Below are positions 1 to 64,000 of a stretch of DNA of 64,000 bases, piece after piece. This DNA is from an uncultured Bacteroidales bacterium (GTDB taxonomy: Bacteria; Bacteroidota; Bacteroidia; Bacteroidales; WCHB1-69), in contig ONAB01000004.1 of NCBI GenBank assembly GCA_900315705.1, positions 103,993 to 167,992 of the forward strand, read 5' to 3'. Every line of letters starts with the position of its first letter. The first letter of the stretch is position 1. A program made the position numbers and the translations under genes. The notes under the pieces are model-generated. The model made no database searches. It worked only from the letters and a program-made list of their open reading frames with translations, and was not told the origin of the DNA.

Positions 1-3000
1 GCAAGCCCGCCGACGTGATCACCATCAACGGATTTGAGAACGGCTTTGTGCCCAGCGGCGACGAATATGTCAACAAGCGCGCCAACGCCCGCAAAACGCT
101 CCTCCACGTGGCCTCCTCGCTGATGCAACAGACGCTGCCCGATGACGCCCTCCTGGTGGTCAACAGCGGCCGCTACGAGTTCAAGAACAAGGGCATTGAC
201 GTATTTATCCGCAGTCTGGCCCACCTCTCCGAGCAGAACCCCACCCGCACCATCGTGGCCTTCATCACTGTGCCTGCGGGCAACAGCGGCAAGCGCGAAG
301 AACTGCTCCGCAAGATGCAGGAGCCCGTCGGCGACAAGCCCGTGACCGGCGACTTTGCCACCCACGTGCTGCACGACCCCTTCAACGATCCCATCATCCG
401 GGCCCTCCACGAGAACCACCTCGTCAACGCCCCTGAACAGAAGGTGAAAGTGGTGTTCGTGCCCGTCTATCTCGATGGCGAGGACGGCATCTTCAACCTT
501 TCTTACTACGACCTGCTCATCGGCTTCGACCTGAGCGTGTTCCCCTCCTACTACGAGCCGTGGGGCTACACCCCGCTGGAGAGCATCGCCTTCGGCGTGC
601 CCACCGTCACCACCTCGCTGGCCGGATTCGGGCTTTGGGTGCGCGACCATTTCAAAGACCAGCAGAGCGTCTGCGTGGTGGAACGCACTGACAACAATGA
701 CGACGACGTCGTCAGCCACATTGCCGAGGCCATCGCCTTCTACAGCAACTGCGACGCCGCCACCAAACACGCCATCGACGAGAACGCCACCCTGATGGCC
801 CAGGAAGCCCTTTGGAGCAGACTTTACGACAACTATCTCAAGACATACGACATAGCCCTTAGCAAGAGCGACCAGCGTTATGAGCTCTATCAGAACAAGA
901 CCTCCAACGTGGGCCGCATCGTGGAACACACCAGCCGCGACCTGCCCGAATGGCACCGCATCTCCATCAAATCGCACCTACCCGACACCCTTGAGAAACT
1001 CGAACTTCTCTCCGAAAACGTCTGGTGGAGTTGGACCTTTGAGGCCCGCGAGCTCTTTGAGGAGATTGCCGGTCCCACCCTCTGGAAACAGTGCAACGAG
1101 AATCCTGTGCACCTTCTCCAGATGCTGCCGCTCGACCGTCTCGAGAACTTCGCCCACAACGAGGACTATATCGCCAAGCTGAACATCGTCTATGAGCGTT
1201 TCCGTGCTTATATGGACACGCCCTGCACACGCCCCGAGAAGCGCATCGCCTACTTCAGTATGGAGTTCGGCATCACCAACGAGCTGAAGATTTTCTCCGG
1301 CGGCTTGGGAATGCTGGCCGGCGACTACCTCAAGGAGGCTTCCGACTGCAACGTCAATATGTTGGGTGTCGGACTCTTGTACCGTTATGGCTACTTCACC
1401 CAGCAAATCTCGGCCCGCGGCGAGCAGGTGAACCTGTACCCGCCACAAAGTTTCTCCAAACTGCCCATCAAGCCTTTGAAAGATGAGAACGGCGACTGGC
1501 TGAAGATCAGTCTGGCCCTGCCTGGGCGCAACCTCTACGCCCGCATCTGGCGCGTGGACGTGGGGCGCATTCCCCTCTACCTGCTCGACACCGACTTTGA
1601 CGAGAACTGGCAAGAGGACCGCGGCGTCACCGCCACCCTTTACGGCGGCGACCAGGAGAACCGTCTCAAGCAGGAACTGTTGCTCGGCATAGGCGGTATC
1701 CGTATGCTGAATCTCATTGGGGAGAAGCCCTCCCTGTACCATCTCAATGAAGGCCACGCCGCCTTCCTGAACCTGGAGCGCGTGTATGACATTATGCAGA
1801 ACGAGCACGTCAATATGTCCATCGCCATTGAGTTGGTGAAGGCCTCCTCCCTGTACACCACGCACACGCCGGTGCCTGCCGGCCACGACGCTTTCAGCGA
1901 GGACCTGATGCGCACCTACTTCGCCTCCTACCCTGCCCGCTACAACATCACGTGGGAAACCTTTATGGGCTTCGGGCGCAAGCGCGACGACTACACCAGC
2001 GACAAGTTCTCGATGAGCATCCTGGCCTGCCATCTCTCGCAGGAGGTGAACGGCGTGAGCCGCATCCACGGCCGCGTGTCGCAGGAGATGTTCGCCGACC
2101 TTTATGAAGGCCGTTTCGCCGAAGAATCGCACATCGGCTATGTCACCAACGGCGTGCACTACCCCACTTGGGCCCACAAGCGCTGGCAGGAACTGCATCG
2201 CGACACCTTCGGTCCCGAATTCGAGCACGACCGCTCCAATCCGGCCATCTGGAACAAGATATACAACGTGGACGACAACCGTATCTGGCAAATCAAGGAT
2301 GAACTCCGCCACGAGATGATTGTGGCCGTCAAAGAGCTGTTGAACGAGCAGATGCGCCGCCGCAACGAGTCGCCGGCCCTGATCGCCAACACACTGAAAG
2401 CCATCCGCAGCGACGCTTTGACCATCGGCTTTGCCCGCCGTTTCGCAACCTACAAGCGCGCTCACCTGCTCTTCACCAACGAAGAGCGCCTGCGCCAGCT
2501 GCTCTGCAATGACCAGCACCCCGTCCAGTTCGTCTTCGCCGGCAAGGCACACCCGCACGACAAGGCCGGACAGGACCTTATCACCCGCATCATCGAGCTG
2601 GCCCGCAAGCCCGAGTTCGTAGGCAAGATCATCTTCGTGGAGAACTACGATATGATACTCGCCAAGAAGCTCGTTTCGGGCTGCGACGTGTGGCTCAACA
2701 CGCCCACGCGCCCGTTGGAGGCCTCCGGCACCAGCGGCGAAAAGGCCGTGATGAACGGTGTGCTCAACTTCAGCGTCCTCGACGGCTGGTGGGCGGAAGG
2801 CTACGTGCCCGGCGCCGGCTGGGCCATCAAGGAGCAGATCACCTACCGTGACAACCGTCTGCAGGATGAACTCGACGCCGCCACCCTCTACTCCACCATC
2901 GAGGAGGAGATTGTGCCCACCTTCTACACCCGCGAACCCAACGGCGTACCCTCCGCTTGGGTGAAGATGATGAAGGACTGCTTCGCCAAGATTTCACCGC

Positions 3001-3482
3001 ATTACACGATGAAACGACAACTGGACGACTACTACGACAAGTTCTACCACAAGCTTGAAGAGCGGCACGACACACTGCGCGCCAACGAGCTGAGCAACGT
3101 CCGCCAACTGCTGCGCTGGAAAGAGAAAGTGGTCGCCGGCTGGAGCGGCATAAGACGCCAGAACATCGATTTCAAATCACCTGTCAACAACACATTCTAC
3201 GTAGGAGAGTCCCTCTCCACGACCCTGAGCATCCGACTCGGGAGCTTGTCACCCGACGATATCAAAGTGGAGATGCTGTTCGCGGTCAAGGACGAGTATG
3301 GACGGACCCGCCTTTTCAAGAAAGTTCCCTTCGAACTTGTTTCTACAGAGAAAGATGTGGCCACCTACCAGTTCAAGGCCAACGCCAAGGATGTCGGGTT
3401 GTGGGACTGCGTGATCCGTATCATTCCTCGGCACGAGCTGCTGCCGCACGACCTCGATTTCAATCTGGTCAAGTGGATGTAA
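1..3482 (+). CDS. Glycogen synthase (GT3) / alpha-glucan phosphorylase (GT35) fusion, 5'-truncated by the window
   Basis: The reading frame is open to the left edge (first full codon at position 3), so the start lies outside. Counting from the GTG at 15, residues 1-300 look like the C-terminal half of a GT3 (glycogen synthase) domain, with PSYYEPWGYTPLES at about 178-191 carrying the family's acidic sugar-nucleotide site. From about residue 320 a DUF3417-like segment (SENVWWSW) leads into a full phosphorylase. Lys910, in GTSGEKAVMNG, fits the pyridoxal-phosphate lysine. Family knowledge: GT3 elongates glycogen and GT35 releases glucose-1-phosphate from it, in the cytoplasm. Such fusions are, to my knowledge, found in Bacteroidetes. 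The protein puts opposing reactions on one chain. Next gene starts 36 nt downstream. The phosphorylase assignment is firm; the GT3 half is partial. Confidence 0.9.
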   Translation, partial: KPADVITINGFENGFVPSGDEYVNKRANARKTLLHVASSLMQQTLPDDALLVVNSGRYEFKNKGIDVFIRSLAHLSEQNPTRTIVAFITVPAGNSGKREELLRKMQEPVGDKPVTGDFATHVLHDPFNDPIIRALHENHLVNAPEQKVKVVFVPVYLDGEDGIFNLSYYDLLIGFDLSVFPSYYEPWGYTPLESIAFGVPTVTTSLAGFGLWVRDHFKDQQSVCVVERTDNNDDDVVSHIAEAIAFYSNCDAATKHAIDENATLMAQEALWSRLYDNYLKTYDIALSKSDQRYELYQNKTSNVGRIVEHTSRDLPEWHRISIKSHLPDTLEKLELLSENVWWSWTFEARELFEEIAGPTLWKQCNENPVHLLQMLPLDRLENFAHNEDYIAKLNIVYERFRAYMDTPCTRPEKRIAYFSMEFGITNELKIFSGGLGMLAGDYLKEASDCNVNMLGVGLLYRYGYFTQQISARGEQVNLYPPQSFSKLPIKPLKDENGDWLKISLALPGRNLYARIWRVDVGRIPLYLLDTDFDENWQEDRGVTATLYGGDQENRLKQELLLGIGGIRMLNLIGEKPSLYHLNEGHAAFLNLERVYDIMQNEHVNMSIAIELVKASSLYTTHTPVPAGHDAFSEDLMRTYFASYPARYNITWETFMGFGRKRDDYTSDKFSMSILACHLSQEVNGVSRIHGRVSQEMFADLYEGRFAEESHIGYVTNGVHYPTWAHKRWQELHRDTFGPEFEHDRSNPAIWNKIYNVDDNRIWQIKDELRHEMIVAVKELLNEQMRRRNESPALIANTLKAIRSDALTIGFARRFATYKRAHLLFTNEERLRQLLCNDQHPVQFVFAGKAHPHDKAGQDLITRIIELARKPEFVGKIIFVENYDMILAKKLVSGCDVWLNTPTRPLEASGTSGEKAVMNGVLNFSVLDGWWAEGYVPGAGWAIKEQITYRDNRLQDELDAATLYSTIEEEIVPTFYTREPNGVPSAWVKMMKDCFAKISPHYTMKRQLDDYYDKFYHKLEERHDTLRANELSNVRQLLRWKEKVVAGWSGIRRQNIDFKSPVNNTFYVGESLSTTLSIRLGSLSPDDIKVEMLFAVKDEYGRTRLFKKVPFELVSTEKDVATYQFKANAKDVGLWDCVIRIIPRHELLPHDLDFNLVKWM

Positions 3483-3518
3483 CAGACAAACGTCCCTATA
3501 CACTCTAAAACTGAAAAT

Positions 3519-4457
3519 ATGCCGAGGCCTTTGTATTCCATCATAGTGTCCGTCTTCAACGAAGAAGAGATCCTGGAGCGTTTCCACCAGGAGTTGTCGT
3601 CTGCGATTGCCGGAATAGACGCTGATTTCGAGCTGCTTTTTGTCAACGATGGCAGTCGGGACAACAGCAGGCAGGTGTTGAAGCAACTGATGATGGGTGA
3701 CAATCGTGTCAAGGCCATTCACTTCTCCCGGAATTTCGGTCACGAGGCGGCTATGCTGGCAGGCCTTGACCACTGCCGGGGCGAGGCGGCTATCTGTATG
3801 GACAGTGACCTGCAGCACCCGCCCACACTGCTGGCCCCGATGCTGGACTTGTACCAGCAAGGCAAAGATGTCATCACCACCACACGCACCCAGCGTGCCG
3901 ACGGCGGTTTCCTCAAGAGAACCTTTTCCAAGTGGTTCTACAAGATTATCAATTCTTTGTCTGACACGCAGCTACAACCTGGCGCTTCCGACTTCTTCCT
4001 GCTTTCGCGCAAAGCCATCGATGTGCTGAAGAACGACTACCGCGAGCGCACCCGTTTCCTGCGCGGCATCATCCAAAGCATTGGCTTCCACAGAGCGTCC
4101 ATCCCCTACGAGGCGCCTTCCCGCGTCGCGGGCAATAGCAAATACTCGTTCTGGAAGCTGCTCAAGCTCTCCATCGCCGCCATCGCCTCTTTCTCCAAAA
4201 CCCCGCTGAAAATAGGCATCTATACCGGACTGTTCTTCGTGTTGGCCAGTATCTTGCTTATCATCTATTCCATCGTTATGTGGATTGTGGACACGCCCGT
4301 TTCCGGCTACACCACCCTCATCATCTTCCTTTGCGCCTTTGCGGGCATACAACTCTTCGTCACCGGCGCTATCGGCTACTACATCGGGTTCATCTTTGAC
4401 GAAGTGAAACAACGCCCGCTTTACATCATTGAAGATATCGAGAACCAGAATGAGTAA
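3519..4457 (+). CDS. GT2 polyprenyl-phosphate glycosyltransferase, GtrB/DPM1-like
   Basis: 312 aa. The N-terminal GT-A fold begins with YSIIVSVFNEEE, has NDGSRDNS at 43-50 and the metal-binding DSD at residues 95-97 (CMDSDLQHPP). Two hydrophobic helices follow near residues 230-255 and 268-292. This layout is that of GtrB, ArnC and DPM1 enzymes, which load a sugar from a nucleotide donor onto undecaprenyl or dolichyl phosphate at the inner leaflet. The next gene, a GT-C-like membrane protein, overlaps by 8 nt, so the pair probably works as donor-maker and lumenal transferase for a surface glycan. The transferred sugar cannot be deduced. Confidence 0.88.
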   Translation: MPRPLYSIIVSVFNEEEILERFHQELSSAIAGIDADFELLFVNDGSRDNSRQVLKQLMMGDNRVKAIHFSRNFGHEAAMLAGLDHCRGEAAICMDSDLQHPPTLLAPMLDLYQQGKDVITTTRTQRADGGFLKRTFSKWFYKIINSLSDTQLQPGASDFFLLSRKAIDVLKNDYRERTRFLRGIIQSIGFHRASIPYEAPSRVAGNSKYSFWKLLKLSIAAIASFSKTPLKIGIYTGLFFVLASILLIIYSIVMWIVDTPVSGYTTLIIFLCAFAGIQLFVTGAIGYYIGFIFDEVKQRPLYIIEDIENQNE

Positions 4458-6336
4458 AAAAGAGAAATTTCTTTGGGCTTTGGCCTTTACCGCCATCGCC
4501 ATACTCACCCTTCTTCCTTTCTTTCAGGTGGGGTTCACTTGCGGTGACGACTTCCAATACTACAACACGGCTCAGGGCACCTGGAACCAGATGCGGGCAG
4601 ACGCAGAGTCATACGCCCACCAGTCAGGACGCTTCTATTTCCTCATCACCAAGTATTTTTACAGCATACCCTATCTGATCGACAGCTTTGCCTGGACGAA
4701 ATTCGTGCAATATGGGAGCCTGTTGCTATGTTATGGCCTGTTTGCGTACACCGCAGGCCGTATCTTCCGCTCCGTTCGACTGGGAATGCTCACCTTGTTA
4801 CTTCTGATTTTCAACACCTTCATCGGTGCCAACTGGCATTATCCACCTACTGCATATCCCTTTTATTTCTCCTTCAGTCTGATGGTTTACTTATGCAGCA
4901 TATTGCTGTATGTAAACTACATCGAAAAAGGAGGCAACTGGCGCCTCATCCTGAGCGCCATCGTGTGTTTTATGGCCTGTTTGTTTTACGAGGACTATAT
5001 AATATTCACCCTCCTGTTCGGATGCTGCATACTGGTCCGTCACTGGCGGATTTCCGGTTTTCTGCCGATGCTGAAAAGCAAAGAGTTTTACAAAGAGATT
5101 ATCCCCTATGTCACAGTTGTGCTGGCCTATATGGCCTGCTATATCGGTTACCGACTGTACATCAAGTATTCGTTGGCGCAGACCTATATGTACAACGGCG
5201 TGGTCTTGGCGGAGAATTTCAGCTTTGCCAATTTCTTCGCCATTCTGAACAAGTGCACCCTGTACACCCTGCCCTGCAAGGAATTCAAGTTGTGGGAGGT
5301 ACAGCGGTTGATGAAAGAGAACTCGCTGGCCTTGACCGGGCATTCCAACAACCTGCTATTCATCCTGACGCACGCGCCCGCGGTGGCATACGTCAACGCC
5401 CTGATACAATGCGGTATACTTTGGCTCATAACCCGCAAGGCCGACCTGAAGAAGATCTCTTGGGGTGCCATCATCGGCGGGATTGCGTTTGCCTTGGTGT
5501 TTGCCTTCTCCGCCCATATACTCATTGCCATTTCCGAGAAATACAACTCCGAGTGGGCCTCGTGGATACAGGCGTACGTCACCTCATTCTACTCCTATAT
5601 GGGGATAATGCTGACCATTGCGCTGGTGATTGCCGCCACGCTCAAACTCAGTGAGCATAGGATTGTCAGGCCCGTCGTTTGCACAATATGGTGCGTTCTG
5701 ATGTTCGTCTGCTCGGTGGTCAACTCCTACACCAACGACCTTCTCAGCAGGGAGATGAAAAAGAGCCAGAACAGGGTGACAATGTTGCATTTGCTGGGCG
5801 AGAAAGGTTATCTGGACAGCATCCCCGAAAATGCCACCATTTACGACGAGTCTTTGCACAACACCTCCAAGTTTGGGTTCAGTCTCTGTTTGGGAAGCGA
5901 TGATTTTGAAAAGCTTATTTCCAGGATTGCCGGCCACCAGTTGGAGTATGCCAGAACCCAAGAGGAGCTCATATCCAAAGTGTCAACCATCGGCAACCGG
6001 CCGCTATATTACATCCAGGCCACTGAGACCAAGAAAAACGGTGAATTGATGATGGCGTTCTCCAGAATCACAACCCTGGACACTGCCGACGTGCTCAACG
6101 CCTCCGCCGACGAGGCCGACATCTTCTACTACTCCCCCACCAAGGATTATCTACTGTTCTATAACGTGCGCGGCGGCGGGGATTCCGTGCAGACAAAGGT
6201 CGTCACCGTCATTTCCAACAACAAGCGCGAGAAGATAACGCACGTCAAACTCCGGGAACCCGGTCTCGTACCCCTCCAGTTCAGCATCAGCAATATGATG
6301 GTGCCGACGGAGGACACGGTGAGAGTGGAGGGTTGA
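4450..6336 (+). CDS. Polytopic membrane protein, GT-C glycosyltransferase-like (DUF6056/GtrII-type)
   Basis: 628 aa from the ATG at 4450, which overlaps the upstream gene by 8 nt. An upstream in-frame TTG at 4429 would lie deeper inside that gene and is less likely. About ten hydrophobic helices precede a soluble C-terminal region (from about residue 440). The first external loop carries acidic CGDDFQYY, placed like the catalytic acidic pair of GT-C transferases that use lipid-linked sugars. Overlap with a GtrB-like gene supports a Gtr-type role in decorating a surface polysaccharide; this is inference. A distant paralogue lies at 31422-33473, and both end with a similar SISN-containing segment. 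Repeat element locus 1 begins right after the stop codon. Confidence 0.65.
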   Translation: MSKKEKFLWALAFTAIAILTLLPFFQVGFTCGDDFQYYNTAQGTWNQMRADAESYAHQSGRFYFLITKYFYSIPYLIDSFAWTKFVQYGSLLLCYGLFAYTAGRIFRSVRLGMLTLLLLIFNTFIGANWHYPPTAYPFYFSFSLMVYLCSILLYVNYIEKGGNWRLILSAIVCFMACLFYEDYIIFTLLFGCCILVRHWRISGFLPMLKSKEFYKEIIPYVTVVLAYMACYIGYRLYIKYSLAQTYMYNGVVLAENFSFANFFAILNKCTLYTLPCKEFKLWEVQRLMKENSLALTGHSNNLLFILTHAPAVAYVNALIQCGILWLITRKADLKKISWGAIIGGIAFALVFAFSAHILIAISEKYNSEWASWIQAYVTSFYSYMGIMLTIALVIAATLKLSEHRIVRPVVCTIWCVLMFVCSVVNSYTNDLLSREMKKSQNRVTMLHLLGEKGYLDSIPENATIYDESLHNTSKFGFSLCLGSDDFEKLISRIAGHQLEYARTQEELISKVSTIGNRPLYYIQATETKKNGELMMAFSRITTLDTADVLNASADEADIFYYSPTKDYLLFYNVRGGGDSVQTKVVTVISNNKREKITHVKLREPGLVPLQFSISNMMVPTEDTVRVEG

Positions 6337-6566
6337 GACGTAAGACTTTAGACTTTAGACTTTAGACGTAAGACTTTAGACTTTCCTTAAGCAGTCCCGA
6401 AGGGGCAAAATCCCAGTAACCCCGCACAAGCGACGAAGGAGCGCAGTGTGGTGCCGTGAGGAGGAGCATCTTCCTTGAGCAGCCCCGAAGGGACAAAATC
6501 CTAGTAACCCCGCACAAGCGACGAAGGAGCGCAGTGTGGTGCCGTGAGGAGGAGCCCGCACATCGC
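6337..6566 (+). repeat. Composite hairpin repeat, locus 1 (heptamers-B-C-B-C)
   Basis: Fills the gap between two convergent genes. It starts at the base after the stop codon with about seven degenerate copies of a 7-mer of type AGACTTT (6337-6384). Module B follows (hairpin 6394-6406, GTCCC-GAA-GGGGC), then C (6420-6466), then B again (6482-6494) and C again (6508-6554). C reads CCCCGCACAAGCG, a loop, then CGCAGTGTGG, and ends GCCGTGAGGAGGAG. Its arms pair imperfectly. The same modules recur at four other loci in this window. Function unknown. Confidence 0.9.
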
Positions 6567-6600
6567 AAAAAAAAGAACCGCCCCGAGGGACGGCTCTTTT
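6567..6600 (-). terminator. Rho-independent terminator of the rplM-rpsI-rpsB-tsf operon
   Basis: On the minus strand an 8-bp stem with two G-T wobbles and a CTCG loop (6576-6595) is followed by a T run. It lies about 35 nt past the tsf stop codon and abuts repeat locus 1. Confidence 0.8.
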
Positions 6601-6632
6601 CTAATTATGAAAAAAACAAAACATTTCTTGGA

Positions 6633-7640
6633 TTAAGCACCGACTTGACGGCGGATAAATCCAGTACATTTCAGATCTTTGTCAACGGAAGCAATGTAAT
6701 CGCGCACATTCTGCTTGCCGTCGCCACCCATCACGAGCACTTGGTACATCAGGGTGCTCTCCTTGAAGAACTTCACCAGACGGCCTTGGGCGATCTGCTG
6801 AATCTGAGCCTCGTTGAGGTTAGCAGCCTTGTTGGCGGCTTCCTCTTCCTTGATCTTGCGGGCGAGGTTAGCTTGTTCTTCGGTAATCCAGCCCTTGGCG
6901 AGGTTGGAGTTGATATGGTCTTCGCTGTCCACGTGGGTGGGGTTGATACCAGCCTTGTTGAGGGCGGCGTCCACAGCCTTGTTGATCAGCTCGAGACGGG
7001 TCTTCTCAACAGCGACTGCGAGTTCGCGATCCTTGTCCTCTTGGGGGATAGCGTTCTCGTCCAGAGCCAGCGGGCTCATAGCGGTGATGTGGAGGGCCAC
7101 ATTGTGGGCGACTTCCTGAGCTTTCTCACCACCTTTGTTGAAACAGACGAGGGTAGCCTTGTGGTTGCCCATATGGTTGTAAGCCTCCACGAGGGGAGCT
7201 TCCACATAGTCGTAGTGAGGAAGTTCGATCTTCTCACCCGTCTTGCCGGTGAGCTCGGTCATCATATCGGCCACGGTGTTGCCATCGATGGTCATAGCGA
7301 GGAGGTCCTCTCTATTCTTGATGCCAGCGGCCATAGCCTTGGCGACGACGGTATCCACGAAATTGACAAAGTCGGCGCCACGGCCCACGAAGTCAGTTTC
7401 GCAGGCCACCACCAGCATAGCGCCAGCGGTGCGGTCGGCGTTGGTCATAGCCACGATACGGCCTTCGTTGGACTCACGATCGGCGCGTTTGGCGGCCACT
7501 TTCTGACCCTTCTTGCGGAGGATATCGATGGCTTTGTCGAAATCGCCGTCAGCTTCGACGAGGGCTTTCTTGCAGTCCATCATACCGATACCGGTCTGTT
7601 TTCTGAGTTTATTTACATCAGCAGCTGTAATTGTTGCCAT
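6633..7640 (-). CDS. tsf: Elongation factor Ts
   Basis: 335 aa. EF-Ts recycles EF-Tu by displacing GDP. The UBA-like N-terminus has the family signature KLRKQTGIGMMDCKKAL at 13-29, followed by a motif of type ADRESNEGRI and the core dimerisation region. The length is near that of other Bacteroidetes EF-Ts and longer than E. coli's. It is the last gene of the ribosomal operon, 29 nt after rpsB, the usual rpsB-tsf pairing, and is followed by a clear terminator. Confidence 0.97.
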   Translation of the reverse strand: MATITAADVNKLRKQTGIGMMDCKKALVEADGDFDKAIDILRKKGQKVAAKRADRESNEGRIVAMTNADRTAGAMLVVACETDFVGRGADFVNFVDTVVAKAMAAGIKNREDLLAMTIDGNTVADMMTELTGKTGEKIELPHYDYVEAPLVEAYNHMGNHKATLVCFNKGGEKAQEVAHNVALHITAMSPLALDENAIPQEDKDRELAVAVEKTRLELINKAVDAALNKAGINPTHVDSEDHINSNLAKGWITEEQANLARKIKEEEAANKAANLNEAQIQQIAQGRLVKFFKESTLMYQVLVMGGDGKQNVRDYIASVDKDLKCTGFIRRQVGA

Positions 7641-7669
7641 AATAAAAGTCTTTTAAAGGTTAATAAAAA

Positions 7670-8488
7670 TTATTCGTTTCTCGGGGCGGAGGGACGACGG
7701 CTGACTCTTCTTCTGCGGCCTTCGTTGTCCTCATTGTCCTCGACTTCCTCGTTCTCCACATCCACATTCTCGAGTTCCTCGTTCTGGGCATCCTTGTTCA
7801 TCTCGCGCTCGTTGAGGCCTTCGCGGATAGCTTCGCAGATGGGCTTGAGCACAGCGGCGATGGACTTGGAGGCGTCATCGTTGGCGGGGATGGGGTAATC
7901 CACGAGGTTGGGGTTGGAGTTGGTGTCCACGATAGCGAACGTCGGGATGGCGAGCTTGCGAGCCTCAGCGACTGCAATGTGCTCTTTCATCACGTCCACG
8001 ATGAAGACGGCTGCCGGGAGACGGTTCAGGTCGGCGATGGAACCCAAGTTCTTCTCGAGTTTGGCGCGCTCACGCTGAATCTGCAGTCTCTCACGCTTGG
8101 AGATGTTGTTGAATTGCGGGCTTTCGATCAGGCGATCGATATCGCTCATTTTCTTCACGGCCTTGCGGATGGTGAAGAAGTTGGTGAGCATACCGCCCGG
8201 CCAACGCTCGGTCACGTACGGCATACCGACTTCCTTAACCATCGAGGCGACGGTTTCCTTGGCCTGTTTCTTGGTGGCCACGAAGAGGATCTTGCGGCCG
8301 GAACGAGCGATGCTCTTGGCAACTTCAGCGGCCTGGTCCACCTTCTCGACCGTCTTGTGCAGGTCGATGATGTGGATACCGTTCTTCTCCATAAAGATAT
8401 AAGGAGCCATAGCGGGGTTCCATTTTCTCTTGAGGTGTCCGAAATGACAGCTAGCGTCTAATAATTCTTCAAATTGTACTCTTGACAT
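7670..8488 (-). CDS. rpsB: 30S ribosomal protein S2
   Basis: 272 aa. Opens with the S2 signature region (SRVQFEELLDASCHFGH, then KRKWNPAMAPYI) and contains VIVDTNSNPNLVDYPIP-like text (AIVDTNSNPNLVDYPIPAND) near residues 185-205. A low-complexity C-terminal tail is first acidic (ENVDVENEEVEDNEDN) and then basic (RRRRVSRR). Such extensions occur in this phylum but are not part of the core fold. It sits between rpsI (107-nt gap with a leader hairpin) and tsf. Confidence 0.97.
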   Translation of the reverse strand: MSRVQFEELLDASCHFGHLKRKWNPAMAPYIFMEKNGIHIIDLHKTVEKVDQAAEVAKSIARSGRKILFVATKKQAKETVASMVKEVGMPYVTERWPGGMLTNFFTIRKAVKKMSDIDRLIESPQFNNISKRERLQIQRERAKLEKNLGSIADLNRLPAAVFIVDVMKEHIAVAEARKLAIPTFAIVDTNSNPNLVDYPIPANDDASKSIAAVLKPICEAIREGLNEREMNKDAQNEELENVDVENEEVEDNEDNEGRRRRVSRRPSAPRNE

Positions 8489-8527
8489 TTTTTCTTTTTT
8501 TTTAATTGTTTACATTCTTTAAAGCAA

Positions 8528-8558
8528 CCGCGGAGTAGTTCCGGAGAAATCTCCGCAG
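8528..8558 (-). promoter_or_regulatory. Hairpin in the rpsI-rpsB gap, possible S2 leader structure
   Basis: GCGGAG (8530-8535) pairs with CTCCGC (8551-8556) around a 15-nt loop that contains the palindrome TCCGGA. It sits about 45 nt before rpsB in a 107-nt gap that is otherwise AT-rich. It could be an attenuator, a processing site or an autoregulatory S2 site; the sequence alone does not decide. Confidence 0.35.
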
Positions 8559-8595
8559 TTTCGATACTAAACAAGCATACGTATATATATAAATA

Positions 8596-8982
8596 TTAAC
8601 GTTTGCTGAATTGGAATCTCTTACGGGCCTTGGGCTGACCGGGTTTCTTACGCTCGACCATACGCGGGTCACGGCGGAGGAAGCCTTGAGCCTTCATAGC
8701 GGAACGGAGTTCAGGGTTGATTTCCACCAGGGCCTTGGCGATAGCCATACGGAGAGCCTCGGCTTGGCCGGTCATACCGCCGCCGTCGAGGTTGGCCTTG
8801 ATGTCATACTGGCCCAGCACTTCTGCCACACGCAGGGGCTGTTCAACCTTGTATTGTAAAGTAGGAACACAGAAATATTCCTTGTAATCGCGGTGATTCA
8901 CCTTGATCTCGCCGGTGCCGGGTTTCATATACAGACGGGCGACGGCGGTTTTTCTTCTGCCTAATGTATTTGTTACTTCCAT
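8596..8982 (-). CDS. rpsI: 30S ribosomal protein S9
   Basis: 128 aa, full length for the family. It begins MEVTNTLGRRKTAVARLYM, has GGGMTGQAEALRMAIAKALV mid-protein, and ends with the conserved basic tail RKRFQFSKR, which reaches into the ribosomal P site. It follows rplM after 2 nt, the near-universal rplM-rpsI pair. Confidence 0.98.
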   Translation of the reverse strand: MEVTNTLGRRKTAVARLYMKPGTGEIKVNHRDYKEYFCVPTLQYKVEQPLRVAEVLGQYDIKANLDGGGMTGQAEALRMAIAKALVEINPELRSAMKAQGFLRRDPRMVERKKPGQPKARKRFQFSKR

Positions 8983-8984
8983 TG

Positions 8985-9440
8985 CTATTTAATGTCGTTG
9001 ATGTTTATTAACTTGGGTTGTTGAGCCTCGTGCGGGTGGTTCGGGCCCACGTACACGTGGAGGTTGCGATAGAGCTGGCTACCGAGTCTGTTCTTCGGAA
9101 GCATACCCTTGATGGCGTGTTCCAGAATGCGCTCCGGATACTTGCGCATGACCTCCTTGGGCGTGGCAAAACGCTGTCCGCCAGGATAAGTGGTGTGGTG
9201 CACATACTGCTTGTCGGTCCACTTCTTGCCAGTGAATCTCACCTTCTCCGCATTGATGATGATCACATTGTCACCACAGTCGAAGCTCGGTGTGTAATAG
9301 GGCTTGTTCTTGCCTTTCAAAATGCGTGCGACAGCCGTAGCCAAACGACCGACCACCATTTCCTGTGCATCGATTAAAACCCACTCTTTCTTGACGATCT
9401 CTTTGTTCGCCGAAATTGTTTTGTAACTTACTGCATCCAT
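8985..9440 (-). CDS. rplM: 50S ribosomal protein L13
   Basis: 151 aa. Contains the family motifs WVLIDAQEMVVGRLAT (20-35), GDNVIIINAEKVRFTGKKW and the C-terminal PKNRLGSQLYRNLHVY. It is the first gene of the rplM-rpsI-rpsB-tsf operon, with a leader of about 110 nt and a promoter box at 9553-9560. Confidence 0.98.
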   Translation of the reverse strand: MDAVSYKTISANKEIVKKEWVLIDAQEMVVGRLATAVARILKGKNKPYYTPSFDCGDNVIIINAEKVRFTGKKWTDKQYVHHTTYPGGQRFATPKEVMRKYPERILEHAIKGMLPKNRLGSQLYRNLHVYVGPNHPHEAQQPKLININDIK

Positions 9441-9754
9441 TTTTCAGTTTGTTGTTTTTTTTGTAGGAAATGTCTTCACCCACATTTCCCGAGTTTTTTA
9501 ATTAATTCCTTTTACTAACATTAAGGACAATAATCGGTATTTTTTAGGCGCGCAAAGATACATTTTTTTTCATAACCTCCCACCCTATCAACCTCATTTT
9601 CTTTACAATAGATAATGTATTGAAAAACAATATTTTACACATTTCAAAAAGATTAAAAAAGAGATTATCACACCTTTACCCTCCACTTGATTTGGAAGAT
9701 TAGAGCCCCGCAATCAGCAAAAATGAAGCATTGAAAGGGGATAAAAGCGGGGAA
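9441..9754. other. Intergenic region between aroA and rplM
   Basis: 314 nt without a gene. The rplM-proximal part holds the leader and promoter box. The rest is AT-rich. Near aroA, CCCCGC (9706-9711) and GCGGGG (9747-9752) could pair over a 35-nt loop as a weak aroA terminator. Nothing else recognised. Confidence 0.5.
9553..9560 (-). promoter_or_regulatory. Bacteroidetes -7 box for rplM operon
   Basis: TATCTTTG on the minus strand matches the TAnnTTTG consensus of the Bacteroidetes primary sigma factor. No good -33 TTTG is seen. The implied mRNA leader is about 105 nt. Confidence 0.65.
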
Positions 9755-10900
9755 CTACATATCACTCTGCAAGATATCGGGAAGTTGCGGGTAGGATTTC
9801 CTGAGGCATCCCAAATCGTCGAGGCGCGCCTCCGGGCCGAACAACAGGAAGGCCATCGCCAGCCGGTGGTCATTGCAGGTGCGGAACGCATAGGGCGGCT
9901 GCGGCCATTTCATCCGCTCCTTACCCTTGACACACAACGAGTTGTCTGTGCACCGGATTTCCGCAAAGGGCGAGAGTTGACCAGCCAACTCCCCCACCCT
10001 GTCCGATTCCTTGTAGCGAAGGTTGTCCGTGTGCAGGAAAGTGACATCCGCCGGCAACAGCACGGCCAACGCGGCCATCACGGGCACCACGTCGGGGTGG
10101 TCGGCCACATCCAACCGAAGGCTGGCGTTCTGCCGGGGACGCTGAGCGGCAATGCGCACACCGCGTTCCGTCTCCTCGCTGCTCACCCCCAACTCTTTAA
10201 ACCACCCGGCCACTACGGCATCGCCCTGGGCCGAAGTGAGAGACAGGTCCAGCAACTCATAGCTGTTTTCGGGATGGAGCAGCGCGTGGGCATACCAGAA
10301 GAGGGCCGCGCTCCAGTCGCCGGAACGGCCTAACGGGCCTTGCGGCTGAGGCAGTCCGGGGATCTCCACCGGGGCAGGCATACAGAGGCGGGTCAGTTGC
10401 AGGTAGGGTTTGGAGGGGATGTCAGCAGGGGCAAGTTCCAGCCGGCGGAGTCCGATTTCAGGGGCGATGAGCAACAGGGCCGAGGCAAACTGGCTGCTCT
10501 GCCGCGCATCCACGGTGAGCGTCTCCGCCCGGAGCGCGCACCCTTCGATGCGCCAGCCCTCCTCCACGCGGGTGATGCGGCCACCGATGGAGCAGAGGGC
10601 CTGCACCAGCCCCTCCATCGGACGTTCCAACAGACGGGGCGTGCCCGTCAGGAGCCAGCGACCCGGGGTGACAGCCAGCAAGGCCATCACAAAGCGGCAG
10701 GCGGCACCGCAGTCGGCCACATCGACGACCGCGCCGCGTCCGGCGGATTCGGCCACCACCTTCAGGGCACGGTGCGTGACACACACATCCTCGCACTCGC
10801 CCCCACGAAGCGGCAACAGGTCGCCCGTCTGGACAAAATGGGCCATCATCTGCCTGATAACAATGCTTTTACTGCTCGGAAGAAGGATTGAAAAATTCAT
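9755..10900 (-). CDS. aroA: 3-phosphoshikimate 1-carboxyvinyltransferase (EPSP synthase)
   Basis: 381 aa from the ATG at 10900. An upstream in-frame ATG at 10936 would place the start inside the promoter. Shikimate-pathway enzyme transferring enolpyruvate from PEP. Visible motifs: LPSSKS at the N-terminus, NLRYKESDR (PEP and shikimate site), NDHRLAMA, and RKSYPQLPD at the end. Two departures: the usual SKSxxNR is SKSIVIR, losing the Asn, and the protein is shorter than the roughly 420-430 aa norm. The signature regions remain, so activity is likely. The gene stands alone, divergent from the rhomboid gene. Confidence 0.9.
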   Translation of the reverse strand: MNFSILLPSSKSIVIRQMMAHFVQTGDLLPLRGGECEDVCVTHRALKVVAESAGRGAVVDVADCGAACRFVMALLAVTPGRWLLTGTPRLLERPMEGLVQALCSIGGRITRVEEGWRIEGCALRAETLTVDARQSSQFASALLLIAPEIGLRRLELAPADIPSKPYLQLTRLCMPAPVEIPGLPQPQGPLGRSGDWSAALFWYAHALLHPENSYELLDLSLTSAQGDAVVAGWFKELGVSSEETERGVRIAAQRPRQNASLRLDVADHPDVVPVMAALAVLLPADVTFLHTDNLRYKESDRVGELAGQLSPFAEIRCTDNSLCVKGKERMKWPQPPYAFRTCNDHRLAMAFLLFGPEARLDDLGCLRKSYPQLPDILQSDM

Positions 10901-10905
10901 CGCCG

Positions 10906-10913
10906 CAAAAATA
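10906..10913 (-). promoter_or_regulatory. -7 box for aroA, 5 nt from the start codon
   Basis: TATTTTTG on the minus strand ends 5 nt before the aroA ATG, so transcription should begin at or just before the start codon: a leaderless or nearly leaderless mRNA if the box is used. Confidence 0.5.
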
Positions 10914-10924
10914 GGATTTTTTCG

Positions 10925-10932
10925 TATTTTTG
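10925..10932 (+). promoter_or_regulatory. -7 box for the rhomboid gene
   Basis: TATTTTTG, back to back with the aroA box on the other strand and 49 nt before the ATG at 10982. Confidence 0.55.
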
Positions 10933-10981
10933 CCAACTTTTATAAATCTTAACATACCACTATAAACCATAACCTTACCCA

Positions 10982-12061
10982 ATGGACGACCAAATTCGGA
11001 TGGGTGGATTCAGGATTCTCCCCCCAGGTGTCAAGAACCTTCTTATTGTCAACACGTTGCTTTTCTTCGCCACGATTGTGTTCCAAAGCACGGGACTCTG
11101 CGACTTGGACAAGTGGTTAGGGCTGCACTACTTCTCGGCCTCCCTCTTCTATCCGTGGCAGTTCGTGACCTATATGTTTATGCACGCCAACTTCGAGCAT
11201 CTTTTCTTCAATATGTTCGCACTCTGGATGTTCGGGTCGGCGGTGGAGAACCATTGGGGCACGAAGCGCTTCCTAGTCTATTACTTCATCACCGGCATCG
11301 GGGCGGCCTTGTGCCACTATCTCGTCATTTTCTTCCAGTTGCATCCTATGGTCGCGCTGTTCAACCAGTTTCTGGACAATCCTTCGTTGGAGACCTACCG
11401 TTATCTGGTGGAGAACAACAAAGCCGTGGAGTTCGACAGTATGCTGCGCAACAATTTGCTGGTGCTCCAGCAGTCGCCCCAATCCCTCCCTGAGCTGGTC
11501 AATGTCACCCACAACGCCCTTGACAACTATCTCAACAGCATCAACATCGTCGGGGCCTCCGGCGCCGTCTATGGCCTCTTGTTAGCCTTCGGTATGCTGT
11601 TCCCCAACTCCTACATCTATCTTTATTTCCTGCTGCCCATCAAGGCCAAGTGGTTCGTGGTTCTTTATGGCGGCATAGAGTTGGCGTCGGGCATCTTCGG
11701 CACCTCCGACGGCGTGGCGCACTTCGCCCATCTCGGCGGTATGCTCTTCGGCCTGCTGCTCATCATTCTGTGGCGACGGGCCGAGCGACAGCATCAGAAC
11801 ACCTATTACTACAACTTCAACGACAACGGCCGTGGCGAGGGTTTCTTCAGCCGGATGAGCGAGCGGATCAAGTCCAGAAAAAAGGAGAAATACTACGTTT
11901 CCACCGAGAGCGGACGCCCTCTGAGCGATGAGGAGTACAACGCCCGCAAAGTGGCCGAGAAGCAGCGCATCGACGAGATTCTTGACAAGATCTCCGCCAA
12001 AGGGTACGATGCCTTGTCGAAAGAAGAAAAGGATTTTCTGTTTCATTATTCCCGAAAATAA
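10982..12061 (+). CDS. Rhomboid family intramembrane serine protease
   Basis: 359 aa. Inner-membrane protease cleaving within transmembrane helices. HANFEHLFFNMFAL (68-81) is the helix-2 motif. Ser193 in GASGAVYG and His250 in HFAHLGG form the catalytic dyad. A 60-residue polar insert (about 120-185) between helices 3 and 4 is larger than in GlpG-type enzymes. The C-terminal cytosolic tail (about 300-359, GRPLSDEEYNARK to FLFHYSRK) looks like the DUF6576 tail of Bacteroidetes rhomboids. The stop overlaps the next start by one base (TAATG), implying translational coupling. Substrate unknown. Confidence 0.93.
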   Translation: MDDQIRMGGFRILPPGVKNLLIVNTLLFFATIVFQSTGLCDLDKWLGLHYFSASLFYPWQFVTYMFMHANFEHLFFNMFALWMFGSAVENHWGTKRFLVYYFITGIGAALCHYLVIFFQLHPMVALFNQFLDNPSLETYRYLVENNKAVEFDSMLRNNLLVLQQSPQSLPELVNVTHNALDNYLNSINIVGASGAVYGLLLAFGMLFPNSYIYLYFLLPIKAKWFVVLYGGIELASGIFGTSDGVAHFAHLGGMLFGLLLIILWRRAERQHQNTYYYNFNDNGRGEGFFSRMSERIKSRKKEKYYVSTESGRPLSDEEYNARKVAEKQRIDEILDKISAKGYDALSKEEKDFLFHYSRK

Positions 12062-13224
12062 TGGCCTCCAAGAAATTAAGCATATTGAAAAGCATCGGCA
12101 AATGGCTGCTGATTCTCGTCACGGTGGTGGCGGCAACAGCGTTGTTCTTCGCCTTCCTGGCGCAGATTCTGCGTCCCTCCTTCAGCCATATCATCGCCTT
12201 CTGCGGGCTGTTCTTCTTCTACATCTTCCTGACAAACATCCTGCTGGTGCTGGTCTGGATTTTCATTGACTACCGTTTGGCCTTGATTCCGCTGGTCCCC
12301 ATTCTCATCAATGTCAACAACGTGGACCGTCATTTCCAGTGGCACGCCCAGGACAAGCCCGAGACCTGCGCCAACTGCATCAAGGTGATGAGCTACAACG
12401 CCCGCGTGTTCGGCATCTACGACGCCAACGACGACGTCAAGAAGCGCAAGCAATACAAGAAGACGCTGCTCGATTTCTTCAGCAAGGAGTGCCCCGACAT
12501 CCTCTGCATACAGGAGTATTTCTACGACAAGACCGGAAAGCTCAACTTCAACACCACCGAGGGCATCCTCAATGCGATGGAGCTCCCCGACAGCGACCGC
12601 AACTACCGGCTTTTCCTGAGCAACTCCTCAGGCCCTCACCAGTTCGGACTGGCCGTGTTCAGCCGCTACCGCATCGTCAACAGCGGCTTTGTGGAGACCT
12701 CCGACAGTTCCAATAACAAGGCCGTGTTCGTGGACATCCGCTACAACGGCGACACCCTGCGCATTTACAACATCCACCTGCAGTCGATGAGTCTGGGTGA
12801 AGAGGATTACGCCACGAGCGAGGCGGTGCTGCACTCCGACATCAGCGACCCCGAGATCGAGGCCAAGACCGCCAAGCTCTACCACAAGATCACCCGGGCC
12901 TACGACCTCCGCCAATGGCAGGCCAAGAGCATCCGCGCCCACATCGACAGCTGCAAGAAGCCCGTCATCATCTGCGGCGACTTCAACGACTCGCCCGCAT
13001 CCTACTCCGCCCACAAGATCGGGCACGGCTTCAAGGACAGCTTCCGCAGCAGCGGCAAGGGCTTCGGCGCCACCTTCTACGGCGAACCCTTCCCGCCCTA
13101 CCGCATTGACTACATCTTCCACGACAAGCAGTACAACGACTTCGGTCACACCATCTGCACCGACATCAACATCTCCGACCATAAACCCATTTACACGTAT
13201 ATATCCATTCTGGAGAAGAGATGA
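12061..13224 (+). CDS. Membrane-anchored endonuclease/exonuclease/phosphatase-fold protein
   Basis: 387 aa. Two or three N-terminal membrane helices (about 12-36, 40-62 and 64-80) precede an EEP domain. Active-site motifs are in order: MSYNARVFG, CIQEYF (metal-binding Glu), NIHLQS, ICGDFNDSP (Asp/Asn), RIDYIF and SDHKPI (catalytic Asp-His). These specify a metal-dependent phosphodiesterase or phosphatase, but not the substrate; DNA, RNA, phosphoinositide-like lipids or other phosphoesters are possible. Start overlaps the rhomboid stop by one base. Repeat locus 2 begins directly at its stop codon. Confidence 0.9.
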   Translation: MASKKLSILKSIGKWLLILVTVVAATALFFAFLAQILRPSFSHIIAFCGLFFFYIFLTNILLVLVWIFIDYRLALIPLVPILINVNNVDRHFQWHAQDKPETCANCIKVMSYNARVFGIYDANDDVKKRKQYKKTLLDFFSKECPDILCIQEYFYDKTGKLNFNTTEGILNAMELPDSDRNYRLFLSNSSGPHQFGLAVFSRYRIVNSGFVETSDSSNNKAVFVDIRYNGDTLRIYNIHLQSMSLGEEDYATSEAVLHSDISDPEIEAKTAKLYHKITRAYDLRQWQAKSIRAHIDSCKKPVIICGDFNDSPASYSAHKIGHGFKDSFRSSGKGFGATFYGEPFPPYRIDYIFHDKQYNDFGHTICTDINISDHKPIYTYISILEKR

Positions 13225-13366
13225 TGTGCGATGTGCGATGTGCGATGTACGATGTGCGGGGTTTCTCCTCACGGCTCCACACTGCGCGACGTCGTCGCTT
13301 GTGCGGGGTTACTGGAATTTTGCCCCTTCGGGGCTGCTCAATGAAAGTCTAAAGTCTAAAGACCTA
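13225..13366 (-). repeat. Composite hairpin repeat, locus 2 (inverted orientation)
   Basis: Starts at the stop codon of the upstream gene with four to five GATGTGC heptamers (13225-13257). One C module follows (13264-13308), then one B (13322-13334, perfect GCCCC-GAA-GGGGC on the minus strand), then heptamers (13344-13363). Inside C, a perfect GCGAC-triloop-GTCGC hairpin at 13286-13298 replaces the looser inner stem of other copies. Its orientation is opposite to both flanking genes, unlike the other four loci. Confidence 0.88.
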
Positions 13367-13376
13367 GTTCACAGAT

Positions 13377-14465
13377 ATGAAAAAAACACTCTTTTTCGCA
13401 CTTATTATCACATTATTACTTGGAGCTGGTTGTAACAGACAGAAAAACAACGCCAAGGAGCACATTGAGGCGGTCGCCTTGACGGAAGCGTCGGTGGCCG
13501 ATTTTGCCAAAGGGATTGAGCAGGGCATCCTCAACGGCCGTGCCGACGCCATCGACAAGGTCATCGACAAGGAGAACATCCGGCAGCTCGTCTCCGAGAA
13601 CTCCATCGTGTACAGCGGGTTCGACGTGGAGGGCGGGCAGGCCTACTTCGAGCGCTGCCTCCAGGTGGGCGAACAGATGGTGGCGGCGGTCAACAACGGC
13701 GGCGACTTCGCCTTCACCCGCCAATACACCGACAAAGAACTACACCATATCGTCTTCCGCACCTACGACAACTATGTGGTCAACTTCTACGACTTCACCG
13801 TGGACACCAGCGGCGGCAAACTGTTGATACAGGACGGTTTCATATACAATGCCGGCTGTCTGCTCTCCAAAAACGTGGAGGGGGCGATGCTCTACAACCT
13901 GATGCTGCAAACCAACCCCGACAGCGAGGTAAAGTGGCTCCAGCAGGCGGAGGAGCAGACCCGCAACGGCCAGGCCGCCAAAGCGCTCGCCACCCTCAAT
14001 GAGCACCAAGAGGGGTTGAAGCAGTATCCTGCATACTACCAGCTGCTCATCGCCAATCTGTACCAGACCGACCGTGCCCACTTCGCCGCCCGCCTGGATG
14101 CGCTGAAGGATGAGATCGACGAGCGGCATCTCCTGCTGCATAAACTGCTCTATTTCACCAACGAGGGCAAGGTAGTCGAAACGGAGGAATGCATCAACGC
14201 CCTCATCCCACTCGTGGGCGACGACCCGATATTCCTGTTCCTCTACGGGCACGCCAACCTGGTGGCCAAAGACTACGACAATGCCTTGCAATGTTTTGTG
14301 ACCGTGGACAAGTCGATGCCGCTGCTCTGGGACCTCTGGCAGAATGAGTTGCGTTGCCACAAGGCCCTCAAGGACAACGAGGGGTTCGAGTCCTGCCTCA
14401 AGAGAGGGAAGGATGCGTACGGAATGAGTGACGCCGAACTCGACAAGGTCCGGCAATCGTTCTGA
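13377..14465 (+). CDS. Lipoprotein with a TPR-like C-terminal region, function unknown
   Basis: 362 aa. Signal peptide with lipobox LGAGC (Cys20). Residues 25-170 form a compact alpha/beta region with no motif I recognise. Residues 180-360 are helical with alternating pattern (EEQTRNGQAAKALATLNEHQ, DNALQCFVTVDKSMP) that suggests TPR-like repeats. Probably a periplasmic lipoprotein scaffold. Starts 10 nt after repeat locus 2 and converges on the porin gene, with only 5 nt between their stop codons. Confidence 0.7.
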   Translation: MKKTLFFALIITLLLGAGCNRQKNNAKEHIEAVALTEASVADFAKGIEQGILNGRADAIDKVIDKENIRQLVSENSIVYSGFDVEGGQAYFERCLQVGEQMVAAVNNGGDFAFTRQYTDKELHHIVFRTYDNYVVNFYDFTVDTSGGKLLIQDGFIYNAGCLLSKNVEGAMLYNLMLQTNPDSEVKWLQQAEEQTRNGQAAKALATLNEHQEGLKQYPAYYQLLIANLYQTDRAHFAARLDALKDEIDERHLLLHKLLYFTNEGKVVETEECINALIPLVGDDPIFLFLYGHANLVAKDYDNALQCFVTVDKSMPLLWDLWQNELRCHKALKDNEGFESCLKRGKDAYGMSDAELDKVRQSF

Positions 14466-14470
14466 TTCGA

Positions 14471-15514
14471 TTACTGAAAATGGGTGATGAATTCGAGGAT
14501 GATACGGTCCTCTTTGCACTCCACGCCTTTATGGACGAAATTCTTCTCGTAGTTGAGGCGGATGCCCGCGCGCAGGGGTTTCTCCACAAAGATGAAGGTC
14601 AAGCCCGCCGTGAGGCGCTGGCGGAGTGGCTCCACAACATAGTTGCCGTCGGCATCGGCCTTGCCCCGACTGTTGGCCGAGATGGCGTCATAGCGTGCCC
14701 CAATTGCAATATTGTCCAGCATCTTCTTGCCGACATTGATTTTATAGTATGCAAAGCCGTACAGGGCGTGCGTGGGGCGCAATGAAGGCTCTTTGTATGT
14801 CTTGTATAAATATTCGGCCTCCAAATGGAGGTTCGCAATGTCGTACGCCAACTCCACCTCATAATGGTGCATCCGGAAAGCCTCAGGACGCACACCCGCA
14901 TAGTCGAGGGTGAGCTTGAAATTCTTGAACAACTCGAACGTGCCCCGGGCCACATAGTTCAGGTGCTCCTGAAACTCCATTTGCCGTCCAAAACCCACTC
15001 CGTTGAAAATGCCGGCCTTGATTTCAAAGGGAATGACCTTGTCCCACTTGTAGGCGACCACCGCCCCCACATCCGACCAGGCCGTAATCTTCTGCGTGAG
15101 AAACGACTTGTCGGAGAAATAGTATTGATAAGGTGAGAGCAGGTTCTCGGAGCTGAAGGGCATCTTGTCGTAGCCAATGAGGAAGGAGAGTCCCTTGACG
15201 GGCTTGAACTGGGCGAAGATGGCCACGGGAGAGAACTGTCCACCGTAGGTCAAGTCCACAAGGGCCATATAGGAGAACATCGGGTGCACGCTGCCGCTCA
15301 CGCCGATGCGGGTGTGGCGCAACTCAAAGTGATGTTTGTTTATCTGGGGATTGTACTCATAGCGCCCCAGCACAGTAGCGGTGAACTTCGGGCGATACGC
15401 TTCAGGAATCCGATGGCGACGGGACTCCCGAGCCACTTCTGCAGTGTCGGCGTTTTGTGCAAAAAGCGCGGAAAAGGCGCAAATCAAGAGCAGGAACGTG
15501 TACAGTTTCTTCAT
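14471..15514 (-). CDS. Outer-membrane porin of the OprO/OprP (phosphate-selective porin) type
   Basis: 347 aa with a signal peptide (MKKLYTFLLLICAFSALFAQ). The rest is amphipathic beta-strand sequence ending in an aromatic-rich strand (RIILEFITHFQ), as in an outer-membrane barrel. HFELRHTRIGVSGSVHPMFSYMALVD, GLSFLIGYDKMPFS and related segments resemble the porin O/P family of Bacteroidetes. Substrate specificity should not be read from the family name. Last gene of an apparent operon with the phosphoglycosyl transferase (30-nt gap) and GWxTD genes. Confidence 0.75.
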   Translation of the reverse strand: MKKLYTFLLLICAFSALFAQNADTAEVARESRRHRIPEAYRPKFTATVLGRYEYNPQINKHHFELRHTRIGVSGSVHPMFSYMALVDLTYGGQFSPVAIFAQFKPVKGLSFLIGYDKMPFSSENLLSPYQYYFSDKSFLTQKITAWSDVGAVVAYKWDKVIPFEIKAGIFNGVGFGRQMEFQEHLNYVARGTFELFKNFKLTLDYAGVRPEAFRMHHYEVELAYDIANLHLEAEYLYKTYKEPSLRPTHALYGFAYYKINVGKKMLDNIAIGARYDAISANSRGKADADGNYVVEPLRQRLTAGLTFIFVEKPLRAGIRLNYEKNFVHKGVECKEDRIILEFITHFQ

Positions 15515-15544
15515 TCAACAGGTTTAAGGAGCTAAATTGTGGCA

Positions 15545-16135
15545 TTAATGCGACAATATGGCGGTAAAAGTCTTAAATATCAGTTTGAAATCCTCTTTCA
15601 GCGACTGGTTGTCAATATATTGCAGGTTGAGGGCAAGTTTGGCGGGCATCACCTCCTCAATGTAGGTACGTTCGGGATCGTCGGAAGCGGCCAGCACCTC
15701 GTTCTCATTCACATAACGGATGGAAGCATAGTCGGTGAGTCCGGGGCGCACTGAGAGCACACGCATCTGCTCGGGCGTGTAGAGGTCCACATACTTGCGC
15801 ACCTCGGGACGCGGCCCCACAATGCTCATATCCCCTTTGAGGATGTTGAGCAGCTGGGGAAACTCGTCAATCTTGTATTTGCGCAGAAAATAGCCCACAC
15901 GCGTGATGCGGCTATCGCGCGCACCCACCGTGAGCAGCCCCTTGCTGTCGGAATCGGGGCGCATCGTGCGGAACTTGTACAGATTGAAGTCGCGGTTGTC
16001 CTTCCCTACCCTTTTCTGGACATAGAAAACACCACCGCGCGATTCCAGCACAATCAGCAAGGCCACCACCAGCCAGACCGGCAGCAGCAGCACAAGCACA
16101 ACAAGAGAACAAAGAAAGTCAAGAACCCGTTTCAT
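15545..16135 (-). CDS. Small bacterial sugar transferase (monotopic phosphoglycosyl transferase)
   Basis: 196 aa, the size of PglC/WecP-type minimal enzymes that move a sugar-1-phosphate from a nucleotide donor to undecaprenyl phosphate and so start glycan assembly. One N-terminal re-entrant hydrophobic helix (8-28) is followed by YKFRTM, the catalytic-type KIDEFPQLLNIL and GDMSIVGPRPE. Only 9 nt downstream of the GWxTD gene, so co-transcribed. No glycan-assembly cluster is adjacent, which is unusual for an initiating transferase. Confidence 0.92.
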   Translation of the reverse strand: MKRVLDFLCSLVVLVLLLPVWLVVALLIVLESRGGVFYVQKRVGKDNRDFNLYKFRTMRPDSDSKGLLTVGARDSRITRVGYFLRKYKIDEFPQLLNILKGDMSIVGPRPEVRKYVDLYTPEQMRVLSVRPGLTDYASIRYVNENEVLAASDDPERTYIEEVMPAKLALNLQYIDNQSLKEDFKLIFKTFTAILSH

Positions 16136-16144
16136 CCTTCGCTA

Positions 16145-17608
16145 TCAATGATATTTCCAGTTACCGTTGATATCGCCGCCGTAATAATCGTACGGATCAG
16201 GATCATAGATATCCTCCTGCACCTGAATTTTACGCACCAGACGCATCTTCCAGTTGGTGTCGTGCGGCTCGCCATACTTGTTGGAGTGCAGCAAATCGTA
16301 GTCGTTGCCAATCAGCGAGGGATTGTAGAAGACGAACTTCACATTGGGTTGATCGTCCAAATAGTAGTAGTGCCAAATCTCGTACGGCACAGTGACAGGA
16401 TCGGACGGCACCTCGGTAATGTCGTTGGGCTGACCATACTGCAGATAGACTCGGCCTCGGTCGGTGCGATAGCCCTTCTCCTGCACGCTGCCGAAACGCT
16501 CCTGCACCATCTGCACCATCTTGTTATACTTGTTCCAGGCCCCCTCGGGGTCGTTGGGGTTGCGGGCCAGCCAGAAAGCGTAGAAGAAGCGTTGCAACTC
16601 CTCAGTGGAGATATTCTTCATCCGCGTGTCGAAAAACTCGTTCTCCAAGCCAGTGCTGATGGGATAGAGCGAACGGATATACTCCTCCAGCACTTTGCGG
16701 TCCTCAATCTTGGTAACGAAACTCCCCTTCACGTCCACAGCCTCATAGTCGGCCAGGTCGAGTTTGATGGAGGGATTACTTCTCTGGAAGAAGAGTTTGT
16801 TGATGAGCAACAGACTGTCCTTGCCGTCATAGAGTTCCACCACCATATTGTAGTTGCCGGAAGGGAGTTTGAAGATGTTTATCCTGTCGAAAACCAGCAC
16901 CACATCGCTGGTTTGCAGGTCCTTGGTGACCATCTGATTGGGCAGCGCCACCAGTTTGTTTTCGTAATGCTCCACATAGCACTTCGCCTTCAACGGCTGG
17001 CCGTCGCCCAGCACCTTGCGGGTGTTGTACACCTCGAGGGCAAAAGGAAGCACGTACTGTTCCTCATGCACATAGTTGTAATAAAGCGGCGGAAGGTTGA
17101 AGCCGTATTTCGTGTAGATTCCCGGCTCTTTGGCGGCAGACATATCCTCATAGAGGGAGATGCGCGACGAGGAAATCTTGTCCTCCGGGAAATCCACTAT
17201 GATGCGGTCTATGTACTTGAGTTCCACAGAGTCGCAATGACGGTCCTTGAGGTAGAAGTTCAGGATGAAGTCGCCGTTCGGCACGGGCAAGTTCTTTTTG
17301 TCGGCGAAGTCGGGTTTGCCGGCCCGCGTGGAATCCGCAAACTCGTCGGAAGCGAGAATGTAGTGCAGGGTTTTGACGAGCGAGTCGTTGCGGGTGACCT
17401 CCACACGCAATTCCACCTCGGCTGAGTATTTGCCAGTTTCGTCCAAAGCATACTGCACCGAGTTGCCACCGATGATGAAGGTAAACTCGATGTAGGGCTG
17501 CATATTGGCCGTGCAGTAGGCCTTATGGCTGATAAAGGCCTTCATATTCTGGGCCTGCAGGGTAACTGTCGCCAGCAGACACAGTAACAAGATTGATAAT
17601 CTTCTCAT
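16145..17608 (-). CDS. GWxTD domain-containing secreted protein
   Basis: 487 aa from the ATG at 17608. A longer frame from a TTG at 17632 would begin inside the promoter box. Signal peptide MRRLSILLLCLLATVTLQAQ. The C-terminal part (about 350-470) has the family layout: NPNDPEGAWNKY, then RFGSVQEKGYRTDRGRVYLQYGQPND, then YEIWHYY. The family is common in Bacteroidetes and its function is unknown to me. First gene of an operon with a phosphoglycosyl transferase and a porin, which suggests an envelope role. Confidence 0.85.
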   Translation of the reverse strand: MRRLSILLLCLLATVTLQAQNMKAFISHKAYCTANMQPYIEFTFIIGGNSVQYALDETGKYSAEVELRVEVTRNDSLVKTLHYILASDEFADSTRAGKPDFADKKNLPVPNGDFILNFYLKDRHCDSVELKYIDRIIVDFPEDKISSSRISLYEDMSAAKEPGIYTKYGFNLPPLYYNYVHEEQYVLPFALEVYNTRKVLGDGQPLKAKCYVEHYENKLVALPNQMVTKDLQTSDVVLVFDRINIFKLPSGNYNMVVELYDGKDSLLLINKLFFQRSNPSIKLDLADYEAVDVKGSFVTKIEDRKVLEEYIRSLYPISTGLENEFFDTRMKNISTEELQRFFYAFWLARNPNDPEGAWNKYNKMVQMVQERFGSVQEKGYRTDRGRVYLQYGQPNDITEVPSDPVTVPYEIWHYYYLDDQPNVKFVFYNPSLIGNDYDLLHSNKYGEPHDTNWKMRLVRKIQVQEDIYDPDPYDYYGGDINGNWKYH

Positions 17609-17629
17609 TGCAAAATATTTTTGGGACCG

Positions 17630-17637
17630 CAAAGATA
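17630..17637 (-). promoter_or_regulatory. -7 box for the GWxTD operon
   Basis: TATCTTTG on the minus strand, 21 nt before the ATG at 17608; this also rules out the longer TTG start. Confidence 0.65.
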
Positions 17638-17665
17638 GTGTTTTTTTGAATGATACCGTAACATA

Positions 17666-17749
17666 AATGTAGAGACGCGGCGCGTATAAATAATGTAGAG
17701 ACGCGGCGCGTATAAATAATGTAGAGACGCGGCGCGCCGCGTCTCTACA
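17666..17749. repeat. 26-bp direct repeats ending in a 30-bp perfect palindrome
   Basis: Three copies of a unit containing TGTAGAGACGCGGCGCG begin at 17666, 17692 and 17718, exactly 26 bp apart. The third runs into its own inverted copy, giving a 30-bp perfect palindrome at 17720-17749. It lies between the end of glyS and the GWxTD promoter. On the minus strand it could act as a terminator after glyS, but there is no T run. A related TGTAGAGA hairpin lies at 21121-21154. Confidence 0.9.
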
Positions 17750-17775
17750 ATGGGGGATATTTAAAAAACAACGGA

Positions 17776-19290
17776 TTACCGCAATTTCTTCATCAACTCC
17801 ACCGTCAGGTCGGCGATGGGCAGACGGTACTGCTCCATCGAGTCGCGCTCGCGCACGGTGACGGTGTTGTCCTCCTTGGTCTGGTTGTCGATGGTAATGC
17901 AGAATGGCGTGCCGATGGCGTCTTGACGACGATAACGGCGGCCGATGGCATCCTTGTCCTCGTACTGCACCATAAAGTCCTTCTTGAGCATATCGAAGAT
18001 CTCCTGTCCGATTTCGGGCAGGCCGTCCTTCTTCACCAGCGGCAGCACAGCCACCTTGTTGGGAGCCAACTTGGCAGGCAACTTCAGCACCACACGCGTG
18101 GAGCCATCCTCCAACGTCTCCTCTGTATAGGCATTGCTGAACACGGCCAGGAACATACGGTCCACGCCAATGGAGGTCTCGATGACATACGGCACATAAT
18201 TCTCGTTGAGCTCGGGGTCGAAATAGCGGAGCTTCTTGCCCGAGAACTTCTCGTGCTGCGAGAGGTCGAAGTCGGTACGGGAGTGGATGCCCTCCAGTTC
18301 TTTGAAGCCGAAGGGGAACTTGAACTCAATGTCGGTGGCGGCATTGGCGTAGTGAGCCAGCTTCTCGTGGTCGTGGAAACGATAGTTGGAAGGATCAATG
18401 CCAAGGTCGGTGTGCCACTGCAGGCGGGTTTGTTTCCAATACTCAAACCACTTGAGCTCCTCGCCGGGTTTCACGAAGAACTGCATCTCCATCTGCTCAA
18501 ACTCGCGCATACGGAAGATGAACTGGCGGGCCACAATCTCGTTGCGGAAGGCCTTGCCAATTTGGGCTATGCCGAACGGCAGCTTCATACGGCCCGTTTT
18601 ATAGACATTGAGGAAGTTCACGAAAATGCCCTGGGCAGTCTCAGGACGGAGATAGATGGTGTCGGCGCCCTCGGACACAGAGCCGAGTTTGGTGGCAAAC
18701 ATCAGGTTGAACTGGCGCACGTCGGTCCAGTTGCGAGTGCCAGAGATGGGGCACACAATGCCCAGCTCCTCGATGAGGGCCTTGAGCCCGGCAAGGTCGT
18801 TGGCATTCATCAGGGCAGCGAAACGCTCCGTAATGTCGTCAATCTGCTTCTGGTATTGCAGCACACGGCCGTTGGTCTCGCGGAACATCTTCTCGTCGAA
18901 GTTCTCGAAACGCTTGCGGGCCTTCTCGACCTCCTTGTTGATTTTCTCCTCGATTTTGGCGATATGGTCCTCGATGAGCACATCGGCGCGGTAGCGCTTC
19001 TTGGAGTCCTTGTTGTCAATAAGCGGGTCATTGAAAGCGTCCACGTGGCCGGAAGCCTTCCAAATGGTGGGGTGCATAAAGATGCAGCTGTCCAAGCCGA
19101 CGATGTTCTCGTGGTACTGCACCATCGATTTCCACCAATACTGCTTGATGTTGTTTTTCAGTTCAACGCCATTCTGGCCGTAGTCATAAACGGCGCTCAA
19201 GCCGTCGTAAATTTCACTGGAAGGGAAAATGAAGCCGTACTCTTTGGCGTGGGCGATAATTTGTTTGAAGCGTTCTTCGTTGTTAGCCAT
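17776..19290 (-). CDS. glyS: Glycyl-tRNA synthetase, single-chain class II type
   Basis: 504 aa, the alpha2 (eukaryote/archaea-like) GlyRS used by Bacteroidetes rather than the E. coli alpha2beta2 enzyme. N-terminal FKQIIAHAKEYGFIFPSSEIY and YDYGQNGVELKNNI are typical. Motif 2 is FRNEIVARQFIFRMREFEQ, motif 3 VIETSIGVDRMFLAVF, followed by an anticodon-binding domain ending in KLR. porT ends 2 nt upstream, so the genes are co-transcribed. Confidence 0.97.
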   Translation of the reverse strand: MANNEERFKQIIAHAKEYGFIFPSSEIYDGLSAVYDYGQNGVELKNNIKQYWWKSMVQYHENIVGLDSCIFMHPTIWKASGHVDAFNDPLIDNKDSKKRYRADVLIEDHIAKIEEKINKEVEKARKRFENFDEKMFRETNGRVLQYQKQIDDITERFAALMNANDLAGLKALIEELGIVCPISGTRNWTDVRQFNLMFATKLGSVSEGADTIYLRPETAQGIFVNFLNVYKTGRMKLPFGIAQIGKAFRNEIVARQFIFRMREFEQMEMQFFVKPGEELKWFEYWKQTRLQWHTDLGIDPSNYRFHDHEKLAHYANAATDIEFKFPFGFKELEGIHSRTDFDLSQHEKFSGKKLRYFDPELNENYVPYVIETSIGVDRMFLAVFSNAYTEETLEDGSTRVVLKLPAKLAPNKVAVLPLVKKDGLPEIGQEIFDMLKKDFMVQYEDKDAIGRRYRRQDAIGTPFCITIDNQTKEDNTVTVRERDSMEQYRLPIADLTVELMKKLR

Positions 19291-19292
19291 TT

Positions 19293-20024
19293 TTATTCAA
19301 AGGTAAAAGATATCATTAACATTTTGGATTTCAAAGAATTGATGGTCGTGGCGTGGATATCGGGATCAGGCACGAGAAGATTTCGCATCCCGAAGGCCAT
19401 CTTCAACTCGGCAGCGAACTTGAAATAGGTGCAGTAGAAGTCGAAGCCCACACCGGCGATGCCCTGGAAGTCGTGCGGATAGAGACGGAGCACATAGCCC
19501 ACGTTGTTCTGCCGCTTCTTGGCGATGGAGGTCAGGTCGAGGGAGTATTGCGCACCTGCGAGCACGTATGCGCGGATGTTGTTCATAATACGCGACGACT
19601 TGAGCTTGACCATCAAGGGCAGGTCCATATAGACGGCACCGGCCACGTTGTTCTTGGGATTGGTGTTCTGGTGGTACTCCAAGCCGAGATTGTCGTTATA
19701 GACCACACTGCGGTCGATGAACGAGAGGCTCGGGATAAAGCGCAGGTCGAAATACTTACCCATCCGCAGGTCGGTAACGATGCCGAGGTTGAAACCGCTA
19801 TAACCTCGGGTGTTGATGATGTTCAGGGTGTCGTGCTCGTTGAGCCCCGCCTGCGAGTAAATCAGGAAGTCGGAGGAGTTATAGCCGATCAAGAACCCGA
19901 AATGGAAAAGCTTGTTGTCGTATTTCAAGAGGTTAGGCACGCCGAAAGCGCGTGACTGGGCACGAACAGACGTCGCAGCGACTGCCACGAGAAGTATTAT
20001 CAGTAAGGATTTCAGATATTTCAT
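19293..20024 (-). CDS. porT: PorT family type IX secretion outer-membrane protein
   Basis: 243 aa with signal peptide (to about VRAQ, residue 23). FGVPNLLKYDNKLFHFGFLIGYN after the signal and the barrel-like remainder ending MLMISFTFE match PorT/SprT, a component needed for T9SS export. Supported by T9SS cargo elsewhere in the window. Located between the heptose kinase gene (60-nt gap) and glyS (2-nt gap). Confidence 0.88.
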   Translation of the reverse strand: MKYLKSLLIILLVAVAATSVRAQSRAFGVPNLLKYDNKLFHFGFLIGYNSSDFLIYSQAGLNEHDTLNIINTRGYSGFNLGIVTDLRMGKYFDLRFIPSLSFIDRSVVYNDNLGLEYHQNTNPKNNVAGAVYMDLPLMVKLKSSRIMNNIRAYVLAGAQYSLDLTSIAKKRQNNVGYVLRLYPHDFQGIAGVGFDFYCTYFKFAAELKMAFGMRNLLVPDPDIHATTINSLKSKMLMISFTFE

Positions 20025-20084
20025 ACTAGATACAAAGAATCAAGTAGGGTAAACGCACCACTTGTCTTTTTATTATGGATGAGG

Positions 20085-21089
20085 TCAGTTTTGATTCTTG
20101 ACGATCTCGTTCTGCAGCTGGGCGCTGTTGATGGGCACCACGCCGACATACTCGCAAACCAGACCGCCTGCGAGGTTGGAGGCCAGGCAGGTCTCCTCCA
20201 TCGAGCGACCCGTGTAGAGGAAGAGCGTGGCCACGGAGATGACCGTGTCGCCCGCACCCGACACATCACTGACACGACGCTTGAAGGCCGGCTGGTGATA
20301 GAACGTGTCGGTCTTTGCATTGTAGAAGGCGATACCCTTCGATGACATCGTGATCATCACCATCTCGATATGCTTCTCGCTGGCGAAACGCTTGGCCAGA
20401 TCGTGAATGTCTTCCAGTTTCAACTCGACATTGTCCTCAATGTGCATACCCATTGCCAACTCTTTCAAATTGGGTTTGAAAAGGTTGACATTCTCGTAAT
20501 GGTTGAAATTACGTTTCTTGGGGTCAACGGCCACGAAGAGGTTCTTCTTGTGGGCGAAACCGAGGATCTCGTCGATGACATCCTTGGAGAAGAGGCCCTT
20601 GTCGTAGTCCTCGAAGATGACTGCATCAATGGGATGGTGCTCAATGAGCTGTTCAACGGTGGTGACGAACTGGCGTTTTTCGCGCTCCTTGAGCTGCTCG
20701 TCACGCTCGTCGTCCACGCGCACGATATGGGCATTGTTGCCAATGATGCGGTACTTGACCGTCGTCTTGCGGCCGAACATCGGCACAAGACCAACAGAAT
20801 CCAGTTCGCAGTCCTCCATCAGGTCGTAGAAGACCTTGGCCTTGTTGTCGCCACCGATGACGGAGCAGAGGATGGGCGTGGCGCCGAGCGACTTGAGGTT
20901 GAGGGCCACATTGGCCGCACCGCCAAGGCGGTAGTTACGGCTTTGGGCGTTGACAATAGGCACCGGGGCCTCCGGGCTGATACGGGAAACCGTGCCCGTA
21001 ATGTAACAGTCAATCATTACGTCACCGATCACAAGGACGGTGGCCTTATTGAAATGGGAGAAAATCTCGTTAACGTTGTCTAAATCCAT
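20085..21089 (-). CDS. rfaE1: D-glycero-beta-D-manno-heptose-7-phosphate kinase (HldE kinase domain only)
   Basis: 334 aa from the ATG at 21089. PfkB-fold kinase with VIGDVMIDCYITGTVSRISPE-like start region, YRLGGAANVALNLKSLG (substrate lid), DPKKRN, and the anion-hole/catalytic motif DVSGAGDTV near residues 268-276. This is the kinase half of HldE; the adenylyltransferase half is absent, so a separate protein should supply it. Role: ADP-heptose supply for LPS core. Followed after 60 nt by porT. Confidence 0.88.
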   Translation of the reverse strand: MDLDNVNEIFSHFNKATVLVIGDVMIDCYITGTVSRISPEAPVPIVNAQSRNYRLGGAANVALNLKSLGATPILCSVIGGDNKAKVFYDLMEDCELDSVGLVPMFGRKTTVKYRIIGNNAHIVRVDDERDEQLKEREKRQFVTTVEQLIEHHPIDAVIFEDYDKGLFSKDVIDEILGFAHKKNLFVAVDPKKRNFNHYENVNLFKPNLKELAMGMHIEDNVELKLEDIHDLAKRFASEKHIEMVMITMSSKGIAFYNAKTDTFYHQPAFKRRVSDVSGAGDTVISVATLFLYTGRSMEETCLASNLAGGLVCEYVGVVPINSAQLQNEIVKNQN

Positions 21090-21107
21090 AGTTTCTAATT
21101 TGGGCTG

Positions 21108-21115
21108 CAAAAATA
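21108..21115 (-). promoter_or_regulatory. -7 box for rfaE1
   Basis: TATTTTTG on the minus strand, 18 nt before the ATG. It directly follows the T-rich tail of the hairpin terminating the upstream gene, so terminator and promoter are fused. Confidence 0.6.
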
Positions 21116-21118
21116 CAA

Positions 21119-21158
21119 AAAATGTAGAGACGCGAAAAGTTACATCTCTACATTTTTA
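21119..21158 (-). terminator. Hairpin terminator of the Gly-rich/FISUMP gene
   Basis: AATGTAGAGA (21121-21130) and TCTCTACATT (21145-21154) pair perfectly over a 14-nt loop, flanked by A/T runs on both sides. The stem sequence is a version of the TGTAGAGA repeat seen at 17666-17749. Confidence 0.65.
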
Positions 21159-21180
21159 TCATCACAATATAGTGTATGTT

Positions 21181-23814
21181 TTACTCTTTTTTAATACAGC
21201 GGATGCTAAAGCCCATCCCTTTCATTTCGTTCTCAATCACGATTTGCGGACAGGTGTGGGTGATGGTACTGCACACGCCTTGCATAACGGAGGATCCCGT
21301 AGAGGCTGACCAGAAATAGACATCGCCGAGCAGATTCTCATAACGCAGAGCGTCAGCGTTGTAGAAGCCAGCACCAGGGGCATTGAAACCGTCGGGCAGG
21401 GAATTACCGTTCTTACCCGGGAGCCAAGTGGAGGCATCGGCGGACTTCACATTATCGGCATCACCGAGAGCGGCCCACAGTTGGGCATACTCTGCTTGCG
21501 TGGGCACAGCCCAACCTTTAGGACAAACGCCCTGGATGTAATCGCCAGTAGGACCGTTCACGACAGGAGGTGTAGCGGTGTTGTCATTCTCCGGCACATT
21601 CACCGCAGAATACCAGGTATAGAGACGTCCGAACTTCTCGGCATTGGCGTCGCGGTCAGGATTGTCAGCACTATAATAACCTTCCGCCTTGGCGATATTG
21701 GTACCGTCGGAATATTTGGTGCTGCGCAGGTTACGGGCCAGCCAGCAGTTACGGCCCACGCTGAGGGTAGCATACTTGTTGCCCTCATAGTCCATCACCG
21801 TGTCGGTGCTGCCACAAGCGGGGTATTGGACCACGACTACCTGGTCATATGAAGCCAGATTGCAGAGTGTTACATTCCAATTGATCATATAGACACCCAC
21901 ACCGTGACGGGTCGTGCCGTCAAAATTCGGGGCAATCGTCGGAGTGGGGGTAAGTACCGGAGCGGGAAGATCGGCAAAAACAGTGTCGGTGACACCATAA
22001 TACAAGGTAACCCACAAAGTGTCAATCTGATCCGAATAATCCGGATCATAGTAGCGGACAATGTCGTAAGTGTTGTTGGAAGTCATCCAGTTGCAAGTAT
22101 CATATTTCACCTGATAACGGTAGCTGACCGTGTCAGTCACCGGATGAAGAGCCACAGTAAAGGTATTGCCCGTTTCACCAGAGATATCTGTCCAAGTGGC
22201 GCCCTGGTCGTACGACTCCTGCCATTGGTAGGTAAAAGGCGGCGTGGCAACATCCGGGCTGGCCGTCGGGTTGGCTGTCAGCACTGCATCCACGTCCACC
22301 ATACAATACGATCCGGCAGGGTCGCCCGTCACGGTGATGGATCCGGGAGACAGGGGATTGGGGTTGGTCAGCGTGACGGCGTTGGAATAAACCGTACCGC
22401 AGCTGGTGGTGTAAGCTCTGCGCACGAGGTTGGTGAGGGAAGAGAGATCATCGACGGGAGGAGTGCATTCATTAGCGTTGGCATTGGCGATAACTGACCA
22501 GGTAGTACCGTTGTCGTGAGAGACTTGCCAAGATTTGACAGGCTCCAGCCCACCGCCAGAAGGGTTCACATCGCTCACCAACTGGTTGATAACCAAATCC
22601 TGGCAAACGAGCTGGTCTTTGCTGATGACACCGGGCTGGGCAGCAGGATAGACCACAACCGTGACTTTGAATTCATCCGTATAGGTGCCATTATGCGCCG
22701 TGACATTGTAAGTCACGCTATCAATAGTCGTACCAGAGTTAGTCAGAGTACCAGTGATAGCATCCACCTGAGTGGTTTGGGCTGCATAACCCGTGATGTT
22801 GGCACCGTGGTAGCCGACCGTCCAAGTGTACTTTGTACCCGTCGGGACAATACCATTCACGATGTCCTGCGGGTTAATGTTAAAGCTGCTGGCCGAGCAG
22901 ATGGTGTCTATCGTATCGTTCACGTCCAACACAGTTACTACATATATAATACGGACATAACCGGGAGCACCGGCGCCGCCGACTGCGTATACAATTCTAT
23001 TAGAAATACTACCACCGCCACCGCCACCGTATGATTCGCCATCGCTGCCTGATGATCCACCCCACGAACCTATAATTTCAGAGGCCAATCCATCACCGCC
23101 TTTACCTGAAGATGGATTACCAGGACCGGCAGAACCTCCTAAACCAGGTTCACTGTCGAATACGGGCACAAAAACAATCCAAGTGCGAGTGCTTACTCCA
23201 TTGCCGCCGTCACTGCCGTTGGCAGTTAAACCAGCCGCGCCGCCACCGCCACCAGAAGCACAATATGCTCCAGAAAACCCGGCGCTTGCATTGCCTCCAT
23301 TACCGCCAGAATAGGCCACATCATTGTAAGTGCAATTCGCCTTGGCACCGCCGGCAGCACCAGTCAAGTTACGAACACCAGCAGGGGTTTTACCACCTGC
23401 AGCCAACACTTGGGTCCTACCTGCATAGTTAACATAACTGTTTCCGCCGGGAACCACTGTAGGAGACTCAGTATTGTTACCAGAGGTATAACCTCCTTCA
23501 CCAACTTCCACCCTCATCGTTTCACCGGGGATAACATCTATGATAGAACGGGCATACGCTCCGCCGCCGCCGCCACCTGTAGCACGCAAATACGCGCTAT
23601 TGCTTCTGGCGTAACCACCGGCACCGCCGCCGCCCCAAGCTTCAAGGGTGGCGGAAAAGACATTGGTGGGAATTGTCCAATCGGTGGACGAAGCAAACTC
23701 GACCGTATCAAGATATTGTCCAGGACCTTGCGCCGCCACATAGACGTGGCAAGCAATCATAGAAAACGCGACCAAAAGCGCGCATCTCATTTTGGATTGT
23801 AATTGTTTTACCAT
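21181..23814 (-). CDS. Large secreted protein: glycine-rich domain, Ig-like middle, FISUMP C-terminus
   Basis: 877 aa. Signal peptide ends near AAQ (residue 29); a start at the second Met (23790) is also possible. Residues 40-295 form a glycine-rich domain with GGGGAGG, GGGGGGAYA and GGGGGGSISNR, ending GYVRIIY. Residues 300-650 look like Ig/PKD-type segments with QWQESYDQG and SWQVSHDNGTTW. Residues 670-877 match the FISUMP (Fibrobacter succinogenes major paralogous) layout: VGRNCWLARNLR, GRLYTWYSA, GVCPKGWAVPTQAEY, FWSAS and SIRCIKKE. There is no typical T9SS sorting domain at the end. Likely surface-exposed; role unknown. Confidence 0.8.
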   Translation of the reverse strand: MVKQLQSKMRCALLVAFSMIACHVYVAAQGPGQYLDTVEFASSTDWTIPTNVFSATLEAWGGGGAGGYARSNSAYLRATGGGGGGAYARSIIDVIPGETMRVEVGEGGYTSGNNTESPTVVPGGNSYVNYAGRTQVLAAGGKTPAGVRNLTGAAGGAKANCTYNDVAYSGGNGGNASAGFSGAYCASGGGGGAAGLTANGSDGGNGVSTRTWIVFVPVFDSEPGLGGSAGPGNPSSGKGGDGLASEIIGSWGGSSGSDGESYGGGGGGSISNRIVYAVGGAGAPGYVRIIYVVTVLDVNDTIDTICSASSFNINPQDIVNGIVPTGTKYTWTVGYHGANITGYAAQTTQVDAITGTLTNSGTTIDSVTYNVTAHNGTYTDEFKVTVVVYPAAQPGVISKDQLVCQDLVINQLVSDVNPSGGGLEPVKSWQVSHDNGTTWSVIANANANECTPPVDDLSSLTNLVRRAYTTSCGTVYSNAVTLTNPNPLSPGSITVTGDPAGSYCMVDVDAVLTANPTASPDVATPPFTYQWQESYDQGATWTDISGETGNTFTVALHPVTDTVSYRYQVKYDTCNWMTSNNTYDIVRYYDPDYSDQIDTLWVTLYYGVTDTVFADLPAPVLTPTPTIAPNFDGTTRHGVGVYMINWNVTLCNLASYDQVVVVQYPACGSTDTVMDYEGNKYATLSVGRNCWLARNLRSTKYSDGTNIAKAEGYYSADNPDRDANAEKFGRLYTWYSAVNVPENDNTATPPVVNGPTGDYIQGVCPKGWAVPTQAEYAQLWAALGDADNVKSADASTWLPGKNGNSLPDGFNAPGAGFYNADALRYENLLGDVYFWSASTGSSVMQGVCSTITHTCPQIVIENEMKGMGFSIRCIKKE

Positions 23815-23903
23815 TTGTATATTATTTATTTTCTTTTATTTTCCATACAACTATACGTGATGCAGACAAAACAGTTACTACTTTCTGCATTTTAAAAACG
23901 CGG

Positions 23904-23911
23904 CAAAAATA
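23904..23911 (-). promoter_or_regulatory. -7 box for the Gly-rich/FISUMP gene
   Basis: TATTTTTG on the minus strand, about 90 nt before the start codon. The remaining gap to 24094 is very AT-rich with no gene or structure recognised. Confidence 0.5.
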
Positions 23912-24094
23912 TACTTTTTTTGTTGATAAACACCCCTTTTTAGTGTACATCTTGCACATTATTTATATTATATAAACCTATATTGCTGATTTATAACTGT
24001 TTATAAATGTTAAAAAAGGTTAATAAAATCAACTTTATTGACAACATTGTGTTTTTTTGAACAATTATGTTGAAAAAAAAGCACAAAATACCTT

Positions 24095-25045
24095 TTAATG
24101 CTCATCTATTCCAGAACTGCCAGAGGCCACAAGTTGCAATGAGGTGTCAAAGAACATCTCCCACTCATTGATGCGGAGAAGATGTCGTAGCTGCTCGTCC
24201 GTAATGTTGAAAAGTCGGCGCCAGTAGTGCCACAGTTCCTTCATATTGTGCAGGGTGCCGCGCTCGTGGCGCAGGGGCAGCAACTCGGCGGCAAAATGCT
24301 GGTAATATTTGAGGAAACGCTCCTTGCGGTCACCGCACGAGATGCCGCGGATCTCCTCCGCCAAGAAGGGATTGGCCAAAATGCCCCGCCCCAACATCCA
24401 ATCCTGGATATCGGGATAACGCTGCTGCAAGCGCACCAAATCCTCCACGGCATTGAGGTCGCCGCTGTAGATCAGCCGATGGTGCGTAAGATGATAAAAC
24501 TCGTCAAAGGTGTCCCAATCAGGAGTCCCCTCATACATCTGCTCACCCAGGCGCGGGTGGACAACGATGAAGTCAAGGGGATAGGGCTCCATCCGCTCAA
24601 GGATGCGCAGGCCCTCTTCGGGCGAGTGAAGCCCGAGCCGCATCTTGATGGAGAAGCGGAAGGGCGTCTGGGAGGTGACGGCGGCCACCACCTCCTCCAC
24701 GCGGTCGGTGTCGGGCATCAGGCCGCAGCCGCGGTGCCGGCGCACCACCTGCGCCACGGGGCACCCGATATTCCAGTTGAAATCCTCATAGCCGTAAGTC
24801 TCGTGCAGCAGGCGCATCGTGTCCACAAAATGGGCAGGCACGTTGCCCATCAACTGCGGCACGGTTGGCTTGAGTGCGTTGTGCTTGGGCCAGATGTCGC
24901 GCCAATTGGTCACATTGAGTTTCGCGCGCTCCTGCACCGGCATAAAGGGCGTCATAAAACAGTCTATGCCACCAAAATGGCGGCATAGACTGTTCCTGAA
25001 AAGGTAGTTCGTGATCCCGTCAAGCGGGGCGAGCCAAAGGTTCAT
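24095..25045 (-). CDS. dus: tRNA-dihydrouridine synthase
   Basis: 316 aa flavoenzyme reducing uridines in tRNA. N-terminal LAPLDGITNYLFR binds FMN. NIGCP at about 92-96 carries the catalytic Cys. KMRLG, VVHPRLGEQMYEG and LGRGILANPF complete the barrel. The C-terminal helical domain, HNMKELWHYWRRLF, is of the kind contacting tRNA. The subtype (which position is modified) cannot be fixed by eye. Starts 12 nt after a T9SS cargo gene, so probably transcribed with it. Confidence 0.92.
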   Translation of the reverse strand: MNLWLAPLDGITNYLFRNSLCRHFGGIDCFMTPFMPVQERAKLNVTNWRDIWPKHNALKPTVPQLMGNVPAHFVDTMRLLHETYGYEDFNWNIGCPVAQVVRRHRGCGLMPDTDRVEEVVAAVTSQTPFRFSIKMRLGLHSPEEGLRILERMEPYPLDFIVVHPRLGEQMYEGTPDWDTFDEFYHLTHHRLIYSGDLNAVEDLVRLQQRYPDIQDWMLGRGILANPFLAEEIRGISCGDRKERFLKYYQHFAAELLPLRHERGTLHNMKELWHYWRRLFNITDEQLRHLLRINEWEMFFDTSLQLVASGSSGIDEH

Positions 25046-25057
25046 CGCCTGCCAACG

Positions 25058-26053
25058 TTAGCGGACCACAATCTTATGGTTGGCCACCCTACCCTTCTGG
25101 TCTATCTTGAGCATATAGATGCCACTGGCCAGGTCGCTGACATCCACGGAACACTGCTCGCCGTTGGATTCGACCACGCGCAGCAAACGGCCTTGCAGAT
25201 CGAGCACCTGACAGGTGTAAGGCTCGAAAACGTCCGGAGCCACACGCACATAGTCGGTAGCGGGGTTGGGATAGGTATGGAATTGCGGGGCATCAGACTC
25301 CTCAACGCCTACCTGGTACGGGGAAATGGTGACATCATCCACCCACATCGCGGTGCCGAGATCAGCCGTGCCAAAGGTGCCGGCCATAATGATTACGACG
25401 AGGCTGTCGCAAGGAGTGCCGGCCTCTTCAAACGGGATAGACAAATAGGTATATTCATTAATGGGCTCATCCAGGGTTATTTCCGCATAGCCCACAGGTT
25501 GTCCATTGCTTTTGGAGTAGGCAATCACTCCCATCTCGTCATCTCCTGCAGGAGAGAACTTTACCCACATATTTATCGATTGCGGGGTCCTGGAGCAGGA
25601 GTCGCCGGGCGCTAACACCTGGGCCAAGGAAGCCAGCACGGACGGGTCGAAGTCGCCCGGGTCAAATCCTGTGGTGTCGCCACCGGAAATCATATCCACC
25701 AGATCGAGGATGGTTTGCAAAGGGATGTTAAAACCGCCAGCAACACCCAGTTGGGCAATACCGGGGAAGTTAATATTGTACTGCGTGCCCGGAACGCCCA
25801 CATTGGCAGGATGCAGTTGCAGGGCCGTGGAGCCGGCGTGAGCATCGCTCACCTGAGTGCCGAAAAAAGTGTTCACCGGCATAGGCACCTGTGCACCGAA
25901 CACATCTATCAGCACATTACCCACCAGAGCGGTGGTCCAACCATTGGGCTGCTGAGCGCCCCAGTTTTCAAAACTACCATTGTACAACGGCACTTGCGCC
26001 GTCAGCACCGACACGGTAAAGAGTATTGTCAAAGAGAGTAATAATTTTTTCAT
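25058..26053 (-). CDS. Secreted T9SS cargo with type A C-terminal sorting domain
   Basis: 331 aa. Signal peptide MKKLLLSLTILFTVSVLTAQ. The N-terminal region begins VPLYNGSFENWG and continues as a jelly-roll-like beta domain (about 20-250), a layout seen in carbohydrate-binding-like surface proteins. Residues 258-331 are a type A sorting domain: TYPNPATDYVRV, then LDLQGRLLR, then LASGIYMLKI and a short basic end. The sorting domain is expected to be removed after passage through T9SS. Binding target unknown. Confidence 0.82.
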   Translation of the reverse strand: MKKLLLSLTILFTVSVLTAQVPLYNGSFENWGAQQPNGWTTALVGNVLIDVFGAQVPMPVNTFFGTQVSDAHAGSTALQLHPANVGVPGTQYNINFPGIAQLGVAGGFNIPLQTILDLVDMISGGDTTGFDPGDFDPSVLASLAQVLAPGDSCSRTPQSINMWVKFSPAGDDEMGVIAYSKSNGQPVGYAEITLDEPINEYTYLSIPFEEAGTPCDSLVVIIMAGTFGTADLGTAMWVDDVTISPYQVGVEESDAPQFHTYPNPATDYVRVAPDVFEPYTCQVLDLQGRLLRVVESNGEQCSVDVSDLASGIYMLKIDQKGRVANHKIVVR

Positions 26054-26131
26054 ACGCTTGTAATTTAAAGGGTTATTGATTCTTATTATATAATAATGAT
26101 ACGGAAATCACAAAAAGGGCAAAGTCAAAGG

Positions 26132-26917
26132 TCACCAGACGGAATCCCAGTCCTCGGCATCGCGCACAGACGGGTCGCGCTGGTATTCCAGCAGTTTGGC
26201 ATACTTCAGGAAACTGTTGTGGGCCACAGCCTTCGAAAGAACATAACCGTCGAGGCCGCCGAAAATGCCGCCGCGCAGGAAATAGTTCACGAAGAAAGCG
26301 GCAAAGCCGTGGAAAAACGGGGAGAAAGCACTAGCTTTCTTGCCCTTCAGGAAGAGTATCTTGGCCCCACGGCTGCTGTAGTTACGCTCCGGCTTGGCAA
26401 AGAGCTGGTCGTAGTTCTTATAGCGATAGTGTATCAAGTCGGCCTTGATGCGAAGAGTGTTGTGCTCGGGCACAAAGGCGTGCTGTTTCAACTCGGCAAA
26501 GCGCAGCTTGTCCTTCCGGAACAGGCGCACCAGATAGTCGGGATACCAGCGGCAGCACTTCACCCAGCGCTCGCCGATATAGTTGCGGCGGCGCAAGGCA
26601 AAACCATCATACGGGGTCTTGTCGAAATCCGTTTGGCGGATAAACTCCACCAGCTCATCGGAAAGGCGCTCGTCAGCATCGATACTCAACACCCACGGGT
26701 TGGTGGCGTATGGCAGACAGAGGTTCTTCTGCAAGCCGTCGCCAATATATTCGTGCAAATAGACCTTTGCCCCGGCGGCCTGCGCCAGCTCCACTGTGTT
26801 GTCCTGACTGTTGGAATCCACCACCACCACCTCGTCGCAAACCTGTTGCAGCGAGCGGATGCAGGCCTCGATATTCTTGGCCTCGTTGAGTGTTGTGATG
26901 ATTCCAGTGATTGACAT
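26132..26917 (-). CDS. GT2 glycosyltransferase, WaaE/KdtX-like (LPS core type)
   Basis: 261 aa from the ATG at 26917. The open frame runs 33 codons further through repeat locus 3, but those codons are repeat DNA. GT-A motifs: GIITTLNEAKNIEACI, VVVDSNSQDNT and SIDADERLS (DxD-like). The C-terminus has a hydrophobic stretch (FFHGFAAFFVNYFLRGG) common in membrane-associated LPS core transferases. Likely adds a hexose to LPS or a capsule glycan. The start codon touches the heptamer tract of repeat locus 3. Confidence 0.85.
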   Translation of the reverse strand: MSITGIITTLNEAKNIEACIRSLQQVCDEVVVVDSNSQDNTVELAQAAGAKVYLHEYIGDGLQKNLCLPYATNPWVLSIDADERLSDELVEFIRQTDFDKTPYDGFALRRRNYIGERWVKCCRWYPDYLVRLFRKDKLRFAELKQHAFVPEHNTLRIKADLIHYRYKNYDQLFAKPERNYSSRGAKILFLKGKKASAFSPFFHGFAAFFVNYFLRGGIFGGLDGYVLSKAVAHNSFLKYAKLLEYQRDPSVRDAEDWDSVW

Positions 26918-26918
26918 T

Positions 26919-27170
26919 GCGATGTGCGATTTGCGATTTGCGATTTGCGATTTGCGGGGTTCCTCCTCAAGGCCCCACACTGCGCTCCTTCGTCGCTTGT
27001 GCGGCCTTCTCCTCACAGCTCCACACTGCGCTCCTTCGTCGCTTGTGCGGCCTTCTCTTCACGACCCCACACTGCGCTCCTTCGTCGCTTGTGCGGGGTT
27101 ACTGGGATTTTGTCCCTTCGGGACTGCTTAAGGAAAGTCTTAAGTCTTACGTCTCAAGTCTTACGTCCAA
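26919..27170 (-). repeat. Composite hairpin repeat, locus 3 (one B, three C)
   Basis: Read on the minus strand: heptamers (AAGACTT/GTAAGACT type, 27134-27166), B (27112-27124, perfect GTCCC-GAA-GGGAC), three C modules (about 27054-27097, 27008-27050 and 26962-27003), then heptamers of type CGCAAAT/CGCACAT (26919-26957) ending at the start codon of the glycosyltransferase. It fills the murA-GT2 gap completely, leaving no separate space for a promoter. Confidence 0.9.
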
Positions 27171-27173
27171 CAT

Positions 27174-28484
27174 CTACCCTCCTACCCTTTCAATACAGGC
27201 TCCCAACGCATTGAGGCGTTCCACAATGTGCTGGTAGCCGCGGTCAATTTGTTCAACATTCTGTATGATGCTCTTCCCCTTGGCGGAGAGGGCGGCGATG
27301 AGCAGAGCAACGCCGGCACGGATATCCGGGGAGGCCATCACCGTGGCGCGCAACTGCTTGCGACGTTGCAGGCCGATGACGATGGCGCGGTGCGGGTCAC
27401 AAAGGGTGATCTGCGCTCCCATCGACTGCAGTTTGTCCACAAAGAACAACCTGCTCTCGAACATCTTCTGATGGATGAGCACACTGCCCCTGGCCTGGAT
27501 AGCCGTGACGAGGGCGATACTGATCAGGTCAGGGGTGAAGCCCGGCCACGGGGCGTCGGCAATGGTCAGGATAGAGCCGTCCATATTGGTCTCCACCTCG
27601 TAGCAATCCTGCTCGTGGATGACAATGTCATCGCCCTGGATGTCAAAATCAATGCCCAGTTTCCGGAAAGTGTCCGGGATAATTCCCAGGTGCTGGACGG
27701 CACAGTCCTTGATGGTAAGGGACGACTGCGTAAGCGCGGCCATCCCGATAAAGCTGCCGATCTCAATCATATCGGGCAAGATGCGGTGTTCGCAGCCATT
27801 GAGTTTCTCCACGCCGTGGATGCGGAGCAGGTTGGAGCCGACCCCTTCAATGCGGGCGCCCATCTTGTTCAGCATCGTGCAGAGCTGATAGAGATAGGGT
27901 TCGCAGGCGGCGTTGAAGATGGTGGTTTCACCTTCAGCGAGGACTGCCGCCATCACGACGTTGGCCGTGCCAGTCACCGAAGCTTCAGGCAGCAGGATAT
28001 AGGTGCCCCGAAGCTGGTCACATTGCGCCTCGAAGAAGTTGCCGTCTTCGGAGATGCTCACCTTGGCGCCCAGTTTTTCAAGGCCCTCAAAATGGGTGTT
28101 CAGCGGACGGCGCCCGATCTGGTCGCCACCGGGACGGGCGGCGTATGCCTTGTGGAACCGTCCCAACAGCGGTCCGAGCACCATAATGGAGGCCCGTATC
28201 GAAGTGGACAATTTGGTAAACTCCTTCGTGAGCAGCATATCCAGGTTGACATTGTCGGCCTGGAACGTGAAGGTGTCCTTGTTGTGTTTGGTGATTTTCA
28301 CCCCAAGGAGGGAAAGAATGTCGCGATAGCGCTGCGTGTCGCGGATGTCCGGCAAATTGGAGATAGTCACCGGCTGGTCCGTCAACAGAACGGCAGACAA
28401 CACCTGGAGGGCCTCGTTCTTGGCCCCCTGCGGGATGATTTCGCCACTCAATTTGTGGCCACCTTCAATGAGAAATTCGGACAT
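27174..28484 (-). CDS. murA: UDP-N-acetylglucosamine 1-carboxyvinyltransferase (MurA), Asp variant
   Basis: 436 aa from the ATG at 28484; 29 further open codons upstream are repeat DNA. First committed step of peptidoglycan synthesis. QGAKNEAL holds the Lys22-Asn23 pair. The catalytic-loop Cys is replaced by Asp121 (RPGGDQIGRRP, codon GAC at 28122-28124). Family knowledge: Asp at this position is natural in some bacteria and prevents covalent inactivation by fosfomycin. C-terminal FESRLFFVDKL is typical. Both ends of the gene abut composite repeats (loci 3 and 4). Confidence 0.95.
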   Translation of the reverse strand: MSEFLIEGGHKLSGEIIPQGAKNEALQVLSAVLLTDQPVTISNLPDIRDTQRYRDILSLLGVKITKHNKDTFTFQADNVNLDMLLTKEFTKLSTSIRASIMVLGPLLGRFHKAYAARPGGDQIGRRPLNTHFEGLEKLGAKVSISEDGNFFEAQCDQLRGTYILLPEASVTGTANVVMAAVLAEGETTIFNAACEPYLYQLCTMLNKMGARIEGVGSNLLRIHGVEKLNGCEHRILPDMIEIGSFIGMAALTQSSLTIKDCAVQHLGIIPDTFRKLGIDFDIQGDDIVIHEQDCYEVETNMDGSILTIADAPWPGFTPDLISIALVTAIQARGSVLIHQKMFESRLFFVDKLQSMGAQITLCDPHRAIVIGLQRRKQLRATVMASPDIRAGVALLIAALSAKGKSIIQNVEQIDRGYQHIVERLNALGACIERVGG

Positions 28485-28641
28485 ATTCGATTTGCGATTT
28501 ACGGTTTGCGATTTGCGGACCCCCACACTGCGGCTTCGCCTTGTGCGAGGTTTCTCCTCACGGCACCACACTGCGGCTTCGCCTTGTGTGGGGTTACTGG
28601 GATTTTGTCCCTTCGGGACTGCTTAATGAAAGTCTTAAGTC
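28485..28641 (-). repeat. Composite hairpin repeat, locus 4 (one B, two C)
   Basis: Read on the minus strand: heptamers (AAGACTT type) starting immediately at the phosphofructokinase stop codon, B (28607-28619, perfect GTCCC-GAA-GGGAC), two C modules (about 28555-28594 and 28520-28552), then CGCAAAT-type heptamers (28485-28517) ending at the murA ATG. In both C copies the inner hairpin is GGC-GAA-GCC, a different but self-pairing version of that in loci 1 and 3. Confidence 0.9.
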
Positions 28642-29874
28642 TTATTCCGGGATTACGATAGGGAAATGCTGATCAAACTCCATACGATAGGGGGCGCCGA
28701 TGATGTTGGTGAGGAAATCGACGTACTGGTCGGTGAACTGGAACTTGTTGGCGTCGTAGTAAGCGGCGGGCAGCGGGAAGTTGCCGATGTTGCCCATCTC
28801 GATGGCGTCGGCGTGGAACTCCTCAAGTTCGGAGTAGGGCACGATGTCGCGCATCACGGGCATCTTGCCGTAGTCTTCGCGGAGCAGCAGGTCCACCACC
28901 TTGTCGGCGAGCGTGGAGGTGAGTCGTCTGTCGTACTCATAGCACTTGCCGGAACGCGGGATGTAGCCGGAAATCTGGCCGCGGGCCTCAATGCCGAGAC
29001 GGCGGTTGATTTCAGAAGCGATAACGCCGCTCACGCCACCAAAGCGCGGGTGACCATATTCGTCGAGGTCGGAAGAGGCATAGACCATTCCGAGTTCCTG
29101 CTTTTCATCGTCCCACCAGCGCACGCCTTCAGAAACGGCAATGATAAGACTGTGTTTCGGGGAGCGCATATACATCTCCTTGACCGACTCGAAGAAGAAC
29201 TCCTTGCGTTCTTTGGTCATCTCCACTTCAGGCACGAGGGCCATCTGGGCGCCACCGAACACGGCCGTACCCGTCAGCCAACCGGCATCGCGGCCCATCA
29301 CCTCAAGCACCATAATGCGCTGGTGAGACTCGTTGGTGGTGTGCAGTTTGCTGGTCAGTTTCTTGATAGCCATAGCACCGGAGGGGAAGCCAGGACAGAG
29401 CACCGTCTCGTGCTGCTGGCCATTATAGTGATGCATCGTGCGCGTGCGCAGGTCGTTGTCGATGGTCTTGGGGAAACCGATGACAGGGATGCCGTAAGTC
29501 TCGTACATTTTCTTGGCAGCGCCATTGGTATCGTCACCACCGATAGTCACCAGCACATCGATTTTATAGCGCTCGATGTTGCGGAGAATCTGCTGGGAAC
29601 GGTCCTCGGGATTCTTCTTGCTGGGGAACGGGTTGGTACGGGAGGAGAGCAACGCGGTACCGCCGTAGATGCCGTTGTACGGGATATTGGTCAGATCCAC
29701 GATGTCGCCATCGCCCAAAAGGCCCTTCCAGCCGCGCAGCACGCCATACACCTTGAAGCCCAACATAGAGGCACGGTTGCGCACACATTCGATACTGGAG
29801 TTGATGGCCGGAGTGTCACCACCGCCGGAAAGGATGGCCAATGTTTTGCCATTGAAAAGTTTGTCTGTTCTCAT
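28642..29874 (-). CDS. pfp: Pyrophosphate-type 6-phosphofructokinase
   Basis: 410 aa. PFK family: LSGGGDTPAINS binds phosphate near the N-terminus. IGGDDTNG has Asp115 where ATP enzymes have Gly104, and FPKTIDND has Lys136 where they have Gly124. This Asp/Lys pair is the established signature of PPi-dependent enzymes. Asp139 is the catalytic base; MGRDAGW follows. The enzyme interconverts fructose-6-phosphate and fructose-1,6-bisphosphate using PPi, a reversible step fitting both glycolysis and gluconeogenesis. Preceded by the DUF4197 gene (37-nt gap), followed by repeat locus 4. Confidence 0.9.
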   Translation of the reverse strand: MRTDKLFNGKTLAILSGGGDTPAINSSIECVRNRASMLGFKVYGVLRGWKGLLGDGDIVDLTNIPYNGIYGGTALLSSRTNPFPSKKNPEDRSQQILRNIERYKIDVLVTIGGDDTNGAAKKMYETYGIPVIGFPKTIDNDLRTRTMHHYNGQQHETVLCPGFPSGAMAIKKLTSKLHTTNESHQRIMVLEVMGRDAGWLTGTAVFGGAQMALVPEVEMTKERKEFFFESVKEMYMRSPKHSLIIAVSEGVRWWDDEKQELGMVYASSDLDEYGHPRFGGVSGVIASEINRRLGIEARGQISGYIPRSGKCYEYDRRLTSTLADKVVDLLLREDYGKMPVMRDIVPYSELEEFHADAIEMGNIGNFPLPAAYYDANKFQFTDQYVDFLTNIIGAPYRMEFDQHFPIVIPE

Positions 29875-29911
29875 AATAGTATTGTTTACAAATTAAAATT
29901 CGTTAAAAAAA

Positions 29912-30607
29912 TTATCGGCCCAACAGGGAATCCTCCTTCGCACGATGCGTGGAGTCGGTGCGGATGTTGACCTCCTCGATGCGCATCTCCTCGTACAAGC
30001 CGTCCAGCATCTTCTGAACAATATAGTTCTGAACATCAAAGGTGACCGGTGTCGAGGTATATTGATAGTAGCGCGCCGCAATCCGGTTCCAGCAGTCATT
30101 TACCCCGAAGAGGTTCATACGGATGGAGACAGGCGACTGCAGGGCAGCCTTCATATTGTCGTTCTTGAAACGTACAAAATAGTCGGTGATGGCGGTGCTG
30201 TCGCCGTTGATGAGCGCATCGTGATCATAGAACACCAGCGAGCCGATGGCCTCCTTGAAGATGGGGGTCATCACCTGGGTGTTGCAATTCTCGGCCACAC
30301 GGTTGGAGAGCAGCACCAGCGAGTCGGCAAGAGAACCGCAGTTGTGGTCTATAAGCGTCTGGAAGACAGAGGCCTGCAGCGGCGCGAAGTCAAGGCTATA
30401 CACCCCGTCGCCATACTGGGAGAAGCCATTGGCGACGCAGAGATGGTTGATGGCCGAATCGGCAGCGGTGGTGAGACAAGTGGTGAATGCCTTTTCCTTC
30501 TGGGCATCGGTATAAAGCTGACGCACATACTCGCCACTCTCATCCTTGCAGGAGTGGGCGAAAACGACTATTATACAGAGGAAAGCGATAAATTTTATTT
30601 TTTTCAT
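29912..30607 (-). CDS. DUF4197-like lipoprotein
   Basis: 231 aa. Signal peptide with lipobox FAHSC (Cys20). The rest fits DUF4197: an early segment AFTTCLTTAADSAINHL, and the ending YIVQKMLDGLYEEMRIEEVNIR, close to the family's LDGLF-EEE-IR tail. Function not known. Divergent from birA, with the two promoters interleaved between them. Confidence 0.7.
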   Translation of the reverse strand: MKKIKFIAFLCIIVVFAHSCKDESGEYVRQLYTDAQKEKAFTTCLTTAADSAINHLCVANGFSQYGDGVYSLDFAPLQASVFQTLIDHNCGSLADSLVLLSNRVAENCNTQVMTPIFKEAIGSLVFYDHDALINGDSTAITDYFVRFKNDNMKAALQSPVSIRMNLFGVNDCWNRIAARYYQYTSTPVTFDVQNYIVQKMLDGLYEEMRIEEVNIRTDSTHRAKEDSLLGR

Positions 30608-30628
30608 CTTTTTTCAAAAATTAGAGCG

Positions 30629-30636
30629 CAAAGATA
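30629..30636 (-). promoter_or_regulatory. -7 box for the DUF4197 gene
   Basis: TATCTTTG on the minus strand, 21 nt before the start codon; only 2 nt separate it from the opposite-strand birA box. Confidence 0.65.
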
Positions 30637-30638
30637 CT

Positions 30639-30646
30639 TATTTTTG
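30639..30646 (+). promoter_or_regulatory. -7 box for birA, 4 nt from the start codon
   Basis: TATTTTTG ends 4 nt before the ATG at 30651. If used, the birA mRNA is leaderless or nearly so, similar to aroA. Confidence 0.5.
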
Positions 30647-30650
30647 CGGA

Positions 30651-31403
30651 ATGAAAGACACCCTAATCCAACATATTGATAAAACACAGTCAACCAATAA
30701 GTTATTATCTTCTTGGATACTTGAGCGCGCTGATACGGAAACCAAAATTCCGCCCTTTTTCGCGCTTTGGGCCGACTTTCAGACAGCGGGGCGCGGTATG
30801 GGCAGCAACCATTGGTTCAGCGAGGCGGGCAAGAACCTGCTCGTCAGCTTCTATTTTGAGCCTGGCATCCCCGCCGCCCGGCAGTTTCTCTTCAACCAGT
30901 ACTTCTCGGTGTGCACCCGCGAGTTCATCGCACGGCACGTGGACAATGTGGCCATCAAGTGGCCCAACGACATCTACGTCAACGGCAAGAAAATAGCGGG
31001 CATCCTCATCGAGCACACCTTGTCGGGCGACCGTATCCGGCACACCATCGCCGGCATCGGGGTGAACCTCAACCAGGAGTGGTTCCCGGAGGAGATCCCC
31101 CACCCCACCTCCTTGACGATGGAGACCGGCAAGCCTTACGACGTGGGCACGTTCCTCCTGAACTACCAGGAGCTCCTGCGGGAACGCTACCCCCTTTTAT
31201 CCACCGATCCTGCTGCGGCCGAGGCCCTGAACCGGGAGTATCTCAAGCACCTGTACCGCCTGAACGAGCCTCACCACTACGCCATTCAAGGCCGGGAGAC
31301 AACAGCCTCCATCCTTGGAGTGGACGAGTTCGGTCGGCTCCAATTGGAGGAGTCCGACGGCACCCTGCACCGCTGCGGCACCAAAGAGGTGGTGTTTTTA
31401 TAA
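30651..31403 (+). CDS. birA: Biotin--[acetyl-CoA-carboxylase] ligase
   Basis: 250 aa from the ATG at 30651; an earlier in-frame start at 30546 would lie in the divergent gene. Attaches biotin to carboxylase carrier proteins. QTAGRGMGSNHW (ATP/biotin loop), KWPNDIYVNGKKIAGILIE and GIGVNLNQ are diagnostic. There is no N-terminal helix-turn-helix, so it is the non-regulatory class. Followed after 18 nt by the GT-C-like membrane gene. Confidence 0.95.
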   Translation: MKDTLIQHIDKTQSTNKLLSSWILERADTETKIPPFFALWADFQTAGRGMGSNHWFSEAGKNLLVSFYFEPGIPAARQFLFNQYFSVCTREFIARHVDNVAIKWPNDIYVNGKKIAGILIEHTLSGDRIRHTIAGIGVNLNQEWFPEEIPHPTSLTMETGKPYDVGTFLLNYQELLRERYPLLSTDPAAAEALNREYLKHLYRLNEPHHYAIQGRETTASILGVDEFGRLQLEESDGTLHRCGTKEVVFL

Positions 31404-31421
31404 TGATAAAAAACGACCCTG

Positions 31422-33473
31422 ATGAAACCTACAACAATCAAGCGAAACAACTACAACAGGCTCCTTTGGTGGCTGCTGGCGATAATGGCCGTGCCGACCT
31501 TCCTGCCCCTGCTCCACACGGGACTGACCAACAGCGACACGATTGTGTTCCACTACGCGGTGATAACACATCCGGAATTTGGTTCGTTGTTCGATTTAGG
31601 ACATCAATATTTTCTTCATACCGGTCGGCTCACTCATTTGCTCACCGGATGGATAATGTACCTCCCCTTCGCCGCGCATTCCAACGCCCTGTTTCTGTTG
31701 CTGGTTATTCTCCCCATTCTCCTGGACTTCCTGCTCGCCATTCTCCTGGTCAGGAAATACTCGCGCAACGAATCGGTCGCCCAGCTGGCCGCTCTGCTGA
31801 TGCTGTGCGGTTTCGCCATCCACACCGGGTTCTCCGGCTCCATCGGGTTCCCGTTCTGGTTCTCGTCCTCTTTCCTGCTTTTGCTGATATCGCTGTTCTT
31901 CCTGCTTCGTTACAAGGAGAACCGAAAACGCAGAGAGCTTGTTCTCTCCGCTCTTTTTATGTTCCTCACCACCACCTTTTACGAAGCCTATCTGGCCTAC
32001 TACCTCGTCATATACCTCATTCTCCGTTCCCAATACGACAACCGGTTATACCGTGACAAAGAGAGCCGGCGGAAATTCTTCAAAGAGCTCCTGCCGTTTG
32101 TGGTGGGCGGACTGCTGTATATCCTGGCGTATATTATTGTATCCAAGAGCGTGCCCACACACTACACTGGTGTGAAATGGTCATTCAGTCTGTTGAATAC
32201 CTTGCGGTCTTGGGGCAACATAATCCTGTACTCCATCCCGGGGATGTCGTTCTACCAATACAGGATTCTCCTTGCCGGGATTACGGGAGACCCGCAATTC
32301 CATTACTCCTTCTTTTATATGCTTGTCCACGCAGGCACCACTGCTTGGGCGAAAGGGCTGCTGGCCGTGGCGCTCTTCTATGGGATTCTCTCCGCCGCCG
32401 ACCTCAAAACCACGGGCAGGAGATTATGGATTGCCCTGCTCATTGCGGTGATGATGGCCACACTCCCCCACTTGCTGCTCTGTTGCTCGTCGAAATATGT
32501 GCAGGACATACCCGACAGTTACGTAACCACCTACTTCGCCAATTTCGGGATGGTGCTCACTTTCACCATCATCTGTCTGTTAGGGCGGCACTATCTCTCC
32601 AAACGGCCTGTCATTCAGAAGATTTTCTCGGCGCTGTTCGCCTGCGGCCTGCTTCTGGTCACCATATTGACCCAGTTCACCAACGAGCAGGTGATGCAAG
32701 ACGTCAAACGTGCCAATCTACGGTACACTCAGGCGGAGAAATTCCTCCAAAAAGAAAAGATAGTCCTGGATGGCGACAAGCCTGTCTGGAACGGACGTTT
32801 CCAGATCTCGCCCACCCAAACCGGCAAGATGATTTGTGCGGAGCTGCACGGCGGCATAGACTTCTATTTAGGTCTTGAGGGAATATACGAGTACGACTAC
32901 CCCATCTTCTACGAGAGATACCGCAACTCCAGGGACTATGTAATTATATTCACCTGCCAGCAGGCCGCCAAGAGCGACGACCTATACTACACCTTCTTCC
33001 AATGCCGGGGCACCGACCTGACGGAAGACTACCGGCAGATTGCCTGCGACACCGTAATCGTGGGCTACTATTCCGCCTACAAGAGTTTCGCGCTCTCCAT
33101 ACTTTCGGAGGCCGACTCCGGCACGGTGCAACTCAACGGGATGCCACTTCACTCGATCGCCAACGCCCATTACGGCAACATCCAGTTCCTGAACAAGCCT
33201 GCTATGCAGACCTTCACGCTGACCGGGAAAGGGTTGATGCCCGCCACAATGTCCATCAGCAATATACTATATCCCGGTGTGGAGCCCGTGAGTTTCCGCC
33301 ATCTGCCGCCTCGCTACCGCAAAGACGGCATCCGCTATTTCGAGCACGACATCTGGAAACATCAGCTGCGCAAAGCCGAATTGGACAGCATTGCCGTCCA
33401 ACAGGGCCGAGACCCCAAGGAGTTTCTTCGCGGCAACGCCGAGTGGCTCCTAATTTTCCAAGATCAATACTGA
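31422..33473 (+). CDS. Polytopic membrane protein, second GT-C-like (DUF6056-type) paralogue
   Basis: 683 aa. About ten to eleven hydrophobic helices (first at 15-31) and a soluble C-terminal region from about residue 440. The first loop has TGLTNSDTIVFHY, in the same place as the CGDDFQYY of the 4450-6336 protein. The C-terminal MPATMSISNILYPG parallels the QFSISNMMVP of that protein. Likely a lipid-linked-sugar-using transferase or a related envelope protein; specific function unproven. Unlike its paralogue it has no GtrB partner; it follows birA by 18 nt. Confidence 0.6.
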   Translation: MKPTTIKRNNYNRLLWWLLAIMAVPTFLPLLHTGLTNSDTIVFHYAVITHPEFGSLFDLGHQYFLHTGRLTHLLTGWIMYLPFAAHSNALFLLLVILPILLDFLLAILLVRKYSRNESVAQLAALLMLCGFAIHTGFSGSIGFPFWFSSSFLLLLISLFFLLRYKENRKRRELVLSALFMFLTTTFYEAYLAYYLVIYLILRSQYDNRLYRDKESRRKFFKELLPFVVGGLLYILAYIIVSKSVPTHYTGVKWSFSLLNTLRSWGNIILYSIPGMSFYQYRILLAGITGDPQFHYSFFYMLVHAGTTAWAKGLLAVALFYGILSAADLKTTGRRLWIALLIAVMMATLPHLLLCCSSKYVQDIPDSYVTTYFANFGMVLTFTIICLLGRHYLSKRPVIQKIFSALFACGLLLVTILTQFTNEQVMQDVKRANLRYTQAEKFLQKEKIVLDGDKPVWNGRFQISPTQTGKMICAELHGGIDFYLGLEGIYEYDYPIFYERYRNSRDYVIIFTCQQAAKSDDLYYTFFQCRGTDLTEDYRQIACDTVIVGYYSAYKSFALSILSEADSGTVQLNGMPLHSIANAHYGNIQFLNKPAMQTFTLTGKGLMPATMSISNILYPGVEPVSFRHLPPRYRKDGIRYFEHDIWKHQLRKAELDSIAVQQGRDPKEFLRGNAEWLLIFQDQY

Positions 33474-33512
33474 ACACTATAATAATCACGCCTTTAACCC
33501 GCACGCAATCTA

Positions 33513-34934
33513 ATGCTTAGCCTATCCCACTTCAAGGAAATGTTTCGGCAGCACTTCGGGCACACGCCCACGGGCAGCCAGGAAGAGGCCATCGATGCCC
33601 TTTCGGAGTTCATCTACGAAAAGGGCGAGCGGTTCCTGTTCATCCTGCAGGGCTATGCCGGCACGGGCAAGACCACGTTGGTGAGCGCATTGGTAAAGGC
33701 ATTGGAGCAGGTGCGGGTGCGCACGGTGATGCTTGCCCCCACGGGGCGCGCGGCCAAGGTGATATCCCTCTATGCGGGACGCAAGGCCTACACCATCCAC
33801 AAGTGGATATACCGGGTAACCACGCGCGACGGGCTGCGGATGTTCCTCCGCAAGGAGAACAAATACAGCCACACACTCTTTATCGTGGACGAGGCCTCGA
33901 TGATCTCCGCCGAGTCGAACGCCGGCGAGCTGCCCGGGATGGGCAGTCTGCTGGAGGACCTCCTCGACTACGTCTATTCCGTCCCGCACAACCGGCTGCT
34001 CCTGATTGGCGACGACGCGCAGCTGCCACCGGTACACGCCACCGAGAGCCCGGCCCTCTCCGCCGAGTACCTGCGGGCGGCTTTTGACGTCAATATCCGA
34101 GGCTGCCGGCTCACCGACGTGGTGCGGCAGGCCAACGACTCCGGCATCCTCTACAACGCCACCCTGCTGCGTGACAAGCTCAACGCCGGCGACATCGCCT
34201 TCCCCTTCTTCAGCCAGAAGCCCTTCGACGACTTCGTGCGCGTGCCCGGCGGCGAACTCGAGGACCTGCTCTACGACCTCTACAGTCACCACGACTGCGA
34301 CGAGATTGTGACCGTCACCCGCTCCAACAAGCGCGCCTACCTCTTCAACTGCGAAATCAGGAACCGCATCCTGTACCGCGAGAACCGCATCGCCACCGGC
34401 GACTACCTGATGGCCGTGAAGAACAACTACTTCTGGCTCGAAGAGGACTCGGAGGTCGGCTTCATCGCCAACGGCGACATTATGGAGGTGATGGCCATCC
34501 ACAAGCAGCAGGAGCTCTACGGCTTCCACTTCGCGGACGTCACCGTGCGGCTCTGCGACTACCCCAACTACCCCGACATCGACATCAAGATCATATTGGA
34601 GAGTTTGGAGGTGGAGGCGCCCTCCCTGCCCTTCGAGGAGAGCCGCAAGCTGTACGCGGCCATTGCCGAGGACTATGCCGACATCACCGACAAGCGGCTG
34701 CGCTTCCTCAAGATCAAGAACGACCCTTACCTCAACGCCGTGCAGGTGAAGTTCGCCTATTCACTCACCTGCCACAAAACGCAGGGCGGCCAGTGGCGGC
34801 ACGTGCTGGTGGACCAAGGTTATCTCACGGAAGAGAATCTCGACAAAGAGTACGTGCGCTGGCTCTACACCGCCGTCACCCGCAGCACCGACAAAGTCTA
34901 TCTAATCAACTTCGAGGATAAGATGTTTGAGTGA
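33513..34934 (+). CDS. RecD/Pif1-like superfamily 1 DNA helicase
   Basis: 473 aa. Walker A GYAGTGKTT (Lys53), TMLAPTGRAAKV (motif Ia), FIVDEASMIS (Walker B), LLIGDDAQLPPV (motif III), and the C-terminal FAYSLTCHKTQGGQW with YTAVTRSTDKVYLI (motifs V and VI, UvrD_C_2 type). It is a compact single-protein form without the large N-terminal domain of RecD2. Likely works in repair or fork processing. Not obviously co-regulated with its neighbours by function. Confidence 0.88.
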   Translation: MLSLSHFKEMFRQHFGHTPTGSQEEAIDALSEFIYEKGERFLFILQGYAGTGKTTLVSALVKALEQVRVRTVMLAPTGRAAKVISLYAGRKAYTIHKWIYRVTTRDGLRMFLRKENKYSHTLFIVDEASMISAESNAGELPGMGSLLEDLLDYVYSVPHNRLLLIGDDAQLPPVHATESPALSAEYLRAAFDVNIRGCRLTDVVRQANDSGILYNATLLRDKLNAGDIAFPFFSQKPFDDFVRVPGGELEDLLYDLYSHHDCDEIVTVTRSNKRAYLFNCEIRNRILYRENRIATGDYLMAVKNNYFWLEEDSEVGFIANGDIMEVMAIHKQQELYGFHFADVTVRLCDYPNYPDIDIKIILESLEVEAPSLPFEESRKLYAAIAEDYADITDKRLRFLKIKNDPYLNAVQVKFAYSLTCHKTQGGQWRHVLVDQGYLTEENLDKEYVRWLYTAVTRSTDKVYLINFEDKMFE

Positions 34935-35155
34935 TTACCCGCAAATCGTTAATCATTGTCACTTTAAGTCTTGCAAAAAAAGTGTGTGATAATCTGCGTT
35001 AATCTGCGCGGTCTGCGGGACAATTATATGCCCGCGGAACTCGCAGAAATACGCAGACAGGGTATTTACAAAATTCGAGGGAATAATCCAGTATTTTTTT
35101 TATTTTTGCGCAATTATTATTGTATCCTATCAAGAATCGTTAAAAAATAGTTGTT
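34935..35155 (+). promoter_or_regulatory. Intergenic region with degenerate TCTGCG repeats and a promoter
   Basis: 221 nt. Near 34990-35060 there are several short degenerate repeats of TCTGCG/TGCGGG (aatctgcgtt, aatctgcgcgg, gtctgcggg, cgcagaaatacgcaga), partly inverted. A TATTTTTG -7 box follows at 35101-35108, 47 nt before the next start codon. No gene seen. Confidence 0.5.
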
Positions 35156-35845
35156 ATGAAAAAGTTCCTTCTGTTTTGTTTCTTTATTTTCCTGGCAGGC
35201 ATCACTTTTGCCCAAGACATCATCGTCACAACTGATTCTATAAGAATTGAAGCGAAGGTGCTGGAAGTATCCGGATTAGAAATCAAATACAAAAGAATGG
35301 ACAATCTTGAAGGTCCAACATATATTATGTCCACTCAAATGATTAACTCAATCATCTATGCAAACGGAACCGTGTACATCTTTCATAACCCGTCCTCTAA
35401 CAACACTCCTCTAAAGTCACCAGAAAGTCCATCCCTTATTACACGTATAGGCGAAAAATACACATACAATGGAACTGTTATGAAAGGGGATGAATATGCC
35501 AATTTCTTAATGAACAACTGTCATAATGCTTATCTGCTTTATCAAAGCGGTCAAACCATTGCCTATGTAGGAGGATTTTTTTTAGGGTTCGCCATAGGCG
35601 CTGAGCTTGGGACTCTGATAGGTGCTGCCATTGTGGGGGGCTTCAACTCGTATACCACCACTATGATGTATTGCGCAGGCGCCTGTGCAATCATAAGCAT
35701 CCCCCTGGCTATCATAGGTTACACCAAAATGCACAAAAGCGTAGATGTCTTCAACAAACAATGTGCATCTCAGGCTTCCAGGCAACAGAGCTATTGGAGC
35801 ATCAACACCAACTCCTACGGCATTGGAATCGCGTTTAATTTCTGA
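35156..35845 (+). CDS. Secreted or membrane protein of unknown function
   Basis: 229 aa. Signal peptide MKKFLLFCFFIFLAGITFAQ. Residues 21-80 are a small beta domain (EAKVLEVSGLEIKYKRMDNLEGPTY-like stretch, then INSIIYANGTVYIF) that I associate with uncharacterised Bacteroidetes proteins. Residues 120-200 contain two hydrophobic helices (IAYVGGFFLGFAIGAELGTL, CAGACAIISIPLAIIGY). Base composition is clearly more AT-rich than its neighbours. Function not recognised. Confidence 0.65.
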   Translation: MKKFLLFCFFIFLAGITFAQDIIVTTDSIRIEAKVLEVSGLEIKYKRMDNLEGPTYIMSTQMINSIIYANGTVYIFHNPSSNNTPLKSPESPSLITRIGEKYTYNGTVMKGDEYANFLMNNCHNAYLLYQSGQTIAYVGGFFLGFAIGAELGTLIGAAIVGGFNSYTTTMMYCAGACAIISIPLAIIGYTKMHKSVDVFNKQCASQASRQQSYWSINTNSYGIGIAFNF

Positions 35846-35901
35846 GAGAAGACATTTACAACATCAAACATCTTTCCCGCAAATTTTACATTATAAAGAC
35901 C

Positions 35902-35930
35902 TTGTCACAAGACAAAAAAAACTATCTTTG
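35902..35930 (+). promoter_or_regulatory. Promoter of the UDP-glucuronate decarboxylase gene
   Basis: TATCTTTG at 35923-35930 with TTG at 35902-35904, an 18-nt spacer, close to the Bacteroidetes TTTG-N19-21-TAnnTTTG pattern. The ATG is 24 nt downstream. Confidence 0.65.
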
Positions 35931-35953
35931 CGGCCCAAAAATTCCAAAGGCTT

Positions 35954-36889
35954 ATGAAGAAAATCCTTGTCACCGGCGGCGCCGGATTCCTGGGTTCCCA
36001 CCTCTGCGAAGCCCTCCTGAAACAGGGGCACGAAGTGCTCTGCCTGGACAACTACTTCACCGGCAGCAAACTCAACATCCTCCATCTGATGAGCAACCCT
36101 TTCTTCGAACTGGTGCGGCACGACGTCACACAGCCTTTCGAAGTGGAGGTCGATGAAATATACAACCTCGCCTGCCCCGCCTCCCCCATCCACTACCAGC
36201 AAGACCCCATCAAGACCATCAACACCTCCGTGATGGGCGCCATCAATATGCTGGAACTGGCCAAACAGCTGAACTGCAAGATTCTCCAGACCTCCACCAG
36301 CGAGGTGTACGGAGATCCCACCATACATCCGCAGACCGAAGAGTACTGGGGCAATGTGAACCCCATCGGTATCCGCTCCTGCTACGACGAGGGGAAGCGC
36401 TGCGCCGAGACCCTCTTCTTCGACTACTACCGCGAAAGACAAGTGCGCATCAAGGTGGTCCGCATCTTCAACACCTACGGGCCCAATATGCACCCCAACG
36501 ACGGCCGCGTGGTCTCCAACTTCATCATCCAGGCCCTGCGCGGACAGGACATCACCATCTACGGCGACGGCAGCCAGACCCGCAGCTTCTGCTACTGCGA
36601 TGACCTCATCAAGGGGCTCATCACGATGATGGATACCCCCGACAACATCACCGGCCCCATCAACCTGGGAAATCCCACCGAGTTCACCATCCGGCAGCTC
36701 GCCGAGATTATCATCGAGCTTACCGGAAGCTCCTCCAAAATCAAGTTCCTGCCCGCCGTGTCGGACGATCCCCAAAAGCGGAAACCCGATATCAGCAAGG
36801 CCAAAGACATCCTGCAATGGGAGCCCACGGTCGAGTTGCGCGCCGGCCTGGTCAAAACCATCGACTATTTCAGGAACCGCATCGAGTAG
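35954..36889 (+). CDS. UDP-glucuronate decarboxylase (UDP-xylose synthase)
   Basis: 311 aa extended SDR enzyme. [10 protein letters not shown] binds [13 protein letters not shown] and YDEGKR hold the catalytic Ser/Thr and Tyr-Lys, and [15 protein letters not shown] is diagnostic for UXS rather than for epimerases. [20 protein letters not shown] matches the sugar-nucleotide site. Product UDP-xylose feeds surface polysaccharide. Has its own promoter and ends at a strong terminator. Confidence 0.92.
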
Positions 36890-36897
36890 CCATCACA

Positions 36898-36936
36898 AAA
36901 AAGGGCGGGATGATGAAACACCATCCCGCCCTTTTT
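36898..36936. terminator. Bidirectional intrinsic terminator
   Basis: A 15-bp perfect stem (AAAAAGGGCGGGATG with its complement) with a 9-nt loop sits between convergent genes; A and T runs on each side let it serve both strands. Confidence 0.92.
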
Positions 36937-36954
36937 GTATCTATCGGGTAACGA

Positions 36955-37545
36955 TTACACCAGATTGGCAAAGCCCATAAAGGCCATAGCCAGGATGCCG
37001 GCGGTGATGAGCGCGATAGGCACACCCTTCATACCCTTGGGAATGTCCACCAACTCGAGTTGCTCGCGCAAGCCCGCGAAGATGACGATGGCCAGCGTGA
37101 AGCCGATGGCCACGGCCACGGCATACAACGTGCTGTCCAGAATGGAGAAGCCGTGTCCCTTGATCAACTCCTGCTCGGTCACCTTGATGGCGACACCAAG
37201 CACGGCACAGTTCGTGGTAATCAGCGGCAAGAAGACACCCAAAGCTTGATAGAGCGGCGGGCTGACCTTCTTGAGCACAATCTCGACCATCTGCACCAAA
37301 GAGGCAATGACCAGGATGAAGACGATGGTCTGCAGATAGGTAATCTGGAACGGGAGGAGGACATATTTCTGCAAGGTGGCGGTCACCAGGGTGGCCAGGG
37401 TCATCACGAAGACGACGGCCATACCCATACCGAGAGCGGTACTGACCTTATTGGAGACACCGAGGAACGGACAGATGCCGAGGAACTGCACCAGGATGAT
37501 GTTGTTCACCAAAACGGCACCGATTATCATCAATATATATTCCAT
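36955..37545 (-). CDS. rnfA: Rnf complex subunit RnfA
   Basis: 196 aa, six membrane helices. VNNIILVQFLGICPFLGVS near the N-terminus and LITTNCAVLGVA mid-protein each carry the Cys of the membrane Fe-S site shared with NqrE and RnfE. Part of the ion-pumping ferredoxin:NAD+ oxidoreductase. Last of four rnf genes (D-G-E-A on the minus strand), ending at the bidirectional terminator. Confidence 0.96.
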   Translation of the reverse strand: MEYILMIIGAVLVNNIILVQFLGICPFLGVSNKVSTALGMGMAVVFVMTLATLVTATLQKYVLLPFQITYLQTIVFILVIASLVQMVEIVLKKVSPPLYQALGVFLPLITTNCAVLGVAIKVTEQELIKGHGFSILDSTLYAVAVAIGFTLAIVIFAGLREQLELVDIPKGMKGVPIALITAGILAMAFMGFANLV

Positions 37546-37575
37546 AATACTAATTTCTAAAAGTTAATGACAATG

Positions 37576-38199
37576 TTATTTGGCCACGGCGCATTTGGCT
37601 TTGCGTTTGGCCTCCACCTTGTTGAGGATATGGCGGACGAGGGCCATAATGAAGCCATACACGATGAAGGCGCCCGGGGCGAGCACAAAAATCAGGATGT
37701 TGTAATCGGCGGGGATGAACTGATGGCCCATAAAGGCACCGGCGCCCAGCACCTCACGCACGGTGGCGATGAGGATCAGGGAGATCGTGAAGCCGATACC
37801 CATTCCCAGACCGTCGAGGATGGAATCCCACACGCCGTTCTTGCTAGCAAACGCCTCGGCACGGCCGAGCACGATGCAGTTGACGACAATCAACGGGATG
37901 AAGACGCCCAGGCTGGCAGAGAGCGCAGGCACAAAGCCCTGGATAAGCAGGTCCACCATACTCACGAAGGTGGCGATGATGACGATGAAGCACGGGATAC
38001 GCACCTTGTCAGGAATCACGTTCTTGAGCAGTGAGATGAGGATGTTGGACATCAAAAGCACGAAGGTGGTGGCGGCGCCCATACCGATGGCGTTGTTCAC
38101 CGAGGTGGTGACGGCCAGCGTGGGACACGTGCCCAACACGAGAATCAAGCTGGGATTCTCTTTGAAAAAACCTTTGGTTAAAATATTCCATTTACTCAT
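37576..38199 (-). CDS. rnfE: Rnf complex subunit RnfE
   Basis: 207 aa, six helices. FFKENPSLILVLGTCPTLAVT and VFIPLIVVNCIVLGRAEAFAS are the RnfE motifs with the two Cys of the inverted-repeat Fe-S site. Overlaps rnfG by 8 nt and precedes rnfA by 30 nt. C-terminal basic tail EAKRKAKCAVAK. Confidence 0.96.
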   Translation of the reverse strand: MSKWNILTKGFFKENPSLILVLGTCPTLAVTTSVNNAIGMGAATTFVLLMSNILISLLKNVIPDKVRIPCFIVIIATFVSMVDLLIQGFVPALSASLGVFIPLIVVNCIVLGRAEAFASKNGVWDSILDGLGMGIGFTISLILIATVREVLGAGAFMGHQFIPADYNILIFVLAPGAFIVYGFIMALVRHILNKVEAKRKAKCAVAK

Positions 38200-38785
38200 T
38201 GTTACCCTCCTTTACTTTCTGATAAACATTATAAGCTCTTTGCACTGCGTCGCAATAGGCGCGCGAGGAGATCGTGGCGGCCGTGATGGCGTCCACGTCA
38301 CCGCCATCCTTTTTGACAGACAACTTGTAGGTGGCGGGGTCCTGGCCGTTGAACTGCTTGGCGAAATTGCTCTTGTCCTTGTTGATCTTGTCGCCGAGGC
38401 CCGGGGTCTCGGAGGCATCGATCACCTCGGTGTTGATGATGCTGCCGTCGGCGTCAAATCCGACCATCAGGTCGAAGCGGCCGTCGAAGGCCTTTTTCGT
38501 GAAGGTCTCCACGGCAAGGCCGAAGAGCGAGCCGTCGTCATTGAGGGCGATATGGGCCAACACGGGGTCGTCTTCACCATCGGGCGTGATGGTGGTATCT
38601 TTGAGAGTTCCCTTGAAATCGGGCAGAACCAGATTCAGGGCCATTTCTTTCTTTGCTTTCTGTGCTGCTTCGATACGGTCCTTGGTGAGGGCGTACACGC
38701 CAGTGAGGGCCATTCCGGCCACCAGCGCGATGCAGGTCAGCACCACGACCAAACGCAACAGGGATGCTTCTTTTTTCTGTGACAT
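38192..38785 (-). CDS. rnfG: Rnf complex subunit RnfG (FMN-binding)
   Basis: 197 aa. One N-terminal membrane helix (11-32) and a periplasmic FMN_bind domain. ETPGLGDKI precedes DAITAATISS, where Thr171 is the expected site for covalent FMN attachment by ApbE; the motif has Ala rather than Gly at the second position (TAAT for SGAT). Starts 17 nt after rnfD. Confidence 0.94.
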   Translation of the reverse strand: MSQKKEASLLRLVVVLTCIALVAGMALTGVYALTKDRIEAAQKAKKEMALNLVLPDFKGTLKDTTITPDGEDDPVLAHIALNDDGSLFGLAVETFTKKAFDGRFDLMVGFDADGSIINTEVIDASETPGLGDKINKDKSNFAKQFNGQDPATYKLSVKKDGGDVDAITAATISSRAYCDAVQRAYNVYQKVKEGNNE

Positions 38786-38802
38786 AGTGGTTGCGGTTTA
38801 GG

Positions 38803-39768
38803 TTATTTGGCGTAAGTTTTAGGTTTGAATCCCTTGTTGATAAGGGGAACCAGCGCATTCATAATCAGGATGGAGAACGAAACGCCCTCGGGATAGGCGC
38901 CGAAGAGACGGATGATGATGGTAAGGAGGCCGCAGCCGCAACCGAACACGAGCATACCGCTGTGGGAGGTCGGCGAGGTCACCATATCGGTGGCCATAAA
39001 GCAGGCGCCCAGGACGATACCACCCGTGAGCAGGTGGAAGAAGGGGCTGGCGTAATGCGTCGGGTCGATCAGCCAGAAGATGCCGGAGAAGACGAACACC
39101 GTCAGCATAAATGCCACGGGGATGTGCCAGCTGATGATGCGTTTCCAGAGCAGGAAGGCCGCGCCGATGAGCAGGGCGATGGCCGAGACCTCACCGAAGC
39201 TGCCGCCCATCTGGCCGACCAGCAGGTTGGTATAGGAAGGCATCTGGCTCATATCCAAGGAAGCGCTCTCCTTGAGCAGTCCCAGCGGCGTGGGGCCGGT
39301 CACTGCGTCGGCAAAGCCCCAGATGGGCTGCGGCACAGGCCAGCTGGTCATTGCCACCGGGAAGGCGATGAGCAGGAACACACGGGCCACCAACGCGGGG
39401 TTGAAGGGGTTGTGGCCCAGACCGCCGAAGGGCATCTTGGCAATGCCGATGGCCACGATAGCGCCCACCACCATTATCCAAATCGGAAGATTGGCAGGCA
39501 CGTTGAAGGCCAGCAGCAAACCCGTCACCACGGCGGAACCGTCGCTGATGGTCGGTTTTACTTTCATTAGGAAACGCTGTATCAAGTACTCGAACAAGAC
39601 ACAGCACCCCACAGAGACAAAGGTCAGCACAATCACGGGAAGGCCGAAATAGAAGACAGAGACCAGGAATGCCGGCACCAGGGCCAACACCACCGACCAC
39701 ATAATCTTCTGCACGGTTTCTCCGCTATGCACGTGGGGCGAACCGGATACATTCAAAAGTTTATTCAT
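38803..39768 (-). CDS. rnfD: Rnf complex subunit RnfD
   Basis: 321 aa with about nine to ten helices. SDGSAVVTGLLLAFNVP and PFGGLGHNPFNPAL are typical of RnfD/NqrB. The covalent-FMN site reads DAVTGPTPLG: Thr160 is preceded by Pro159 (CCC) where the usual motif has Ala. rnfB and rnfC, which normally precede rnfD, are absent; the upstream gene, 45 nt away, encodes a TolC-like protein. Confidence 0.95.
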   Translation of the reverse strand: MNKLLNVSGSPHVHSGETVQKIMWSVVLALVPAFLVSVFYFGLPVIVLTFVSVGCCVLFEYLIQRFLMKVKPTISDGSAVVTGLLLAFNVPANLPIWIMVVGAIVAIGIAKMPFGGLGHNPFNPALVARVFLLIAFPVAMTSWPVPQPIWGFADAVTGPTPLGLLKESASLDMSQMPSYTNLLVGQMGGSFGEVSAIALLIGAAFLLWKRIISWHIPVAFMLTVFVFSGIFWLIDPTHYASPFFHLLTGGIVLGACFMATDMVTSPTSHSGMLVFGCGCGLLTIIIRLFGAYPEGVSFSILIMNALVPLINKGFKPKTYAK

Positions 39769-39813
39769 CGTTACGGTGTTTTATATTTATTATCAATTTT
39801 CTTAAAAAGCGAC

Positions 39814-41070
39814 TTACAACTCACCGCGAAGGGCCATAAGTTCATATTTTGTCTTCAACAGTTGAATATTGTGAATCTCCTGGTTCATCAGGGAGGTCAG
39901 CTCGTCGTTATGCTGGCGGATATAGTCGGTCACCGTGATGGTGCCGTTCGCCAACTGGCTGGAATAGGTCTTGGTCAGCTCCGCATATTTCTCGTTGATG
40001 GCCTTGTCCAAGACAATCAGATGCTCCAGCCGGTTGATTTCGTTGAGTTTATCCTGGATGGCAATTTGGTTCGACTTCTTGAAATCGGCCTCCTGGCTTT
40101 CGAGGATCTGCTTCTGGATGCCGATCACCTTGGCCACGCCCGTGCTCTTGGCCCAGTCGATGAGAGGAACACGGAGACTCACGCCGGCCATATAGTACCA
40201 GTCAGGGCGGGCAAAATAGAACTGATAATCAGGACGTCCGTAACCGCCGGTGGCGAAGAGGGATATCTTGGGCAGACTGTTGGAGAAATGCAATTTGCGC
40301 TGGAACTCCATCTGGGCCAGCTGGTTCTCGAAAATGGAGAACTCCAACCGGTTGGAGGGGGCAGTGGCGGAGAAATCGGCAAGCTCCGGCATCGTGAAAG
40401 TCGCCCCGGAAAGGTCCTGGCCGGTCAGGATGGAAAGTGTGGAGATGATGGACTCGCGCTTGGCCTGGAGTTCGTCGTGGTTCTGCTCCATCTTCAGGGC
40501 TTCCAGCTCCAGTTGGGAGACATCGTTTTGGGGAATCACGCCCTCTTTGTAGAGCACCCGCAGCTGCTTGAGCTGGTCGTCGAAAGTGCTCTGCACATTT
40601 TGGATAATGCCGATTTGCTTGTCGAGGATAAGAAGGCTGAGATAGAGGTTGATGACCTGAGCTTTGATCTCATTCATCGAGAGCTCGATCTTGTAGATTT
40701 CGGCGTCGTTCTGAAGGCGGGCGAACTGGCGGCCATAGAAGAGTTTGCATCCGTCGAACACCACCTGTTCCAAGTCAAGGCCAATGTGGTACTGCATCCG
40801 GGCCCATTCGGGATTCTGGTCGAAGGGAGTGAGGGGCGGTGCGTCCACCGACTCGTAAGCGAAACGTCCGTTGATGGAGAGTTTGGGGAAGAGGTGGGCG
40901 CCTGCGTTATGGTAGTTGGTCTTGAGAATCTGCCCGTTGAGGTCCTTCTGCACATTGGCGGAGGTCTGTGAAACAGCCCATTGCTGGCACTGCTCGATGG
41001 TGACGACCCTCTGTGCGGAGAGGATTGCGGTTGAGAGTATCAGGAAGAGGAAAAGGTATAGTTTCTTCAT
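39814..41070 (-). CDS. TolC family outer-membrane efflux protein
   Basis: 418 aa. Signal peptide MKKLYLFLFLILSTAILSAQ, then TIEQCQQWAVSQT and two OEP repeats of long helices with polar heptads (QLKQLRVLYKEGVIPQNDVSQ and LTKTYSSQLANGTITVTDYIRQ). Forms the outer-membrane channel of tripartite pumps. No membrane-fusion or pump gene is next to it; instead the rnfDGEA genes follow after 45 nt. Its promoter box is at 41107-41114. Confidence 0.9.
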   Translation of the reverse strand: MKKLYLFLFLILSTAILSAQRVVTIEQCQQWAVSQTSANVQKDLNGQILKTNYHNAGAHLFPKLSINGRFAYESVDAPPLTPFDQNPEWARMQYHIGLDLEQVVFDGCKLFYGRQFARLQNDAEIYKIELSMNEIKAQVINLYLSLLILDKQIGIIQNVQSTFDDQLKQLRVLYKEGVIPQNDVSQLELEALKMEQNHDELQAKRESIISTLSILTGQDLSGATFTMPELADFSATAPSNRLEFSIFENQLAQMEFQRKLHFSNSLPKISLFATGGYGRPDYQFYFARPDWYYMAGVSLRVPLIDWAKSTGVAKVIGIQKQILESQEADFKKSNQIAIQDKLNEINRLEHLIVLDKAINEKYAELTKTYSSQLANGTITVTDYIRQHNDELTSLMNQEIHNIQLLKTKYELMALRGEL

Positions 41071-41106
41071 ATATGAGGTTACAACACGTCTATTTTAAAC
41101 AAGCCG

Positions 41107-41114
41107 CAAAAATA
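41107..41114 (-). promoter_or_regulatory. -7 box for the tolC-like gene (and likely rnfDGEA)
   Basis: TATTTTTG on the minus strand, 36 nt before the start codon; no clear second promoter is seen before rnfD. Confidence 0.55.
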
Positions 41115-41149
41115 CACTTTTTTAGCTTCACCGCAAAATTTTGGAAAAC

Positions 41150-43735
41150 TCATCTTCCCAGCATCACGCTTCCCTTGATGGTGTGCTCTTCCTCGCGGGC
41201 GCTCTTGTAGCGGATTACCCAGACGTACATCCCCCTCGGCAGGTTGCCGCCGTCCCAGCCGGTGTGCATATCCTTGGTGAGGAAGACCATCGAGCCCCAG
41301 CGGTCATAGACCATCATCTCGAAGTCCTCGATCTCGTCGGGGTGGCTGAATACGGGCAGGAAGCGGTCGTTGAGGCCGTCGCCGTTGGGGGTGAAGGCGT
41401 TGGGCATCCAGAGTTCCTGTGCGCAGGGCTCGTAGTCGATGTCAATGTCATCGTTATGGGAGTAACAGAGGCTGGTGGCGGTGACGGAATAGCTGCCCGG
41501 TTGGCGCACCACAAAGCGCGGTTCGGTGCTGCCGTCCTGCCAGCGGTAGGAGCAGAAGGGCAGGTTGGCGGAGAGCACCAGCTCGTCGCCCTCGCAGAGG
41601 GTGGTGTCGGTGCCGAGGTTGACCTCAAAGTCCTGGAGGTAGTCCACGCCGATGGTGTCGGAGGCGCCGAGGCAGTGGTCGGTGACGATTACCCAGTAGT
41701 GGCCGTCGTTGATGACGAGATAGGTGGTGTTGGTGGAGTGGTCCTGCCACTCGTAGGTGGCGGGGTGCGTCTGCGTGGCGTCGAGCAGGAGGGTGGCCAG
41801 GTCGCAGAGGGTGGTATCCTGGCCAAAATCCACGTGGGAGGGCTCATAGAGCTCGACGCGGAAGCTGTCGAGGCTGGCGGTGCAGCCTCGGTTGGCCACA
41901 GTGACGGAGTAGATACCCGCGCTGTCGATGGTGATGGCGGGGGTTGTCTCCCCCGTGGACCAGTTATAGAGCAGGGCGTCGGGGTTCTCCGCGGAGAGGG
42001 TGGCGCCTGCGCAGAGTATAGTGTAGGAAGAGAAGGGGATGACGGGCGGGAGCACCACACGCACGAAGGTGGTGGTGGTGTCGGGGCACGGGTAGTGGAT
42101 GACGAGCTGGGCCGTGATGGTGTGGAGGTCGGTGATGGGGATGTCGAGGGTGCGGGTGTTGTAGTGGGTGACGCCGTCCACAATCCAGTCGAACTCCAGG
42201 GAGTCGGGGTTGTACTCTACGTCAAGATGTAGGGTATCGCCGAGGCAGCGATAGATGGTGTCCACAATGTATGGACTGAGGTTGGAATGCTCCAGGGAAG
42301 CAGTGTTGAAGTTGACGCCGGAGTTGTTGTCGTGCCAATAGCAGGAGTGGATCAAATCGGTGTTGGAGTTCAAGAGCGAATAGCCAAACTCGTCGAGATA
42401 GGCGCTGAAGCCGTTGGGGTTCTCCACGCGGATGATTTCGGGGATGGAATCGTTGTAGTAGCCGAACTGCGCCACCCAATAGTCGCGGTTGGTGAAAGGC
42501 ACGGTGTCAAAGGAGGATGCGGGCAGCAGCTGGCCGTTCAGGGTGGTGGTGTGAATGCCATTCTCGTGCACGTATATCTGCAGGTCTGCATAGGTGGTGT
42601 CAAGATTAGAATTGATGATACGGACATTACGGCGTGTGGTGGGTATCACCCAATTCTTCACCATAATGTCGTTGGGGAAAAGATTCGGCATCGTATTTTT
42701 TTCAAGACATCCATTATCGCTATATGCCGAATGGACAATAATTTGTTCATCACCCGTCCCGGCATATTCGTAATTATAGTCAAGGCATCCCAAATGTGTA
42801 CGTTCTCTATAAAACGATAATGCTTGCTGGTCCAACAATCTAATAAAAACAAACGGGACATCTATCAAATGTGGCAACGTGATATTGCAGTGCACTTTTT
42901 CATAAACACATAAAATAGTGCCCTGTTGACCCATATAATTAGGTATTTCAAAGTGGTTACAAAAACAAAGACCCATATGGGAAGTTGTATATGCAATATA
43001 TTTTTTTGAAAATCTGTTATTCCCATTTTTTTTCAAAATGAAATCCACTCCAGAATAAAGATAGGCGTTGAGTGCAGGGTAAAGTAAATTATAATGATCA
43101 CCTCCTAAATAGCAGGCGATTTTTTTACAATTTGTCTGGATTTGGATGCCGGCTTGGGATTTTTTACGGATTACTGCCACTTGTCCTTTATCAAGGTGGA
43201 GCGTAAGATTCTGTGGAGGCCCGGTTCCATGATAATTAAGAACAGTATTGTCTTCCAGTGCCACTATCAAAATCTGAGTTGCCGAATTATTTCCGCTTGA
43301 AGGTTTCAAGGATATACGATCCGACAAATGACGGGTAGGTATTAACGGACATTTCTTAGAAAATAAAAGTGAGTCTTTTGTTCGTGTTTGAAGGTAGGTG
43401 CAGACGTTTCGTGAAGTCCTCAGATGGAAACCTTTATTTTCAATTGCCGGAGGATCGGTAAGGGAAACAGGATTGCATTGTATAACAGAAGAGGGGATAC
43501 TAATAATTGTGACATTTCCTGGCACAACGCTAAAAGTCTGATAATAGTTTGTGTTCGGATTCTCAACAACGCCAGTACAGGCAGTGTCACTAACAACATA
43601 AAGTAAGGCACTGTCAGGTGGCGACTGATGTGAACCTGTGAGTGTTGTAAACCAGAAGTCCCTACCTGAATACCCCTCCTGTGCCGCTACCCAAAGAGGC
43701 AATAGAATGGTCAATATCAGGAGGAGGCGTTTCAT
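41150..43735 (-). CDS. Surface cassette gene B1: IgGFc-binding-like T9SS type B cargo
   Basis: 861 aa. Signal peptide MKRLLLILTILLPLWVAAQ. Residues 20-370 resemble the IgGFc-binding N-terminal domain: GRDFWFTTL, ALLYVVSDTA, YYQTFSVVPGN, IENKGFHLRTS. Three Ig/PKD-like segments follow at about 510-770 (WSTGETTPAITIDSAGIYSV, YEWQDHSTNTTYLV, YRWQDGSTEPRFVV). The last 90 residues are a type B (CHU_C, gliding-motility) sorting domain with MPNAFTPNGDGLNDRFLPVF, YDRWG and PRGMYVW. Paralogue of 45562-48222: signal peptide and C-terminal half near-identical, residues 30-370 diverged and AT-richer. Lies 13 nt after partner A1. Confidence 0.82.
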   Translation of the reverse strand: MKRLLLILTILLPLWVAAQEGYSGRDFWFTTLTGSHQSPPDSALLYVVSDTACTGVVENPNTNYYQTFSVVPGNVTIISIPSSVIQCNPVSLTDPPAIENKGFHLRTSRNVCTYLQTRTKDSLLFSKKCPLIPTRHLSDRISLKPSSGNNSATQILIVALEDNTVLNYHGTGPPQNLTLHLDKGQVAVIRKKSQAGIQIQTNCKKIACYLGGDHYNLLYPALNAYLYSGVDFILKKNGNNRFSKKYIAYTTSHMGLCFCNHFEIPNYMGQQGTILCVYEKVHCNITLPHLIDVPFVFIRLLDQQALSFYRERTHLGCLDYNYEYAGTGDEQIIVHSAYSDNGCLEKNTMPNLFPNDIMVKNWVIPTTRRNVRIINSNLDTTYADLQIYVHENGIHTTTLNGQLLPASSFDTVPFTNRDYWVAQFGYYNDSIPEIIRVENPNGFSAYLDEFGYSLLNSNTDLIHSCYWHDNNSGVNFNTASLEHSNLSPYIVDTIYRCLGDTLHLDVEYNPDSLEFDWIVDGVTHYNTRTLDIPITDLHTITAQLVIHYPCPDTTTTFVRVVLPPVIPFSSYTILCAGATLSAENPDALLYNWSTGETTPAITIDSAGIYSVTVANRGCTASLDSFRVELYEPSHVDFGQDTTLCDLATLLLDATQTHPATYEWQDHSTNTTYLVINDGHYWVIVTDHCLGASDTIGVDYLQDFEVNLGTDTTLCEGDELVLSANLPFCSYRWQDGSTEPRFVVRQPGSYSVTATSLCYSHNDDIDIDYEPCAQELWMPNAFTPNGDGLNDRFLPVFSHPDEIEDFEMMVYDRWGSMVFLTKDMHTGWDGGNLPRGMYVWVIRYKSAREEEHTIKGSVMLGR

Positions 43736-43748
43736 AGGTCAAAAAAAA

Positions 43749-45443
43749 CTATCGATTAATTATAACTTTTGTGGTAACAGCATTGCCTGCGGAATCCATA
43801 CAGCGGATGAAATACAACCCACATTTTTTTGTAATAATAGAATTTGAAAAACCGTTGGTTGTTTCACCTTTACAGACCAACTTCCCCGTCAGGTCAAAGA
43901 CTTGGTATTGTATTACATCTTGAAACCCGTAGCATACAAAATGTCCAGTGTTGGTGAAAGTTAATACTTCGGCCTCTTGAGACTTTAAAGTTTTAGTGTT
44001 TTCTGTTTCCCAATCGCCATCACCTTTGGAGCAATTTATGACATCTTTGCATTCAAGGTATGATATTGCCGTGTCAGGAGTTTGAAATACTGCGGCATAA
44101 GAAAAGAACTGAAACAAGGTGTCAAGAATGGTTACTGTGTCTGTGGTTGGTGTGCAATGGTGAATAGGCACTGAAAAAGGGATATCACAAGCAGAAAGGG
44201 ATACATCAAGGGCTTCTGTCAAAAAAGGAACCACTTTATTGGAAATCTTAGCTGTTCCAGTGGAGATAACTGTATAGCACGGATTATGAGGGTTGAAAGT
44301 AATATTGTTCAATCTGACAGAATCTCCCAAGACTTGCTGAAAAGGAGTGGCCCAAGTGGTACACGAGGAAAGAGGAGTGGGACCTACGATCTGCCTTACA
44401 TTTAAAAAAGACAAATTAAAAGGGTCTGTCTGGGCAAGGAAAGTGGTAGAGTGCCTGCAATAGTCGAAAAGTCCCAGCAGGTTAAGTCGCGTGTGTTTAG
44501 TATCAAACACCATTCCATATGCCGACAATTTGTGCAGGGGAACATAGAAAAAGCTGGATTTAGGAAAAGAGGGGGGGGGAGATGTGTAATCTTTAACTAG
44601 AGTAAGCCAAATAACGTCATATTCCCCCTTTCGAAGGTCTTGATACAATACTAAATGGTTGTCATTCAATAGAGAAATGAAGGACTGCCCTGTTGCCCAG
44701 TCGTTGATGGCGTTATGGGCCACGGCGTAGGGGCTGGAGAGTGGCTGGAAGGGTTGGGGTGCTATTACTGGATTGTAAATGAAACAATGGATAAATGGGT
44801 CCATCATTCCGGTTGTGGTGTTTTGACGACATCCACTGGCTACAAAACAGTTGTTGTCAAAGGACCAGGCCACATCAGAGAATCCTCCTTCTGGTCCAGG
44901 GTAGAACAGACCGGCCAAATTTGTGTTGTTTTGTTCTAAAGCGAAGAGATTGCCTTCGTTGAATACAAACAAATTGACAACATTTCCATTGATGTCATAC
45001 CCAGAACAGCCTTTAGTAATGATACTTCCTCCTGTTGGTTCAAAATAGAACAATGGAATACTGACGCCAAGATCAATCACCGCCACGTATCCGTGGTTAT
45101 ACTCAGCAGTGTCATAACAACAACCATACAAGACTATTTTACCATCAAGTGACTCAAATCCGCCCCGTAATAAAATTCTCTTTTTTGATGATGATGGCGA
45201 AAAGTTATAGTTATTACCTGTGGTTAGCATTGTTGTCGGGTCTATTTTTGCCAAGCGAAGAATGTTGGTGTCTTTTTCGACATGGGCAATATAAGCCTCA
45301 CCATTAGATCGGATTATTGTTACAGCACTACTCGATTCATAGGTGTTCTGGTTTTGAAGTCTGTAACTCCAGTGTGCGTTCTGCGCTCCCGCACCTAATG
45401 CGAAAACTAATAATAAAAACAAAAAGGTATAGATTTTTTTCAT
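43749..45443 (-). CDS. Surface cassette gene A1: T9SS type A cargo, propeller-like
   Basis: 564 aa. Signal peptide MKKIYTFLFLLLVFALGAGAQ. The body (25-480) is beta-rich with repeating text such as KKRILLRGGFESLDGKIVLYGCCYD and CSGYDINGNVVNLFVFNEG, suggesting a beta-propeller-like fold; no catalytic motif recognised. The last about 75 residues look like a type A sorting domain (VFDLTGKLVCKGETTNG, CGLYFIRCMD, KVIINR). Paralogue of 48236-49972 with the same order of segments. Probably co-transcribed with B1. Confidence 0.75.
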   Translation of the reverse strand: MKKIYTFLFLLLVFALGAGAQNAHWSYRLQNQNTYESSSAVTIIRSNGEAYIAHVEKDTNILRLAKIDPTTMLTTGNNYNFSPSSSKKRILLRGGFESLDGKIVLYGCCYDTAEYNHGYVAVIDLGVSIPLFYFEPTGGSIITKGCSGYDINGNVVNLFVFNEGNLFALEQNNTNLAGLFYPGPEGGFSDVAWSFDNNCFVASGCRQNTTTGMMDPFIHCFIYNPVIAPQPFQPLSSPYAVAHNAINDWATGQSFISLLNDNHLVLYQDLRKGEYDVIWLTLVKDYTSPPPSFPKSSFFYVPLHKLSAYGMVFDTKHTRLNLLGLFDYCRHSTTFLAQTDPFNLSFLNVRQIVGPTPLSSCTTWATPFQQVLGDSVRLNNITFNPHNPCYTVISTGTAKISNKVVPFLTEALDVSLSACDIPFSVPIHHCTPTTDTVTILDTLFQFFSYAAVFQTPDTAISYLECKDVINCSKGDGDWETENTKTLKSQEAEVLTFTNTGHFVCYGFQDVIQYQVFDLTGKLVCKGETTNGFSNSIITKKCGLYFIRCMDSAGNAVTTKVIINR

Positions 45444-45469
45444 AATGGCACTGCTTTATAATTTCGGTG

Positions 45470-45477
45470 CAAAGATA
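45470..45477 (-). promoter_or_regulatory. -7 box for cassette 1 (A1-B1)
   Basis: TATCTTTG on the minus strand, 26 nt before the A1 start codon. Confidence 0.6.
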
Positions 45478-45488
45478 CAATAAATAAT

Positions 45489-45561
45489 TGAGAATGGAGA
45501 ATCAAGAATTAAGACGTGAGACTTTTTTCGCAAATCGCAAATCGCAAATCGCAAATTACGG
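45489..45561. repeat. Heptamer repeats between the two cassettes (locus 6)
   Basis: GAGAATG-type copies at 45489-45502, an AAGACGTGAGACTT stretch at 45511-45524, and four CGCAAAT copies at 45529-45556 ending close to the stop codon of the downstream-lying gene. Same heptamer types as at loci 1-5, but without B or C modules. Confidence 0.8.
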
Positions 45562-48222
45562 CTACCGTCCCAGCATCACGCTTCCCTTGACAGTGTGCTC
45601 TTCCTCGCGGGCGCTCTTGTAGCGGATTACCCAGACGTACATTCCCCTCGGCAGATTGCCGCCGTCCCAGCCGGTGTGCATATCCTTGGTGAGGAAGACC
45701 ATCGAACCCCAGCGGTCATAGACCATCATCTCGAAGTCCTCGATCTCGTCGGGGTGGCCGAATACGGGCAGGAGGCGGTCGTTGAGGCCGTCGCCGTTGG
45801 GGGTGAAGGCGTTGGGCATCCAGAGTTCCTGCGCGCAGGACTCATAGTCAATGTCGATGTCATCGTTATGGGAGTAGCAGAGGTTGGTGGCGGTGACGGA
45901 ATAGCTGCCCGGCTGGCGCACCACAAAGCGCGGTTCGGTGCTGCCGTCCTGCCAGCGGTAGGTGCAGAAGGGCAGGTCGGCGGAGAGCACCAGCTCGTCG
46001 CCCTCGCAGAGGGTGGTGTCGGCGCCGAGGTTGACCTCAAAGTCCTGGAGGTAGTCCACGTCGATGGTGTCGGAGGCGCCGAGGCAGTGGTCGGTGACGA
46101 TTACCCAGTAATGGCCGTCGTTGACAACAAGGTAGGTGGTGTTGGTGGAGTGGTCCTGCCATTCGTAGGTGGCGGGGTGTGTCTGTGTGGCGTCGAGCAG
46201 GAGGGAAGCCAGGTCGCAGAGGCTGGTGTCCTCGCCGAAGTTGACGTGCGAGGGCTCGTAGAGATCGACGCGGAAGCTGTCGAGGCTGGCGGTGCAGCCG
46301 CGGTTGGCCACGGTTACGGAGTAGATACCCGCGCTGTCAATGGTGATGGTGGGGGTTGTCTCCCCCGTGGACCAGGTGTATAGCAGGGCGTCGGGGTTCT
46401 CCGCGGAGAGGGTGGCGCCTGCGCAGAGTATAGTGTCGGAAGAGAAGGGGATGACGGGCGGGAGCACCACACGGACGAAGGTGGTGGTTGTGTCGGGACA
46501 CAGGTAGTGTATGATGAGCTGGGCGGTGATGGTGTGGAAATCGGTGATGGGAATGTCCAAGGTTCGGGTGTTGTAGTGGGTGATGCCGTCCACAATCCAG
46601 TCGAACTCCAGGGAATCGGGGTTATACTCCACGTCTAAGTGTAGGGTGTCGCCAAGGCAGCGATAGACGGTGTCTCTGTTGTGGGGACTGAGGTTGGAGT
46701 GCTCCACGGGTGCAGTCTCAAAGTTCACGCCGGAATTGTTTTCGTGCCAGTAGTGGAGGTAAATGTAGTTCATAGGATTGTCAAAAGGAGTGTAACCAAA
46801 CTCGTCAAGGTAGGCACTGAAACCGTTGGGGTTCTCCACGCGAATGATTTCTGGTATGGAGTCATTATAGTAGTCAATTTGAGCAACCCAGTAATCCCTA
46901 TTGGTGAAAGGCACGGAATCGAAGGCGGAGGCGGGCAGCAGTTGGCCATTCAGATAGGTTGAATGGAGCCCGTTTTCGTGGACATAGATGTCCAGTTCTG
47001 CAAATGTTGTGTCATAGTCTATAAAGCCGTTGAGGATTGTTACATTGCGGCGGGTGGTGGGTATCACCCATTTCTTCACCATCACATCGTTAGGGATAAT
47101 ACTTCCCCAACTATCGAACAGATGCTTGTGATTTGTAATTCTGGCGGTTGGACCTGTGGTTGAATACAGCATATTAAAAAGCAGTTCCCGAGAAATTTCA
47201 TAGATGAAGCAATAGGGCTGCGGATAATTAGAATAGCGGAAAAAGACGTAGGGTACATCGCATAAAAAGGGTGGCGTGTCGGGATCACAATAGGAAAGAT
47301 AATGGGCCATATTTCGGGTGTTTCCGTAGAAATACCAGCCTCCATTCTCAATGTTTAGTTGATTGGCTACATATATCGTTCTGAATATAATGGTTGCCAA
47401 CTGCACTGACATATAATACGGCATAACTCCATTTAGGTACATTGATTTGGCAAATCTTTTATTACCGCTCTTTTTGACGATATAGTCCTTCCCGTCAAAA
47501 AGGTGACTGCTTGTCAATCGGGGACCGCCAAAAAGAAAATGTGACATTGAAGAATATCCTAAATTAAAATTGTTGTATAACACGTTGAACACAGCAATTT
47601 TCTTGCAGTTGGTGGAGAGAAAGAAACTCGGAGCGGAAGATTGTCTTTGCAGAAAGGCCACCTCCCCTTTGTTCAAAAACAGGATTCCGTCGGGACCGCA
47701 ATCAATTTGTGTCCCGTTTTCAGTGGCTACGAGGAGCATTTCTCCGGGCCTCGCTAAAAGACGTTGTGGTATATGATACTGGTCTCCCAATAATAAACTG
47801 GGAATAAGAGGGTGTTTTTTAGTAAAGGGACACGGATCGGGGATAGAACTTGTCGGATAATTTTGAAAAATGTCCGTATTGGAACTCTGCAGGTAGGCAT
47901 ACACATCGTGGGTGGTGGAGATGTGAACGCCTTTGGTCTGTATGGAGGAGGAGTCAAAATCAAATTGTATTTCAGATTTAGGTATCTTTATGATAGTAGG
48001 TTGACCAGGAGAGACGCTGAAAGTCTGATAATAGGCAGAATTCGGGTTTTCCACGTATCCGCCGCAGGCGGTATCGCCAACCAGGTACAACACGGCACTG
48101 TCAGGTCCGGTAAAGAAAGGATTGATTACAGATGTCGCCCAAAAGTCTCTGCCTGCATACCCCTCCTGTGCCGCTACCCAAAGAGGCAATAGAATGGTCA
48201 ATATCAGGAGGAGGCGTTTCAT
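45562..48222 (-). CDS. Surface cassette gene B2: IgGFc-binding-like T9SS type B cargo
   Basis: 886 aa, paralogue of B1 with the same architecture: signal peptide, IgGFc-binding-like domain (about 20-395; GRDFWATSV, AVLYLVGDTA, YYQTFSVSPGQ), three Ig/PKD-like segments, and a type B sorting domain with MPNAFTPNGDGLNDRLLPVF. The last about 380 residues differ from B1 at only a small number of positions, while residues 30-370 show extensive substitution and indels. Follows A2 after 13 nt, the same spacing as A1-B1. Likely a surface adhesin or binding protein; ligand unknown, and IgG binding should not be assumed. Confidence 0.82.
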   Translation of the reverse strand: MKRLLLILTILLPLWVAAQEGYAGRDFWATSVINPFFTGPDSAVLYLVGDTACGGYVENPNSAYYQTFSVSPGQPTIIKIPKSEIQFDFDSSSIQTKGVHISTTHDVYAYLQSSNTDIFQNYPTSSIPDPCPFTKKHPLIPSLLLGDQYHIPQRLLARPGEMLLVATENGTQIDCGPDGILFLNKGEVAFLQRQSSAPSFFLSTNCKKIAVFNVLYNNFNLGYSSMSHFLFGGPRLTSSHLFDGKDYIVKKSGNKRFAKSMYLNGVMPYYMSVQLATIIFRTIYVANQLNIENGGWYFYGNTRNMAHYLSYCDPDTPPFLCDVPYVFFRYSNYPQPYCFIYEISRELLFNMLYSTTGPTARITNHKHLFDSWGSIIPNDVMVKKWVIPTTRRNVTILNGFIDYDTTFAELDIYVHENGLHSTYLNGQLLPASAFDSVPFTNRDYWVAQIDYYNDSIPEIIRVENPNGFSAYLDEFGYTPFDNPMNYIYLHYWHENNSGVNFETAPVEHSNLSPHNRDTVYRCLGDTLHLDVEYNPDSLEFDWIVDGITHYNTRTLDIPITDFHTITAQLIIHYLCPDTTTTFVRVVLPPVIPFSSDTILCAGATLSAENPDALLYTWSTGETTPTITIDSAGIYSVTVANRGCTASLDSFRVDLYEPSHVNFGEDTSLCDLASLLLDATQTHPATYEWQDHSTNTTYLVVNDGHYWVIVTDHCLGASDTIDVDYLQDFEVNLGADTTLCEGDELVLSADLPFCTYRWQDGSTEPRFVVRQPGSYSVTATNLCYSHNDDIDIDYESCAQELWMPNAFTPNGDGLNDRLLPVFGHPDEIEDFEMMVYDRWGSMVFLTKDMHTGWDGGNLPRGMYVWVIRYKSAREEEHTVKGSVMLGR

Positions 48223-48235
48223 AAGTCAAAGGGGA

Positions 48236-49972
48236 TTAGCGATTGAGGAAAACTTTTTGGGTGACGAGTGTACCATAGGCATCCTTGCAACGGATAATAT
48301 ATAGTCCATTTCTATGCGATAAAAGGGGATTCGATATCCCATTGGTGGTTTCCCCATAACTAACCAATTTACCAGCTATGTCAAAAACCTGATATTGGAT
48401 GTTCCCTTGGAATCCGTAACAAACAAAAAATCCACTGTTGGGTGACACGGTCACCAACGCCTGTTGGACTTTTATGCCTTTAGTGCTTCCGGTATCAGAG
48501 CTGTTCTCTTCTTTGGAACAGACTATTGGATCCTTGCATTCGATGTACGAAAAGGTGGTGTCCGGTTGGTTAATCGTTGCGTTCCCTATATCATAATTGT
48601 TTACGATGGGAATTGTAGGTATTTGTCCGATGGATGGAGAACAAGGAGAGTCCAAGACATCAAGTTTAAAATCGCAAATAGCCATTGAAATATCATAGGT
48701 CTCCGTCAGAAGGGGAGTGGTTCCGAATATGGTTTTTGCGATGCCAGTGGAAATGACTGCTGAGCAAGGATGGTGCGGATTGTAAACTATGTTGTTGAAT
48801 TCGAGTTCGTTTGAATATATGGTCTGAAATGGTGCAGCCCAAGTTTGACAAGATGAATTTCCTGCTGTGCTGGAAATTTGTCTGACGTTTAGAAAGGACA
48901 AGTCATAAGGATCGGTCTGCGCTATAAAAGTGGTCGGCTTCGAGCAATAATTGAACCGTCCCAGGAAAGTTACTTGTTTATTGCAACTATCATACACCAT
49001 TCCGTATGAAGACAACTTGTGTAAAGGAGCATAAAATGATGTTGATATTGATAATATGGGGAGTGAAACAAAGTCACTGATTAAGGTTAACCAGATCACA
49101 TCGTAAGAATCATCTCGTAAATCTTGGTATAACAACAAATTGTCAGCATCAATCAAGGAAAGCAGGGAACGCTCTTCTGACCATTCGCAGTGAAGGTTAT
49201 GGTTGACAGAATATTTGAGAAATTCATCATATCGATAAGGATAACTAATAGTGGAATTATATCTGAAACAATCTATGAACGGATTCATTGTCCCGTTAAT
49301 GGGGTCAACAAAGTCGCCGCTTGTCACAAAACAGTGGTTTTCTCTACTCCACATCACATCGGAGAAGTATCCCTGTTGACCTGAATATTCCAAACCATAG
49401 TAATAATATATTGAGGAGGGAGGGGCCATAGGATTAAAAGGAATGGTCGGCATAGGGTCAAGTGTGAAAACCTGTCCCTCTTTGAACACGAACATATTGG
49501 TAACACTTCCGTTGATATCATATCCAGAACAACCTTTTGTAATTTCAGTTCCTGATGGTAATTCATTGTATTTTAATGATCCCCCCCCGGAAACGTCTAT
49601 TTCCGCCACATAGCCATAATTGTAACCCAGAGTGTCGTAGCAAAGGCCATACAGGACAATTATGCCATCAAAAGATTCGAAACCGCCCCGTAATAGTATT
49701 TTGCCCTTGGAAGATGCTTGCAAAAAAAACAAACCATATCCTATAGTTTGTTGCAAAGTTGACGAATTGATTTCTGTCAGGTGGATATTGTTGGTTTGGT
49801 CATCCGTTTGGGCGAGATAAGCCTTCCCTCCAGGACAAATCACTGTAACAGCACTTGATGCGTTGACAATACCAGTATTGGCGTGTACGCCATAACTGTA
49901 GTGACCGTTTTGCGCCACGGCAGTAGTACAAACGACTAATGCGATTAATAAAAAGGATAAAATTCTTTTCAT
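48236..49972 (-). CDS. Surface cassette gene A2: T9SS type A cargo, propeller-like
   Basis: 578 aa, paralogue of A1. Signal peptide MKRILSFLLIALVVCTTAVAQ. Shared text with A1: KGKILLRGGFESFDGIIVLYGLCYD, TKGCSGYDINGSVTN, SSYGMVYD and FIAQTDPYDLSFLNVRQI. Ends with a type A sorting domain (GFQGNIQYQVFDIAGKLVS, GLYIIRCKD, KVFLNR). A1 and A2 have diverged throughout, unlike the conserved ends of B1 and B2. First gene of cassette 2; promoter box at 49999-50006. Confidence 0.75.
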   Translation of the reverse strand: MKRILSFLLIALVVCTTAVAQNGHYSYGVHANTGIVNASSAVTVICPGGKAYLAQTDDQTNNIHLTEINSSTLQQTIGYGLFFLQASSKGKILLRGGFESFDGIIVLYGLCYDTLGYNYGYVAEIDVSGGGSLKYNELPSGTEITKGCSGYDINGSVTNMFVFKEGQVFTLDPMPTIPFNPMAPPSSIYYYYGLEYSGQQGYFSDVMWSRENHCFVTSGDFVDPINGTMNPFIDCFRYNSTISYPYRYDEFLKYSVNHNLHCEWSEERSLLSLIDADNLLLYQDLRDDSYDVIWLTLISDFVSLPILSISTSFYAPLHKLSSYGMVYDSCNKQVTFLGRFNYCSKPTTFIAQTDPYDLSFLNVRQISSTAGNSSCQTWAAPFQTIYSNELEFNNIVYNPHHPCSAVISTGIAKTIFGTTPLLTETYDISMAICDFKLDVLDSPCSPSIGQIPTIPIVNNYDIGNATINQPDTTFSYIECKDPIVCSKEENSSDTGSTKGIKVQQALVTVSPNSGFFVCYGFQGNIQYQVFDIAGKLVSYGETTNGISNPLLSHRNGLYIIRCKDAYGTLVTQKVFLNR

Positions 49973-49998
49973 AATGAGAATGGTTAATATTGCGGCTG

Positions 49999-50006
49999 CA
50001 AATATA
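49999..50006 (-). promoter_or_regulatory. -7 box for cassette 2 (A2-B2)
   Basis: TATATTTG on the minus strand, 26 nt before the A2 start codon, the same distance as in cassette 1. Confidence 0.55.
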
Positions 50007-50070
50007 TAAAAAAAAATTATCGGGCTAACAAAGAAATAATAATTGTTTCTCTAGCAACGCACTTTTTTAC

Positions 50071-50078
50071 TATTTTTG
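50071..50078 (+). promoter_or_regulatory. -7 box for the DHH phosphoesterase gene
   Basis: TATTTTTG, 20 nt before the TTG start at 50099; it supports that start because no ATG lies between the box and the conserved domain. Confidence 0.55.
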
Positions 50079-50098
50079 CAGCCTTAAAAAACAGAGAC

Positions 50099-51121
50099 TT
50101 GAAAAAGCAGGAAATACAACTCTTCAAGGAGACGCTGGAGCGGTCGAAACGCATCGCCATTGTCTTCCATTTCAACCCTGACGGGGACGCGGTGGGCTCC
50201 GCTTTAGCCCTGTATCACTATTTCAAAGACGACGGTTATGAGGTGTCGGTCATCTCGCCGAACCCGTTCCCGGACTTCCTCCACTGGATGGAAGGGGCCA
50301 ACAACATCATCGTCGCCCAGGAGCACCTCACCACGGCTCGCAAAGCCATCAAGGAGGCCGACATCCTCTTCGTGGTGGATATGAATATGCCGCACCGCGC
50401 CGGACAGGACCTCGAGCGCTCCATCGTCAAGGCCCGCGGTTTCAAGGTGCTCATCGACCACCACGTGCAGCCCGACATCGAGTGCGACGTGATGTACTCC
50501 ACCTCCAAGACGAGCTCCGCCGCCGAGCTGGTCTATAATTTCCTCTACAAGTACCTGACCCCAAAACGCAAGTTCACCCGCCCCATCGCCGAGGCCCTCT
50601 ATGTGGGCATCATCACCGACACGGGCTCGGTGACCTACGCCTGCGACCAGCCCTCCACCTACGACGTGCTGCGCAAGATCATCGCCTCCGGTGTCAACGG
50701 GGAGTCAATACACCGCAAAGTCTATGACAACTACACCATCAGCCGGATGAAACTGTTGGGCCTCGCCCTGTCGCAGCGTATGACCGTGCTGCCCGAGCTG
50801 GGCGTCTCCTATATGTATCTCAGCAAACAGGACCTCCTGGACAACGGTTTCCAAATCGGCGACACCGAGGGGTTCGTCAACTACGGCCTCTCCATCCAGG
50901 ACATCCACTACACCGCCTTCTTTGTGGAGCGGGAGAACCGCATCCGGGCCTCCTTCCGCTCGATGGGCCCTGTGGATGTCAACAAGTTCGCCCGCAAATA
51001 CTACAACGGTGGCGGCCACCACAACGCGGCCGGCGCCTTCTTCAACGGCACCATCGAGGAGGCTCTCAAGCACTTTGAGCAAGCCGCCCGCGAAACCTTC
51101 CAGAACGACTTCAAGATCTGA
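50099..51121 (+). CDS. DHH family phosphoesterase, NrnA-like (nanoRNase/pAp phosphatase)
   Basis: 340 aa, start codon TTG. No in-frame ATG precedes the conserved N-terminus. DHH domain: FHFNPDGDAVGSALALYHY, FVVDMN, and LIDHHVQPD. DHHA1 domain ends with GGGHHNAAGAFF. NrnA enzymes degrade very short RNAs and dephosphorylate pAp. Followed after 5 nt by a GldI-like lipoprotein, an association I recall from flavobacteria. Confidence 0.88.
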   Translation: MKKQEIQLFKETLERSKRIAIVFHFNPDGDAVGSALALYHYFKDDGYEVSVISPNPFPDFLHWMEGANNIIVAQEHLTTARKAIKEADILFVVDMNMPHRAGQDLERSIVKARGFKVLIDHHVQPDIECDVMYSTSKTSSAAELVYNFLYKYLTPKRKFTRPIAEALYVGIITDTGSVTYACDQPSTYDVLRKIIASGVNGESIHRKVYDNYTISRMKLLGLALSQRMTVLPELGVSYMYLSKQDLLDNGFQIGDTEGFVNYGLSIQDIHYTAFFVERENRIRASFRSMGPVDVNKFARKYYNGGGHHNAAGAFFNGTIEEALKHFEQAARETFQNDFKI

Positions 51122-51126
51122 ACGCT

Positions 51127-51648
51127 TTGACCCGTCCTCTCCGCATATTGTCCTTGCTGCTTTGTCTGCTGCTTGCCGCCGCCTGCCATAACCGGCAGAC
51201 CGGCCAGGTGGTCACCTCCGACAAGGAGCCCACAGTTGACAAGGATGCTCCCTACGTGGAGGGCAACAAGAAAATCCTGCAATGGGAAAACGAAGAGATC
51301 GACCTCTTCGTCAAGCGATACGGCTGGGATATGACGCGCACGGGCACGGGCCTCCGCATCCAGATTGTAAAACCCGGCGAGGGCGAATGCTTCCAGGAGG
51401 GCGACCTTGTGACCCTCGACTACGAAACGTTCCTCCTGTCGGGCGAGCGCGTGTACAACGGTGAAAAATCCTTCACCGTGGGACGCTCCGAGGAAATCAC
51501 GGGCCTGCACGAGGCCGCGCAACTGCTCCGTCCCGGCAGCGAAGCCCGGCTGGTTGTCCCCTCCCACCTCGCCTACGGCGTGGCCGGCGACGGCGACCAG
51601 ATCAAGGGGCGCGTGCCGGTGGCGATGATTGTACGAGTGAAGAATTGA
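51127..51648 (+). CDS. FKBP-type peptidyl-prolyl isomerase lipoprotein, GldI-like
   Basis: 173 aa, start codon TTG. Signal peptide with lipobox LAAAC (Cys20). FKBP domain from about 75: LDYETFLLSGERVYN, then ITGLHEAAQLLRPGSEARLVVPSHLAYG, with the family's strand-helix pattern though several active-site aromatics are altered. Resembles GldI, a lipoprotein needed for gliding and T9SS function in flavobacteria; whether it acts so here is inference. Repeat locus 5 begins at its stop codon. Confidence 0.78.
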   Translation: MTRPLRILSLLLCLLLAAACHNRQTGQVVTSDKEPTVDKDAPYVEGNKKILQWENEEIDLFVKRYGWDMTRTGTGLRIQIVKPGEGECFQEGDLVTLDYETFLLSGERVYNGEKSFTVGRSEEITGLHEAAQLLRPGSEARLVVPSHLAYGVAGDGDQIKGRVPVAMIVRVKN

Positions 51649-51955
51649 GAATGGAGAATGGAGAATGGAGAATGGAGAATTATACCTCAAGCAGTCCCGA
51701 AGGGACAAAATTCCAGTAACCCCGCACAAGCGAAGCGCAGTGTGGGGCCGTGAGGAGGAGCCTGGTAACCCCGCACAAGCGACGAAGGAGCGCAGTGTGG
51801 GGCCGTGAGGAGGAGACATAATACCTTGAGCAGCCCCGTAGGGGCAAGAGCTTGGTAGAGCCCCACAAGGCCGAAGGCCGCTGTGGGGAGCCGTGAGGAG
51901 GAGCCTGATACCCCCCCACAAGGCCGAAGGCCGCTGTGGGGAGCCGTGACGAGGA
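51647..51955 (+). repeat. Composite hairpin repeat, locus 5 (B-C-C-B-C-C)
   Basis: The largest copy. Five GAGAATG heptamers (51647-51680) overlap the stop codon. Then B (51694-51706, perfect GTCCC-GAA-GGGAC), C (51720-51760), C (51768-51815), B (51833-51845, perfect GCCCC-GTA-GGGGC), C (51861-51903) and C (51914-51955). The last two C copies have a perfect outer stem CCCCACA/TGTGGGG and inner GGCC-GAA-GGCC. It fills the 348-nt gap between two FKBP genes, with about 40 AT-rich nt left before the second start. Confidence 0.92.
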
Positions 51956-51996
51956 GACAATAAACCAAATTTAATAACAATCATAACAACACAACA

Positions 51997-53067
51997 ATGT
52001 CAGAAATCGAAAATCAAGAGAATTTAGAGAATCAAGAGATTCAAGAGAACATCGAGACTCCCCAGGTGGAGGAAACTCGCGAAGAGGCAAAGGACGTGGT
52101 AGAGACTCCTGAAGTTTCCAAAGAAGAACCTGCCGCTTCCGTTGAGGAAGAGAAACCTGCCAAAGGCAAGACCGGCCTGATCATCGGCATCATCGTGGGC
52201 CTGCTCGTGCTGGCCGGCATCATCTGCGGCATCTTGGCCGCCAAAGGTGTCTTCAGCAAGTACAAAGGCTTCAAAAAAGACAGAGAAACCGGTCTCTACT
52301 ACCAATTCTACGGTGACATCAACGACACGGCCGCGATGCCCAAGACCGGCGACCTCGTGGGGCTGCTGTTCAACCTCCGCGCCGGCGACTCCGTGCTCAT
52401 CCCGATGATGCCCCAGGAGATGCTGATGGACTCCATCTACGACGGCGACTTCTACACCGCAGTCCGTATGATGCACGTCGGCGACAGCGCGACCTTCATC
52501 TTCAACGGCAAGGAGTTCTTCGACAACTTTATGCAAGGCCAGGAGTATCCTTTCGGCGACACCCCGCTCTACTCCGACGTCAAACTCTACGGCCTGATTC
52601 CCGCCGCGGAATTCAAGAAAATGCAGGCTGAATATGAGAAGATGATGCAGGAAAGTGCCGCCCAGGAGGCTGACAAGATCCTCTCCTACGTGAAGGACAA
52701 CAACATCAAGGTCTCCCCCACCCCCGAAGGCCTCTACATTGTGACCACCAAGAAGGGCAACGGCCCGCTGCCCCAGGAGATGGACAACCTTGAGGTACAC
52801 TACACCGGCAAACTGCTCGACGGCACTGTGTTCGACAGCTCCATTCCCCGTGGCGAGCCCTTCACCTTCACGCTCGGCGCCCACCAGGTGATTCCCGGCT
52901 GGGAAATGGCCCTCAGCAAGATGCACGTCGGCGAGAAGGCCACCGTGCTCATCCCCTCCAATCTGGCCTACGGCGAAAGAGGCAACTACAACATCCCGCC
53001 CTATTCCCCGCTCGTGTTCGACATCGAACTGATCCGCATCGTCCCCAAAGAGGAAGCAGCCCAATAA
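51997..53067 (+). CDS. Membrane-anchored FKBP-type peptidyl-prolyl isomerase
   Basis: 356 aa. An acidic, low-complexity N-terminus (1-55) is followed by one membrane helix (about 59-82, GLIIGIIVGLLVLAGIICGI). The C-terminal FKBP domain (about 255-350) contains EVHYTGKLLDGTVFDSS, VIPGWEMALSKMHVGEKA and IPSNLAYGERG, with the usual active-site residues. Residues 90-210 form a second, degenerate FKBP-like region (LVGLLFNLRAGDSVLI, MMHVGDSATFIF). Probably folds exported proteins in the periplasm. Confidence 0.9.
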   Translation: MSEIENQENLENQEIQENIETPQVEETREEAKDVVETPEVSKEEPAASVEEEKPAKGKTGLIIGIIVGLLVLAGIICGILAAKGVFSKYKGFKKDRETGLYYQFYGDINDTAAMPKTGDLVGLLFNLRAGDSVLIPMMPQEMLMDSIYDGDFYTAVRMMHVGDSATFIFNGKEFFDNFMQGQEYPFGDTPLYSDVKLYGLIPAAEFKKMQAEYEKMMQESAAQEADKILSYVKDNNIKVSPTPEGLYIVTTKKGNGPLPQEMDNLEVHYTGKLLDGTVFDSSIPRGEPFTFTLGAHQVIPGWEMALSKMHVGEKATVLIPSNLAYGERGNYNIPPYSPLVFDIELIRIVPKEEAAQ

Positions 53068-53086
53068 CGGCGCTTTCATACCACAT

Positions 53087-53119
53087 AAAAAAAGGCGAGC
53101 CAAACGGTTCGCCTTTTTT
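53087..53119. terminator. Bidirectional intrinsic terminator
   Basis: GGCGAGCC-AAAC-GGTTCGCC (53094-53113, one G-T pair) with A run before and T run after, between convergent genes. Confidence 0.88.
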
Positions 53120-53141
53120 CTTCTATATAAGTTATTGATGA

Positions 53142-53849
53142 TTACTCTTCGGACTCATCCATACCGAACATCTGCTTCAGCTCGGCAGGGGCATCCTTGA
53201 TGTCCTTAGCGTCGGAGGGACGAAGGAACTCAGTGGATTTGATCTTCTTGCTCGGAGTGACAGCTGAGGCCTTTTGCACCAACGTCACCTCTTCGCCATC
53301 GATCTCTTTCTTCATTTCAATACCAAGAGGATAACCCTTCAGGCCAGGATAGGTGCTGAAATTGACATAATCGCCGGTCATCAGTTCGTCGGTCACCCAA
53401 AGCACAATCTCATCCTCCTCGTCGGTCTCAAGGTCAGTGACCTTCACCACCACCTTCTTACAGTTGTAACCGGCAATGGTCTTGGTTTCATCCTTGTAGT
53501 TAAAATCAATCTTGGAGGTTTCAAATTTCTTCTTGACCTCATTCTCGTCCTGCTCAACATAGTATTTTCCGTAACCGGGGATGTCTATCACCGTGGTAAC
53601 CAATTTGTAGTCGCCATTGGTGATGTTGATGATGCCGACACCCATCTGGTTGAGGACTGTCTTGGTGTTGTTACCCAAGAGGATAACCTCTTGCGACAAT
53701 TCAGCCAATTGGGCAGCGACATTAGGATCGTCCGTGCCCTCTGCGCTCCAGGCAAAAGTGATGGTCCCGGCGAAGGGTTTCTGAGCAAATGTAGCAATGG
53801 TGCCGAAAAGCATAATGACGGCAAGCCATAAGGAGATTTGTTTTTTCAT
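53142..53849 (-). CDS. Secreted protein, DUF4412/GLPGLI-like
   Basis: 235 aa. Signal peptide MKKQISLWLAVIMLFGTIATFAQ. Beta-rich body with FAGTITFAWS at the start, KTIAGYNCKKVVVKVTD mid-protein and DEIVLWVTDELM, a pattern shared by DUF4412 and GLPGLI-type periplasmic proteins of Bacteroidetes. Ends in an acidic tail. Function unknown. Own promoter box TATTTTTG at 53903-53910 on the minus strand. Confidence 0.65.
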   Translation of the reverse strand: MKKQISLWLAVIMLFGTIATFAQKPFAGTITFAWSAEGTDDPNVAAQLAELSQEVILLGNNTKTVLNQMGVGIINITNGDYKLVTTVIDIPGYGKYYVEQDENEVKKKFETSKIDFNYKDETKTIAGYNCKKVVVKVTDLETDEEDEIVLWVTDELMTGDYVNFSTYPGLKGYPLGIEMKKEIDGEEVTLVQKASAVTPSKKIKSTEFLRPSDAKDIKDAPAELKQMFGMDESEE

Positions 53850-53927
53850 TCTTTATAAATTTTTTTGTTAATAATAATTTTCTTGCGTTGCATTAACGGC
53901 GGCAAAAATACAAAAATTGTGTTATGT

Positions 53928-55037
53928 TCAATTTTCCAAATATTTTTCGTCAGTCAGCGTCATCAAGAAGGCCTTCAAAGCCGCAATGTCGGAGGGGGTA
54001 AGATGGGCTCCGCCCTCGTTGGCTTTGTGCATCAGCGGACTGATGTAGGGCGACGGGCGCACTCCCTCATTATAGAACATAAGTACCTCATCGAGTGTGC
54101 GATAGCGCCCGTCGTGCATATAGGGAGCCGACGCAGCCACATTGCGCAACGAGGGCGCGCGGTAGGCCCCGCGGTCCATAGGGTCACCCGTGAAAGAACT
54201 CCGGTCGTGGTCGTCCACAAAAAAATCGTCAAGGCCGTTATTGTAGAAGAGATTGGTGGTGAAGAGCGGGGAGCCGTCGCTGCCGTGGCAATGGAAGCAG
54301 TCGGCGCCCTCCTCGGTAGTGAAGAGGATATAGCCGCGCAACTCCTCCGGGGTGAGTTGCTCCTCCCCTCTCAGGTAGCGGTCGAACTTGGCGTTGCCCG
54401 ACACCCGTGAGCGCACATATTGGGCGATGGCCTTCTCGATGCGCTCCATTGTAATCTCCTCCGAGCCGAAGGCTTTCTTGAAGTACTCGGGATAGCGACT
54501 GTCGGCGCGGATGGCGGCCAAGGTTCGCTCGGGCGTGGAGCACATCTCATCATCCGCCATAATGGCCATCCTGACAATATCCTCGATGGTGCGGGCCTCG
54601 GCATTGGGGTTCTGGTTGCAGACGCTGCCGTTCCAGAAATAGCCCTCGTTGTTGAAGACAAGGTTGGTGAGGGGCATCACGTTGTGGAGAGTGGCCTTAC
54701 CCGTGGTGCGGCCCCGCGCCACGCCGTCGGGAAAGCGCGGATTGTCGGCGCCCATATCGTAGTTGCAGGAACGCCGGTGGCAAGTGGCGCACGACATCAG
54801 CGAATCGGGCTCGCTGCCCCGATAGCCGCACAAATGCGGGTCATTGAAGAGGAGCTCGCCCAAAGCCACGCCCTCCACGGTCATCGGATTGTCATCGGGG
54901 ATGTTGAGCCGCGTGGGGAAACCGAAGGGCACCTCTATGGTGTAGGGCGTGGGCGGCACCACGCGCTCCCTACAGGCAACCGCTGTCACGATGACGATTG
55001 CCCATAAGACACTTACCAAAAAGGGCTTGGCTTTCAT
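53928..55037 (-). CDS. Di-heme cytochrome c peroxidase/MauG family lipoprotein
   Basis: 369 aa. Signal peptide with lipobox-like VTAVAC (Cys22). Two heme c sites: SCATCH at about 81-86 and CFHCHG at about 243-248. GVALGELLFND, RGRTTGKATLHNVMP and the C-terminal RAPSLRNVAASAPYMHDGR are family landmarks. Likely reduces peroxide in the periplasm, fed by a cytochrome donor. It starts 3 nt after the topoisomerase gene ends, so it shares that transcript. Confidence 0.9.
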   Translation of the reverse strand: MKAKPFLVSVLWAIVIVTAVACRERVVPPTPYTIEVPFGFPTRLNIPDDNPMTVEGVALGELLFNDPHLCGYRGSEPDSLMSCATCHRRSCNYDMGADNPRFPDGVARGRTTGKATLHNVMPLTNLVFNNEGYFWNGSVCNQNPNAEARTIEDIVRMAIMADDEMCSTPERTLAAIRADSRYPEYFKKAFGSEEITMERIEKAIAQYVRSRVSGNAKFDRYLRGEEQLTPEELRGYILFTTEEGADCFHCHGSDGSPLFTTNLFYNNGLDDFFVDDHDRSSFTGDPMDRGAYRAPSLRNVAASAPYMHDGRYRTLDEVLMFYNEGVRPSPYISPLMHKANEGGAHLTPSDIAALKAFLMTLTDEKYLEN

Positions 55038-55040
55038 TGT

Positions 55041-57752
55041 CTAAAAGAGACTCAGCTGGTCGCCAGCCTCGTCACCGAAGGAAGGCGCGTCGCCAGAATC
55101 GATGGTGATGTCCTTGAAAATATCCTTGGCCACAGCCTCGTCCAGGCTCTCAGCAGAATCGTCGTCGGGATCTTCCGGCGTTTCAGGTTCGGGTTCCTCC
55201 TCGGGTTCGTCGTACGGCAACGGCTCAATGAAAGCCACCGACTTGATATTGGGGAAGTTGATGCGCTTGCCGCGGGCGCGGAAGGTCATCAGCTCCACAA
55301 ACTCGGCGCAGGAGATGATCTCTTCGGAGTCTTCTGTAGCCTTCTTGAGGCGGTAAGTGACCTTGATCTGCGGCAGATAGTCGATGGAGAAGCCTACGAT
55401 GGAGGAGACACCGTCGTCGGGCACAAACTCCACCTTCTTGTTGAAGGTGTCAGGCGCAAAGCGCTTCATATAGTACTTGTCCTCCTTCTTCTGGTAATAG
55501 ACCACCGTGATGACGTGGTTCTTGTTCCACTTGCGGATCACACCGAGGTCATCGTCGAAGTGAGTGTTGAGCTCGAAACCTGTGACGCGGTAGTTGCCCG
55601 ACTTGTAGATGCTGAGAATCTTGTCGTCCTCCTTGAAGGCACCGAGCAAGATGCCACGTTCGTCGGTGTTGAGGCGCATCACCGACTCCTCGAAATAGAC
55701 ATTGATGGCGCTGAGGGTGGAGACGCCCTTCTGGCTCATCGTGATGCTGGCCACGGGATAGTGCGTCAGCAGGTTGCCCAGCGCGGAGCGGCTCTTGACA
55801 GCCAGCTGGCTGAAGTCGTAGTCGAACTCACGCTTCTTGAGTTTGGCCTTGGGCTTGAGTTTCACGCGGATCACCTCCGCCTCGCCATTGGGGTTGGAGG
55901 TGAAATAGGTGACCTTGGAGCCAGCCTTGCCCTTGGTGAGATCGTACTCCTTGTCGCGGGAGACGCCGCCGATGGCGAAACGCTTCACCATCGTGGAGCC
56001 GCCGGTGCCGTTCACATAACACATATTATATATATGTCTGTCGTCGCCGCGCTTGAACACCTCCACAAGGATGATGTTCTTGCCCACGAACTTCTTGTCG
56101 GCCACCTTGGTAATGATGAACTTGCCGTCATCGTGGAACACAACCACCTCGTCCAGGTCGGAGCAGTCGCAGCAGTACTCCACATCGGCATCTTTCTTGA
56201 GAGCTGTGCCGATGAAGCCCTCCTTCTTGTTCACATAGAGTTTCTGGTTGGCCACAGCCACGGTGGCGGCCACGATATTGTCGAAGCTCTTGAGCTCGGT
56301 AAGGCGCGGATGGTCGGCACCATACTTCTTCTTCAGCTGGCGGAAGAAATTGACGGCATAGTCCACCAGATGCTGCAGGTGGTTCTGCACCTCCTCGATG
56401 TTGAGTTCGATGTCGGCGATGTCCTGTTCCGCCTTCTTGATGTCGAACTTGGAGATCTTACGGACAGGTTTCTCACAAAGGGAGAGCACGTCGTCGCGGG
56501 TAATCTCCTTGCGGAACAGCGGCCGATAGGGGTCGAAGGCGCGCTCGATGTTTTCAATCTGGAGTTCCCAGGAATCGACATCCTTTTCGAGTTCTTTATA
56601 GATGCGTTTCTCGAAGAAGATTTTCTCAAGGGAGATTTTGTGCCATTTGGCATCCAGCTCGTCCAGTTCTATCTCCAGCTCCTTGCGCAGCAGGTTGAGG
56701 GTGTTCTCGGTGTTGATCTTGAGAATCTCCTTGACGTTGGTGAACACGGGATGGCCGTTCCAAATGACGCAGGCGTTGGTGGAATAGGTGATCTCGCAGT
56801 CGGTGAAGGCATAGAGGGCGTCGATGGTCTGGTCGGGCGAGACGCCGGGCTGGAGGTGGAGATAGATTTCCACGTGCTCGGCGGTGTTGTCGTCGATTTT
56901 CTTGATTTTGAGCTTGCCCATCTCCACGGCGGCGGTGATGGAGTTCTTCGACTCCGTGATCAGCTTGCCAGTGGTGGTGCCATACGGGATTTCCGTGATG
57001 ACGAGGGTCTTGTTGTCGATGATGTTGATCTTGGCGCGGTTGCGCACCTTGCCGCCCTGGGCACCATCGGCGTAGCGACTCACGTCGGCCGCACCGCCGG
57101 TGGGGAAGTCGGGATAAATCTCGAAGTCCTCGCCCCGCAGAATGTGAATGGAGGCGTCAATCAACTCGTTGAAGTTGTGGGGCAGAATCTTGGTGGACAT
57201 ACCCACGCCCACACCATCCACGCCCTGCGCGAGCAGCAGCGGGAACTTGATAGGCAGCGCGATGGGCTCCTTGTTACGGCCGTCGTAAGAGACCTGCCAG
57301 TCGGTGGTCTTGTGGTTGAAGACCACCTCCAGGGCGAACTTGGAGAGGCGCGCCTCGATGTAACGGGGGGCAGCCGCCGGGTCGCCGGTCAGGATGTTAC
57401 CCCAGTTACCCTGCGTGTCGATAACGTAGTTCTTCTGTCCCATCGCCACGAGGGCGGAGTAGATGGACTGGTCGCCGTGAGGGTGGTATTTCATCGTGTT
57501 ACCCACGATGTTGGCCACCTTGTTGTAACGCCCGTCCTCCAGTTCGTCCATAGAGTGGAGAATACGCCGCTGCACAGGCTTGAGGCCGTCATAGACATCC
57601 GGAAAGGCGCGGTCGAGGATAACATAGGAGGCGTAGTCCAAGAACCACTCCCGGTACATCGACTGCACAAAAATGACTTTATGAAGGTCCGAGGTCTGCT
57701 CCTCTTCCGGAAGCTCGACCTCTTCCAATTTATCGTTGGTATCGTCTGCCAT
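55041..57752 (-). CDS. parC: DNA topoisomerase IV subunit A
   Basis: 903 aa. YASYVILDRAFPDVYDGLKPVQRRIL opens the breakage-reunion domain in two stretches (YASYVILDRAFPDVYDG, then LKPVQRRILHSM). KYHPHGDQSIYSALVAMGQ is the quinolone-determining region and Tyr131 (APRYIEARL) is catalytic. The C-terminal beta-pinwheel is degenerate, lacking a clear GyrA box, and ends in a long acidic tail, which favours ParC over GyrA. At the positions of E. coli GyrA Ser83 and Asp87 it has Gln95 and Ser99. No parE is adjacent. Promoter box TATTTTTG at 57774-57781. Confidence 0.93.
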   Translation of the reverse strand: MADDTNDKLEEVELPEEEQTSDLHKVIFVQSMYREWFLDYASYVILDRAFPDVYDGLKPVQRRILHSMDELEDGRYNKVANIVGNTMKYHPHGDQSIYSALVAMGQKNYVIDTQGNWGNILTGDPAAAPRYIEARLSKFALEVVFNHKTTDWQVSYDGRNKEPIALPIKFPLLLAQGVDGVGVGMSTKILPHNFNELIDASIHILRGEDFEIYPDFPTGGAADVSRYADGAQGGKVRNRAKINIIDNKTLVITEIPYGTTTGKLITESKNSITAAVEMGKLKIKKIDDNTAEHVEIYLHLQPGVSPDQTIDALYAFTDCEITYSTNACVIWNGHPVFTNVKEILKINTENTLNLLRKELEIELDELDAKWHKISLEKIFFEKRIYKELEKDVDSWELQIENIERAFDPYRPLFRKEITRDDVLSLCEKPVRKISKFDIKKAEQDIADIELNIEEVQNHLQHLVDYAVNFFRQLKKKYGADHPRLTELKSFDNIVAATVAVANQKLYVNKKEGFIGTALKKDADVEYCCDCSDLDEVVVFHDDGKFIITKVADKKFVGKNIILVEVFKRGDDRHIYNMCYVNGTGGSTMVKRFAIGGVSRDKEYDLTKGKAGSKVTYFTSNPNGEAEVIRVKLKPKAKLKKREFDYDFSQLAVKSRSALGNLLTHYPVASITMSQKGVSTLSAINVYFEESVMRLNTDERGILLGAFKEDDKILSIYKSGNYRVTGFELNTHFDDDLGVIRKWNKNHVITVVYYQKKEDKYYMKRFAPDTFNKKVEFVPDDGVSSIVGFSIDYLPQIKVTYRLKKATEDSEEIISCAEFVELMTFRARGKRINFPNIKSVAFIEPLPYDEPEEEPEPETPEDPDDDSAESLDEAVAKDIFKDITIDSGDAPSFGDEAGDQLSLF

Positions 57753-57773
57753 AGGTTATGATTTTCAAGGCTG

Positions 57774-57829
57774 CAAAAATACGAAAAAAGTGCGTTTCTT
57801 CCGCAGTATCGAATATTTGTTTACTTTTG
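57774..57829. promoter_or_regulatory. Divergent promoters of parC and the macroglobulin gene
   Basis: TATTTTTG on the minus strand at 57774-57781 (22 nt before the parC ATG) and TACTTTTG on the plus strand at 57822-57829 (85 nt before the macroglobulin ATG). Confidence 0.55.
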
Positions 57830-57914
57830 CAGTCCTATAATAAAAGTGGCAACCGAATCGTTTTTTCCACATTCGTTTTCACACTTCAACCCTTCATCCT
57901 CAATCTTCAGAGCT

Positions 57915-60900
57915 ATGAAAAAAAACTGTTTTCACCTTTTTCTTATAAGTATTTTGTTTATGAACACACTTTCCGCCCAGCAAACGCCTAAGGAGATAGC
58001 GTCTATCCTGTCCAAATTGGAACGCGACTACCAACAATACGACGATGGCGCCGACACCATCTATCTGAACATCTCCAGACAAATAGAGGCTCAGCGGGGC
58101 AACCCCGCCAACGAAGCCGTATGGCACAGTTGTATGGCCACTTTTCTCGGCAACTATTACCAGGAAAACCGTTACCGCATCCTGGAACGCACGCCGGTGG
58201 AGGGTGCCGTGCCCGCCGACCTCAACGTGTGGGACCTCCAGACCTTGGTGAAGCAGATTGTGTACCACTACCAGCAGTCGCTGCGCAACGAGGACTTTCT
58301 GAAGCGCATCCCCATCCGCGACTGGGCCCCGCTGCTCGACTCTGTGATTTCCGAGCCGTACCGTCCCACGCTGTACGACTTCTTGGCCTTCCGTGCCCTG
58401 GATTTCCTGAGCCGCCGCATCAGCGAGATGCCCATCCCGATCAATCCCTTCGACATCAACAACGGCAAATACTGGTCTGACAATGAGATATTTAACAACA
58501 TTATCATCAGTTCTCCTGACGAATATTCATTCTCTTATCTTACCTTGAAGATAATGCAGACTCTCACGCGGCTGCACTTGCGCGACGAGGACCCGCGCGC
58601 ACTGCTGGATGTAACCCTGCGCCGTTACGAGTATCTTTCCGCCAACAGCACCCTGGACAACGCCTCTGAGACCCGCCTGAAAGAACTGTTGAAACTGGAA
58701 GAGCGCTACCGCAATCAGAGAGGCCACGAGATGGTAGCCTACAAGTTGGGAGAATTCTACCAAACACGGGGAAAGTCCTACGACAAAAACACGCACCCCG
58801 AATACGCCTCCGACTATGTCACGGCTATCGAGTGGTATCAGACAGCCGCGAAAGACGACCCCAAATCCATAGAGGGCAAAAATGCCTTGGTGAGAATTGC
58901 GAGGTTGAAGGAATCCAGCATCGACTTCGCCGTGGTCAACATTATGCCCGCTGGCGAGCCCAACCTTATCAACTTCAGATACAGGAACAGCCAGAACATC
59001 TACTTCCGCATCATTCCCATCACGGATGCCGAGTACTCCCAGTTGCTGAGAAGCGACCATTTCTATCGGGATCTGATAAGCAAAAAGCGGGTGTACGAAA
59101 CCAGCATCCCCGCACCCGACGAGAAGGATTACCGAAGCAAGAGCGGCCATTTCCTGATGCCCGCCTTGAAACAGGGCCTTTACATCCTGCTGGCCTCCAA
59201 CGCCCCCTTCAGCAGCAACAGCAAGGGGGATTATTCCTACTGCAAAGTCCGCATCTCCAATCTGGCGGCCAACTACCGCAACAACGGTCCCTTCTACGAG
59301 TTCTTCTTCACGGACCGTGTGACCGGAAAGCCCATCGAAGGGGTGACCGTCAACCTGAAGACCTACTCCGACTACCAATGCAAACACCAGATTTGCCAGT
59401 ACAAGCTCACCAGCGACAAGAACGGCCACTGCGAACACTTGTTCTCCGAGAAAGAAATCGGGCGGCTGACTGCCATTGTCAGCAAGGATGGAGAGGAGTT
59501 TACATTCCTGAAAAACCAGTGGATGTCTGACTACGGCACCAACAACAAGGAAGAGCTGAATACCTACATTTTCACCGACCGCAGCATCTATCGTCCTGGG
59601 CAGACCGTTTATTACAAGGGTATTGTGGTCAAGAGCGAAGGGTCGGGCTACTACGGCACCTGCAAGGGGGTTGCCGCCCAAGTGCACGAGCGGGCCATCC
59701 TGAAGGATGCCAACTGGCAAGATGTGGAAAAAACAGACCATACCACCAACGAATATGGTTCCTTCTCCGGCAGTTTTGTGTTGCCCACCTCGGGATTGAA
59801 CGGTCAATTCAGGATTGCCAGCAACCACGGTTCCACCTCCTTCCAGGTGGAGGAGTACAAGCGGCCCACCTTCGAAGTGGTGGTGGAACAGCCCAAGGAG
59901 CAGTTCAAAATCGACCAGGAGGTGGAGGTGAGCGGCACCGTGAAGGCCTACGCCGGCTATGCGCTGGAAGGGGCCACGGTCAAGTACAGAGTGAGGAGGG
60001 AAGCCTCCTTCCCGTGGTGGCGCGGATGGTGGTACTCGCCCAGCAGCCCATCCCAGGAGATTGCCTCCGGCGAGGTGACGACCGACGCCGACGGCACGTT
60101 CCGTATCCGCTTCACCGCCCTGCCCGACCTGGAGTCTCAGCGCTACAACCCGCTTTACCGCTTCAAGGTCACCACCGACGTGACCGACATCACCGGCGAG
60201 ACGCACTCCGCCAGCACCACCGTGCTCGTCAGCAAAAACAGCCTGCTCATCGACAGCGACCTGCCCCAACAGATTGCCACTGACGACAAGAACGCCTTCC
60301 CCGTGAAGGCCACCAACCTCGCCGGCGAGACGCAACCCGCCACGCTGCATTACGAAATCGGGCGGCTGCAGACCCCTGCCGAATACCTCAACGACTGCCC
60401 CAGCCACGACTACTATCTCTCCGACGCCACAGCAATGTTCAAGGCTCTGCCCTATCTGGACCTCCAGAACAAACGGCGTATGGAGAATTGGGAGGGTGAC
60501 CTTGTCTATAGCGGCGACTTCGAGGCCGACGGCAAACGGTTCTTCTCCATCCCGAATCTGGAAAATATGGCCGAGGGCTCCTACATAATCACCTTCACCA
60601 CCCGCGACCGCGACAAGAATGAGATTGTGGAAGAATCGTATGTCACCATTTATCAAAAAGAGAGCAAGAAAACCGTGGTTTACAAACCCTTGTGGATTCA
60701 CCAGGACAAGAACGACATCAACGAGGTGGGCCAGACCATCCACATCACTATGGAGACTTACCTGAAGAACGCCTACGTACTATGCGAGGTAATATCCAAC
60801 GACAAATTACTGGAATCCAAATGGGTGCGCCTCGACCGCGGCAAAAACACCTACACCTACAAGCTCACGGAGCGCGACCTGGGCAATGTGGTCTTCAGGG

Positions 60901-63866
60901 CGTATGCCGTGCAAAACAATTTCCAATATACGAAACAACTGAACATCCATGTCCCCTATTCGCACAAGGATATAGACTTTGACTTCATCACCTTCCGCGA
61001 CAAGACGGAACCGGGGAGCGACGAACAGTATCAGATACGGCTGAAGGACAAAAACGGCGACAAGGTGGCCGCCGAGTTGCTTTGCGGAATGTACGACGCC
61101 TCTTTGGACGCTTTTGCATCACCCAATTCATTCAAACGCTATATCTTCCAATGGCACAAGCGCATTTTCGACGGTTCCTTCTCCAAAGACATCCGCAACA
61201 ACGGCTTCTCTTGGCAGTATTGCAACAGTTTATCACCCGTCAACTACAAAGAGATTCGTGAACGCAACTATCCGCAATTGAAATATTTCGGGTCACGCCG
61301 TTATTATGGTTACGCAGGCGGAAGGCTCTATAAAACCGCAGGCGTACCCCACCAAGAAGAGGTGGTTTTAAATATGGTGGAATCCTCTGCAGAAGTGGCG
61401 GAAGTGGCCATAATGGAAGATGATGCGCTTGTAACCGTAGATGATGCGCTTGCTGTAGATCCAAACCTTGCCTCAGACAAAAATCTCACCCATCAATGGG
61501 AGGCCCCTGCCGAACCGAAGGAGGAAGAGGTCCAGGTGCGCACCAACTTCGCCGAGACTGCCTTTTTCTTCCCCGACTTGCGCACCGACAAGGATGGTAA
61601 TGTGTTGATAACCTTCACAATGCCCGAGTCGCTGACCAAATGGAAACTGTTGGGTTTTGCCCACAACACGGATATGATGTCGGGCTTTTTTGAAAAATAC
61701 GTGCAGACCAGCAAGAAGCTGATGGTGGTGCCCAACGTACCGCGTTTCCTTCGCGAGGGCGACGCACTGGTATTGTCGGCCAAGGTAGTCAATATGGACA
61801 GCATCACCCAGTGCGGCAATGTCACACTGTCGTTCTGCAACCCGTTCAACAATGCCGATTTGCAGATGGTGGAGGGCGCCACCGCCCAGCCGTTCGAAGT
61901 GAAGCCCGGCGAATCCCAGGAGGTGCATTTCCGCGTGGTGGTGCCGCAAAACCTCGGGGCCGTCACCTGCCGCATCGTGGCCCGCAACCTGGAGACCCCG
62001 GCCTTTGCCGACGGCGAGGAGCGCACCCTTCCCGTGCTCACCAACCGCATCCTGGTCACCGAGAGCCTGCCGCTGCACATCTCCGGCAAGGGCAGCAAGA
62101 CCTTCACCTTCGACCGACTTAAGAAGAGCTTCGCCGCAGGCGCCTCCACCACCCTCACCACACAATCACTGACGCTGGAGTTCACCCCCAACCCCATCTG
62201 GTACGCCATCCAGGCGATGCCTTACCTGATGGAATATCCCTACGAGTGCAACGAGCAGATTTTCAGCCGCTACTATGCCAACACGCTGGCCACCAATATC
62301 GTGAACAGCCATCCGCGTGTAAAGCAGGTCTTTGACGAGTGGCTCAACGCCACCCCCGACGCCTTCTGTTCGCAGTTGGAGAAGAACCAAGAGCTCAAGA
62401 GCGTCCTGCTGGAAGAGACTCCTTGGGTGCTCGACGCGCAGCGCGAATCCTCACGCAAGCAGAATGTGGCCTTGCTCTTCGACCTGCATCGTATGGCCAA
62501 AGAGGGCAAAAACGCCTGCAAGAAGCTGGAAGACCGCCAGAACAACGATGGCGGCTGGTCGTGGTTCGCCGGCGGACAAAGCAGCAGCTACATCACCGAG
62601 CACATTGTTGCCGGCATCGGACATCTTAACGCACTCGGTGTCAAGTCGGCACTGAAATCCAACACCCTCAAGAAGGCCATCAACTACATCGACCGCGAGA
62701 TGAACGACTACTACCAACGTTGGCAGAAGAAGGAGCACTCCTCTTCCTGGGGCGACATCCACTACCTCTATGCCCGCAGCTTCTTCCTCGACCAGAAAGT
62801 CAACAGCACTCATCTGGAGGCCTATAACTTCAACTACAACAACATCAAGAAGAACTGGAAGAGCCAGTCCATCTATATGCAGGGAATGATCGCCCTCATC
62901 TGCTATCGCAACGGCGACACGCAGCTGGCAAAGCAAATCATCGCCCACATCAAATCGATGGCGCAGTATAATGAGGAGATGGGAATGTTCTGGAAGAAGA
63001 GTGGCTACGGCTGGTTCTGGTACGAAGCGCCCATTGAGCGCCAAGCGCTGCTCATCGAGGCCTTCAACACGATCACCCACGATACAGAATCCGTGGAGAA
63101 TATGCAGTTGTGGCTGCTCAAGCAGAAGCAGACGCAAAGCTGGCCCACCACCAAATCGACCACGGAGGCCATCTACGCTTTGTTGCTCAACAACACACAG
63201 TTGGAGAACACCAACGGAGTAACCTTGTCGCTCGGCAACCAATGGACCTACACCGAGGGCGACGGCACCGAGCAGGCGGAGGCCGGCACCGGATACATCA
63301 AGAAGAGCTGGAAGGGCGGCGATGTGACCGCCGATATGGCCAATCTGAAGATTGAAAAGCAGACCTCCGGTCCCGCGTGGGGCGGCCTCTACTGGCAGTA
63401 TCTGGAGAACTTGGACAAGGTGGAGCACAGCCAGGACGGCAACTTCAGCATTCAAAAGCAACTGTACAAAGTGGAGATTGGCGAGCGCGGAGAGGTGCTC
63501 ACCGCCATCACGGAGCAATCGCCGCTGAAAGCCGGCGACAAAGTGCGCGTGCGTGTGGAAATCCGCACCGACCGCGATATGGAGTATGTGCATCTGAAGG
63601 ATATGCGCGCGGCCTGCTTCGAGCCCACGAATGTGCTGTCGGGCTACCGCCATCAGGACGGCTTGTGGTACTATGAGTGCACAAAAGACGCTTCCACCAA
63701 CTTCTTCATCGACTACCTTCCCAAGGGCACATACGTATTCGAATACACCTTGGTGGCCACGATGACGGGCACCTACAGCAACGGCCTCACCACCATCCAA
63801 TGTATGTACGCACCGGAGTTCACCTCACATTCTGAGGGAATTCGCGTGTCAGTGGTGGGGGATTAG
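57915..63866 (+). CDS. Alpha-2-macroglobulin family protein with CxEQ thioester motif
   Basis: 1983 aa from the ATG at 57915; the frame is open upstream to 57846 but lacks a signal peptide from there. Signal peptide MKKNCFHLFLISILFMNTLSAQ, not a lipobox. Residues 30-350 are a helical N-terminal extension. An MG2-type segment YIFTDRSIYRPGQTVYYKG lies near 555-575. A variable acidic stretch near 1150-1200 may be the bait region. The A2M domain LTKWKLLGFAHNTDMMSG follows. Cys1445-Asn-Glu-Gln1448 can form the thioester. The TED helical barrel and receptor-like C-terminus complete it. Likely a periplasmic or surface protease trap. Its usual partner PbpC is not next to it. Confidence 0.9.
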   Translation: MKKNCFHLFLISILFMNTLSAQQTPKEIASILSKLERDYQQYDDGADTIYLNISRQIEAQRGNPANEAVWHSCMATFLGNYYQENRYRILERTPVEGAVPADLNVWDLQTLVKQIVYHYQQSLRNEDFLKRIPIRDWAPLLDSVISEPYRPTLYDFLAFRALDFLSRRISEMPIPINPFDINNGKYWSDNEIFNNIIISSPDEYSFSYLTLKIMQTLTRLHLRDEDPRALLDVTLRRYEYLSANSTLDNASETRLKELLKLEERYRNQRGHEMVAYKLGEFYQTRGKSYDKNTHPEYASDYVTAIEWYQTAAKDDPKSIEGKNALVRIARLKESSIDFAVVNIMPAGEPNLINFRYRNSQNIYFRIIPITDAEYSQLLRSDHFYRDLISKKRVYETSIPAPDEKDYRSKSGHFLMPALKQGLYILLASNAPFSSNSKGDYSYCKVRISNLAANYRNNGPFYEFFFTDRVTGKPIEGVTVNLKTYSDYQCKHQICQYKLTSDKNGHCEHLFSEKEIGRLTAIVSKDGEEFTFLKNQWMSDYGTNNKEELNTYIFTDRSIYRPGQTVYYKGIVVKSEGSGYYGTCKGVAAQVHERAILKDANWQDVEKTDHTTNEYGSFSGSFVLPTSGLNGQFRIASNHGSTSFQVEEYKRPTFEVVVEQPKEQFKIDQEVEVSGTVKAYAGYALEGATVKYRVRREASFPWWRGWWYSPSSPSQEIASGEVTTDADGTFRIRFTALPDLESQRYNPLYRFKVTTDVTDITGETHSASTTVLVSKNSLLIDSDLPQQIATDDKNAFPVKATNLAGETQPATLHYEIGRLQTPAEYLNDCPSHDYYLSDATAMFKALPYLDLQNKRRMENWEGDLVYSGDFEADGKRFFSIPNLENMAEGSYIITFTTRDRDKNEIVEESYVTIYQKESKKTVVYKPLWIHQDKNDINEVGQTIHITMETYLKNAYVLCEVISNDKLLESKWVRLDRGKNTYTYKLTERDLGNVVFRAYAVQNNFQYTKQLNIHVPYSHKDIDFDFITFRDKTEPGSDEQYQIRLKDKNGDKVAAELLCGMYDASLDAFASPNSFKRYIFQWHKRIFDGSFSKDIRNNGFSWQYCNSLSPVNYKEIRERNYPQLKYFGSRRYYGYAGGRLYKTAGVPHQEEVVLNMVESSAEVAEVAIMEDDALVTVDDALAVDPNLASDKNLTHQWEAPAEPKEEEVQVRTNFAETAFFFPDLRTDKDGNVLITFTMPESLTKWKLLGFAHNTDMMSGFFEKYVQTSKKLMVVPNVPRFLREGDALVLSAKVVNMDSITQCGNVTLSFCNPFNNADLQMVEGATAQPFEVKPGESQEVHFRVVVPQNLGAVTCRIVARNLETPAFADGEERTLPVLTNRILVTESLPLHISGKGSKTFTFDRLKKSFAAGASTTLTTQSLTLEFTPNPIWYAIQAMPYLMEYPYECNEQIFSRYYANTLATNIVNSHPRVKQVFDEWLNATPDAFCSQLEKNQELKSVLLEETPWVLDAQRESSRKQNVALLFDLHRMAKEGKNACKKLEDRQNNDGGWSWFAGGQSSSYITEHIVAGIGHLNALGVKSALKSNTLKKAINYIDREMNDYYQRWQKKEHSSSWGDIHYLYARSFFLDQKVNSTHLEAYNFNYNNIKKNWKSQSIYMQGMIALICYRNGDTQLAKQIIAHIKSMAQYNEEMGMFWKKSGYGWFWYEAPIERQALLIEAFNTITHDTESVENMQLWLLKQKQTQSWPTTKSTTEAIYALLLNNTQLENTNGVTLSLGNQWTYTEGDGTEQAEAGTGYIKKSWKGGDVTADMANLKIEKQTSGPAWGGLYWQYLENLDKVEHSQDGNFSIQKQLYKVEIGERGEVLTAITEQSPLKAGDKVRVRVEIRTDRDMEYVHLKDMRAACFEPTNVLSGYRHQDGLWYYECTKDASTNFFIDYLPKGTYVFEYTLVATMTGTYSNGLTTIQCMYAPEFTSHSEGIRVSVVGD

Positions 63867-63901
63867 AGACTTGAGACGTTAGACTTAAGACTTGAGACTT
63901 T
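63867..63901 (+). repeat. Heptamer repeats (locus 7)
   Basis: Five degenerate 7-mers of type AGACTTG/AGACTTA begin 3 nt after the macroglobulin stop codon, the heptamer type that opens loci 1, 3 and 4. No B or C module follows before 64000; the last about 100 nt hold no recognised feature. Confidence 0.75.
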
Positions 63902-64000
63902 ATGTCAATGCCTAAATAAGGTTGACCGTTCGTCTCTTATTTTTCATTGCATATTTGTTAATTTTTTCATTCATCTCTTTTCCTCCTTTGGGGGTATCAG

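Follow-up and report, generated by a model that had tools for sequence, protein, structure and literature searches.

Five intergenic loci in a 64,000-nt stretch of DNA from an uncultured Bacteroidales bacterium (this whole stretch is the window) are built from the same small modules in the same order. What kind of element are they? The original prediction offered three options: a non-autonomous mobile repeat, a structured 3'UTR or RNA-processing element, and a DNA-binding array. Our analysis suggests that they are probably genus-specific, REP-like non-autonomous repeats that are kept as sense-strand mRNA hairpins behind genes.

Two hairpins in a fixed order

All five loci (6337-6566, 13225-13366, 26919-27170, 28485-28641 and 51647-51955) were read, and pattern and profile searches bore out both their existence and the predicted totals of 7 B and 12 C hairpins across the window. 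In the basic unit a short hairpin B is followed by a ~9-nt spacer, a GTA[A/G] foot and a longer hairpin C. Units of this defined build measure about 69-78 nt, have a constant start and occur at many unrelated places. The window type adds a 5' part, CCTTGAGCAG, which in relatives comes after an A/T-rich stretch. The foot is GTAA or GTAG in most units of this genome, and often ATAA or TTAA in relatives.

The module orders also came out as predicted. Element 1 (BCBC, 6385..6555, + strand) has its B hairpins at 6394-6406 and 6482-6494 and its C hairpins at 6420-6453 and 6508-6541. The next three lie on the - strand. Element 2 (BC, 13265..13343) has B at 13322-13334 and C at 13275-13308. Element 3 (BCCC, 26963..27133) has B at 27112-27124 and C at 27065-27098, ~27019-27050 and ~26973-27004; it lies between murA (27174-28484, - strand) and a glycosyltransferase-like gene (26132-26917, - strand), both named from reading their translations. 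Element 4 (BCC, 28519..28628), with B at 28607-28619 and C at 28564-28593 and 28521-28553, separates a phosphofructokinase-like gene (28642-29874, - strand) from murA; its second C hairpin is weak by profile (E 0.067) and plain in the sequence. Element 5 (BCCBCC, 51685..51955, + strand) has B hairpins at 51694-51706 and 51833-51845 and C hairpins at 51720-51747, ~51768-51802, 51857-51888 and 51902-51953 (with flanks), and it holds both spacer types, AAAAT..GTAA and AAGAGCTTGGTAG. Within each locus the modules are all direct, not alternating in orientation as in a BIME. A peptide encoded by the element was rejected on a look by eye, in which a short frame from TTG breaks where the sequence is CTTAAG.

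Heptamer repeats, which had been taken for a part of the element, lie beside all five. On the B side these are an AGACTTT-type array at 6337..6384 (+, element 1), AGACTTT-type heptamers at 13344..13363 (-, element 2), AAGACTT-type heptamers at 27134..27167 (-, element 3), an AAGACTT-type remnant at 28629..28641 (-, element 4) and a GAGAATG-type array at 51641..51680 (+, element 5); on the C side, a CGCACAT-type array at 13223..13258 (-, element 2), a CGCAAAT array at 26917..26956 (-, element 3) and CGCAAAT-type heptamers at 28485..28517 (-, element 4). The arrays are real and specific to period 7 (47 in 433 kb, against 5 of period 8 and none of periods 5, 6, 9 or 10), and they often abut the element, 22 of the 31 elements of this genome having one adjoining. 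However, they form a separate class and not a defining part, because they also occur without the hairpin element and because just 5 of the 71 elements in relatives have a heptamer array 15 nt or less from their B side. The idea that heptamers form the element's ends was dropped, since the adjoining array is mostly missing in relatives.

The hairpins covary. Across 59 units, 57 cells were changed on both sides, compared with a shuffled mean of 18.8, and none of 500 shuffles was as high; by other measures the shuffles reached the observed value in 45 of 500 (pairs with a double change) and 295 of 500 (further pair types). The excess of G-T over A-C (40 to 9) lies mainly in hairpin C (33 to 2, with 21 at one pair), hairpin B giving 2 to 5; we counted this reliance on hairpin C against our preferred explanation.

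Spread, orientation and turnover

The family is dispersed over 54 places in this genome (blastn) and is genus-wide: a covariance model found matches in 40 of 41 genus genomes, with copy numbers from 1 to 120. Outside the genus 8 of 146 sampled genomes matched, mostly with one weak match each, and no match at E<=1e-3 arose when a 433-kb sample of this genome was randomised five times under a Markov-1 model. With its 54 places and covarying hairpins the unit is a short extragenic palindrome in many copies, as a REP is; a single one of 31 window-type units in this genome, and none of 71 in relatives, overlaps a predicted gene. No terminal inverted repeat, a MITE trait, was seen in the aligned units. 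A scan of the window against Rfam at gathering scores returned no match, and the papers listed by searches of an open-access library describe, judging by titles and opening lines of abstracts, neither repeats of TnpA-Y1 subclass 1.2 nor two-hairpin REPs. To this extent the layout belongs to no described family, as had been supposed, but the unit does resemble a REP, which is a described kind.

At four of the five window loci the element and the gene 5' of it run in the same direction, element 2 (13225-13366) being the exception. With genes called by codon usage, the upstream gene was on the same strand for 27 of 31 window-type copies in this genome and, in two overlapping sets from relatives, for 21 of 21 and 63 of 66. 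Units without the CCTT part were divided 20 to 16, a difference from the window type with Fisher p 1.8e-6. This strong sense orientation speaks for the proposed structured 3'UTR or RNA-processing element, and it is from this bias that we infer a role as an mRNA structure.

Comparison of filled and empty sites shows the element coming and going at the orthologous pfkA-murA junction, the site of element 4, where 7 of 27 genomes carry it and six others have gaps of 0 to 39 nt. Presence and absence were also seen in two further gaps, and between genomes G018 and G042 they are reciprocal. In this pair no insertion boundary or target site can be defined, because the whole gap differs, and this was counted against our explanation; intercistronic gaps undergo complete turnover, frequently with heptamer arrays. 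For three sites of this genome a relative carries the element at the corresponding junction, in look-ups that used a longest-ORF gene caller which misplaced genes; positions common to species are as compatible with vertical inheritance as with mobility, and they were counted against our explanation. The non-autonomous mobile repeat of the original prediction thus gains from presence and absence at junctions and from the likeness to units beside Y1 transposases described below, with mobilisation in trans as a presumed step. The DNA-binding array found no support of its own, possible transposase binding aside.

Y1 transposases and their flanking repeats

The genome encodes five Y1 transposases. 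Four of them (P0001, P0002, P0004 and P0005) show Y---Q--HH, the signature that marks TnpA-Y1 subclass 1.2, a group of HUH/Y1 enzymes. At 149-157 aa these four belong to this subclass as judged by motifs and length (~148 aa). They score 22-29 bits with REP_Tyr_transpos (cut-off 80), which does not place them in class 2 TnpA-REP; with NF033573 (IS200/IS605, cut-off 55), P0004 (63 bits) and P0005 (66 bits) lie above and P0001 (52.8) and P0002 (48.2) below the cut-off. All 28 proteins in an alignment have the catalytic H, H, Y and Q--HH without change, and the fold matches TnpA of ISDra2, IS200 and IS608 as well as the REP enzyme 4er8.

Hairpin arrays adjoin all four Y---Q--HH genes, on both sides at C20, C6 and C2 and downstream only at C35. 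At C35 the repeats fit the window profile, and units matching this profile adjoin P0001. Two features were counted against our explanation: upstream of the C35 gene there are no repeats, and in the C2 array the B hairpins come with a GGTAG foot but with no clear C hairpin. By its layout, the window unit is of the same kind as the repeats beside subclass 1.2 transposases. Quentin et al. 2018 (PMC6006769) give no REPs for this subclass and assign it no role; the published trait of having no associated REP does not hold here.

The association extends to relatives. Among 80 sampled, the two flanks had 13-mers in common at 52 of the 65 genes that could be tested but at 1 of 47 distal controls, and the 80 loci held 139 two-hairpin units where 47 distal control pairs held 2. 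Y1 transposase genes do have related units beside them that lack the CCTT part; the window-type unit was found in none of 115 transposase loci and so is not a REPtron there. That no cognate enzyme for the window type appears among these loci was counted against our explanation, as was its loose tie in copy number to a P0001-like gene (Mann-Whitney p 0.010, 12 against 12 genomes, with relatedness not controlled): of the 12 genomes without such a gene, 4 still hold 28 to 111 first-look candidates.

Proposed origin of the element and comparison with known systems

We propose that, on single-stranded DNA, a subclass 1.2 TnpA would recognise the hairpin together with its foot, and that it may spread the unit in trans, by analogy with what is proposed for REPs. 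The window subfamily, with its added 5' part (in relatives an A/T-rich stretch plus CCTTGAGCAG), is retained nearly always in sense, downstream of a gene. Presumably transcribed together with that gene, the element would most likely be an intercistronic or 3' mRNA structure that gives protection, serves processing or insulates the next start. A broader version is more tentative and may well be wrong: that a Y1-transposase two-hairpin repeat with the 5' A/T-rich-CCTTGAGCAG module became a genus-wide, sense-only mRNA part in many operons, between genes and at 3' positions, under selection on the strand that is transcribed, and that in several phyla every subclass 1.2 transposase has a two-hairpin repeat family of its own.

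The strongest competitor, which we consider unlikely, is that the CCTT subfamily works chiefly as a cis-acting RNA element (a 3' stabiliser, processing site or attenuator), handed down vertically, no longer mobile and tied to transposase repeats by ancestry alone. Its sense orientation, its absence from all 115 transposase loci and the three junctions common to a relative agree with this, whereas the filled and near-empty pfkA-murA junctions, the reciprocal pattern in G018 and G042 and the range of 1 to 120 copies within one genus speak against it. We consider it improbable that slippage and gene conversion make and spread hairpins and heptamers with no transposase: the complete turnover of intercistronic gaps, often with heptamer arrays, speaks for this, and a defined unit with covarying hairpins and a constant start at many unrelated places speaks against it. 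Slightly less probable still is that the elements are ordinary REPs which a class 2 RAYT spreads, with no part for subclass 1.2 enzymes. The fifth transposase, P0003, is indeed RAYT-like, its best NCBIfam match being REP_Tyr_transpos at 64 bits (below the cut-off of 80), but the repeats beside it are a different palindrome, GACGCTTCCAGCGTC, and it is P0001 that matches to the window profile adjoin. An assembly artefact confined to the contig, conceivable in a 47-contig draft, is refuted because of the dispersal over many contigs and the presence in 40 of 41 genus genomes; the random copies, too, gave no match.

On our preferred reading, the repeats around most sampled subclass 1.2 members are candidate substrates, which opens the question to tests in vitro. 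In many species the sense-oriented subfamily reaches ~100 copies per genome, and it offers a case in which filled and empty orthologous sites can be compared to study whether a mobile hairpin was domesticated as an mRNA element.

Among the closest known systems is REP/BIME with RAYT (TnpA-REP) (PMC6006769, PMC3733652, PMC8266576), which likewise has extragenic hairpins of ~30-45 nt in many copies, and related units beside a Y1 transposase gene; its GTAG-like foot has a likely counterpart in the GTAA or GTAG of most units in this genome. Here, in contrast, two different hairpins stand in fixed order, window copies are direct and the window type strictly sense-oriented, and the enzymes are of another subclass. 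Published subclass 1.2 (PMC6006769) agrees in Y---Q--HH, DH-hydrophobic-H, ~150 aa, low copy number and occurrence in Bacteroidetes, but is given without REP, whereas most genes sampled here have repeats common to both flanks. IS200/IS605 elements (IS608, ISDra2) have the same fold and catalytic motifs, and the two hairpins recall their left- and right-end hairpins; however, the four genes are not copies of one IS (identity of the other three to the first is 32-61%), and the repeats are also found where the gene is absent. TIR-associated tyrosine transposases (TIRYT, PMC3733652) are also Y1 genes beside non-REP repeats that are found elsewhere in the genome, but theirs are inverted repeats around the gene, and here there are arrays of B-foot-C units. 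Finally, intergenic period-7 arrays of heptamers such as TAACTGA have also been reported in five Bacteroidetes (PMC4679880), whereas here several heptamers (AGACTTT, CGCAAAT, GAGAATT and others) often adjoin hairpin elements.

The hairpin units and their distribution

The five loci of the window, with their seven B and twelve C hairpins, were recovered as originally predicted, both by direct reading and by pattern and profile searches. The searches gave the module orders BCBC, BC, BCCC, BCC and BCCBCC for loci 1-5; the second C of locus 4 reaches only E 0.067 with the profile, yet is readily recognised when the sequence is read. The 27-unit profile had no match at E<=1e-3 when run on five randomised versions of a 433-kb genome sample. 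A unit consists of CCTTRAGCAG, hairpin B (YCYC.GAA.GRGR), a spacer, a GTAA or GTAG foot and hairpin C. Many of the relatives' copies, and a few in this genome, have a third, miniature hairpin in the spacer (GCRC.GAA.GYGC), and in the relatives an A/T-rich stretch precedes the CCTT start. Several elements, both here and in relatives, have a GGGGTGCCCGAAGGGCGGGGTAGT-form hairpin immediately on their 5' side (L278, L287, L288, L304, L306, L320, L332, C45:99016 and C6:69929). The window also holds a 26-base perfect tandem repeat of 2.7 copies (17666-17736), unrelated to the element.

The window is the terminal part of a 168-kb contig in a 3.0-Mb draft genome of 47 contigs. Confinement to this contig would have marked the copies as an assembly artefact, but 54 places in the genome match element 1 by blastn; as to an already named family, Rfam at gathering scores had no match within the window. 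The covariance-model search proposed with the original prediction found matches in 40 of 41 genomes of the genus (model R1), from 1 to at least 120 per genome and 92 in this one; R1 also picks up units lacking the CCTT part, and its high per-genome counts are lower bounds, scoring being limited to about 119 matches in each genome. Outside the genus 8 of 146 genomes, an even sample of the order, matched R1, with one match each except for one genome with six. A first blastn survey found the element in 21 of 24 relatives within the genus and in 0 of 16 genomes outside it.

In an alignment of 59 units from this genome and its relatives, 94.6% of the cells pair, against at most 56% in slid controls. 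Two-sided changes affect 57 cells versus 18.8 in shuffles, and none of 500 shuffles was as high; in the same alignment neither the number of pairs with a double change (equalled in 45 of 500 shuffles) nor that of further pair types (295 of 500) was exceptional. Non-Watson-Crick cells comprise 40 G-T versus 9 A-C, a count that omits one C pair broken in many copies of this genome. The G-T excess would favour pairing within the sense strand, be it in RNA or in that strand of the DNA, but only weakly: hairpin C holds 33 of the 40 G-T cells, 21 of them at a single pair, hairpin B by itself has 2 G-T versus 5 A-C, and the sequences are related.

Tandem heptamers had been described as part of the element. 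Period 7 is indeed specific, with 47 arrays in 433 kb, none at periods 5, 6, 9 or 10 and five at period 8. In this genome an array lies within 15 nt of the B side in 22 of 31 window-type units (those with the CCTT part), versus 1.8% of random intergenic points, and within 40 nt of the C side in 10 of 31. The relatives have one within 15 nt of the B side in only 5 of 71 units (37 of 71 within 80 nt) and on the C side in 5 of 71. The heptamers are thus frequent neighbours rather than part of the element. By eye, B-side arrays tend to AGACTTT or GAGAATT and C-side arrays to CGCAAAT. Heptamer arrays between genes have been described before, as in the TAACTGA repeats of PMC4679880. Strict 7-base-period intergenic arrays of several sequences also occur away from the hairpin element (window 45528-45556 and 63866-63902; C45:70512-70592; C6:77848-78331), and their heptamers seem to drift into each other along the array.

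Transposase genes and adjoining repeats

This genome encodes five Y1_Tnp proteins (PF01797). P0001 (contig C35), P0002 (C20), P0004 (C2) and P0005 (C6) contain DH[LIV]H and Y---Q--HH; the latter with a DH-type motif is the signature of TnpA-Y1 subclass 1.2, for which the table of Quentin et al. 2018 (PMC6006769) gives no REP. By these signature motifs the four are subclass 1.2-like. The AlphaFold2 model of P0001 (mean pLDDT 86.6) has TnpA of ISDra2, IS200 and IS608 as its top Foldseek matches, and 4er8, a REP enzyme, matches the predicted fold as well (E 3.8e-6).

Hairpin arrays adjoin all four genes. Two-hairpin units occupy both flanks on C20 and C6 and only the downstream flank on C35, the upstream flank being free of them; on C2 both flanks hold B hairpins whose foot is GGTAG, with no clear C hairpin. 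The window profile matches the C35 units, which differ in B but agree in the end of the spacer, the foot and the C hairpin. By eye, part of the window family has its spacer and foot, GCTCGGTAG in form, in common with the C2 array and with a relative of that array in another genome. The fifth protein, P0003 (247 aa; L037 2958-3701, contig C34), is RAYT-like, and its adjoining palindrome differs from the element. Copies of GACGCTTCCAGCGTC lie within its reading frame, at either end, and next to the gene.

Scanning a single genome for each species gave at least 587 pattern matches, at least 573 of them encoding relatives. Among the best 80 of the 573 are many rumen Bacteroidales, together with Flavobacteriia, Cytophagia, Cloacimonadota, Neomarinimicrobiota, Verrucomicrobia, Kiritimatiellota and more. 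Both HUH histidines plus Y, Q, H and H are invariant in all 28 proteins aligned (35 rows were intended and seven omitted). Of these best 80, 65 loci had 500 bases or more on each side, and at 52 of them the near flanks (up to 700 bases) had at least two 13-mers in common; distal pairs did so in 1 of 47. When a strict arrangement was required, two hairpins separated by 4-20 bases with TAA or TAG close to the end of that stretch, the flanks of the 80 loci yielded 139 units, some of which by eye join hairpins of adjacent units. The 47 distal pairs yielded 2 and shuffled flanks 1; 36 of the 80 loci had at least two units and 44 fewer. Genomes that have a P0001-like gene contain more copies than those that lack it (12 versus 12 genomes, p 0.010, relatedness not controlled), but four genomes lacking the gene have 28 to 111 candidates.

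Orientation and turnover of the two types

Window-type units, with their CCTTGAGCAG start, were absent from 115 transposase loci, where the 37 matches, in 22 loci, were all other units; units without this start adjoin transposase genes and are dispersed too. The 5'-side gene lies on the same strand as the window-type unit in 27 of 31 cases in this genome, in all 21 of a first set of relatives and in 63 of 66 determinable cases among 71 units of a second set (60 further regions of seven relatives, chosen among the best-scoring matches and in part the same as those of the first set). For the 3'-side gene the figures are 19/31, 19/19 and 58/63, and a predicted gene is overlapped in 1/31, 1/23 and 0/71. 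Units without the CCTT part, pooled, were 20 same-strand and 16 opposite: 6:4 in this genome, 4:6 in relatives and 10:6 in a further set, the last after three units were reassigned to the CCTT type by eye (by script 13:6, the CCTT type then being 37:3). Comparing 63:3 with 20:16 gives a Fisher p of 1.8e-6, with units that are not independent because related genomes have positions in common. A preference for one replication strand would by itself hardly yield such agreement with the upstream gene.

The empty-site comparison suggested with the original prediction was made at the pfkA-murA junction (element 4), where 27 of 30 loci have the same upstream gene. Seven are filled by the window type, always in sense: six by profile (this genome, G042, G018, G017, G047 and G003) and one by eye (G055). 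In six more the gap measures 0 to 39 nt (G052, G014, G023, G044, G011 and G050), and the other 14, of 57 to 208 nt, hold heptamer-like arrays, another palindrome or unassigned sequence. One such palindrome, GTAGGGGCG...CGCCCCTAC, occupies the junction in other species (L261, L270, L271 and L273). Upstream of murA in G017, G055 and G047 (L262, L265 and L268), the window-type B is followed by a different C hairpin, CCCAGGG...CCCTGGG, resembling one adjoining a P0004-like gene in L192. The modules of the unit seem exchangeable.

In one intercistronic gap G018 has the element where G042 has a short array (flanks 76-79% alike); in a second the roles are swapped (90-92%). Beyond the genes these gaps are not alignable, and the comparison yielded no insertion boundaries. 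Similar other-type composites of about 200 bases, each made of a B-TAA-C unit and one of the GTCCCGACAGGGAC...GGTAG type, sit at about five distinct places in G018 and G042 (L342, L346, L348, L351, L354, L357 and L359), which suggests recent spread. At three sites of this genome a relative has the element at the same junction, which counts against pure mobility.

Comparison with REP/RAYT systems

These results support a reading of the elements as non-autonomous, REP-like repeats of the sort that adjoins subclass 1.2 transposases; one subfamily, the window type, is kept in sense behind genes. The repeats would be mobilised in trans, and the sense-oriented window type may have a role in the mRNA. 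Two observations slightly lower the confidence in this reading: the C35 repeats are one-sided, and the C2 array has no clear C hairpin. Formal membership in REP/RAYT is not claimed, because three features of those systems differ here and a fourth is present only in part: the enzymes are of another class, the orientation of the modules does not alternate, the window type flanks a transposase gene at none of the 115 loci, and in place of the GTAG foot of REPs most units of this genome have GTAA or GTAG and those of relatives often ATAA or TTAA.
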